A DNA stretch of 26,483 nt, from positions 1 through 26,483 of IMG/VR virus record IMGVR_UViG_3300042673_001502; one strand, given 5' to 3'. Positions 1 through 26,483 of the stretch are shown here, piece by piece. This DNA is from a virus. Within the stretch, counting starts at the first letter, position 1. The number at the start of each line of letters is the position of its first letter. Below the pieces are notes generated by a model, which made no database searches, was not told the origin of the DNA, and saw only the letters and a program-made list of their open reading frames with translations. A program made the position numbers and the translations under genes.

Positions 1-1418
1 GGAGCGATTACTCTCCCGTATATGATGTTAGTGAAGACAAAACTTTAGATGTAGAAATATGGTGGTACAACGGAGGAGGCCCTGGATCCTACCTTCTTGG
101 CTGGGGAATCCCTGGAGGGTGGACTAGTGCAGGTTGTGACTATGCTGGGAACCCAAGAGTATGGGGACAAAATTTTAGTTGTAATCTTAATACATTTTCC
201 TCTGGATCAGGACCAACCCAAGCACAGATAAATGCTTACAATGATGCTGTTGCAGCAAAGGCTATAGCACAAACAGACTATAACAATAAGTTGGCAGTAT
301 ACAATGACAAACTAAGCGTATACAACTCTGAGAATGCAACACTGTCATCAATGAATCAGGTTTTGCAAACCAAAACACAGGAACATCTTGATGCAGTTGC
401 AGATACAGAAGATGCTTTAGAGTTGAAGAATAGCAGAATAGAAATATACAATCAGTCAATCGTTGACTTAAATAATTCTATTAATGATGCATGGGAATAT
501 TACTACGAGCAAGCACAAAGAGAACTTAATGCTGCTATTGCTCAAGCAGCAGCCAACGCTGCAGCCAATCAGCCTACCCCAGAGCCCACACCAGAACCTT
601 CTCCAGAACCAACTGAAGAGCCAACAGATGAACCAAGCCCAGAGCCCTCACCAGACCCTACAGATGAACCAACTGAAGAACCTACACCAGAGCCTTCTCC
701 AGAGCCCTCACCAGACCCTACAGATGAGCCTACACCTGAACCTACCCCAGAAGTTACCCCAGATCCAGAACCAACTGAAGAGCCAGTTGTAGACCCAACT
801 GAAGAGCCTACTCCAGAGCCTTCCCCAGAACCTGGACCAGATCCAGAGCCAGAAGATAATCCTTGGACTGAACCAGATGTAGAAATCAAAGATGAAGTAT
901 TAGCAGCCCTAATTCCTGAAAAGGGAACTGGAACTTCAGAAGATTTATCTGGAGTTATTGCTAACCTTACAAGCAAGGATAATAAGTTAGTTGTTCTTTC
1001 CCCTGAACAAATCACGGCAGTAAGCCAAACACTCAAAGCATTGACACAAGAGGCAAAGGTAGAGGTTGCAGAAGATCTTGGTATCAAGCCTTCAGAAGTT
1101 GCACAGATTGCTGAGCAGATGAAGTCTAACCCAGCACTTGCAGAGGCATTTGTTGAGTTTGCAGATAGAGCAGGGGATGCAGGAGAAACCCCAATGCCCT
1201 TTACATTAGCAGATGCAGTAACAGAAGTACAAACAGAAGCATTCTTGGCAGATCCACTTGGAGCAATATTTGCAGTGGACCCATTAGAACTCCTATCCAA
1301 TTTCTCTGAGTTGGGTATGGACATGACAGACGATCAGAGAGAGAAAGCCCAGGAAGTCATTATCCCAGTAATCATTGTTTCACAGATTGCAAATGTAATG
1401 ATTGGGATGAGGAGGTAA
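1..1418 (+). CDS. Repeat-rich phage structural/tail-fibre-like protein (5' partial)
   Basis: The reading frame is open from the first codon at base 3, so the protein starts upstream; 471 residues are visible. Order of segments: a Gly/Trp/Tyr-rich stretch with two Cys (first about 70 residues); an Asn/Ala/Gln-rich segment likely to be coiled coil (about 240-560); a low-complexity region of PEPT, PEPS, PDPT and TEEP units (about 573-867); an Ala/Glu-rich helical domain; and a hydrophobic end, VIIPVIIVSQIANVMIG, followed by MRR. The build suggests a virion surface or tail-fibre-like protein with a flexible stalk. The hydrophobic tail before basic residues could be a membrane anchor, so a host-surface protein is an alternative. 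It ends just before two membrane-protein genes, a usual place for the last tail gene. No specific family is recognised. Confidence 0.75.
   Translation, partial: SDYSPVYDVSEDKTLDVEIWWYNGGGPGSYLLGWGIPGGWTSAGCDYAGNPRVWGQNFSCNLNTFSSGSGPTQAQINAYNDAVAAKAIAQTDYNNKLAVYNDKLSVYNSENATLSSMNQVLQTKTQEHLDAVADTEDALELKNSRIEIYNQSIVDLNNSINDAWEYYYEQAQRELNAAIAQAAANAAANQPTPEPTPEPSPEPTEEPTDEPSPEPSPDPTDEPTEEPTPEPSPEPSPDPTDEPTPEPTPEVTPDPEPTEEPVVDPTEEPTPEPSPEPGPDPEPEDNPWTEPDVEIKDEVLAALIPEKGTGTSEDLSGVIANLTSKDNKLVVLSPEQITAVSQTLKALTQEAKVEVAEDLGIKPSEVAQIAEQMKSNPALAEAFVEFADRAGDAGETPMPFTLADAVTEVQTEAFLADPLGAIFAVDPLELLSNFSELGMDMTDDQREKAQEVIIPVIIVSQIANVMIGMRR
573..867 (+). repeat. Pro/Glu/Thr/Ser-Pro coding repeat
   Basis: Degenerate 6-12 nt units encode PEPT, PEPS, PDPT, DEPT and TEEP. 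One 29-nt block is identical at 639-667 and 699-727, exactly 60 nt apart, indicating recent in-frame duplication or slippage. All units are multiples of three, so length changes keep the frame. Confidence 0.85.
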
Positions 1419-1419
1419 T

Positions 1420-1626
1420 ATGAAAATAATAACAAAGGTTGTGAAGGGATTCTTCACATGGCTAAAAGATGCAGGGGTGGAGATAATCGCACAAGCCTTT
1501 ACCCTCCTTGGCTTCTTTATTGCATGGTTAACATTAACGGGATCAGCAAGAGACATAGTTGGTATTGCAGTACTTGCAACCACAGTAATCTGGCTAATCA
1601 CAATCCCACTAAGAAAGGAGGACTAA
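1420..1626 (+). CDS. Small two-helix membrane protein, holin candidate
   Basis: A 68-residue protein with two hydrophobic segments, about residues 22-40 and 45-62, an N-terminal K/W-containing amphipathic stretch and a short charged tail (LRKED). The ATG follows a strong GAGGAGG ribosome site and lies one base after the upstream stop. Size, two helices and position directly after a tail-type gene and before another small membrane protein suit a holin or holin partner. No holin family is recognised by motif; the role is inferred from topology and place. Confidence 0.65.
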   Translation: MKIITKVVKGFFTWLKDAGVEIIAQAFTLLGFFIAWLTLTGSARDIVGIAVLATTVIWLITIPLRKED

Positions 1627-1628
1627 AT

Positions 1629-1913
1629 ATGGCAACTAAAAAGGTAGTAGAGCCTCCTAAGAAGGAGCACCCACAAAAGGCAATCACTAATATCTTGATG
1701 AGAATCGTAGCAGTCTTTGCAGCATCTGGTCTATCAGTACTTGGTGCTGGAGCAGTAGTAGGAATTGACACAGTTCAGGCAGTATTCTTAGCAGGACTAT
1801 TAGGCGTAGCAACAGTCATTGAAAGACTGGCAAGGGCTTTTTTGGACGATGGAAAACTCACATTGGCAGAGATCAATGATGCGTTTAAGACGGTAGACAA
1901 AAAGGCTAATTAG
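1629..1913 (+). CDS. Holin-like membrane protein
   Basis: 94 residues. The start at 1629 is chosen because AAAGGAGG lies just upstream; the frame is open further 5' but that part overlaps the previous gene. Lys/Pro-rich cytoplasmic N-terminus (1-18), hydrophobic Ala/Gly/Val-rich segments at about 20-45 and 48-64, then a charged C-terminal helix (ERLARAFLDDGKLTLAEINDAF). Two membrane helices plus a soluble tail match many class II phage holins. The endolysin it would serve is 8.4 kb downstream. No named family is claimed. Confidence 0.65.
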   Translation: MATKKVVEPPKKEHPQKAITNILMRIVAVFAASGLSVLGAGAVVGIDTVQAVFLAGLLGVATVIERLARAFLDDGKLTLAEINDAFKTVDKKAN

Positions 1914-1929
1914 TCATTATTGACGGTAG

Positions 1930-1959
1930 TTGACAGCCCTCTCTGGGCAATGGTATACT
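1930..1959 (+). promoter_or_regulatory. Strong sigma70-type promoter for the HslV-like gene
   Basis: TTGACA at 1930-1935, an 18-bp spacer and TATACT at 1954-1959, with TG one base before the -10 (TGGTATACT). A start near 1965-1967 gives a leader of about 25 nt containing GGAGAGGG before ATG 1991. Confidence 0.8.
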
Positions 1960-1985
1960 TGAGTATCACCTATCTGGAGAGGGCT
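1935..1985 (+). promoter_or_regulatory. Inverted repeat that can hide the 1991 ribosome site
   Basis: AGCCCTCTC (1935-1943) and GAGAGGGCT (1977-1985) are perfect 9-bp inverted arms; the pair 1944/1976 can add a G-U wobble. The right arm contains the Shine-Dalgarno of the 1991 gene. RNA reading through from upstream can pair both arms, whereas RNA started at the promoter inside the repeat lacks the left arm. No T-tract follows, so a terminator is unlikely. Confidence 0.6.
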
Positions 1986-1990
1986 TTGTC

Positions 1991-2515
1991 ATGACCTGTA
2001 TTGCTGTAGTAAAACATGAAGATAAAATCTACATGGCTGGAGATCGTGGAGCATCAGACGATGGAACTATTCTAGCACTTGATGCACCAAAGGTTTGGAA
2101 GATAGGTCCGTATCTTATTGGATATGCTGGATCAATGGACGGAGAAAGAATCCGTTTTAACTTTAAGCCAACTGCCCCTAACATAAAAGACACAGATAAG
2201 TTTATGCAAACCAGGTTTATTAAAGAACTTAAAGAATTTTATAATGAGTTCTGGGTTGATACATCTAAAGACGGAGACCTTGGTTTGATCATTGCAGTTC
2301 GTGGTGAAATCTATGAGCATAGTTCTGCAGATATGTCTTTATCTAAGTATACACTTCCATATCTTGCTATGGGATCTGGAGCAGAGTATGCCTATGGGGT
2401 TTTGTATGCAACAGATAAACAAAAAAATGCAAGGAATAGAGTAGTCCAAGCAGTTAATGCTGCAATTAAATTTAACCCATCTTGCATGGGACCAGTAGAT
2501 GTGGTTAGTTTATGA
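1991..2515 (+). CDS. HslV/proteasome-beta-like Ntn-hydrolase
   Basis: A 174-residue threonine-type peptidase-like protein. After removal of Met1 the new N-terminus is Thr, the Ntn nucleophile. Counting from that Thr, Asp17 (in GDRG) and Lys33 (in APKV) fall where HslV has its catalytic Asp17 and Lys33. The motif AMGSGAEYAYG matches the HslV block with catalytic Ser and Gly residues, and IGYAGSMDGE matches the segment after the second strand. Family members form ring peptidases that degrade proteins fed by an ATPase; no HslU-like unfoldase is visible here, so it may use a host ATPase or act on peptides. Length matches HslV. It has its own promoter, and its ATGA overlaps the next gene. Confidence 0.85.
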   Translation: MTCIAVVKHEDKIYMAGDRGASDDGTILALDAPKVWKIGPYLIGYAGSMDGERIRFNFKPTAPNIKDTDKFMQTRFIKELKEFYNEFWVDTSKDGDLGLIIAVRGEIYEHSSADMSLSKYTLPYLAMGSGAEYAYGVLYATDKQKNARNRVVQAVNAAIKFNPSCMGPVDVVSL

Positions 2516-3315
2516 AAGAGTTTCGCACTGACACAGATAGTATTACTAGAAAAACTTCTTGGAATTTAGTTGGAGCATATAAAGAAATTTTTGGCAACCT
2601 AGATGACAAACTATATCCATGCCTAATCAATGACAAAAAAGTTATTATTGGTGGATATAATAACTGGGGATGGGATTCACTAGACTTTATAAATATTGAT
2701 GGATACAGATCTGATAGTTTTAAAAAAAATACAGAAAAAGATATTGTTTTTTTAGGTTGTTCTCAAACATTTGGTGTTGGTGTTGCACAAAACTTTATTT
2801 GGCCAAAAGTTGTACTAGATTCTATTGCACCCAACAATAACCTAAATAATCTATCTTTAATTTCAGGCGCAACAGAAGAAATTGTTTATAATTTTTTTAA
2901 ATATTGCAATATATATAATAATCCAGGAACAGTATTTTTCTTAATGCCAGAGATACATCGTGGGTTTGAGCCTGTATTAGAGTTGGCTCAATTAAGAGCA
3001 ATACAGTTTTATCAGATATTAGAAATTTACTGCAAGATTAACAATATTAAACTTATTTCATCCACTTGGGAGATTGAGCCAGTTAAGGGTTCAAAACAAA
3101 GTCTTAATGATTTTTTTGATGGAAGGTTTGATACATTTTATAAAGTAGATAAACAAGAATATGCTCAAGATATTAATGATTTTATGGAAAAAAATAGTCA
3201 GGAAAAATATCTTTTAGTTGCTAGAGATAAAAGGCATATGGGTATTGCAATGCACCATGCTACTGCAAAGTTTATGGTGGAAAAATATTTAAACTTGACA
3301 TCAAAACAAGAGTAA
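2512..3315 (+). CDS. SGNH/GDSL-hydrolase-like protein
   Basis: 267 residues, starting in a 4-base ATGA overlap with the peptidase gene. DIVFLGCSQTFGVGV (about 77-91) looks like SGNH block I with Ser84 as nucleophile, and ARDKRH near the C-terminus supplies a D-x-x-H pair (Asp239, His242) as in block V. SGNH enzymes are esterases, lipases or O-acyl hydrolases, often removing acetyl groups from glycans. The block-I flanks RSD-x-FK...IVF-x-GCS-x-T-x-GVG recur in the 23385-24425 protein, a likely paralogue. The substrate is unknown, and the oxyanion Gly and Asn blocks are not obvious, so a non-catalytic relative is possible. Confidence 0.6.
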   Translation: MKEFRTDTDSITRKTSWNLVGAYKEIFGNLDDKLYPCLINDKKVIIGGYNNWGWDSLDFINIDGYRSDSFKKNTEKDIVFLGCSQTFGVGVAQNFIWPKVVLDSIAPNNNLNNLSLISGATEEIVYNFFKYCNIYNNPGTVFFLMPEIHRGFEPVLELAQLRAIQFYQILEIYCKINNIKLISSTWEIEPVKGSKQSLNDFFDGRFDTFYKVDKQEYAQDINDFMEKNSQEKYLLVARDKRHMGIAMHHATAKFMVEKYLNLTSKQE

Positions 3316-3323
3316 GATATACT
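3295..3323 (+). promoter_or_regulatory. Consensus promoter for leaderless mRNA
   Basis: TTGACA 3295-3300, a 17-bp spacer and TATACT 3318-3323. Only six bases separate the -10 from ATG 3330, so the expected transcription start is the A of the start codon. No ribosome site precedes the ATG. Confidence 0.8.
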
Positions 3324-3329
3324 TTATAT

Positions 3330-3551
3330 ATGAGCGAAGAATTTGAAGAAATCCTTAAGAATATTCAGGAGTCAGAATCAGATTTTAATGAGTTTGAGAT
3401 CTGGCTAGAAAATGGAATTGATCGGGGATGGATAACAGAACCGTTCTGTAATACTCATGAGGGAGACCCCTATATGAGTGAAGAAGAGCAACAAGAGTGG
3501 GAAGCAGGAGGCGACCCATGTCAACTAGTAATCAAGATAAAGGGTATGTAA
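3330..3551 (+). CDS. Small acidic hypothetical protein
   Basis: 73 residues, strongly acidic (runs of Glu/Asp throughout, SEEEQQEWE), with Cys at three places and no membrane segment. No family recognised. The gene is read from a near-perfect promoter that would give a leaderless mRNA, suggesting deliberate and probably strong expression. Small acidic phage proteins are often inhibitors of host enzymes or DNA mimics, but nothing in the sequence proves that. The secreted protease gene follows two bases later and probably shares the transcript. Confidence 0.7.
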   Translation: MSEEFEEILKNIQESESDFNEFEIWLENGIDRGWITEPFCNTHEGDPYMSEEEQQEWEAGGDPCQLVIKIKGM

Positions 3552-3553
3552 AT

Positions 3554-4327
3554 ATGAAAAAGTTAATCGCACTAATCGCAGTATTGTTTTCAGTAGTTGT
3601 TCCAATTAATGCAACTGCAAGTAATGTTGGTTCTGTTGTAATTATCGACAGTAACTTTAACGAGTCTCTAATTTCGGGAAGCCGTGAAGTAGTGTGTCTT
3701 TATACAACTAACTGCTCTGTTCCTCAATCTGGAAAAACAACAGAGTCAATGCACGGAACAATCATGGCTGAAGTTGCAAGAACTGCAAATCCAACTGCAA
3801 ATCTTATTTTAATTAAGGCTGCAACCACTCCAACAGGCATCGTAAATGGAGATGATTTTAATAATGCTTTGTCTTGGGTTATTGCAAACCTAAGTACAAA
3901 GAATATTAAGTCTGTATCATTTGCTCGTGGTGCAGGATCCAATACATCACTTGGATGCTCCCCAACAACTGGTCAAAATAAAGCAGTTGTTAAGGCAAGT
4001 ACTATCGCCAATGTCGACTCTTTGAAGGGGCATGGAGTCAATGTCTATGCTTCAACTGGAAATACAAACAAGGTTGGAAGCCTAGAGTATCCAGCATGTT
4101 TGCCAAATGTAACAGCAGTTACAACATTGTCAAGACAAAAGACTGATGGAGTGAACGAATACACAGATATCATTCTATCTGCTGGTTCACTAAAAGTTGT
4201 TTCTAAAAGTGGTGTTTCTACAAACCAAGTATTTATGACAACATCAGCAACTGCTACCTTAGCAGCAGCAATGTACGATAAGATCTCTTTTGTTCCTAAT
4301 AGCAGAACAAGGGTTTTGCTTCCTTAA
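3554..4327 (+). CDS. Secreted subtilisin-like (S8) serine protease
   Basis: 257 residues from ATG 3554, chosen because a signal peptide starts there: MKK, a hydrophobic core, then a plausible cleavage after about residue 22 (ATA/S). Subtilase landmarks in order: Asp32 in VVIIDSNF, His67 in SMHGTIMAEVA, Asn170 in YASTGNTN (oxyanion hole) and Ser231 in TTSATATLAAAM. The last replaces the usual GTSMA(T/S)P. Length equals a bare catalytic domain with no propeptide. Export by the host Sec route would place it outside the cell or in the envelope, where it could cut surface proteins or process lysis or virion factors. The altered Ser block leaves activity to be proved. It is followed by tRNA-Asn. 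Confidence 0.8.
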   Translation: MKKLIALIAVLFSVVVPINATASNVGSVVIIDSNFNESLISGSREVVCLYTTNCSVPQSGKTTESMHGTIMAEVARTANPTANLILIKAATTPTGIVNGDDFNNALSWVIANLSTKNIKSVSFARGAGSNTSLGCSPTTGQNKAVVKASTIANVDSLKGHGVNVYASTGNTNKVGSLEYPACLPNVTAVTTLSRQKTDGVNEYTDIILSAGSLKVVSKSGVSTNQVFMTTSATATLAAAMYDKISFVPNSRTRVLLP

Positions 4328-4334
4328 TTAGGAT

Positions 4335-4407
4335 TGGGCTGTAACTCAGATGGTAGAGTGCCGAACTGTTAATTCGGATGTCGCAGGATCGATACCTGCC
4401 AGCCCAG
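4335..4407 (+). tRNA. tRNA-Asn (anticodon GTT)
   Basis: A full cloverleaf can be drawn: acceptor TGGGCTG/CAGCCCA, D-stem ACTC/GAGT, anticodon stem CCGAA/TTCGG with loop CTGTTAA (anticodon GTT at 4368-4370), T-stem GCAGG/CCTGC with 7-base loop ATCGATA, and discriminator G4407. The 3' CCA is not encoded (CAA follows). The T-loop begins with A where T54 is usual. It probably supplements Asn decoding in an Asn-rich AT-rich genome. Confidence 0.92.
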
Positions 4408-4426
4408 CAAAGTAAGTTATATGGTG

Positions 4427-4445
4427 TATAATTGTTTTAACAATT
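4427..4445 (+). promoter_or_regulatory. -10 element with overlapping dyad
   Basis: TATAAT at 4427-4432 lies downstream of the tRNA, and AATTGTT/AACAATT (4430-4436 and 4439-4445) form a 7-bp dyad across the -10 and the expected start. There is no clear -35. The dyad could be an operator or a small 5' hairpin. The next gene begins at GTG 4463. Confidence 0.5.
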
Positions 4446-4462
4446 GAGAAGAATGGAACAAA

Positions 4463-5146
4463 GTGGAATACCCATCAATTTTAAACAATATCACTGATGA
4501 TTTTGACATATGGTACAAGACCAAAGATCCTATTTTTTCTGACCTGAGTTTAAAGTCAAGGCTGCCAGATAGGTGGGTTAGGTTTGATTCTGTGGCAAAA
4601 GGAAAACATAAAGATAGCGTGATTAAGCCAATCAATCCATACGTTCAGGCTCTTTATCCTGCACCAAGTCTTGTTGGTATAGAGAATGGTGTTGTTAGGT
4701 TGAGGCAGAGAAACCATGCAGAATTCTTTTTGCTTGAGACATCCACAAGACTAAGAAATATCGACAGGCCATGGATGAGGCAATACTACAACACAGACTT
4801 CAAAATGGAGAAAGACAAAGACTGCTTTGATGATGTGTTTAAGTTTTATGTGCCATGGTATATAGACATAGACGCTGAAATTTTTTATGAAACACCGCAA
4901 GAAGATTCTCCATTTATGATAAGCCCAGACTCCTTTGTTCATAAAAAAATAGATGAAGATGTACGATATCTAGAGCCAGACTTTGTGCCATTTAAATTTA
5001 AGAGGGTTGGCTCTCATATGGTTGACCACAAGTTTGGTAAAATAAAAAGGTATTCAGCAATGTTTGACATAGTATTTAAAGTAGATGGTATAATTGAAGA
5101 GAAAGTTAGGAACTTTTATGAACAAGATCAAGTTTTACCCATTTAG
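4463..5146 (+). CDS. Hypothetical protein
   Basis: 227 residues from a GTG start, the first in-frame start after the promoter; the ribosome site is weak. No family recognised. The protein is rich in Tyr, Phe, Trp, Asp and Arg, has no signal peptide or membrane segment and no nucleotide-binding loop. Its second half contains FKFYVPWYIDIDAEIFYE and alternates hydrophobic and charged residues, suggesting a beta-rich fold. It overlaps the start of the next gene by 29 bases and precedes two related genes, so it probably acts with them. It may be a diverged relative of that pair, but the key blocks do not align. Confidence 0.6.
   Translation: MEYPSILNNITDDFDIWYKTKDPIFSDLSLKSRLPDRWVRFDSVAKGKHKDSVIKPINPYVQALYPAPSLVGIENGVVRLRQRNHAEFFLLETSTRLRNIDRPWMRQYYNTDFKMEKDKDCFDDVFKFYVPWYIDIDAEIFYETPQEDSPFMISPDSFVHKKIDEDVRYLEPDFVPFKFKRVGSHMVDHKFGKIKRYSAMFDIVFKVDGIIEEKVRNFYEQDQVLPI
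5089..5094 (+). promoter_or_regulatory. Possible extended -10 inside the previous gene
   Basis: TGGTATAAT (TG at 5086-5087, hexamer 5089-5094) lies 24 bases before ATG 5118 with AGGA between, so a start near 5101 would give a short leader with a ribosome site. It is inside coding sequence and may be chance. Confidence 0.35.
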
Positions 5147-5840
5147 CCAGTCAACCACAGAGTTTGCTCCGAAGCCATATCCCGCTTTAAAGGCTATTCC
5201 AGATTGGTATAAAAGTCAGCCATCAGTAATAAATGAAAAAGAATCGCTTGCACAAGGGTTCTCTACTTCGACAATTAAGAGATGCATGCCAATATTTGAC
5301 TATATCACTGCAGGATACATATTATCTATTCCTTGCGATATATATATTGATGCGACCAATCCAGAAAAACTAGAGTGGTCAGTTCCACAGCCTATGAAGA
5401 CTTTTGCAATAAGCATGATAGCGTCACATTCTGAAGAGCAGTATTCTCATTTCCCTATAGATAGGGATAAATACCATAAGCAACTATTTAGAATTTTACC
5501 TTTCTGGTCGGTAAAAACAGATCCAGGATACAGTTGCCTGTTTCTTCACCCAACTCACAAAGATCCCCTTCCATTCCTAACAATAGAAGCAATAATAGAC
5601 ACTGATAATTTTATTACAGATGGACACGTCTCTATGCTAATTGAAAAAGATTTTAAAGGTGTAATAAAACAAGGAACTCCTTTTATTCAAGTCCTTCCAT
5701 TCCAAAGAGAAGATTGGCAAATGGAGTTAGTTGATCCAGAGGTGGCACAAAAAGAAATAACTGCACAAAGACTTTCTCTTCGTAGTACATTTTCTTTTGG
5801 CTATAAGAACAAAATGCGATCAAAAAAGGATTTTAAGTGA
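5118..5840 (+). CDS. dUTPase-fold-like (DUF6065-like) protein, copy 1
   Basis: 240 residues. ATG 5118 is preferred to an in-frame TTG at 5094 because AGGA precedes it at good spacing. Shared with the next gene: an N-terminal F-x-P-F/T block, KAIPDWYKS, RCMP-x-FD-x-x-TAGY, PGYS-x-L-x-x-HP, and a C-terminal DFKGVIKQGTPFIQVLPFQREDW. The order PGY, a central G/A-II-D/E-D turn, then I-x-x-G-x-P-x-x-Q-x-x-P recalls trimeric dUTPases and the DUF6065 family. Canonical dUTPase catalytic motifs, including the C-terminal Gly-rich arm, are absent, so a binding or structural role on that fold is more likely. The family link is by eye and uncertain. Confidence 0.6.
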   Translation: MNKIKFYPFSQSTTEFAPKPYPALKAIPDWYKSQPSVINEKESLAQGFSTSTIKRCMPIFDYITAGYILSIPCDIYIDATNPEKLEWSVPQPMKTFAISMIASHSEEQYSHFPIDRDKYHKQLFRILPFWSVKTDPGYSCLFLHPTHKDPLPFLTIEAIIDTDNFITDGHVSMLIEKDFKGVIKQGTPFIQVLPFQREDWQMELVDPEVAQKEITAQRLSLRSTFSFGYKNKMRSKKDFK

Positions 5841-6610
5841 GTGATGTTCCACTACCTATAAAGTTTACTCCAACATTTTTAGGACACTCTGGTATGCTTA
5901 CTATGCCAGTGCCAGCAGTATCCAAAGTTCCAGAATGGTATAGAAGCCTTGCACGTTTTGATAGATCAAATGATGATATAACCCTTGGTGTGAATAATAA
6001 TGTTGGTACTGATGGAGCAATGGTGGCAACAAAAATGTGTATGCCTTTTTTTGATGCGCTAACTGCTGGATATCAATATGTATTAGAAGATGATGTGTAT
6101 GTTGATTTAGATAAAGATGGAAAGCCAATCATTTCGTGGAAAGGCCAGGTAATGATGGTAGATAAAAGACCAACTATAGAATTACCAGTGCCAGACAATT
6201 GTCATCCAATTCACTATGGTTGGAGAATGAACTGGTTCTATGAAACTCCTCCAGGATATTCTGTACTCATTACACACCCAATGAACAGGTATGACCTTCC
6301 ATTTTACACAATGTCTGGAATTGTTGAGTCAGATATTTGGGGCCTTCCAGTTTTTACAGCATTTTTCTTAAAGAGAAATTTTATAGGAGTAATACCAAAG
6401 GGAACACCAATATTTCAGATTGTTCCAATCAAGAGAGATTCTTGGGAATCAGAGTGCATAGAGACAGACGAAGCGCTTGACAGGCATGAACTAGCAGCAG
6501 AAAACAGAAGATCAAGACTTTATGGATACTACAAGCAAACAGCCTGGAGAAAAAAGATGTTTGGTGTAAAAAATTCTAAGATAAAAGAAGTTTCACACGA
6601 TGATGAATGA
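5837..6610 (+). CDS. dUTPase-fold-like (DUF6065-like) protein, copy 2
   Basis: 257 residues from GTG 5837, which overlaps the previous TGA (GTGA) and has AAAGGA upstream. It is a diverged tandem copy of the preceding gene: KVPEWYRSLAR, MCMPFFDALTAGY, PPGYSVLITHP, GIVESDIWGLPVFTAF, and FIGVIPKGTPIFQIVPIKRDSW. The segment PPGYS...GIVESD...IPKGTPIFQI follows the order of dUTPase beta-barrel elements more clearly than copy 1. Catalytic residues are not evident. The C-terminus is long and basic (RRSRLYGYYKQTAWRKKMFG). Function unknown; coupled to the glycosyltransferase-like gene downstream by an 11-base overlap. Confidence 0.62.
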   Translation: MSDVPLPIKFTPTFLGHSGMLTMPVPAVSKVPEWYRSLARFDRSNDDITLGVNNNVGTDGAMVATKMCMPFFDALTAGYQYVLEDDVYVDLDKDGKPIISWKGQVMMVDKRPTIELPVPDNCHPIHYGWRMNWFYETPPGYSVLITHPMNRYDLPFYTMSGIVESDIWGLPVFTAFFLKRNFIGVIPKGTPIFQIVPIKRDSWESECIETDEALDRHELAAENRRSRLYGYYKQTAWRKKMFGVKNSKIKEVSHDDE

Positions 6611-7463
6611 GATATTAGTTTTAATTTATTCCTACAAAGGCAAGAACCTTAAAGATGTTGTTGATAATGTATTTAAAAATTCTAGTGGTAAAAGAAAAAT
6701 AAAAGTTATAATCTCAGATCAACACCCACTAAACCGAAGAGATACCTTTTCTAGTCCTAACTGTAGTTATTTCCATATATTCTGGGATTTTATATCAAGC
6801 CCCTGCCATCATAAAAATTCTTTTATAAGAACAAACCTATCTAAATATTCTTTAATTCTAGGAGATTCAGTCATGGTTCCAAAAAATTGGGACGATGATC
6901 TGGTAAGCCTTGTAGAAGAAAACAATTGTGTTATTTCTGGATCTGGAAAAACTGTTTTAGGTTTGGAAAACCTTTTCTTTTTAAGTAAAGAAAATAAATA
7001 TACTGATAGTTTTTCAATTACGCAGTATATAGATAGAGATTTTATATTTGGTCTAACATCTTTTTTATCAGAAGTTAAATATCCAACATACCTAAAGTAT
7101 AATGGAGAAGAGGAGTCCTTGTCTGTTAAGATTTTTACAAAAGGCATTGACATATATTGCACACCATCCAACTACTACAAAAAGGTTTCAGAAAATCTTA
7201 TCGGTCAGATATACGTTCCATTTTCTTTGAATCATAATTACAATGAAGCAATAAGTCTTTTAAAAAATGGTTTTAATTCTTTTGAAAATATTAATGGTCT
7301 AGAAAGAAGCGTAGAGGACTTTAATATTTTTCATAATAATGTGTTTCAGCACCTAAATGATTTACCCTTTCATACAAATGATGTCGAGTATGATCCACAA
7401 GCACTTTCCTTTAACAAGGTAGATGCAAGAAGATATCTAGGCAATACAAAAGCAATCCATTAA
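6600..7463 (+). CDS. Glycosyltransferase-like protein (GT60/GT2 type)
   Basis: 287 residues; ATG 6600 and ATG 6603 are adjacent and either may be used. The start EILVLIYSYKGKNLKDVVDNVF has the shape of a nucleotide-sugar-binding Rossmann beginning, followed by IKVIISDQ. Then IRTNLSKYSLILGDSVMVPKNWDDDL gives an Asp-containing strand before WD, as in GlcNAc-transferases of the GT60 group, where the Asp binds metal and nucleotide sugar. The link is a by-eye judgement. The neighbours (oxygenases, carbamoyltransferase) suggest a role in building or decorating a glycan. No signal peptide; cytoplasmic. Confidence 0.5.
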   Translation: MMNEILVLIYSYKGKNLKDVVDNVFKNSSGKRKIKVIISDQHPLNRRDTFSSPNCSYFHIFWDFISSPCHHKNSFIRTNLSKYSLILGDSVMVPKNWDDDLVSLVEENNCVISGSGKTVLGLENLFFLSKENKYTDSFSITQYIDRDFIFGLTSFLSEVKYPTYLKYNGEEESLSVKIFTKGIDIYCTPSNYYKKVSENLIGQIYVPFSLNHNYNEAISLLKNGFNSFENINGLERSVEDFNIFHNNVFQHLNDLPFHTNDVEYDPQALSFNKVDARRYLGNTKAIH

Positions 7464-7466
7464 TGG

Positions 7467-7484
7467 TATAATTATATAAAGGAG
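7467..7484 (+). promoter_or_regulatory. Extended -10 promoter plus ribosome site
   Basis: TGGTATAAT with hexamer 7467-7472, then AAAGGAG (to 7484) six bases before ATG 7490. It sits in the first intergenic gap after a long chain of overlapping genes. There is no clear -35, as is usual for TGn promoters. Confidence 0.6.
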
Positions 7485-7489
7485 AAAAT

Positions 7490-8182
7490 ATGACAGACTC
7501 AAACATGCCTGCAGAACGCAGGGCAGACCTAAAAGGTGGACACAGAATCCACGTAATAAAGAATTTTATAACGCCAGAAGATGCACAGACCTTAATTAAT
7601 GAACAAAAGAATCCATCTTCAACAAACCCATATCCAGAATATTATAAAAAAAGATATGGAGGAACCTCTTTCCCATACAACAAAACTGTAATGGATATTT
7701 TAAAAAAGTATGGAGATAAGTCTAATGAGGTTCATAAGGAGCAAAATGCTTTCTATAATGACATCTATGTATTTAAGGCTTTTGGTTCTTGGTGGACAGA
7801 AGGTACAAAGGGTGATCTGCATATTGACGCACAGGGACCAGAGCCATGGATTGAGTGGAGCACAATTATCTACTTAAATGGTAACTTAAATCCACAAGAA
7901 GAAGAAGAAGGACAAACAATCAGTCCAGATCTAGAGTTTACTGGTGGAAGAATTTATTTCCCAAATCAAAATTATGTGTATGAGCCAAGAAGATATTCTG
8001 CAGTATTCTTCCCTAGTGCTGGAACAGAGTATATTCATGGAATAACTAAGGTCCTATCTGGTAACAGGCATACAGCGCTATACATGCACACAAGCCTTCC
8101 AAACCATGCTGATCCAGATTTCCTAAATCCAGGGGTAGTCCCAAAGTGGAAGGCTAAGGAATATCCGTTAAATGACGAATGA
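7490..8182 (+). CDS. 2-oxoglutarate/Fe(II)-dependent oxygenase (prolyl-hydroxylase-like)
   Basis: 230 residues. The iron triad is visible: His111-x-Asp113 in GDLHIDAQG and His183 in YIHGITKV, with Arg193 in GNRHTAL as the 2OG-binding residue. FTGGRIYFP before the second half is the usual jelly-roll turn. The family hydroxylates proteins, peptides, sugars or small molecules, using O2 and 2-oxoglutarate. Good promoter and ribosome site just upstream; the next gene, also a 2OG oxygenase, overlaps by 11 bases. The two are related only in the core, so they probably have different substrates. Confidence 0.85.
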   Translation: MTDSNMPAERRADLKGGHRIHVIKNFITPEDAQTLINEQKNPSSTNPYPEYYKKRYGGTSFPYNKTVMDILKKYGDKSNEVHKEQNAFYNDIYVFKAFGSWWTEGTKGDLHIDAQGPEPWIEWSTIIYLNGNLNPQEEEEGQTISPDLEFTGGRIYFPNQNYVYEPRRYSAVFFPSAGTEYIHGITKVLSGNRHTALYMHTSLPNHADPDFLNPGVVPKWKAKEYPLNDE

Positions 8183-8840
8183 TTTTGAAGTCTTAGATCT
8201 TGGAATGGTTTATTATAAAAATATAGTAAATGATCCATATGGTTTGATTAAAAAGATTGAAGAACTTGATTTGAGATATCAAAAAGACAAGCCAGCACCT
8301 TTTATGACATCAGTAAAGCCATGGATTCCATGGACTTACGGAGAAGGCGAAAACAAGATTACTTTTAATATGCAAAAGTTTATACCACAGGCGCAAGATA
8401 TTTCAAAATCAGATATATATCTAAAAGAACAAACGTTTATATCTAACGAACTATTTGGTGCACTTGATAGAACCCTAAGTCACTATTCAACTGAACTTTA
8501 TCCATTTGCTGAAAAAAATATAAAGTCTAGAGAAAAAACTATGCACCTGCTTAAGTACGACAAGACTGGTCATCTGCCAGCACACCAAGACCAAGGCATT
8601 AGCACAAGAGTCTTGTCTGTTCTTTTATACTTAAATGATGACTATGAGGGTGGAGAAATTGAGTTCAGGCAGTCTGGATTAAAGTTTAAGCCAGAAGCAG
8701 GAAGCGTATTATTTTTTCCTTCAAACTTCTTGTACGTTCACGAAGTGTATCCAGTCACACGTGGCCCAAGGTATGCACTGCCAAACTGGTACCACAACGT
8801 TCCTCTTGACGAAAAAAGAGATTCAACTGGAGCAGAATGA
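8172..8840 (+). CDS. 2-oxoglutarate/Fe(II)-dependent oxygenase
   Basis: 222 residues. His138-x-Asp140 in PAHQDQG, His190 in LYVHEV and Arg200 in GPRYAL make the full iron and co-substrate set. YEGGEIEF and GSVLFFPS are the jelly-roll signatures of the prolyl-4-hydroxylase-like family. The core resembles the minus-strand oxygenase at 20649-21353 (both have NDDYEGGE-x-EF and KP-x-AG). It lies between another oxygenase and a carbamoyltransferase, with a 4-base ATGA overlap to the latter, suggesting steps on one product. Confidence 0.87.
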   Translation: MTNDFEVLDLGMVYYKNIVNDPYGLIKKIEELDLRYQKDKPAPFMTSVKPWIPWTYGEGENKITFNMQKFIPQAQDISKSDIYLKEQTFISNELFGALDRTLSHYSTELYPFAEKNIKSREKTMHLLKYDKTGHLPAHQDQGISTRVLSVLLYLNDDYEGGEIEFRQSGLKFKPEAGSVLFFPSNFLYVHEVYPVTRGPRYALPNWYHNVPLDEKRDSTGAE

Positions 8841-10270
8841 TTATCTTAGGGGTAAACGAAACCACTCATGATGCTTCAGTATCTTTAATAAAAGATGGAG
8901 AAATTCTTTTTGCTGGGCATGCAGAAAGATACAGCAAACAAAAAAATGACTGGTTTACGAATAAAGAACTAATAAAAGATGCACTGCAATATGGGTATCC
9001 AGATCAAATAGCATATTACGAAAAGCCTTTACTTAAGAAACTTAGAGTAAAGACTCGTGGAGGCTTTGGTGGAGACAGGCCATGGTTTGAGTCTACAGAA
9101 CTTGGAGACTTACCAAGAAAAAACTTTGGTCATCATTACTCTCACGCAGCAGCAGGTTATTATACAAGCGCATTTGATGATGCATGTATTGTAGTGCTAG
9201 ATGCAATTGGTGAGTTTAATACATCAACAATTTGGGTTGGTGAAGGCGACAAGATTAAACTTAAGTATAAGCAGAACTATCCCATTAGTTTTGGATTATT
9301 CTACTCTGCATTTACAGAACTGATTGGACTTATGCCAAACCAAGAAGAATATATTATGATGGGTATGGCTGCATACGGAGACTGGAAAAGATATTACAAA
9401 GAAGTAGATGAGTATTTTCCAGAGTATGATCAGCAAAAGTATAACTTTCATAAAGGAATCAATGACTGGGGAATGGTAATTACTGAGCAAGACAGATTTG
9501 ATATCGCTGCAGCAGTTCAGATGGTTTACGAGCAAAGGCTAAATCAGTTTATGCGTATGGCAAAAAGAATGACTGGAAAAAATAATTTGGTATTCATGGG
9601 TGGTTGTGCTCTTAACTCTTCTGCAAATACTTTACTATGGAATATTTTTGATATGATTTGGATCATGCCTAACCCTGGAGATGCTGGTAGTTCTTTGGGC
9701 GCTGCAGCAGCCCTGCACGGAAAGCACCTTGATTGGAAGACTCCATATCTTGGTTATGATCTTGGAGGAGAGTATCCTGTTCAGCAAATTGTGGACGGTA
9801 TATTAAAAGATGGAATCGTAGCAGTAGCAACAGGAAGAGCCGAATACGGACCAAGGGCATTAGGAAACAGAAGCATCCTTGCAGATCCTAGAGATCCACT
9901 AATAAAAGACAAGGTTAATTTAATTAAACAGAGAGAGTTGTTTAGACCATTTGCCCCAGTGGTTATGGAGGAGTGTGCCTCTAAATGGTTTGATATGGAC
10001 TTTACAAGCCCTTACATGCAGTATACGGTCAAGTGCCTACAGCCTGAAAAGATACCTTCTGTGGTTCATGCAGATGGTACATCAAGAGTTCAGACTGTGA
10101 ATAAGAACCAGCATCGTGGTCTATGGAGAGCAATTAATAAGTTTTATCTTGAAACTGGTGTTCCAGTCCTATTAAATACAAGTCTTAATATTAAGGGGCA
10201 GCCACTACTTAATGATGAAATTGATATTATTAAGTGGGAAAAAGAATATAACTTTACAATCTGTAGGTAA
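8837..10270 (+). CDS. NodU/CmcH-type O-carbamoyltransferase
   Basis: 477 residues. N-terminal ILGVNETTHDASVSLIKDG and FAGHAERYS begin an ASKHA-type fold; GHHYSHAAAGYYTS carries the conserved His cluster (99-103), LDAIGE follows, then GGCALNSSAN, PNPGDAGSSLGAA, EYGPRALGNRSILADPR and LLNTSLNIKGQP. These enzymes transfer carbamoyl from carbamoyl phosphate, through carbamoyl-AMP, to a hydroxyl of a sugar, antibiotic or Nod factor. The C-terminus stops soon after LLNTSLNIKGQP and lacks the longer tail of many family members, so it is a compact version. A glycan target is inferred from the glycosyltransferases nearby. Confidence 0.9.
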   Translation: MIILGVNETTHDASVSLIKDGEILFAGHAERYSKQKNDWFTNKELIKDALQYGYPDQIAYYEKPLLKKLRVKTRGGFGGDRPWFESTELGDLPRKNFGHHYSHAAAGYYTSAFDDACIVVLDAIGEFNTSTIWVGEGDKIKLKYKQNYPISFGLFYSAFTELIGLMPNQEEYIMMGMAAYGDWKRYYKEVDEYFPEYDQQKYNFHKGINDWGMVITEQDRFDIAAAVQMVYEQRLNQFMRMAKRMTGKNNLVFMGGCALNSSANTLLWNIFDMIWIMPNPGDAGSSLGAAAALHGKHLDWKTPYLGYDLGGEYPVQQIVDGILKDGIVAVATGRAEYGPRALGNRSILADPRDPLIKDKVNLIKQRELFRPFAPVVMEECASKWFDMDFTSPYMQYTVKCLQPEKIPSVVHADGTSRVQTVNKNQHRGLWRAINKFYLETGVPVLLNTSLNIKGQPLLNDEIDIIKWEKEYNFTICR

Positions 10271-10275
10271 AGTGC

Positions 10276-10301
10276 TATAATAGTATAAGAGAAAAAGGAG
10301 G
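10276..10301 (+). promoter_or_regulatory. Extended -10 promoter and strong ribosome site for the endolysin
   Basis: TGCTATAAT (hexamer 10276-10281) is followed by AAGGAGG at 10295-10301, seven bases before ATG 10309. Both are near consensus, as expected for an independently and strongly expressed lysis gene. Confidence 0.65.
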
Positions 10302-10308
10302 CCACAAC

Positions 10309-10947
10309 ATGGCAGCAAAAGGTAGTCTAGAAGCAATCATTGAGGTTGCAAAGAAAGAAGTGGGCACAATTGAAGGCCCAAAGGATAACGAAACAAAGTA
10401 CGGTGCATGGATTAAGGTAAACTTCCAACCATGGTGCCAATCGTTTGTTTCTTGGTCAGCATTTACTGCGGGGGTAAAGTCATTCCCTAAGTCTGCATCA
10501 ACAGTGGCAGCAGCAGATTGGTTTAAGAAGGCTGAGCGTTGGTCAGATGCTCGTAATGATGATCCAACTCCAGGAGACTGGATCTATTTTGATTTCCCAG
10601 AAGATGGTGTAAATCGCATTTCACATGTTGGTCTTTGCATTAAGAATAATGGTGACGGAACTATCCAGGTTATTGAAGGAAACACTTCAGGAACTGCAAA
10701 GGGAGATCAGCGCAACGGCGGAATGTGTGTTGAGAAGACTCGTGCATATGTAAAGAACAACAAAAAGAAGTTAGTAAATGCTGTAGTTGGCTGGGGTCGT
10801 CCAGTTTATACTGGTGAAGAAAATGCTCCACTACTAAACAAGGTCGCAGCGTCTGCAACACCAGTAACTCCAGCACCTAAGAAGGCTGCAAAGCCTGCTG
10901 CTAAGAAGTCATCTGGTGGCGGAGGAAAGGGTGCGGTAGCACTATAA
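10309..10947 (+). CDS. CHAP-domain endolysin (peptidoglycan amidase/endopeptidase)
   Basis: 212 residues. CHAP landmarks: Cys43 in QPWCQSFVSW, His106 in RISHVGLC, then VIEGNTSG. Cys-His peptidases of this family cut the stem peptide or the amide bond of peptidoglycan. After about residue 177 comes a low-complexity Ala/Pro/Lys tail ending KKSSGGGGKGAVAL, which could bind the negatively charged wall. No recognised cell-wall-binding domain and no signal peptide, so it would need a holin. The Lys/Ser/Gly tail is nearly repeated in the 20308-20607 protein. A DUF2061 membrane-protein gene follows with a one-base stop/start overlap. Confidence 0.88.
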   Translation: MAAKGSLEAIIEVAKKEVGTIEGPKDNETKYGAWIKVNFQPWCQSFVSWSAFTAGVKSFPKSASTVAAADWFKKAERWSDARNDDPTPGDWIYFDFPEDGVNRISHVGLCIKNNGDGTIQVIEGNTSGTAKGDQRNGGMCVEKTRAYVKNNKKKLVNAVVGWGRPVYTGEENAPLLNKVAASATPVTPAPKKAAKPAAKKSSGGGGKGAVAL

Positions 10948-11147
10948 TGGAATCAACTAAAAGAACACTTCTAAAGACAGCAAGTTGGGAAACATTTCAC
11001 TTAGTTGGTGTCGCTGGAGTGATTTATCTATTTACTGGTGAGTGGGAGTACGCAAGTCTTGGTGCTCTTATTTATATTGGTTGGGAAGCACTTGGATATT
11101 TCTTACACGAAAGAGTCTGGGCTAGATTCGGGAAGGGAGTCAAATAA
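10947..11147 (+). CDS. DUF2061 membrane protein, copy 1
   Basis: 66 residues: basic N-terminus (KRTLLKTASWETFH), one or two hydrophobic helices (about 19-30 and 36-48), then YFLHERVWARFGKG. The pattern K-x-x-SW...WE-x-x-x-Y-x-x-HE-R-W is that of DUF2061 inner-membrane proteins, of unknown function. A second copy lies at 12577-12780. It follows the endolysin with a one-base overlap, so it may be a lysis accessory, though that is position-based only. Confidence 0.75.
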   Translation: MESTKRTLLKTASWETFHLVGVAGVIYLFTGEWEYASLGALIYIGWEALGYFLHERVWARFGKGVK

Positions 11148-11254
11148 TGCGTATTAAAATAATTAAAGCAGTGGTTAAACTACTTGGTTATGAATGGGGT
11201 GGAGATAAACTCAATGCCCCTATCTGGACAGTAAAAGCAAAAAAGAAAAACTAG
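11147..11254 (+). CDS. Small basic hypothetical protein (35 aa)
   Basis: ATG 11147 overlaps the previous TAA by one base and the frame runs 35 residues to TAG 11252-11254. Upstream GGAAGGGAG is a good ribosome site. The product is basic (RIKIIKAVVK at the start, KAKKKN at the end) with a short WGGDK turn. No family recognised. Exact tiling between its neighbours and a good ribosome site favour a real gene. Confidence 0.6.
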   Translation: MRIKIIKAVVKLLGYEWGGDKLNAPIWTVKAKKKN

Positions 11255-11257
11255 TCT

Positions 11258-11443
11258 ATGGCATTGTATGAATATGATTGCATGCCATGTGCACAAAGAT
11301 ATATCAAAGAACGCTCTATAAAGGATAGCGATCCTGGGTATAAATGTGAGACTTGCAATACTTCTTTAGTTCGTGTATACTCTAATGTAGGAGCAGTTTT
11401 CAACGGTAGTGGATTCTATTCCACTGATAACAGAAAGAAATAG
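11258..11443 (+). CDS. FmdB-type zinc-ribbon protein
   Basis: 61 residues beginning MALYEYDCMPC, with a second C-x2-C (CETCNT) about 20 residues on, and ending VFNGSGFYSTDNR. Start, double Cys pairs and FxGSGFYSTD-R tail are the FmdB/CxxC-CxxC family hallmarks. These one-domain zinc ribbons are common in bacteria and phages; a regulatory role has been proposed but the biochemical function is not settled. Confidence 0.85.
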   Translation: MALYEYDCMPCAQRYIKERSIKDSDPGYKCETCNTSLVRVYSNVGAVFNGSGFYSTDNRKK

Positions 11444-11447
11444 GCAG

Positions 11448-11453
11448 TATACT
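11448..11453 (+). promoter_or_regulatory. Possible -10 before the 11454 gene
   Basis: TATACT directly abuts ATG 11454. Transcription would then start near 11460, inside the first codons, favouring initiation at the second ATG (11463). There is no convincing -35 or TGn, so this is tentative. Confidence 0.35.
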
Positions 11454-11711
11454 ATGAATACAATGATTGATAGCCCTGCAGAAATTAAAGAGTGGATCTT
11501 GAAGGCAACAGATAGATGTGATTCCTGTGCAGCAGAAGCGCTAGTACAGGTTACTGGTATAAACGGAGAACTTCTTTTCTGTGGCCATCATTACAACAAA
11601 ATCATGGATAGCAAAGAAGGTTACGACAAGATGATGTCGTTTATGATCAGTATCATTGATGAACGAGACAAACTTATTGAAAACAAAGCAAAGGAAGCAC
11701 CACACGCATGA
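11454..11711 (+). CDS. Short Cys/His zinc-binding protein (DUF7455-like)
   Basis: 85 residues from ATG 11454, or 82 from ATG 11463 if the promoter overlapping the first ATG is real. DRCDSCAAEALVQV and LLFCGHHYNK give a C-x2-C...C-x2-H zinc-knuckle like the short DUF7455 proteins common in actinobacteria. The rest is helical and charged. A related C...C...LCDLHY pattern is in the 49-residue protein at 20148. Function unknown. ATGA overlap with the next gene. Confidence 0.7.
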   Translation: MNTMIDSPAEIKEWILKATDRCDSCAAEALVQVTGINGELLFCGHHYNKIMDSKEGYDKMMSFMISIIDERDKLIENKAKEAPHA

Positions 11712-12469
11712 TTATTCAGATTATTGGCCTACCTGGTTCTGGCAAAACAGAACTAGCGAAGGCCCTAAAAGAGCGCATTAACGCTATTCATCTAAACGCA
11801 GATGAAGTTCGTTCAACAGTTAACTCAGATTTAGGGTTTGCCCCAGAAGATAGACTTGAACAGGCTCGTCGTATGGGAGAGATGGCAAGACTTATTGCTA
11901 AGCAAGGGGTTGCTCCAGTCATCGTTGACTTTGTTTGTCCAACAGATCTAACTCGTGTAGCATTTGGTAAGCCAGACATTTTGGTATTCATGGACACTAT
12001 TGCTGAGGGTAGGTTCGAAGACACAAACAAAATGTTTGAGCGACCAACAGAGTTTGATGTCTCATTCATTAGTCATAACTTAGATGCAGAAGCAAAGGCA
12101 TCTCACATAATTGATAAGTTTAGTCTTCACGATTGGTCTGCACCTACAACTCTTATGCTGGGTAGGTATCAGCCCTGGCACGAAGGCCACCACGCCCTTT
12201 ACAGAGAGGCTGGAAAGAGAACTGACCAAGTACTTCTTGGAGTTCGTAATACCTACAATACAAGCGAAAAGGATCCGCTTAAGTTTGATCAGGTAAAAGA
12301 ATATATTGCCAAGGATGAATTTATGGATGGCGCATTAGTATTAAGACTACCTAACATTACTAACATTGTATATGGTAGAGATGTGGGATACAAGATTGAG
12401 CAAGTAGATTTAGGTGCAGATATTCATGCTATTTCTGCTACGCAAAAGCGTAAGGAAATGGGTATATAA
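11708..12469 (+). CDS. APS-kinase-like / HxGH nucleotidyltransferase fusion
   Basis: 253 residues in two domains. Residues 1-140 are a P-loop kinase: GLPGSGKT (7-14), LNADEVRS (29-36) and VIVDFVCPT (71-79), closest by eye to adenylylsulfate kinase (CysC). Residues about 146-253 are a nucleotidyltransferase: LGRYQPWHEGH (HEGH at 158-161) and ISATQKRKE near the end, like NMN/cytidylyl transferases. APS kinase makes PAPS, the donor for sulfotransferases, two of which are at 21408-22695. The kinase-first order recalls animal PAPS synthase, but the second domain is short and more NMNAT-like than ATP sulfurylase. A role in NAD or other nucleotide chemistry remains possible. Confidence 0.75.
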   Translation: MIIQIIGLPGSGKTELAKALKERINAIHLNADEVRSTVNSDLGFAPEDRLEQARRMGEMARLIAKQGVAPVIVDFVCPTDLTRVAFGKPDILVFMDTIAEGRFEDTNKMFERPTEFDVSFISHNLDAEAKASHIIDKFSLHDWSAPTTLMLGRYQPWHEGHHALYREAGKRTDQVLLGVRNTYNTSEKDPLKFDQVKEYIAKDEFMDGALVLRLPNITNIVYGRDVGYKIEQVDLGADIHAISATQKRKEMGI

Positions 12470-12580
12470 ATGTTAGAGAATGGTATTGCAGTTGTTGTCT
12501 CACTTATAATTGCATTTGTTGCGGTATATATTATAGACAAGAAGTTTGGTGGACCAGACGATAGCGAGACTATGTCATGA
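12470..12580 (+). CDS. Single-helix membrane peptide (36 aa)
   Basis: ATG 12470 directly follows the previous TAA and the frame ends at TGA 12578-12580, overlapping the next ATG (ATGA). One hydrophobic helix (about 5-22: GIAVVVSLIIAFVAVYII) then DKKFGGPDDSE gives an N-out/C-in single-span peptide. No family recognised. It could be a pinholin-like or accessory membrane peptide; only topology supports this. Confidence 0.6.
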   Translation: MLENGIAVVVSLIIAFVAVYIIDKKFGGPDDSETMS

Positions 12581-12780
12581 CAGTAACTAAGGCTAGATCC
12601 TTTGCCAAGGCATTAAGTTATCGCATATGGGGAACGCTTTCCTCTGTTGCTGTTGCTTATGTGATAACAAACAATGCTGCTCTTTCCGTAACGATTGCGT
12701 TTTGGGAAACGGTAGTTAAAATATTCATCTACTACGCACATGAGCGTGGATGGAACTATATACAATGGGGGAGAAAGTAA
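12577..12780 (+). CDS. DUF2061 membrane protein, copy 2
   Basis: 67 residues. KARSFAKALSYRIWGTLSS, a hydrophobic helix (SVAVAYVITN), then IAFWETVVKIFIYYAHERGW match DUF2061 closely (RSFAKA-x-SYR-x-WG, FWE...Y-x-HER-W). Same family as 10947-11147 but with the classical N-terminus, so this is the better-preserved copy. Coupled by a 4-base overlap to the upstream membrane peptide and by one base to the nuclease gene downstream. Confidence 0.85.
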   Translation: MTVTKARSFAKALSYRIWGTLSSVAVAYVITNNAALSVTIAFWETVVKIFIYYAHERGWNYIQWGRK

Positions 12781-13187
12781 TGTTTGAATACTATGTAAAA
12801 AAAGTAACAAAGGTCGTTGATGGAGATACCATTGATGTGGATATTGATCTAGGGTTTGATATTTCTTTTAGTTCAAGAGTTAGACTGGCTGGTATTGACA
12901 CTCCTGAGTCTCGAACAACAGACAAGGCTGAAAAGGTTCTAGGGCTAGAAGCAAAGGCTTATCTGAAGGCTGCTATTGACAGTGCCAAGTCTGTAGTTAT
13001 TAAGACAGAAAAGATGGACTCTTCAGAGAAGTATGGTCGTATTCTTGGCTGGGTATACCTTGATGGAGATACAGAGTCTATCAATGACAAGATGATTAAT
13101 GATGGTCATGCTTGGGGCTATATGGGGGAAACAAAGATCAAAGATTTTCAAGCACTTGCAAAGGCTAGAAAGAAGTCTGGTAAGTAG
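12780..13187 (+). CDS. Thermonuclease (SNase) family nuclease
   Basis: 135 residues from ATG 12780, chosen because GGGGGAG precedes it and the SNase fold starts here. KVVDGDTIDVDI, RVRLAGIDTPES (Arg35, Asp40, Thr41, Glu43) and EKYGRILGWVY (Arg87) carry the calcium-binding and catalytic residues of staphylococcal nuclease. There is no signal peptide, so it should act in the cytoplasm, for instance on host DNA or RNA. The gene begins on the last base of the preceding stop codon. Confidence 0.9.
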   Translation: MFEYYVKKVTKVVDGDTIDVDIDLGFDISFSSRVRLAGIDTPESRTTDKAEKVLGLEAKAYLKAAIDSAKSVVIKTEKMDSSEKYGRILGWVYLDGDTESINDKMINDGHAWGYMGETKIKDFQALAKARKKSGK

Positions 13188-13188
13188 T

Positions 13189-13527
13189 TTGGAGTTTAAA
13201 GATGAAGACGATGCTATTGAAAAACTAATACTTGCTGGAGCGTTAGAGGTTGCTGGTATAGATATGGATACAGGCGATCCAGTTTATAATTTTACAGAAA
13301 AACTAATTGATGTAAGTCCAGAACTTCACAGCGAAGTATCAACATATTTCTCTCGTGAGACTATGGCTTTATGGCAAGAAGGTTTTTTAGATATGGATAT
13401 AACTGAAAAAAATCCAATAGTTAGGCTAACTCAAAAAGCATTAGATGAAATAGAGGTAGCAAATCTAAACAAAGATAAGCAATACACTCTAAAAGAAATA
13501 ATAAGAATTATTTCATTAGATAGGTAG
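13189..13527 (+). CDS. Conserved-looking hypothetical protein
   Basis: 112 residues from TTG 13189, the first start after the nuclease stop; the frame is open further upstream but only by overlapping the nuclease. Acidic, helical sequence with DEDDAIEKLILAGALEVAGID at the N-terminus and YTLKEIIRIIS at the C-terminus. No cysteines, membrane segments or catalytic motifs seen. Function unknown. The TTG has only a weak ribosome site, so translation may be coupled to the nuclease. Confidence 0.6.
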   Translation: MEFKDEDDAIEKLILAGALEVAGIDMDTGDPVYNFTEKLIDVSPELHSEVSTYFSRETMALWQEGFLDMDITEKNPIVRLTQKALDEIEVANLNKDKQYTLKEIIRIISLDR

Positions 13528-13544
13528 TATAATTGTTTAGGAGG
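13528..13544 (+). promoter_or_regulatory. -10 element and strong ribosome site
   Basis: TATAAT 13528-13533 directly after the previous stop, then AGGAGG 13539-13544, four bases before ATG 13549. No clear -35. Confidence 0.5.
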
Positions 13545-13548
13545 AATT

Positions 13549-13971
13549 ATGGAATATTTTTTGGGATCTTTACTAACCTTATTAGCCATGTTTGTCACAA
13601 CAAAACTCGTATCTTCAAAAACAAATGTTATTGTTAAAAACCCTTTCAGATATAGTCAGAGCCATATCCATGAGATAATCTCCCCTTTGGTTCCAGAAAT
13701 AAAATTGTACAAGAAAAAGAAAGATCGTCAATCAGACAAGCAGGAAGAAAGAACAAATATAAAAGTTGTTATTTTTGACAACAAGGCCTACTTTGTAAAA
13801 GATGGAACCTTTTATTGTGCAGAAATGCACGGAACAGAGATAGACGGAGCCAATGCTACCCTAGTTGACACGATGGGTATGGATAAGGTACAATTAGATA
13901 AGATGCTGTTTATAATGGATCAACTTAGAGATGGGAAGAAAAATGATAGTGGGGATTCAAGGAACCAGTAG
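13549..13971 (+). CDS. Membrane-anchored hypothetical protein
   Basis: 140 residues. One N-terminal membrane helix (FLGSLLTLLAMFVTTKLV), then a basic soluble part (KKKKDRQSDKQEER) and a compact C-terminal domain with VVIFDNKAYFVKDGTFYCAEM. No family recognised. The topology suggests attachment to the inner face of the membrane. Overlaps the next gene by 29 bases. Confidence 0.65.
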   Translation: MEYFLGSLLTLLAMFVTTKLVSSKTNVIVKNPFRYSQSHIHEIISPLVPEIKLYKKKKDRQSDKQEERTNIKVVIFDNKAYFVKDGTFYCAEMHGTEIDGANATLVDTMGMDKVQLDKMLFIMDQLRDGKKNDSGDSRNQ

Positions 13972-14293
13972 TTTTGACGACTACCAGGTTTTTCTTAGAG
14001 CCATGGCAGTCACAATGTCTTCTTTAAAAGAAGAAGATCCAGACTTCCATATCTACTCTGCAGGACCAGCAAATATCAATTCAATGGCTATGGAATTTGC
14101 AAATCTTTCAGAGCGTGGCCTAAAGGCTCGTGGTAAAAAAATTAAATACAAGCCAGTTCCACCTTGGTGGATAACAGAAAATATTTCAGAAATAAACTAC
14201 TTTGCTTTTTTAAGTAAAGAAAGAGAGCAGGTCTCAAAACTTGTTGATGAAGCAAAAAACAACAATGTCGAATACGGCATTTTTAGATACTAG
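13943..14293 (+). CDS. SLOG/Rossmann-like hypothetical protein
   Basis: 116 residues from ATG 13943, preferred because GGGAAG precedes it and the fold starts there. MIVGIQGTSSFDDYQVF and FHIYSAGPANINSMAMEF look like strand-loop-helix units of a nucleotide- or ligand-binding Rossmann fold of the YspA/SLOG type (G-x-x-GTSSF and SAGP). This is a by-eye resemblance. Such proteins bind nucleotides or nucleotide-derived signals; no catalytic role can be assigned here. Confidence 0.6.
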   Translation: MIVGIQGTSSFDDYQVFLRAMAVTMSSLKEEDPDFHIYSAGPANINSMAMEFANLSERGLKARGKKIKYKPVPPWWITENISEINYFAFLSKEREQVSKLVDEAKNNNVEYGIFRY

Positions 14294-14307
14294 CAGAAAG
14301 AATAACA

Positions 14308-14517
14308 ATGCAAATTAAATCATTAGATCAAATGGAAAAAATTGTAAGTTCAAACAAGTCATTGGTTTGGGACGGATGGACTGTTGTCAACTCTTATCCT
14401 TCTGAGAAGGGTAGAACTGCCCCACAGGGGGCCTTTGTAGATGGCAAATGGCACCTACAGCGTCGTTTTGTACCTTCAAGAAGTGGATGGGATATACCAG
14501 ACAAGTTTGTGAGTTAA
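14308..14517 (+). CDS. Small hypothetical protein
   Basis: 69 residues, Trp- and Arg-rich (WDGWTVVNSY, WHLQRRFVPSRSGW), without Cys or membrane helices. Lies between the SLOG-like gene and WhiB with short gaps on both sides. The composition suggests a compact beta fold, possibly nucleic-acid binding, but no family is recognised. Confidence 0.6.
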   Translation: MQIKSLDQMEKIVSSNKSLVWDGWTVVNSYPSEKGRTAPQGAFVDGKWHLQRRFVPSRSGWDIPDKFVS

Positions 14518-14518
14518 C

Positions 14519-14806
14519 ATGCCAAAGCATAAATGGAAAGATGATGCTGTATGTTTGGATTACGATACAAATTTATTTTTTGATAAATATGAAGAAGATG
14601 AGTTACTTAGGCCAGCAATAGATAAATTATGCTCTGGCTGTCCTGTTGCAAAAATGTGTTTTGCTGTTGGCGTTTCTCAAAAAGAGTGGGGTGTTTGGGG
14701 TGGAGTATACTTAGAAAATGGACAAATGTCTAAGGAGTTCTCACGACATAAAAGTAAATCTGATTGGGCTAGTACATGGCAATATCTTACAATGGAGTCT
14801 CAATAA
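14519..14806 (+). CDS. WhiB-family iron-sulfur transcriptional regulator
   Basis: 95 residues. The four cluster cysteines are Cys12 (DAVCLDYD), Cys38 and Cys41 (LCSGCPV) and Cys47 (KMCFAVG), followed by GVWGGVYL (58-65), the WhiB beta-turn that contacts sigma factor region 4. WhiB proteins hold a [4Fe-4S] cluster and bind the primary sigma factor to steer transcription; they occur only in actinobacteria and their phages. A mycobacteriophage WhiB (TM4) blocks host WhiB2 and septation, so host takeover is a reasonable role. This is the clearest host marker in the window. The C-terminal basic DNA-binding tail is short (SRHKSKSDW). Confidence 0.93.
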   Translation: MPKHKWKDDAVCLDYDTNLFFDKYEEDELLRPAIDKLCSGCPVAKMCFAVGVSQKEWGVWGGVYLENGQMSKEFSRHKSKSDWASTWQYLTMESQ

Positions 14807-15760
14807 GTGTTAGTTCTAGGACAAGAAACAAAGCCAGAAATCTTTGAGGGAGTTTATTCCTTAGAGTTTTCAGGCACCTATTATTCTCCACCAAATATAG
14901 AAAAAATAGAAGACTTTAAAGACTATTATGTTTTTGACAATGCAGCGAGTAAATGTGTAGTTATACTATCTGATAGATACTACCATACATTTATGCAATC
15001 ATTAGGGATTATACTTCAAGAGTTTAACAAGAATAAAGAGACTCATTTTTTTATCCTAAGCGGTGCACCACCTGAGAACATGCTACAAGAACATGTTCTG
15101 TTTTTTATTAAAGTTTTAAAAATGAATAAAGTAAAGCATACATTTGTAGATCTTTTAGAATATAAAGTTATGGATAAAAGGTTTTTAATAAAAGATTTTT
15201 ATTATTATTCATCCCCAAAGTTAACAGATAATTTTGTCACCAACCTGTATAGTGTTTCAAGTCCTTATCATTTTGAAGGTAGTCCATTTAGAAAGGTATA
15301 CTGTAGTAGAGGAAAGACAAAGTATAAAACTGGATCTTGGATAACTGGAGATAGGGACCCAGAGACATTAAAAATAAAAGATGATTCTGCGAGAATGTCG
15401 GATGAGTTAGCACTTGAATCATACTTAAAATCTAATGGATTTGAGATTGTTTATCCAGAAGACTTTGACTCTTTTGAGGATCAGATAAAATACTTTAGTT
15501 CAGTTAAGACATTGATATCTCCTACGGGAGCAGGGCTAATCAACATGTGCTTTATGAAGGATGGATGCCAGGTCGTTGAACTAACCATACCTATGATGGT
15601 TCAGGGAGAGAGTACTATACACCAACACTATGCACCAATTGCCTGGGCTAAGAGTCTGGTTTATTTTTCTATTCCGTCAATGAGATCGTCAGAAGATGTT
15701 TTAAAGATAATGGACTCAAACAGTATAATAAGAGGACTTATAATGGAGGAGACATGCTAG
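14807..15760 (+). CDS. GT61-type (DUF563) glycosyltransferase, copy 1
   Basis: 317 residues from GTG 14807, immediately after the WhiB stop. KVYCSRGKT, SYLKSNGFEIVYPEDFDSF, EDQIKYFSSVKTLISPTGAGLINM and the following IPMM-x-QGE are the GT61 core: a Ser/Arg phosphate-binding motif, a strand-helix with PE, and the GAGL loop that cradles the donor. GT61 enzymes add xylose, GlcNAc or other sugars; bacterial ones are often in polysaccharide loci. The first ~150 residues carry DRYYHTFMQS (the Y-x-H motif). It overlaps its tandem copy by seven bases. Confidence 0.82.
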   Translation: MLVLGQETKPEIFEGVYSLEFSGTYYSPPNIEKIEDFKDYYVFDNAASKCVVILSDRYYHTFMQSLGIILQEFNKNKETHFFILSGAPPENMLQEHVLFFIKVLKMNKVKHTFVDLLEYKVMDKRFLIKDFYYYSSPKLTDNFVTNLYSVSSPYHFEGSPFRKVYCSRGKTKYKTGSWITGDRDPETLKIKDDSARMSDELALESYLKSNGFEIVYPEDFDSFEDQIKYFSSVKTLISPTGAGLINMCFMKDGCQVVELTIPMMVQGESTIHQHYAPIAWAKSLVYFSIPSMRSSEDVLKIMDSNSIIRGLIMEETC

Positions 15761-16716
15761 TATTCTTTAACGATAGTAGGAATATCCTAAAATATGAACC
15801 AGACACAGTATACCTCCTGACTTCTGGAGAAGACTTTAATGACATACATTGCAAAAAAGAACTATCAAAAGAAGAAAATGATTTTTTTTACTATAAGTTA
15901 GACGTATGCTCCAGTGAAAATAAATTTTTTATAAACTTGCCAACATCCTACTATCATGCAGTATCAGATACTTTATCACACATACTTGTATATAACAAAA
16001 AATATCCTTCAACAAAATTTATTATCAACTGTTTTGAAAAAGATGGATCAGAAAGTCTAAATTCTTTTTATAAGTTTTTCCTTGATGCTTTAGTTGACGA
16101 AGGCATAAACTACGAATTAATTCATCTTGATAAAAGAACAGCATTAAAAATAAATAATGTGTCATATGTAACATCCGTTAGCACTTTTTCAGAAGGAGTT
16201 AATGCTGTATCAGAACTTATAGAAAAATATCGTCCTAAAGAATCTGTAGATCCATATAGAAAAGTTTTTTTGAGTAGAGAAAAAACAAGAAAAAGAAAAA
16301 ACAAGGGGCTCTTTGCTGGTAGAGATCCAGAAAACTTTAATTTTTTAAATGACGACAGGGTAGATTCTGAACAGAAACTGTCTGATTATTTTTACTCTAT
16401 GGGTTTTGAAATAATTTGTCCAGAAGATTTTGAATCTTTTGAAGATCAGATAGCGTATTTTGATTCTGTAAAGACATTAGTTTCACCAACTAGTGCTGGG
16501 CTTGTAAATGGATTGCTAATGAAAAAAAATCAAACTATTATTGAGTTAGAGGTGCCAATGGTTTCAAATGGAAAAGAAACTCTACACTCCCTATACCCAG
16601 GTCTTTTATTTAATATGGCTCATATCTTTATAATGATTCCAAGTCTTAGAAATAGCACAGAAATTATAAATAAAATAAAATTAAATAAATACATAATGGG
16701 GATTTTAAATGACTAG
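15754..16716 (+). CDS. GT61-type (DUF563) glycosyltransferase, copy 2
   Basis: 320 residues, ATG 15754 preceded by GGAGGAGA. It shares with copy 1 the order YYHAVSD, RKVFLSREKTRKR, GFEIICPEDFESFEDQIAYFD, VKTLVSPTSAGLVNGLLM and a late PS-x-R-x-S. SPTSAGL replaces SPTGAGL, so the donor loop differs slightly. Tandem duplication followed by divergence is likely, giving two transferases for successive sugars. Overlaps the sugar-activation gene by eight bases. Confidence 0.82.
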   Translation: MLVFFNDSRNILKYEPDTVYLLTSGEDFNDIHCKKELSKEENDFFYYKLDVCSSENKFFINLPTSYYHAVSDTLSHILVYNKKYPSTKFIINCFEKDGSESLNSFYKFFLDALVDEGINYELIHLDKRTALKINNVSYVTSVSTFSEGVNAVSELIEKYRPKESVDPYRKVFLSREKTRKRKNKGLFAGRDPENFNFLNDDRVDSEQKLSDYFYSMGFEIICPEDFESFEDQIAYFDSVKTLVSPTSAGLVNGLLMKKNQTIIELEVPMVSNGKETLHSLYPGLLFNMAHIFIMIPSLRNSTEIINKIKLNKYIMGILND

Positions 16717-18073
16717 CCTAATAGTTTTTGACTTAGATGGAGTTCTTGTTGATAGCAAGACTATTCACTTTGATGCACTTAACGATGCTTTGAGAGCACT
16801 AAGTCCTGACTATATAATTACTAAAGAGGAACAAGAAAACATATATGAAGGGCTTACAACAAAGGCTAAACTAAGTCTTTTGAATAAATATAAGGATCTT
16901 CCAGAAGAAAGTTTTGATAGTGTCTGGAGACTTAAGCAAGAAATAACAAGTAATATGTTTTCAAATATTCCAGAAGACAAAGAACTAATTAGACTACTTA
17001 CAATAATTAAAGACAATAAGATTAATATAGCGGTAGCAAGTAATAGTATTCGTAATACTGTCTTTGATTGCTTAGAGGGGCTAGGCATCGTACACTTAAT
17101 AGACTATGTTGTAAGTAATGAAGACGTAAAGCATCCAAAGCCTCACCCAGAAATGTACTGGAAGGCTATGTCTTACTTTGGTGTGATTGCAGATGAGACT
17201 GTTATTTTTGAGGATAGCCTTGTTGGTAAACTTGCTGCAAGAGATAGCAAGGCTACCCTGATTGAAATTAAAAATAGAGCAGACCTTGCAGAGGATAAGA
17301 TTAATAAGGCTATTAGTCTTTTGCAATCTGGAAAAAGTACATGGAAAGATCAAGGACTTAATGTTTTAATACCAATGGCAGGCCTTGGAAGCCGTTTTAA
17401 GGATGCTGGATATGTATTCCCTAAGCCGTTAGTGGAAGTAGACGGAAAGCCCATGATTCAGGCTGTAGTGGAGTCTATAGGGGTAAATGCAACATACACC
17501 TACATAGTTCAAAAAGAACATTATGAGAAATATAATCTGTCTTACCTACTTAACCTTATAACTCCAGACTGCAATATTGTGCAGGTAGATGGGATAACAG
17601 AAGGAGCAGCAGTTACTTGCCTATTAGCAAAAGAATATATAGATAATGAGAGCCCACTGATCTTGGCTAATTCCGATCAGATAGTTGAATGGAATAGCAG
17701 GAAGTTTATCTATGAACTAATGACAAAAAATGCAGATGGAGGAATTGCTACATTTGAGTCTACACACCCAAAATGGTCTTATGCAAAAATTAACTCAGAT
17801 GGTCTAGTTACAGAGGTTGCAGAGAAAAAACCAATTAGCAACATAGCAACAGTTGGGATTTATTATTGGAAACATGGTTCAGACTTTGTTAAGTATGCTG
17901 AGCAGATGATAGATAAAGATATTAGAACAAACAATGAATTTTATGTTTGCCCTGTTTTTAATGAGGCGATTGCGGACAATAAGAGGGTGTTTGCAAGCAA
18001 TATTAAAAAAATGTGGGGAATAGGAACCCCAGAAGATTTAAACAACTACAACTATAGGAGAGATAATGATTAA
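16709..18073 (+). CDS. HAD phosphatase / sugar-phosphate nucleotidyltransferase fusion
   Basis: 454 residues. Residues 1-210: HAD hydrolase of beta-phosphoglucomutase type with DLDG (Asp8, Asp10), VASNS (motif II), KHPKPHPEMY (motif III) and IFEDSLVGKLAA (motif IV). Residues 218-454: nucleotidyltransferase with PMAGLGSRFKDAGYVFPKPL (G-x-G-x-R and PKPL), then LANSDQIVEW, where the Asp would bind metal. Together they could dephosphorylate or isomerise a sugar phosphate and convert a sugar-1-phosphate to an NDP-sugar for the two upstream GT61 transferases. HAD-nucleotidyltransferase fusions are known in polysaccharide loci. Substrate not assignable. Confidence 0.85.
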   Translation: MTSLIVFDLDGVLVDSKTIHFDALNDALRALSPDYIITKEEQENIYEGLTTKAKLSLLNKYKDLPEESFDSVWRLKQEITSNMFSNIPEDKELIRLLTIIKDNKINIAVASNSIRNTVFDCLEGLGIVHLIDYVVSNEDVKHPKPHPEMYWKAMSYFGVIADETVIFEDSLVGKLAARDSKATLIEIKNRADLAEDKINKAISLLQSGKSTWKDQGLNVLIPMAGLGSRFKDAGYVFPKPLVEVDGKPMIQAVVESIGVNATYTYIVQKEHYEKYNLSYLLNLITPDCNIVQVDGITEGAAVTCLLAKEYIDNESPLILANSDQIVEWNSRKFIYELMTKNADGGIATFESTHPKWSYAKINSDGLVTEVAEKKPISNIATVGIYYWKHGSDFVKYAEQMIDKDIRTNNEFYVCPVFNEAIADNKRVFASNIKKMWGIGTPEDLNNYNYRRDND

Positions 18074-18503
18074 AATAGCACATCGTGGAAATACACGAGG
18101 ACCAAAACCAGAGTTAGAGAATAGCCCAGAGTATATTTCTAAGGCTATAGAAGATGGCTTTGAGGTTGAAATAGATATATGGTTTCAAGATGGTGAAGGA
18201 TTCTTTCTTGGACATGACTATCCTAAGTATAAAATAGATGAAGATTTTATAGGTGCGGTCAATCCTCATGCATGGTTTCACTGCAAAGACCTTCTGTCTC
18301 TTGAAAAATTTATAAATGATTATTCACATACAAGATTTTTTTGGCATCAAGAAGACTCATTTACTCTTACAAGCAGTAAGCATATATGGACATATCCTGG
18401 AAAAGAAATAGTAAGTAATACTATAATTGTTCATTTAGAGGAGTTTAACGAAGATGATTTTGAAACAAAGCCATTTGCAATCTGTAGCGACTTTCTGGTA
18501 TAA
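18066..18503 (+). CDS. Short GDPD-like protein
   Basis: 145 residues, overlapping the previous gene by eight bases. IAHRGNTRGP (His6, Arg7), GFEVEIDIWF (Glu35, Asp37) and FFLGHDYP (His50) match the start of glycerophosphodiester phosphodiesterases, including the HRG and E-x-D metal ligands. The family is normally about 240 residues or more; here the second half of the TIM barrel is reduced, as in a short subgroup found in sugar loci. Possible roles are cleavage of a teichoic-acid-like or lipid-linked phosphodiester, or an NDP-sugar side step. Confidence 0.7.
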   Translation: MIKIAHRGNTRGPKPELENSPEYISKAIEDGFEVEIDIWFQDGEGFFLGHDYPKYKIDEDFIGAVNPHAWFHCKDLLSLEKFINDYSHTRFFWHQEDSFTLTSSKHIWTYPGKEIVSNTIIVHLEEFNEDDFETKPFAICSDFLV

Positions 18504-18522
18504 TAGAGTTTAAAGAAATAGG
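18499..18522 (+). promoter_or_regulatory. Extended -10 promoter
   Basis: TGGTATAAT with hexamer 18499-18504, overlapping the previous stop, then AGG at 18520-18522 before ATG 18528. Predicted start near 18511. Confidence 0.55.
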
Positions 18523-18527
18523 TAACT

Positions 18528-18746
18528 ATGTGGTCATGGATTCTTGCCGTAATAGGCGTAACTGGTATATTTTTTGTAGGTCGAAAGACTATCTGGGGTT
18601 GGATCGTACTTTTATTTAATGAAGTGCTGTGGATAGCCTATGCCTTATATACAGACCAGTATGGGTTCATATTTAGTGCTCTAGCATATGCAGCCGTTTA
18701 TATTAAATCATACTTGCATTGGAGGAGAGAAGATGAGAAGTCATAA
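18528..18746 (+). CDS. Small multi-span membrane protein
   Basis: 72 residues with three hydrophobic stretches (about 4-16, 22-38, 47-60). WGWIVLLFNEVLWIAYAL and YAAVYIKSYLHWR recall the conserved Trp/Asn segments of PnuC nicotinamide-riboside transporters, but only about a third of such a protein is present. It may be a minimal phage relative or just a Trp-rich membrane protein. Confidence 0.6.
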   Translation: MWSWILAVIGVTGIFFVGRKTIWGWIVLLFNEVLWIAYALYTDQYGFIFSALAYAAVYIKSYLHWRREDEKS

Positions 18747-18903
18747 AGAATACGAAGACTTAGACTATCCCGTTGACCTAGTGATTCATACAAAATCTCC
18801 CAATAAATGGCTGCTGATTGATCGTGAAACTGGGGAAGTTTACCAGGGAAATTCTGGTGGGTTTTGGGACAGATTAGATCCAGTAGAAAAAGATAAAAGA
18901 TAA
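18733..18903 (+). CDS. Small hypothetical protein (56 aa)
   Basis: ATG 18733 follows GGAGGAGAG and lies inside the end of the previous gene. Charged product with WLLIDRETGEVYQGN, a beta-hairpin pattern typical of small phage proteins. No family recognised. Its stop shares a base with the next start. Confidence 0.6.
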   Translation: MRSHKEYEDLDYPVDLVIHTKSPNKWLLIDRETGEVYQGNSGGFWDRLDPVEKDKR

Positions 18904-19139
18904 TGTATACAATAAACATGAAAAAGGCTTTTCATTCAATAACACCTCCAAAAAATTTTTCATTACAGATAATCGATAATGATAACTTCTTAACAGTAAA
19001 GGCAAGCGAGGATCAGTTTATGAAATTACCTGGTGAAGACAGGAAAATTGCAGTAGAGTATATGGTTCGTGTAAAAAAAGCACTAGAAGACAACGGTGCA
19101 ATTGTGTTATTAGTAAGAGATGGTGGTAAAGACCTTTGA
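18903..19139 (+). CDS. Small hypothetical protein (78 aa)
   Basis: Starts in the TAATG overlap with the previous gene. Basic N-terminus, then FSLQIIDNDNFLTVKASED and a helix KIAVEYMVRVKKALEDNGAIVLLVRDG. An alpha/beta mini-domain is likely; no known motif. It ends in a TTGA overlap with the next gene. Confidence 0.6.
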   Translation: MYTINMKKAFHSITPPKNFSLQIIDNDNFLTVKASEDQFMKLPGEDRKIAVEYMVRVKKALEDNGAIVLLVRDGGKDL

Positions 19140-19720
19140 AAGAGTTTATTCTAAAATATGGAAGTGCTGGAACCTGGATCACTGATGATTTATTTTTAGT
19201 ATCTAGTTTACCACTTGAAGACATAGACATTAGCAATAAAAAAGATATAAGAGAAAGACTACTAACACTTGTTAAGGCAAAATTTAAATATAAAAAAAAT
19301 ATCACAATAACAGATGAACCTTCTGATTCTGGGATAACTTCTATTGTCTGTCTTTCAGATGTCTGCAAAATAGAGATGCTTGGAAGTACACATACTTTAG
19401 AAAAAAAGTTTATAATTATGTTTATTGGAAACGAAAATTACAAACTTGTAGATGGTGAATTTTTAGTTGAAACATTTAAGTATAAAGATGGCTTGGAAGG
19501 TTTTGGAACTGGAAGCAAGAAATATATAGTTACATCAACAATAAGGGATGTATATGAACTACCAATTAATGCAGAATCAGAAGAAGATGCATTAGAAAAA
19601 TCAAAAAACTATCACATAAATGATTGGCATCACCTAGAAGACACAGATGAACATTTAAGAGATGTTGTTTTTGTTAGAGCAGCAAAATGGGGAAATTTTG
19701 AAGTAAGGGAGATAAGTTAA
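19136..19720 (+). CDS. Hypothetical protein
   Basis: 194 residues from TTG 19136, which overlaps the previous TGA; no later ATG keeps the N-terminal strand. Beta-rich alternation in the first 130 residues, then YVTSTIRDVYELPINAESEEDALEKS, which resembles the short repeat seen in proteins that sense amino-acid-derived nucleotides or bind nucleic acid, but the likeness is weak. No membrane segment or cysteine cluster beyond one C-x5-C. Function unknown. Confidence 0.6.
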   Translation: MKEFILKYGSAGTWITDDLFLVSSLPLEDIDISNKKDIRERLLTLVKAKFKYKKNITITDEPSDSGITSIVCLSDVCKIEMLGSTHTLEKKFIIMFIGNENYKLVDGEFLVETFKYKDGLEGFGTGSKKYIVTSTIRDVYELPINAESEEDALEKSKNYHINDWHHLEDTDEHLRDVVFVRAAKWGNFEVREIS

Positions 19721-19722
19721 AT

Positions 19723-20151
19723 ATGTTTGATTTTTTTGCATTTGTAATTTTTGTTTTTATATTTTTCTTTTTGGTTTATAAAAATATTAGACTAAGGCTC
19801 AAGATATCTTCAGTAACATTAGAGTTGATAAAAGCACACCTAGATAAAACAATAGTGTCAGAAAAGTTTACAGAGTTGCAAGAAATAAACAAAAATAGGA
19901 GCAATCTGGATCAGGAGGCTTTCTTAAAATTTATTTCAGACTCAAGAGATTGGGCTTACCAATATATAGATGATGTCCAGTCATCATTAAATAAGTTTGT
20001 TAGTGATGTAGAGCCTGAGATATTATATTTTGACACATATGGAGACCTAATGGGCGCAGAGCCCAACTATAACGCAATGAAGAAAATTTCTGGGGCATAC
20101 AAAGAACTAAAGAAACTGCTACCAGAAGACTATGATAGAATAGAGCAATGA
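19723..20151 (+). CDS. Membrane-anchored coiled-coil protein
   Basis: 142 residues. An extreme Phe-rich N-terminal membrane helix (about 2-20) is followed by RLRLKISS and a long charged helical region, consistent with a cytoplasmic coiled coil tethered to the membrane. This is the build of an i-spanin or membrane-linked phage accessory, but actinobacteria have no outer membrane to fuse, so a spanin role is unlikely unless the host differs. No family recognised. Confidence 0.65.
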   Translation: MFDFFAFVIFVFIFFFLVYKNIRLRLKISSVTLELIKAHLDKTIVSEKFTELQEINKNRSNLDQEAFLKFISDSRDWAYQYIDDVQSSLNKFVSDVEPEILYFDTYGDLMGAEPNYNAMKKISGAYKELKKLLPEDYDRIEQ

Positions 20152-20297
20152 TCGCCCTAAAGCATACTAAAAACCTCAACATGTTTATGTGTGAGGAAGA
20201 GTTGTGCGAGGACGAAAGTACGCAGATTTGGGCAAACTCTGAAAGCAGAATTGTTGATCTCTGTGATTTACATTATAGTCAAGCAACACAATCCTAG
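20148..20297 (+). CDS. Small Cys/His protein (49 aa)
   Basis: ATG 20148 overlaps the previous TGA (ATGA); the frame runs 49 residues to TAG 20295-20297. CEEELCEDESTQIW and DLCDLHYSQ give C-x4-C...C-x2-H, a zinc-knuckle pattern like that of the 11454 protein (C-x2-C...C-x2-H). Coupling and motif support a real gene too short for most gene finders. The next gene's promoter and ribosome site lie inside or overlap its 3' end. Confidence 0.6.
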   Translation: MIALKHTKNLNMFMCEEELCEDESTQIWANSESRIVDLCDLHYSQATQS

Positions 20298-20301
20298 GAG
20301 G
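20251..20301 (+). promoter_or_regulatory. Promoter and strong ribosome site for the 20308 gene
   Basis: TTGTTG 20251-20256, 17-bp spacer, TATAGT 20274-20279, then AGGAGG 20296-20301 seven bases before ATG 20308. The promoter is moderate; the ribosome site is near perfect. Confidence 0.45.
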
Positions 20302-20307
20302 AAAAAA

Positions 20308-20607
20308 ATGAATGAACAAATTAAAGCAGCACTAGCGTCATACGGAAGATCAGTTCTTGGAGCAGCAACAGCAATGTATGCGTCTGGAGTTACAGATCCA
20401 CAGACACTAGCATACTCACTACTTGGAGCACTTGTGCCCGTTGTATTGAGAGCAGCCAACCCTAACGATCCTGCATTTGGCAAGATGCCATCAGTAGATG
20501 AGGTAGACAAGGCAGTTAAGTCTGCAAAGGTTGTTAAGAAGACCGCAAAGAAGGCTCCTGCAAAGAAGTCATCTGGCGGAGGCAAGACAACTAACCAAGT
20601 AAAGTAG
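20308..20607 (+). CDS. Small membrane/virion protein with Lys-Gly tail
   Basis: 99 residues. ASYGRSVLGAATAMYASG and TLAYSLLGALVPVVLRAANPND give one or two Ala/Leu-rich helices, then a Lys/Ala-rich tail ending KKSSGGGKTTNQVK. The helices and PNDPAFG turn resemble a small protein often seen in environmental phage genomes, where it is variably called holin or structural protein; that likeness is from memory. Last gene before a strong terminator, with an excellent ribosome site, so likely abundant. The tail nearly repeats that of the CHAP endolysin. Confidence 0.7.
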   Translation: MNEQIKAALASYGRSVLGAATAMYASGVTDPQTLAYSLLGALVPVVLRAANPNDPAFGKMPSVDEVDKAVKSAKVVKKTAKKAPAKKSSGGGKTTNQVK

Positions 20608-20620
20608 TTTAAAAAGAATT

Positions 20621-20645
20621 AGGGGGCCTTTCGGCCCCCTTTTTC
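20621..20645 (+). terminator. Rho-independent terminator
   Basis: AGGGGGCC/GGCCCCCT, an 8-bp GC stem with TTTC loop, followed by TTTTC. It lies between the convergent ends of 20607 (+) and 20649 (-). The T-tract is best for the plus strand; the hairpin may also slow polymerase coming from the other side. Confidence 0.93.
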
Positions 20646-20648
20646 TAT

Positions 20649-21353
20649 TTAAAAAAGTTTTTTAAATTCTGGTTTATATGGAAACACTTTTAGTTTTGAT
20701 CTTCTAAGTGCAGACTCATCATCTTCTCCAAAGAATAAAAATGAAACAATTGTCCATCTTGGGTTTCCACTTTTAATCTCATGGATTCTGTGTTCATAAG
20801 AGTATCCAGATGGGAAAACAAGAAGATCTCCAGCCTTTGGCTTTATTGTAACTCCAAAATGAATAAACTCTAATTCGCCACCTTCGTAATCATCGTTTGG
20901 ATAATACACTAGGGATACTGTTCTTGGCGTTGCATATGAGTCATCACTATGTGCACCAAAGAATTCACCATTAGAAAACCTAGAAATTCTTAGAGACTCT
21001 CTGCTTTTTGGATCAATATTCCAGTGAAAACAGTAGGAGTCAATTATTCCACGAAAAGCATTGTTTGCCTCTTCATGTTCCCATAGCCAGCAGGTATCTG
21101 ATTGTTTTCCATTTTCTCTTGTATATTCTAAGTCATCAAAAAAATCTTCACGAACCCACTTCTTTGCGCCATTAATTCCATCTTTATCTTCCCAAAAATC
21201 TTTGTCTAAAAGTCTATTCATTGTATCCATTGAGTTTGGCCATACATTCCTATATAGGTGAACTCCAGGCGCAACGCTTTCAAAAGCGTATCTATTGCCT
21301 TCCTGGTCTTGAGTAAATCCTTCAGCAGCGTTTTGCATTCTTTGTTGATCCAT
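20649..21353 (-). CDS. 2-oxoglutarate/Fe(II)-dependent oxygenase (minus strand)
   Basis: 234 residues from ATG 21353; an upstream in-frame TTG (21365) sits too close to the GGAAGG ribosome site. His135-x-Asp137 in FGAHSDDSY, His188 in YSYEHRI and Arg199 in GNPRWTI complete the iron and 2OG set; YEGGELEF and GDLLVFPSG are the jelly-roll turns. It is the third such enzyme here and shares the NDDYEGGE-x-EF and KP-x-AG blocks with the one at 8172-8840. It is the only gene of its orientation in the middle of the window and has its own divergent promoter. Confidence 0.87.
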   Translation of the reverse strand: MDQQRMQNAAEGFTQDQEGNRYAFESVAPGVHLYRNVWPNSMDTMNRLLDKDFWEDKDGINGAKKWVREDFFDDLEYTRENGKQSDTCWLWEHEEANNAFRGIIDSYCFHWNIDPKSRESLRISRFSNGEFFGAHSDDSYATPRTVSLVYYPNDDYEGGELEFIHFGVTIKPKAGDLLVFPSGYSYEHRIHEIKSGNPRWTIVSFLFFGEDDESALRRSKLKVFPYKPEFKKLF

Positions 21354-21378
21354 TTTGTTTACCAACCTTCCGTATTCA

Positions 21379-21401
21379 ATTATACCATGCTATGGTATAC
21401 T
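21379..21401. promoter_or_regulatory. Divergent promoter pair on an 8-bp dyad
   Basis: TATACCAT (21381-21388) and ATGGTATA (21392-21399) are perfect inverted arms around GCT. The right arm is part of TGGTATACT, the -10 for the plus-strand gene (21396-21401); the left arm is part of the minus-strand TATAAT (21384 down to 21379), also preceded by TGG. Plus transcription would start at ATG 21408, making a leaderless mRNA. One protein binding the dyad could control both genes. Confidence 0.65.
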
Positions 21402-21407
21402 ATATAT

Positions 21408-21977
21408 ATGCTAGGAAATAAACAATTCGACGATAATTTTTTGCTAATTACCTATCCAAGAACTGGATCACATTTTTTATTTTTTTATTTAAAACAGTTA
21501 ACTGGGTTTGAAATTAAAAAATCACACTTTCCAAGATGGTCTGGTGATAAAAAGGTTATTACTATAATTAGAGATCCAGAAGAAACTTTGAGGTCAGCAT
21601 TTACAATGTCAAAGCAGGCTGCCGTTAATAGAGTAAAAGACTTTAACTGGGAAGAGCATAAACACGAAAGAGGATTAACAAATATAACTGGATATAACTA
21701 TTTCTTTGATTATATGACAGAGCATGCTGATGTCTTTATAGACTACAATACTTTGATTGAAAGGCCTTACGATGTTTGTAAATTTTTAGGAGATTATATT
21801 GGTTTACGAGTTAAGTCAAAAGAAGACTATATTCAGGTTTTAGAGGATATTCCTGGTCAAGACTATCTTGTTTCAAGTAAAACATCTCCATATTATGAAG
21901 ATATGGATGTGTCTTGGGTAGATCTGTCTGCTCATTATGATAGGTATTATGAGATGCTTGCTAAGAAAAGTATCTAA
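21408..21977 (+). CDS. Sulfotransferase-like protein 1
   Basis: 189 residues from ATG 21408, chosen because it lies exactly six bases after a TATACT and the P-loop is near the N-terminus; the frame is open upstream through the divergent gene. LLITYPRTGSHFL (12-24) is the PAPS 5'-phosphosulfate loop and VITIIRDPEETLRSAF (50-65) the 3'-phosphate-binding segment with Arg-Asp-Pro. The family moves sulfate from PAPS to hydroxyls of sugars, proteins or small molecules. Short for the family but with the main binding blocks. The kinase at 11708 could supply PAPS. Confidence 0.8.
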   Translation: MLGNKQFDDNFLLITYPRTGSHFLFFYLKQLTGFEIKKSHFPRWSGDKKVITIIRDPEETLRSAFTMSKQAAVNRVKDFNWEEHKHERGLTNITGYNYFFDYMTEHADVFIDYNTLIERPYDVCKFLGDYIGLRVKSKEDYIQVLEDIPGQDYLVSSKTSPYYEDMDVSWVDLSAHYDRYYEMLAKKSI

Positions 21978-21993
21978 TTAAAGAATTGTGAAA

Positions 21994-22695
21994 ATGAAAA
22001 ATATAAGAGTTTTAATAAATAGTGCCCCAAGGTCTGGTCATGCCTGGCTTCAGTATTTGCTATTAAAGTCAGTTAATTTTGATAATAATATTTCAATGGG
22101 AGAGATTCACAGTCAATTCATAATACGTGAGAATGTTCCTGTTACACTTCTTGCCAAGTTCCCAGATGTGGTTCAAACAACAATACTTAGAAGCCCTCTA
22201 GAGATAATACCTTCAGTTGTAACAAAAACTATTGGTGGATTTGGAAACACAAGGACTATGGGTGTGTCTATGCCACATGAAAATAACAGTTTGCCATCAT
22301 TAGATCAACTTGTAGACGGTGAGTTTAATGTGTATAAAAGGTGGTCTGGTTCAATTATTAAAAATATTGAAAACTTGGAAGCCTTCACTTTTGATCAGGT
22401 ATGTGATAATCCAGAATTTGTTGTAGATAGTATAATGGCAAACTTCCAATATGAATATTTTAATGTAAAGAATATAGACTTGCCAACCTTGTTAAAAGAA
22501 GCACGGCAGGGAATAAGCCAACATGATAAAGGTAATCCAGGATTTAATAATCCATTACCAATAGAAAAGAAACCAGACATATACTATGAAGCATTAGATA
22601 TTGTAAAGAAAAACAGAAGACTTCAAGAATCTATTGAACTTTTTGAGTTAGCCAAAGATGAAATATATAAAAAGCAGGGACAGATAAATGGCTAG
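21994..22695 (+). CDS. Sulfotransferase-like protein 2
   Basis: 233 residues from ATG 21994 (GTG 21988 in frame is an alternative; neither has a strong ribosome site). VLINSAPRSGHAWLQYLL (6-23) is the P-loop and TTILRSPLEIIPSVV the second phosphate block, with Arg-Ser-Pro in place of Arg-Asp-Pro. It diverges from the preceding gene beyond those blocks, so the two probably use different acceptors. Overlaps the methyltransferase gene by eight bases. Confidence 0.75.
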   Translation: MKNIRVLINSAPRSGHAWLQYLLLKSVNFDNNISMGEIHSQFIIRENVPVTLLAKFPDVVQTTILRSPLEIIPSVVTKTIGGFGNTRTMGVSMPHENNSLPSLDQLVDGEFNVYKRWSGSIIKNIENLEAFTFDQVCDNPEFVVDSIMANFQYEYFNVKNIDLPTLLKEARQGISQHDKGNPGFNNPLPIEKKPDIYYEALDIVKKNRRLQESIELFELAKDEIYKKQGQING

Positions 22696-23398
22696 AAGAC
22701 CTGTTAGGCCTATGTCAGATGAGGCTATAAAATCTATGAATATAGATGAGATAGAGGATTCTGAAAAGATTAGTCAAAAGCAACTCAACAATGCAAGACT
22801 ATTTTCTTCAAGGGAAGAGTACGCTAAAAGCCTTCCTAAAGGTATAAAGTACATGGAGGTAGGGGTTGCTTGGGGATACTCTGTTCAGATGTTCCTTGAT
22901 GCTACTGAAGCCCAATCAGCAGACCTTGTGGACCTGTATAACCAGGACCTAAAGTGCTGGTCATGGAGAAAGTTTGAATCATGCCAGTGCAATGGTTTTA
23001 AGCATGAACTTCTATATACCCCAGATACACATGAACAGTATATTATTGATAAGTTTAGTTCTTATAAAAATGTTAGAACAATCAAAGGTGATGCAACAAA
23101 AGTTCTTCCAGAATTAAAAAACAAATATAACTTAATCTATATAGATGTTTCAAATGATAGGTTTCTTACAAGAGAGGTTCTCAAACATTGTTCTTTGCTT
23201 GTAGAAGAAGGAGGAGTTATTGGTCTAAATGACTATCTTATCTACGATGGTATAATAGAAGATACCCCATATGGTACATTTCAAACAGTAAACGAGTTCT
23301 TACACGATAATCCAGACTGGGAAGTAGATGCTATTGCCCTACACAATCTAGGATTTTACGATATATACATAAGGAAAGGTAGTAATGGACCTACATAA
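22688..23398 (+). CDS. Class I SAM-dependent methyltransferase
   Basis: 236 residues. YMEVGVAWGYSVQMFLD is motif I (E-x-G-x-x-x-G), VRTIKGDATKVLPEL carries the acidic-after-strand motif, LIYIDVSNDRF motif IV-like, and VEEGGVIGLNDYLIYDG the post-IV turn. The arrangement resembles Methyltransf_24 sugar or small-molecule O-methyltransferases. A basic N-terminal extension (ARRPVRPMSDEA) precedes the fold. Neighbouring sulfotransferases suggest joint decoration of one acceptor. Confidence 0.8.
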   Translation: MARRPVRPMSDEAIKSMNIDEIEDSEKISQKQLNNARLFSSREEYAKSLPKGIKYMEVGVAWGYSVQMFLDATEAQSADLVDLYNQDLKCWSWRKFESCQCNGFKHELLYTPDTHEQYIIDKFSSYKNVRTIKGDATKVLPELKNKYNLIYIDVSNDRFLTREVLKHCSLLVEEGGVIGLNDYLIYDGIIEDTPYGTFQTVNEFLHDNPDWEVDAIALHNLGFYDIYIRKGSNGPT

Positions 23399-24425
23399 AA
23401 GAAGAGCCAGAAATGATAGCAAGATGATAGACGTTGAGTTTCCAAAAGATGCTATAGATGAGTTGTTTATTGGCAAGTTAGACCCTACATGGGGAAGATC
23501 AAATGCGTTTGTTAATCTAAAAAGAGATCTCGATGAATACTACAAGTTGTACGGTTACTTTTTTGATGGAGACTATCATCACTTTAGCAAAATTCCTCCA
23601 GAAAGAATTCTTGATGGCAGAGAAGACTGGGAAGTTGACTATAAATACAATAAAGATTTTTTTAGATCAGATAACTTTAAAGAAGATCATGAGGGACTAC
23701 ATATTGTTTTTGGGGGCTGTTCTAATACAGAAGGAGTTGGGGCTACAATAGAGAAAACTTGGTCTCATATGCTGTATGAAGAAATATCTAAAGATTATAA
23801 AGTTTCTGGATATTTTAATCTAGGAAAAGGTGGCTACGGATGGCACAAGATAATATCATCCTATCTTGATTATGAAAAAAGATTTGGATCTCCAGACATA
23901 TTTGTTGTAAACCACCCAAACATACTCAGAGACTATTATTGGGATGCTAAGCAGGATAAATGGATATATGCTCAACAGTATCCATACGCTGCAGAAGGAA
24001 CAGAAGAAGAACTAGAAGAGGCTAAGACCTTAAGAGAAGGTCATCCTTATCACGGAATAAATATCAATGTTTTTCCAACATTAGATGAATGCAGACGTGC
24101 TTTCCCAGCATGGCTAACTTCTTGGAACCTATTTATTGAATACTGTAATTCTAAAAATACAAAAGTTGTTTGGGGTATGTGGGATGGATCTGGCCAGGTA
24201 AGTCTAACAAACTGCGATCTATTTTTAGAATCATATGTAAGACTATATGGTGTAACAGAGTCCTTTGTAGAAGAGTTTAGAAAAGATGGTAAGTTAGAAG
24301 ATGGAGATATGGATGCAAGAGATGGACATCCAGGGTTTTTAGTACAACTTAACTGGAAGAATCAATTTATTAAATTTATAAAAGATAGGGGATTGTTAAA
24401 TGAAAATCATAAAAAAAATAATTAG
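23385..24425 (+). CDS. SGNH/GDSL-hydrolase-like protein, paralogue
   Basis: 346 residues, overlapping the methyltransferase gene by 14 bases. LHIVFGGCSNTEGVGA contains the block-I GCS-x-T nucleophile; MDARDGHPGF near the C-terminus carries the Asp-His pair. It is longer than the 2512-3315 protein but shares RSD-x-FK...IVF-x-GCS-x-T-x-GVG...W. Trp/Tyr-rich middle (WDAKQDKWIYAQQYPY, WGMWDGSG) suggests carbohydrate contact. An esterase or deacetylase acting on a glycan is the likely role. Confidence 0.65.
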   Translation: MDLHKRRARNDSKMIDVEFPKDAIDELFIGKLDPTWGRSNAFVNLKRDLDEYYKLYGYFFDGDYHHFSKIPPERILDGREDWEVDYKYNKDFFRSDNFKEDHEGLHIVFGGCSNTEGVGATIEKTWSHMLYEEISKDYKVSGYFNLGKGGYGWHKIISSYLDYEKRFGSPDIFVVNHPNILRDYYWDAKQDKWIYAQQYPYAAEGTEEELEEAKTLREGHPYHGININVFPTLDECRRAFPAWLTSWNLFIEYCNSKNTKVVWGMWDGSGQVSLTNCDLFLESYVRLYGVTESFVEEFRKDGKLEDGDMDARDGHPGFLVQLNWKNQFIKFIKDRGLLNENHKKNN

Positions 24426-24486
24426 GAGATATAGGATGAAAAAAATTCTAAAAGAATTAAACAAAGATAGGAAGTTTATATACTAA
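24400..24486 (+). CDS. Cationic micropeptide (28 aa)
   Basis: ATG 24400 with AGGGGA upstream; a second in-frame ATG (24436) has AGGAGATATAGG upstream. The 28-residue product is almost all Lys, Arg, Ile and Leu (KIIKKIIRRYRMKKILKE) and ends RKFIY. Its TAA overlaps the next ATG by one base. The long form overlaps the previous gene by 26 bases. Tight coupling and two ribosome sites support translation; an amphipathic membrane- or RNA-binding peptide, or a leader for the next gene, are both possible. Confidence 0.5.
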   Translation: MKIIKKIIRRYRMKKILKELNKDRKFIY

Positions 24487-25256
24487 TGAATGGTACATTA
24501 TACTTAATAGGATCTCCAATTGGAAACCCTGAAGATATAAGCGATAGGCTTATCAATGCTGTGACAAATGCAACAACTATATGTGTTGAAGATGAGGGTA
24601 GATTTTCAGAATTTTGTAAAGAAAACAATTTAAGTTATACTGCAGAGATAGTAGACATATCCTATTCTGTTGGTAATGATCGTGAGTTTAACAATAAAGA
24701 TTTAATCATAAATAAATTATTATCAGGGGAAGATGTACACATTGTCTCTGACGAAGGAATGCCAGGAGTATGTGATCCAGGACATACACTTACCTACCTA
24801 GCAGTTAAAAAGAATATACCAGTAAAAGTTTCTCCTGGACCATCAACAATTATTGCTGCTGCAATTACTGCAAATGTTGGAAATGGTTTCTCTTTTGAGC
24901 AGTTTCCTCCACACAATGAACAGGGTCATGAAGAAATTTTGTGGGAAATACTTCTTCAAAAAGATAACCCAATGATCTTTTTATTACAAAATCCTCTACA
25001 TCTGCCTTCAGACAATGAGGAGAAGATTAACAAAGTTTGGCCTACAAATAGTGCTTTCTACTTTATTAATAAGGCTGTTGAAAAATTTGGGGAGAACAGA
25101 AATGCAGTCTTTTGTACAAACCTTACCTACCCTAATGAGTATGTACTTAGAGGAACACTAAAAACAATAAAAGAATATATAGATAACAACCCAACTAAGT
25201 TACACAAGATGTGTATTGTTGTTGATGGAAAAGATAAAAAGGTTGCAGTTGCTTAA
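24486..25256 (+). CDS. RsmI-like tetrapyrrole-methylase-fold rRNA methyltransferase
   Basis: 256 residues. GTLYLIGSPIGNPEDIS (3-19), VSDEGMPGVCDPG (87-99) and VSPGPSTIIAAAI (115-127) match the RsmI family (16S rRNA C1402 ribose 2'-O-methylation), which uses SAM. Bacterial RsmI has FxFxGFLPRK where this has FSFEQFPPHNEQG, and the following substrate domain is diverged, so the target may differ. Length is near the cellular enzyme without its C-terminal extension. A ribosome-modifying enzyme in a phage is unusual. Convergent with the 42-aa gene, their stop codons overlapping by four bases. Confidence 0.82.
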   Translation: MNGTLYLIGSPIGNPEDISDRLINAVTNATTICVEDEGRFSEFCKENNLSYTAEIVDISYSVGNDREFNNKDLIINKLLSGEDVHIVSDEGMPGVCDPGHTLTYLAVKKNIPVKVSPGPSTIIAAAITANVGNGFSFEQFPPHNEQGHEEILWEILLQKDNPMIFLLQNPLHLPSDNEEKINKVWPTNSAFYFINKAVEKFGENRNAVFCTNLTYPNEYVLRGTLKTIKEYIDNNPTKLHKMCIVVDGKDKKVAVA

Positions 25257-25381
25257 TTCTTTTTATGCTTTACTTCATACGGTGCAATCTTAGACTTAAT
25301 GCGACCATCTTTGTATAATCTAACAATCCATCCATCTTTAATCTGAATAGGGTTAAACGCTGATGCTTTTTTCTTTGGCAT
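25253..25381 (-). CDS. Small basic hypothetical protein (42 aa)
   Basis: Reads on the minus strand from ATG 25381 to TAA 25253. MPKKKASAFNPIQIKDGWIV followed by RLYKDGRIKSKIAP and a Lys-rich end gives a basic beta-hairpin-like protein. No family recognised. It follows the Cys-rich gene by a two-base gap on the same strand, and the gap between the two larger genes is filled exactly, supporting a real gene. Confidence 0.6.
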   Translation of the reverse strand: MPKKKASAFNPIQIKDGWIVRLYKDGRIKSKIAPYEVKHKKN

Positions 25382-25383
25382 AA

Positions 25384-25701
25384 TTATTCCTTAAATAGGT
25401 TAGTAACTCTTGTTTGCTTTGAGTAATCTTTTGCTGAAAAGAATATAGACTCTGTCTTTGCCACTGGCACACAGTTTGGAACTGGTTTTCCATCTGCCCC
25501 TGGCTTCATTCCTCTTTGAACGTAGCCTTCCCAACATGGATCAGCCTTCCCTATTGATGAGTCATACATAGCCATAGCAACCTCTGAGTCGTTATCTGAA
25601 GAGCATACAGGACAGTCTGGACAATCTACATTTAGTTGTTTGCAGGTTTCGCAGTCGCATCCTTGATAGGTGCTTGTTGGCATCATTGAATCATCACTCA
25701 T
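25384..25701 (-). CDS. Cys-rich phage protein with CWxGY...PNCVP motif
   Basis: 105 residues. Six cysteines in CDCETC...CPDCPVC (15-33) look like a zinc ribbon. Later DPCWEGYVQRGMK and VPNCVPVAK form a pattern (CW-x-GY-x-x-x-G-x-K...PNCVP) that I recognise from many phage proteins, often near head or protease genes, without a settled function. ATG 25701 lies six bases after a TGATATACT promoter, giving a leaderless mRNA. The C-terminus (FSAKDYSKQTRV) is plain. Confidence 0.7.
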   Translation of the reverse strand: MSDDSMMPTSTYQGCDCETCKQLNVDCPDCPVCSSDNDSEVAMAMYDSSIGKADPCWEGYVQRGMKPGADGKPVPNCVPVAKTESIFFSAKDYSKQTRVTNLFKE

Positions 25702-25707
25702 ACTATC

Positions 25708-25713
25708 AGTATA
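25708..25713 (-). promoter_or_regulatory. Extended -10 for leaderless mRNA of 25384-25701
   Basis: On the minus strand TGATATACT (hexamer 25713 down to 25708) is followed by six bases, then ATG 25701; there is no ribosome site. Same geometry as 3318-3330 and 21396-21408. Confidence 0.7.
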
Positions 25714-25719
25714 TCATAC

Positions 25720-25986
25720 TTAGCCAGCAAGGCGATTGTGTGTTCTTATCCTGTGACAGTTAGCACAAACTACCTCACACTTTTCTATCTCTTTCTTGAT
25801 AGCCTTCCATGAAAAACCATCATGGATCATTCTTGATACGTTGTATTTTTTATCTCTTATGTGATCAAAGTCTAGGATTATATGATTACTAACACCACAA
25901 TCTACACAGCCAGAATCCTCTTTTATCTTAGCAAGCATCTTTTTATACTGCTGCTTATTATAATGGTCTAACTCTTTGTCAGTCAT
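25720..25986 (-). CDS. HNH endonuclease
   Basis: 88 residues from ATG 25986; the frame is open further 5' but a TATAAT promoter sits eight bases before this ATG. CVDCG (Cys27, Cys30), LDFDHI (Asp41, His42) and CEVVCANCHRIRTHNR (Cys74, Cys77, His78) form the zinc-stabilised HNH centre. Small free-standing HNH nucleases in phages act in packaging, host DNA damage or homing. Upstream is a structured non-coding stretch. Confidence 0.92.
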   Translation of the reverse strand: MTDKELDHYNKQQYKKMLAKIKEDSGCVDCGVSNHIILDFDHIRDKKYNVSRMIHDGFSWKAIKKEIEKCEVVCANCHRIRTHNRLAG

Positions 25987-25993
25987 TGATATT

Positions 25994-25999
25994 ATTATA
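25994..25999 (-). promoter_or_regulatory. -10 placed for near-leaderless mRNA of the HNH gene
   Basis: Minus-strand TATAAT (25999 down to 25994), seven bases, then ATG 25986. No Shine-Dalgarno follows the -10. Confidence 0.55.
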
Positions 26000-26098
26000 C
26001 CGCCAAATGTTAGGTCCCACACAAGCAATTCACCTGACTTGCGCCACGGTCTCTATCCAATGGGTAACTAATCCATCACTAAGGTCCTGTGTGGGACA

Positions 26099-26104
26099 AT
26101 TATA
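26099..26104 (-). promoter_or_regulatory. Possible -10 at the edge of the 10-bp stem
   Basis: Minus-strand TATAAT within a small ACAAT/ATTGT dyad (26096-26108). A start about seven bases on would lie in the stem arm at 26088-26097. No -35 or TGn. Confidence 0.35.
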
Positions 26105-26240
26105 TTGTAGCATAGGAAATGAGCAGTTTATAGACGACTGCTCAGGTCTATTAGCCACGAAGACTCGACTCCTGCTAACTCTCCACTCATAGGAGCATCC
26201 GTTGTAAAACCTTTTAAAGTCTTATATCGGAATGTTATCT

Positions 26241-26246
26241 ATTATA
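26241..26246 (-). promoter_or_regulatory. Possible -10 directly after the Hsp20 stop
   Basis: Minus-strand TATAAT immediately follows the Hsp20 TAG; a start near 26234 would transcribe the structured stretch and the HNH gene. No -35 seen. Confidence 0.4.
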
Positions 26247-26483
26247 CTACTTAATTTTAATAGATTTAGGCTTCTTTTCTTCAGGAACAATGCGTACTAC
26301 ATGAACATGCAGCATGCCATCCTTAAGTTCTGCAGAAGTTACTTCCATATATTCTCCCAGTGCAAAAGATCTTACGAACTTTCTTCCTGCGATGCCTTTA
26401 TGAACTACCTCTGCATCTGTTACTTCTACAATCTCACCCTTAATAATTAGTGTTCCATTATCTACGGATACATCAATATCTTC
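26247..26483 (-). CDS. Hsp20/alpha-crystallin small heat-shock protein (5' partial)
   Basis: The 78 C-terminal residues are visible; the start lies beyond the window end. VSVDNGTLIIKGE is the strand pair of the alpha-crystallin domain, GRKFVRSFALGE the following strand with the usual F-x-R-x-F-x-L, AELKDGMLHVHV the A-x-x-x-DG-x-L signature, and SIKIK the C-terminal I-x-I/V anchor that joins oligomers. These ATP-independent chaperones hold unfolded proteins. Phage copies are known, for example in cyanomyoviruses, and are thought to help virion folding under stress. Confidence 0.92.
   Translation of the reverse strand, partial: EDIDVSVDNGTLIIKGEIVEVTDAEVVHKGIAGRKFVRSFALGEYMEVTSAELKDGMLHVHVVRIVPEEKKPKSIKIK

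Follow-up and report, generated by a model that had tools for sequence, protein, structure and literature searches.

Described leaderless genes and the four sites of the window

Leaderless genes are already published in actinobacteria, and predicted ones in mycobacteriophages. The leaderless (TA-led) genes of Actinobacteria carry a TANNNT -10-like signal about 12 bases before the start codon (PMC3160421), leaderless transcripts are put at nearly one-quarter for mycobacteria (PMC4633059), and the promoters PL1, PR2 and PL2 of cluster O mycobacteriophages have been predicted to be leaderless (PMC4351075). Among the matches listed from the PMC literature, whose coverage excludes subscription papers and preprints, leaderless genes of freshwater actinophages were unreported.

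The stretch analysed here, referred to as the window, is the 26,483-nucleotide virus record IMGVR_UViG_3300042673_001502, whose virus probably infects an actinobacterium. An earlier note had singled out four genes in which the -10 box is separated from the ATG by 6, 6, 6 and 7 bases (3330+, 21408+, 25701- and 25986-, respectively). The coordinates of the four pairs were right on re-inspection, and the spacing observation is correct and not due to chance. The four genes were also said to lack a ribosome site, which was borne out: no Shine-Dalgarno-like run is present within the 20 bases that precede each ATG. Judged from the promoter positions, the RNA 5' end would fall at, or adjoining, the start codon. 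As in the TA-led genes, the -10-like signal precedes the start codon by around 12 bases; that study dealt with cellular genomes of high-GC species and a degenerate TANNNT, whereas phages with a near-consensus TATA(A/C)T, often accompanied by TGn or TTGACA, are concerned here. The cluster O work described a few predicted promoters in five Mycobacterium phage genomes, whereas the present data cover many gene families with comparative support.

The small acidic protein (73 aa; 3330..3551, plus strand) has a predicted leaderless start behind a TTGACA -35 box (3295..3300), a 17-base spacer and a TATACT -10 box (3318..3323) located six bases before ATG 3330. Searches of Pfam and PHROG gave no match for this protein, and its predicted structure (mean pLDDT 57.9) was too poor for a structure search. 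On the minus strand, the Cys-rich protein (105 aa; 25384..25701) is preceded by a TATACT box (25708..25713) with TGa in front and six bases to ATG 25701. The HNH endonuclease-like protein (88 aa; 25720..25986, minus strand) follows a TATAAT box (25994..25999) by seven bases to ATG 25986, giving an expected leader of 0-1 base.

The sulfotransferase-like gene (PF00685; 21408..21977, plus strand), also with a predicted leaderless start, is the weakest of the four by comparison. Its TATACT box (21396-21401, six bases to ATG 21408) stands back to back with the TATAAT box (21384-21379, minus strand) of its divergent and leadered partner, a 2OG-Fe(II) oxygenase (20649..21353, minus strand). The two boxes occupy 21379..21401, each with TGn before it, and jointly form the palindrome TATACCATGCTATGGTATA at 21381-21399. 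A possible fifth leaderless case is the gene at 20148..20297 (plus strand), with TGa-TAGAAT six bases before its ATG; of the 34 distinct upstream regions in its relatives, 22 are leaderless.

As contrast, the earlier note had cited promoter-led genes with a strong ribosome site. The genes at 7490, 10309 and 13549 indeed have a Shine-Dalgarno sequence behind TATAAT; for 20308 the Shine-Dalgarno sequence is strong and, by eye, the upstream box is a weak TATAGT.

Conservation of the spacing in related phages

Related viral DNA totalling 1.65 Mb was scanned for TATA(A/C)T, and its distance to an ATG that opens an ORF was tallied, the families being sampled through genes picked in the window with the best 80 matches per scan. 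The scan of related genomes proposed earlier gave a sharp peak at exactly 6 (313 sites), distances 1 to 5 yielding 14, 5, 10, 6 and 13 sites and distance 8 yielding 17. The counts at 0, 7 and 9 were also somewhat raised (31, 49 and 40); those at 0 and 9 could be explained in single cases only, such as 11454. At distance 6, GTG (8) and TTG (11) were rare. Mycobacterial leaderless translation uses ATG and GTG (PMC4633059), in contrast to the 8 GTG versus 313 ATG found here; for comparison, Shine-Dalgarno starts at 3-8 bases numbered 36 GTG versus 490 ATG. The distance-6 sites opening an ORF of at least 35 codons amounted to 389, of which 326 (83 clusters) were left without the acidic, Cys-rich and HNH clusters, and 287 (81 clusters) once all clusters hit by one or more of the five query proteins were set aside. 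A Shine-Dalgarno-like run was present at 23 of 387 distance-6 sites.

Numbering from the A of ATG as +1 puts the -10, TGn and -35 elements at their standard positions. The base profile of the distance-6 sites, in which the hexamer and ATG were selected beforehand and the remaining positions were not, displays TG at -15/-14, TTGAC at -35 to -31 and T (0.67) at -1. The T at -1 was considered as proof of the start site and rejected as too weak, being high at distances 5 and 8 too.

The spacing is conserved among the sequences of relatives for the acidic, Cys-rich and HNH genes. By arrangement, the acidic gene is leaderless in 50 of 53 distinct upstream regions. Within the 30 distinct regions of the Cys-rich family, ten have the six bases at the aligned ATG, ten have their start a codon further upstream and the -10 box shifted along, and ten are without the arrangement there. 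The HNH distance in 85 distinct regions is 7 in 68, 8 in 10, 9 in 5 and 10 in 1, with no box in 1; with a spacing of 7-10, the leader would range from 0 to a few bases. The A of ATG, expected earlier as the start site throughout, fits the six-base cases. Comparison strongly favours the leaderless reading for the acidic, Cys-rich and HNH (0-1 base leader) genes, whereas the sulfotransferase gene offers only two upstream regions, near-identical, and 3 of 13 members of its wider family are leaderless; taken alone, a leaderless start at this site is weakly supported.

In the relatives, the -35 box of the acidic gene falls in the final codons of an HslV/proteasome-like gene. Among the closest 80 of 360 loci, all 44 distinct upstream regions, that of the window among them, have TTGAC at the same place, and the -10 box is a strict TATA(A/C)T in 43 of them and TACACT in one. 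Where the HslV-like gene lies directly 5' of the acidic gene, its codons spell the -35 box (NTTGAC) in 44/44 regions; with an intervening gene, NTTGAC is kept in 3/12 (Fisher p 2e-8, uncorrected for kinship and with locus L032 reassigned to the adjacent class after inspection; 8e-8 if it is not moved). All 12 displaced acidic genes nevertheless have TTGAC-N17, then the -10 box, then six bases to ATG. In the window the last codons of the HslV-like gene (1991..2515, plus strand) read GTAGAT because another gene separates it from the acidic gene.

Alternative explanations

The spacing could have arisen by chance in AT-rich DNA, and for a single site such as 21408 this is possible; for the set we regard it as extremely improbable. 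The strict TATA(A/C)T lies 6-7 bases before 4 of the 48 listed starts (one of them mis-indexed, reading GAT), whereas dinucleotide shuffling of the 50-base upstream regions, repeated 2000 times, yielded a mean of 0.17 sites, a maximum of 3 and no case of four. Whole-window shuffling, which destroys ORFs, produced four sites in 0/300. Across the window, eight strict sites occur at 6-7 bases, the remaining four being intragenic and opening just 4-36 codons. The shuffle check proposed earlier is however less favourable for the loose TANNNT, the excess of which is weak (6 versus 2.65, with 80/2000 shuffles reaching 6), so that it is the strict motif and the relatives that carry the claim. The relatives' peak at 6 refutes chance for the whole set, and 50 kb each of the equally AT-rich control phages P-SSM2, HTVC008M and T4 contained 2, 0 and 0 distance-6 sites, respectively. 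Compact genomes might also press promoters against genes and let short leaders vary freely. The -35 box of the acidic gene does lie inside the upstream gene in 44 of the 57 ends examined in relatives, and the raised counts at 0, 7 and 9 point the same way. Compactness would nevertheless give a broad range instead of one sharp peak (313 sites at 6 versus 13 at 5 and 17 at 8), and the six bases are retained despite the one-codon start shift in 10 of 30 Cys-rich regions, which makes this explanation very unlikely.

It was further suggested that the leaderless genes are a chosen set sharing their timing. They would then form a regulon switched on together at one infection stage, for instance upon a change in initiation factors or in Shine-Dalgarno recognition. 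Some families are rarely leaderless, such as the CHAP lysin (0/60), the functionally unassigned 20308 family (1/106, with 104 Shine-Dalgarno), the 1420 family (0/23) and the 1629 family (0/30), while other families are mostly so. The -35 boxes are somewhat commoner in leaderless clusters (18/77 versus 5/45), but not significantly (p 0.15); per site, the values are 0.25 and 0.10 with families not balanced. TGn per protein cluster does not differ (39/77 leaderless versus 24/45 leadered, p 0.85). A distinct promoter class for leaderless genes was therefore not found, neither TGn nor -35 separating the two modes. Promoter types are mixed among the 387 leaderless sites: 198 have TGn without a -35 box, 85 a -35 box without TGn, 10 have both and 94 have neither. 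The four promoters of the window likewise differ in type, and in several families some relatives are leaderless and others use Shine-Dalgarno. Leaderless proteins had looked rich in Cys by eye, but such a bias was unsupported (one-sided p 0.66 and 0.55), leaving no such class in favour of a regulon. These results do not support a chosen set with shared timing, and a regulon seems unlikely.

Proposed mechanism, host and significance

We consider it highly probable that all four genes are served by separate sigma-70-type promoters, each of which would set the transcription start at the A of ATG (one base before it for HNH). The resulting mRNA would lack a 5' leader, and, as in actinobacteria, the ribosome would initiate without a Shine-Dalgarno site at the 5'-terminal AUG. 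The predicted promoter boxes, their fixed and conserved spacing, the unrelated upstream contexts and the missing ribosome site are evident from sequence and comparison; the actual start of transcription, use of the host polymerase and translation from the terminal AUG are what we infer from them. Since dozens of gene families in the relatives retain this same spacing, it would reflect real use of a translation mode known from actinobacteria. Read-through from upstream genes could yield leadered transcripts as well.

Host-style leaderless translation, as proposed earlier, is plausible in view of a phage WhiB (14519..14806, plus strand; PF02467, E 4.2e-11), a marker of actinophages (PMC10202952, PMC6802176). 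The HNH protein has matches in cellular contigs at 35-74% identity, many actinobacterial and some of other phyla, all distant relatives only. Phage records matched numbered 197, all below 60%, the largest groups being Streptomyces (52) and Mycobacterium (34) phages; the acidic protein had no named phage matches. In the phylum of genome G001, raw pattern counts gave one or more distance-6 sites in 236 of 296 genomes. Thirty-eight of these genomes were recounted for distances 5 and 8 as well as for GTG, ignoring ORFs and with totals summed by hand from tables. Nine large genomes, picked for high counts and thus biased, gave 281 sites at 6 versus 97 at 5 and 121 at 8. The raw counts of small AT-rich actinobacterial genomes lend the proposal no support: 29 of the 33 genomes of at most 1.6 Mb showed no peak (959 at 6 versus 1261 and 1296 at 5 and 8). 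Two small genomes have a distance-6 peak, G024 (21 versus 7 and 8) and G039 (27 versus 12 and 12).

Leaderless initiation looks like one of two ordinary gene-start modes in these phages, Shine-Dalgarno being the other. More tentatively, and with doubt on our part, a large group of freshwater actinophages may usually employ AUG-leaderless starts directly behind a gene's own strong promoter, gained and lost gene by gene. Leaderless mRNAs, readable by intact 70S ribosomes, may be favoured when infection limits or alters Shine-Dalgarno initiation. The -35 box of the acidic gene within the last codons of the preceding gene would be a clear case of a promoter shaping the codon choice of its neighbour. 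Sequence alone, together with this synonymous-codon contrast, indicates that uncultured phages maintain leaderless promoters; transcription starts would be predicted to the base, which may aid start-codon placement in many small phage genes.

Four promoters and their spacing in the window

The window, an IMG/VR virus record (26,483 bases, 36.4% GC), carries one tRNA-Asn and a WhiB gene, the latter pointing to an actinobacterial host. A megablast of its first 25,000 bases against the named-phage collection gave no match. By its likeness to published freshwater actinophages, some of which carry whiB according to PMC10202952 and PMC6802176, the virus may be called freshwater. The positions given in an earlier note for the -10 boxes and start codons of four genes were confirmed on re-reading of the sequence. 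The acidic-protein gene (ATG at 3330, + strand) follows TTGACA-N17-TATACT-N6-ATG, the sulfotransferase gene (21408, +) and the Cys-rich gene (25701, -) have a TGn ahead of the -10, and the HNH gene (25986, -) has TATAAT 7 bases from its ATG; inspection by eye showed neither a distinct -35 nor a TGn there. In none of the four do the 20 bases 5' of the ATG contain a Shine-Dalgarno-like run.

The possibility that this spacing arises by chance was assayed by shuffling the upstream regions of 48 listed starts (one of them mis-indexed) in 2000 trials. TATA(A/C)T at 6-7 bases preceded 4 of the 48 starts against a mean of 0.17 in the shuffles, none of which reached four. With the looser TANNNT proposed in the earlier note the excess was weak (6 vs 2.65; 80 of 2000 trials reached 6).

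The distance of six bases in related viral DNA

Five viral-contig scans with the acidic, Cys-rich, HNH, sulfotransferase and 2OG-Fe(II) oxygenase (2OG) proteins as queries, the best 80 matches being taken in four of them, yielded 320 loci, or 321 (3.85 Mb) including L001, a partial copy of the window. Redundancy was reduced by keeping tiles with few common 25-mers, leaving 1.65 Mb, the window among them. In this DNA, for ORFs of at least 50 codons, TATA(A/C)T was located six bases before ATG at 313 sites, a sharp excess. Distances 1 to 5 gave 14, 5, 10, 6 and 13 ATG sites, distances 0, 7, 8 and 9 gave 31, 49, 17 and 40, and distances 10 to 30 between 5 and 49, a spread expected from leadered genes. 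At distance six, GTG and TTG accounted for 8 and 11 sites, and three control phages of other hosts (34-36% GC) showed 2, 0 and 0 distance-6 sites per 50 kb. A cut-off of at least 35 codons raised the distance-6 sites to 389, of which 326 (83 clusters) were left after removal of the acidic, Cys-rich and HNH clusters, 161 of these in loci fetched by the 2OG gene, itself mostly leadered; 287 (81 clusters) were left after removal of all clusters touched by the five query proteins.

In the base profile of 387 distance-6 sites, weighted down by cluster size and with the -12 to -7 hexamer selected, TTGAC was enriched at -35 to -31, T at -15, G at -14 and T at -1 (0.67), the A of ATG being +1. With this numbering the -35, TGn and -10 elements match standard promoter positions. 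TGn alone was present at 198 sites, a -35 alone at 85, both at 10 and neither at 94. Of 370 leaderless sites, 108 have a divergent -10 no more than 40 bases upstream; the four ten-base bins closest to the site hold 115 divergent boxes, compared with 30 same-strand boxes as control. Back-to-back extended -10 pairs were formed by 42 of the leaderless sites, and the palindrome 5' of the sulfotransferase gene is one such pair.

Start mode among gene families

A start was classed as leaderless when a slightly looser -10 lay 6-7 bases before an ATG, any ATG in frame and close to the homologous start being accepted and this class outranking a Shine-Dalgarno; distinct upstream regions were counted. 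The class comprised 50/53 acidic, 48/66 HNH, 27/75 Cys-rich and 3/13 sulfotransferase regions. For a selection of the other families, most of them named by the start of their window gene, the values were 22/34 (20148), 28/68 (11454), 11/37 (22688), 13/50 (18528), 13/84 (13549, whose window member has a Shine-Dalgarno), 13/125 (18903), 1/57 (2OG, 20652) and 1/106 (20308), with none among 60 CHAP lysin, 106 WhiB, 23 (1420) and 30 (1629) regions; 5119 and 13099, with coordinates out of frame, were left out. Start mode thus differs among relatives of a single gene. Elsewhere in the window (8172-10270) a 2OG oxygenase gene is followed by a carbamoyltransferase gene; in pelagiphage HTVC008M a carbamoyltransferase is followed by two 2OG oxygenases.

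In most relatives examined, the acidic gene is directly preceded by the HslV-like gene (1991..2515, +, in the window), whose protein ends in ...GPVD or GPID. Among 57 distinct HslV-like ends, 44 were called adjacent to the acidic gene and all 44 carry NTTGAC, which is the acidic gene's -35 box; the contrast with the other ends is one of synonymous codons. One of the 13 others (L032) is adjacent after all, to a diverged acidic gene. The 12 non-adjacent ends keep TTGAC in 3 (L125, L128, L139) and lack it in 9, reading GTAGAT in 4 (window included), GTTGAT in 2 and GTGGAT, GTCGAT and ATTGAT in 1 each (Fisher p 2e-8, or 8e-8 with L032 unmoved, a value that ignores shared ancestry). In every one of these 12 cases the displaced acidic gene is led by TTGAC-N17 and a -10 ending six bases before ATG, set in other upstream sequence; the -10 reads TATGAT in L125, TACACT in L087 and TATA(A/C)T in the remainder. 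The gene lying between the two in the window (2512-3315) has three distinct upstream regions in the fetched loci.

In 30 distinct upstream regions of the Cys-rich family, the -10 was six bases 5' of the aligned ATG in 10, start and -10 were both shifted, the start being one codon earlier, in 10, and the arrangement was absent at the aligned point in 10, several perhaps within a longer protein.

Just 5' of the HNH gene, a candidate conserved RNA of about 88 bases (26007-26097, -) was observed, with no Rfam family. Its terminal stem has 12 pairs in the fold (z -2.8) and 11 in a 12-sequence alignment, with both-side changes at 3 pairs, each in single sequences; TACAAT six bases 5' of its first G could belong to its promoter. 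Of 173 long matches (redundant) in the fetched loci, 163 are directly upstream of HNH; in the other 10, HNH is about 800 bases further on (4), the locus ends (5) or HNH was not found (1, L046). The HNH protein (25720-25986, -) is 94-100% identical in the best 80 of at least 590 confirmed viral matches. Such identity may point to a mobile gene that has spread, perhaps together with the RNA candidate.

Probable leaderless initiation and its extent

In the proposed mechanism, RNA polymerase would begin the transcript on the A of ATG and the ribosome would initiate on the 5'-terminal AUG. According to PMC4633059, a 5'-terminal ATG or GTG is necessary and sufficient in mycobacteria; by analogy, the same may apply to the window phage. 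Genomes of one actinobacterial phylum showed a peak at six in some cases, and 29 small genomes of that phylum, pooled, showed none. At 11448-11465, ATG 11454 immediately adjoins TATACT and another ATG lies 9 bases past the box. The start assigned at 11454 is possibly wrong, and misassignments of this kind could contribute to the raised numbers at distances 0 and 9. With these raised numbers and the flat small-genome counts taken into account, the sequence comparisons make it very probable that the four genes are leaderless, the support being weakest for the sulfotransferase gene.

With a minimum ORF of 40 codons, 372 ATG starts had TATA(A/C)T at six bases vs 134 with a Shine-Dalgarno plus TATA(A/C)T 14-35 bases upstream. 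This count includes the query families and omits leadered genes whose leaders are longer or whose boxes are weaker; it therefore supports only that leaderless starts are not rare. Overall, many starts have a Shine-Dalgarno, with a strong hexamer of this kind lying 3-8 bases from 490 ATGs.

Leaderless genes with TANNNT about 12 bases upstream are known in Actinobacteria (PMC3160421), and leaderless promoters were predicted in cluster O mycobacteriophages (PMC4351075); in the available part of PMC6802176, on freshwater actinophages, the words "leaderless" and "promoter" do not occur. Added here are comparative evidence from an uncultured phage group and the reach of this arrangement across gene families.
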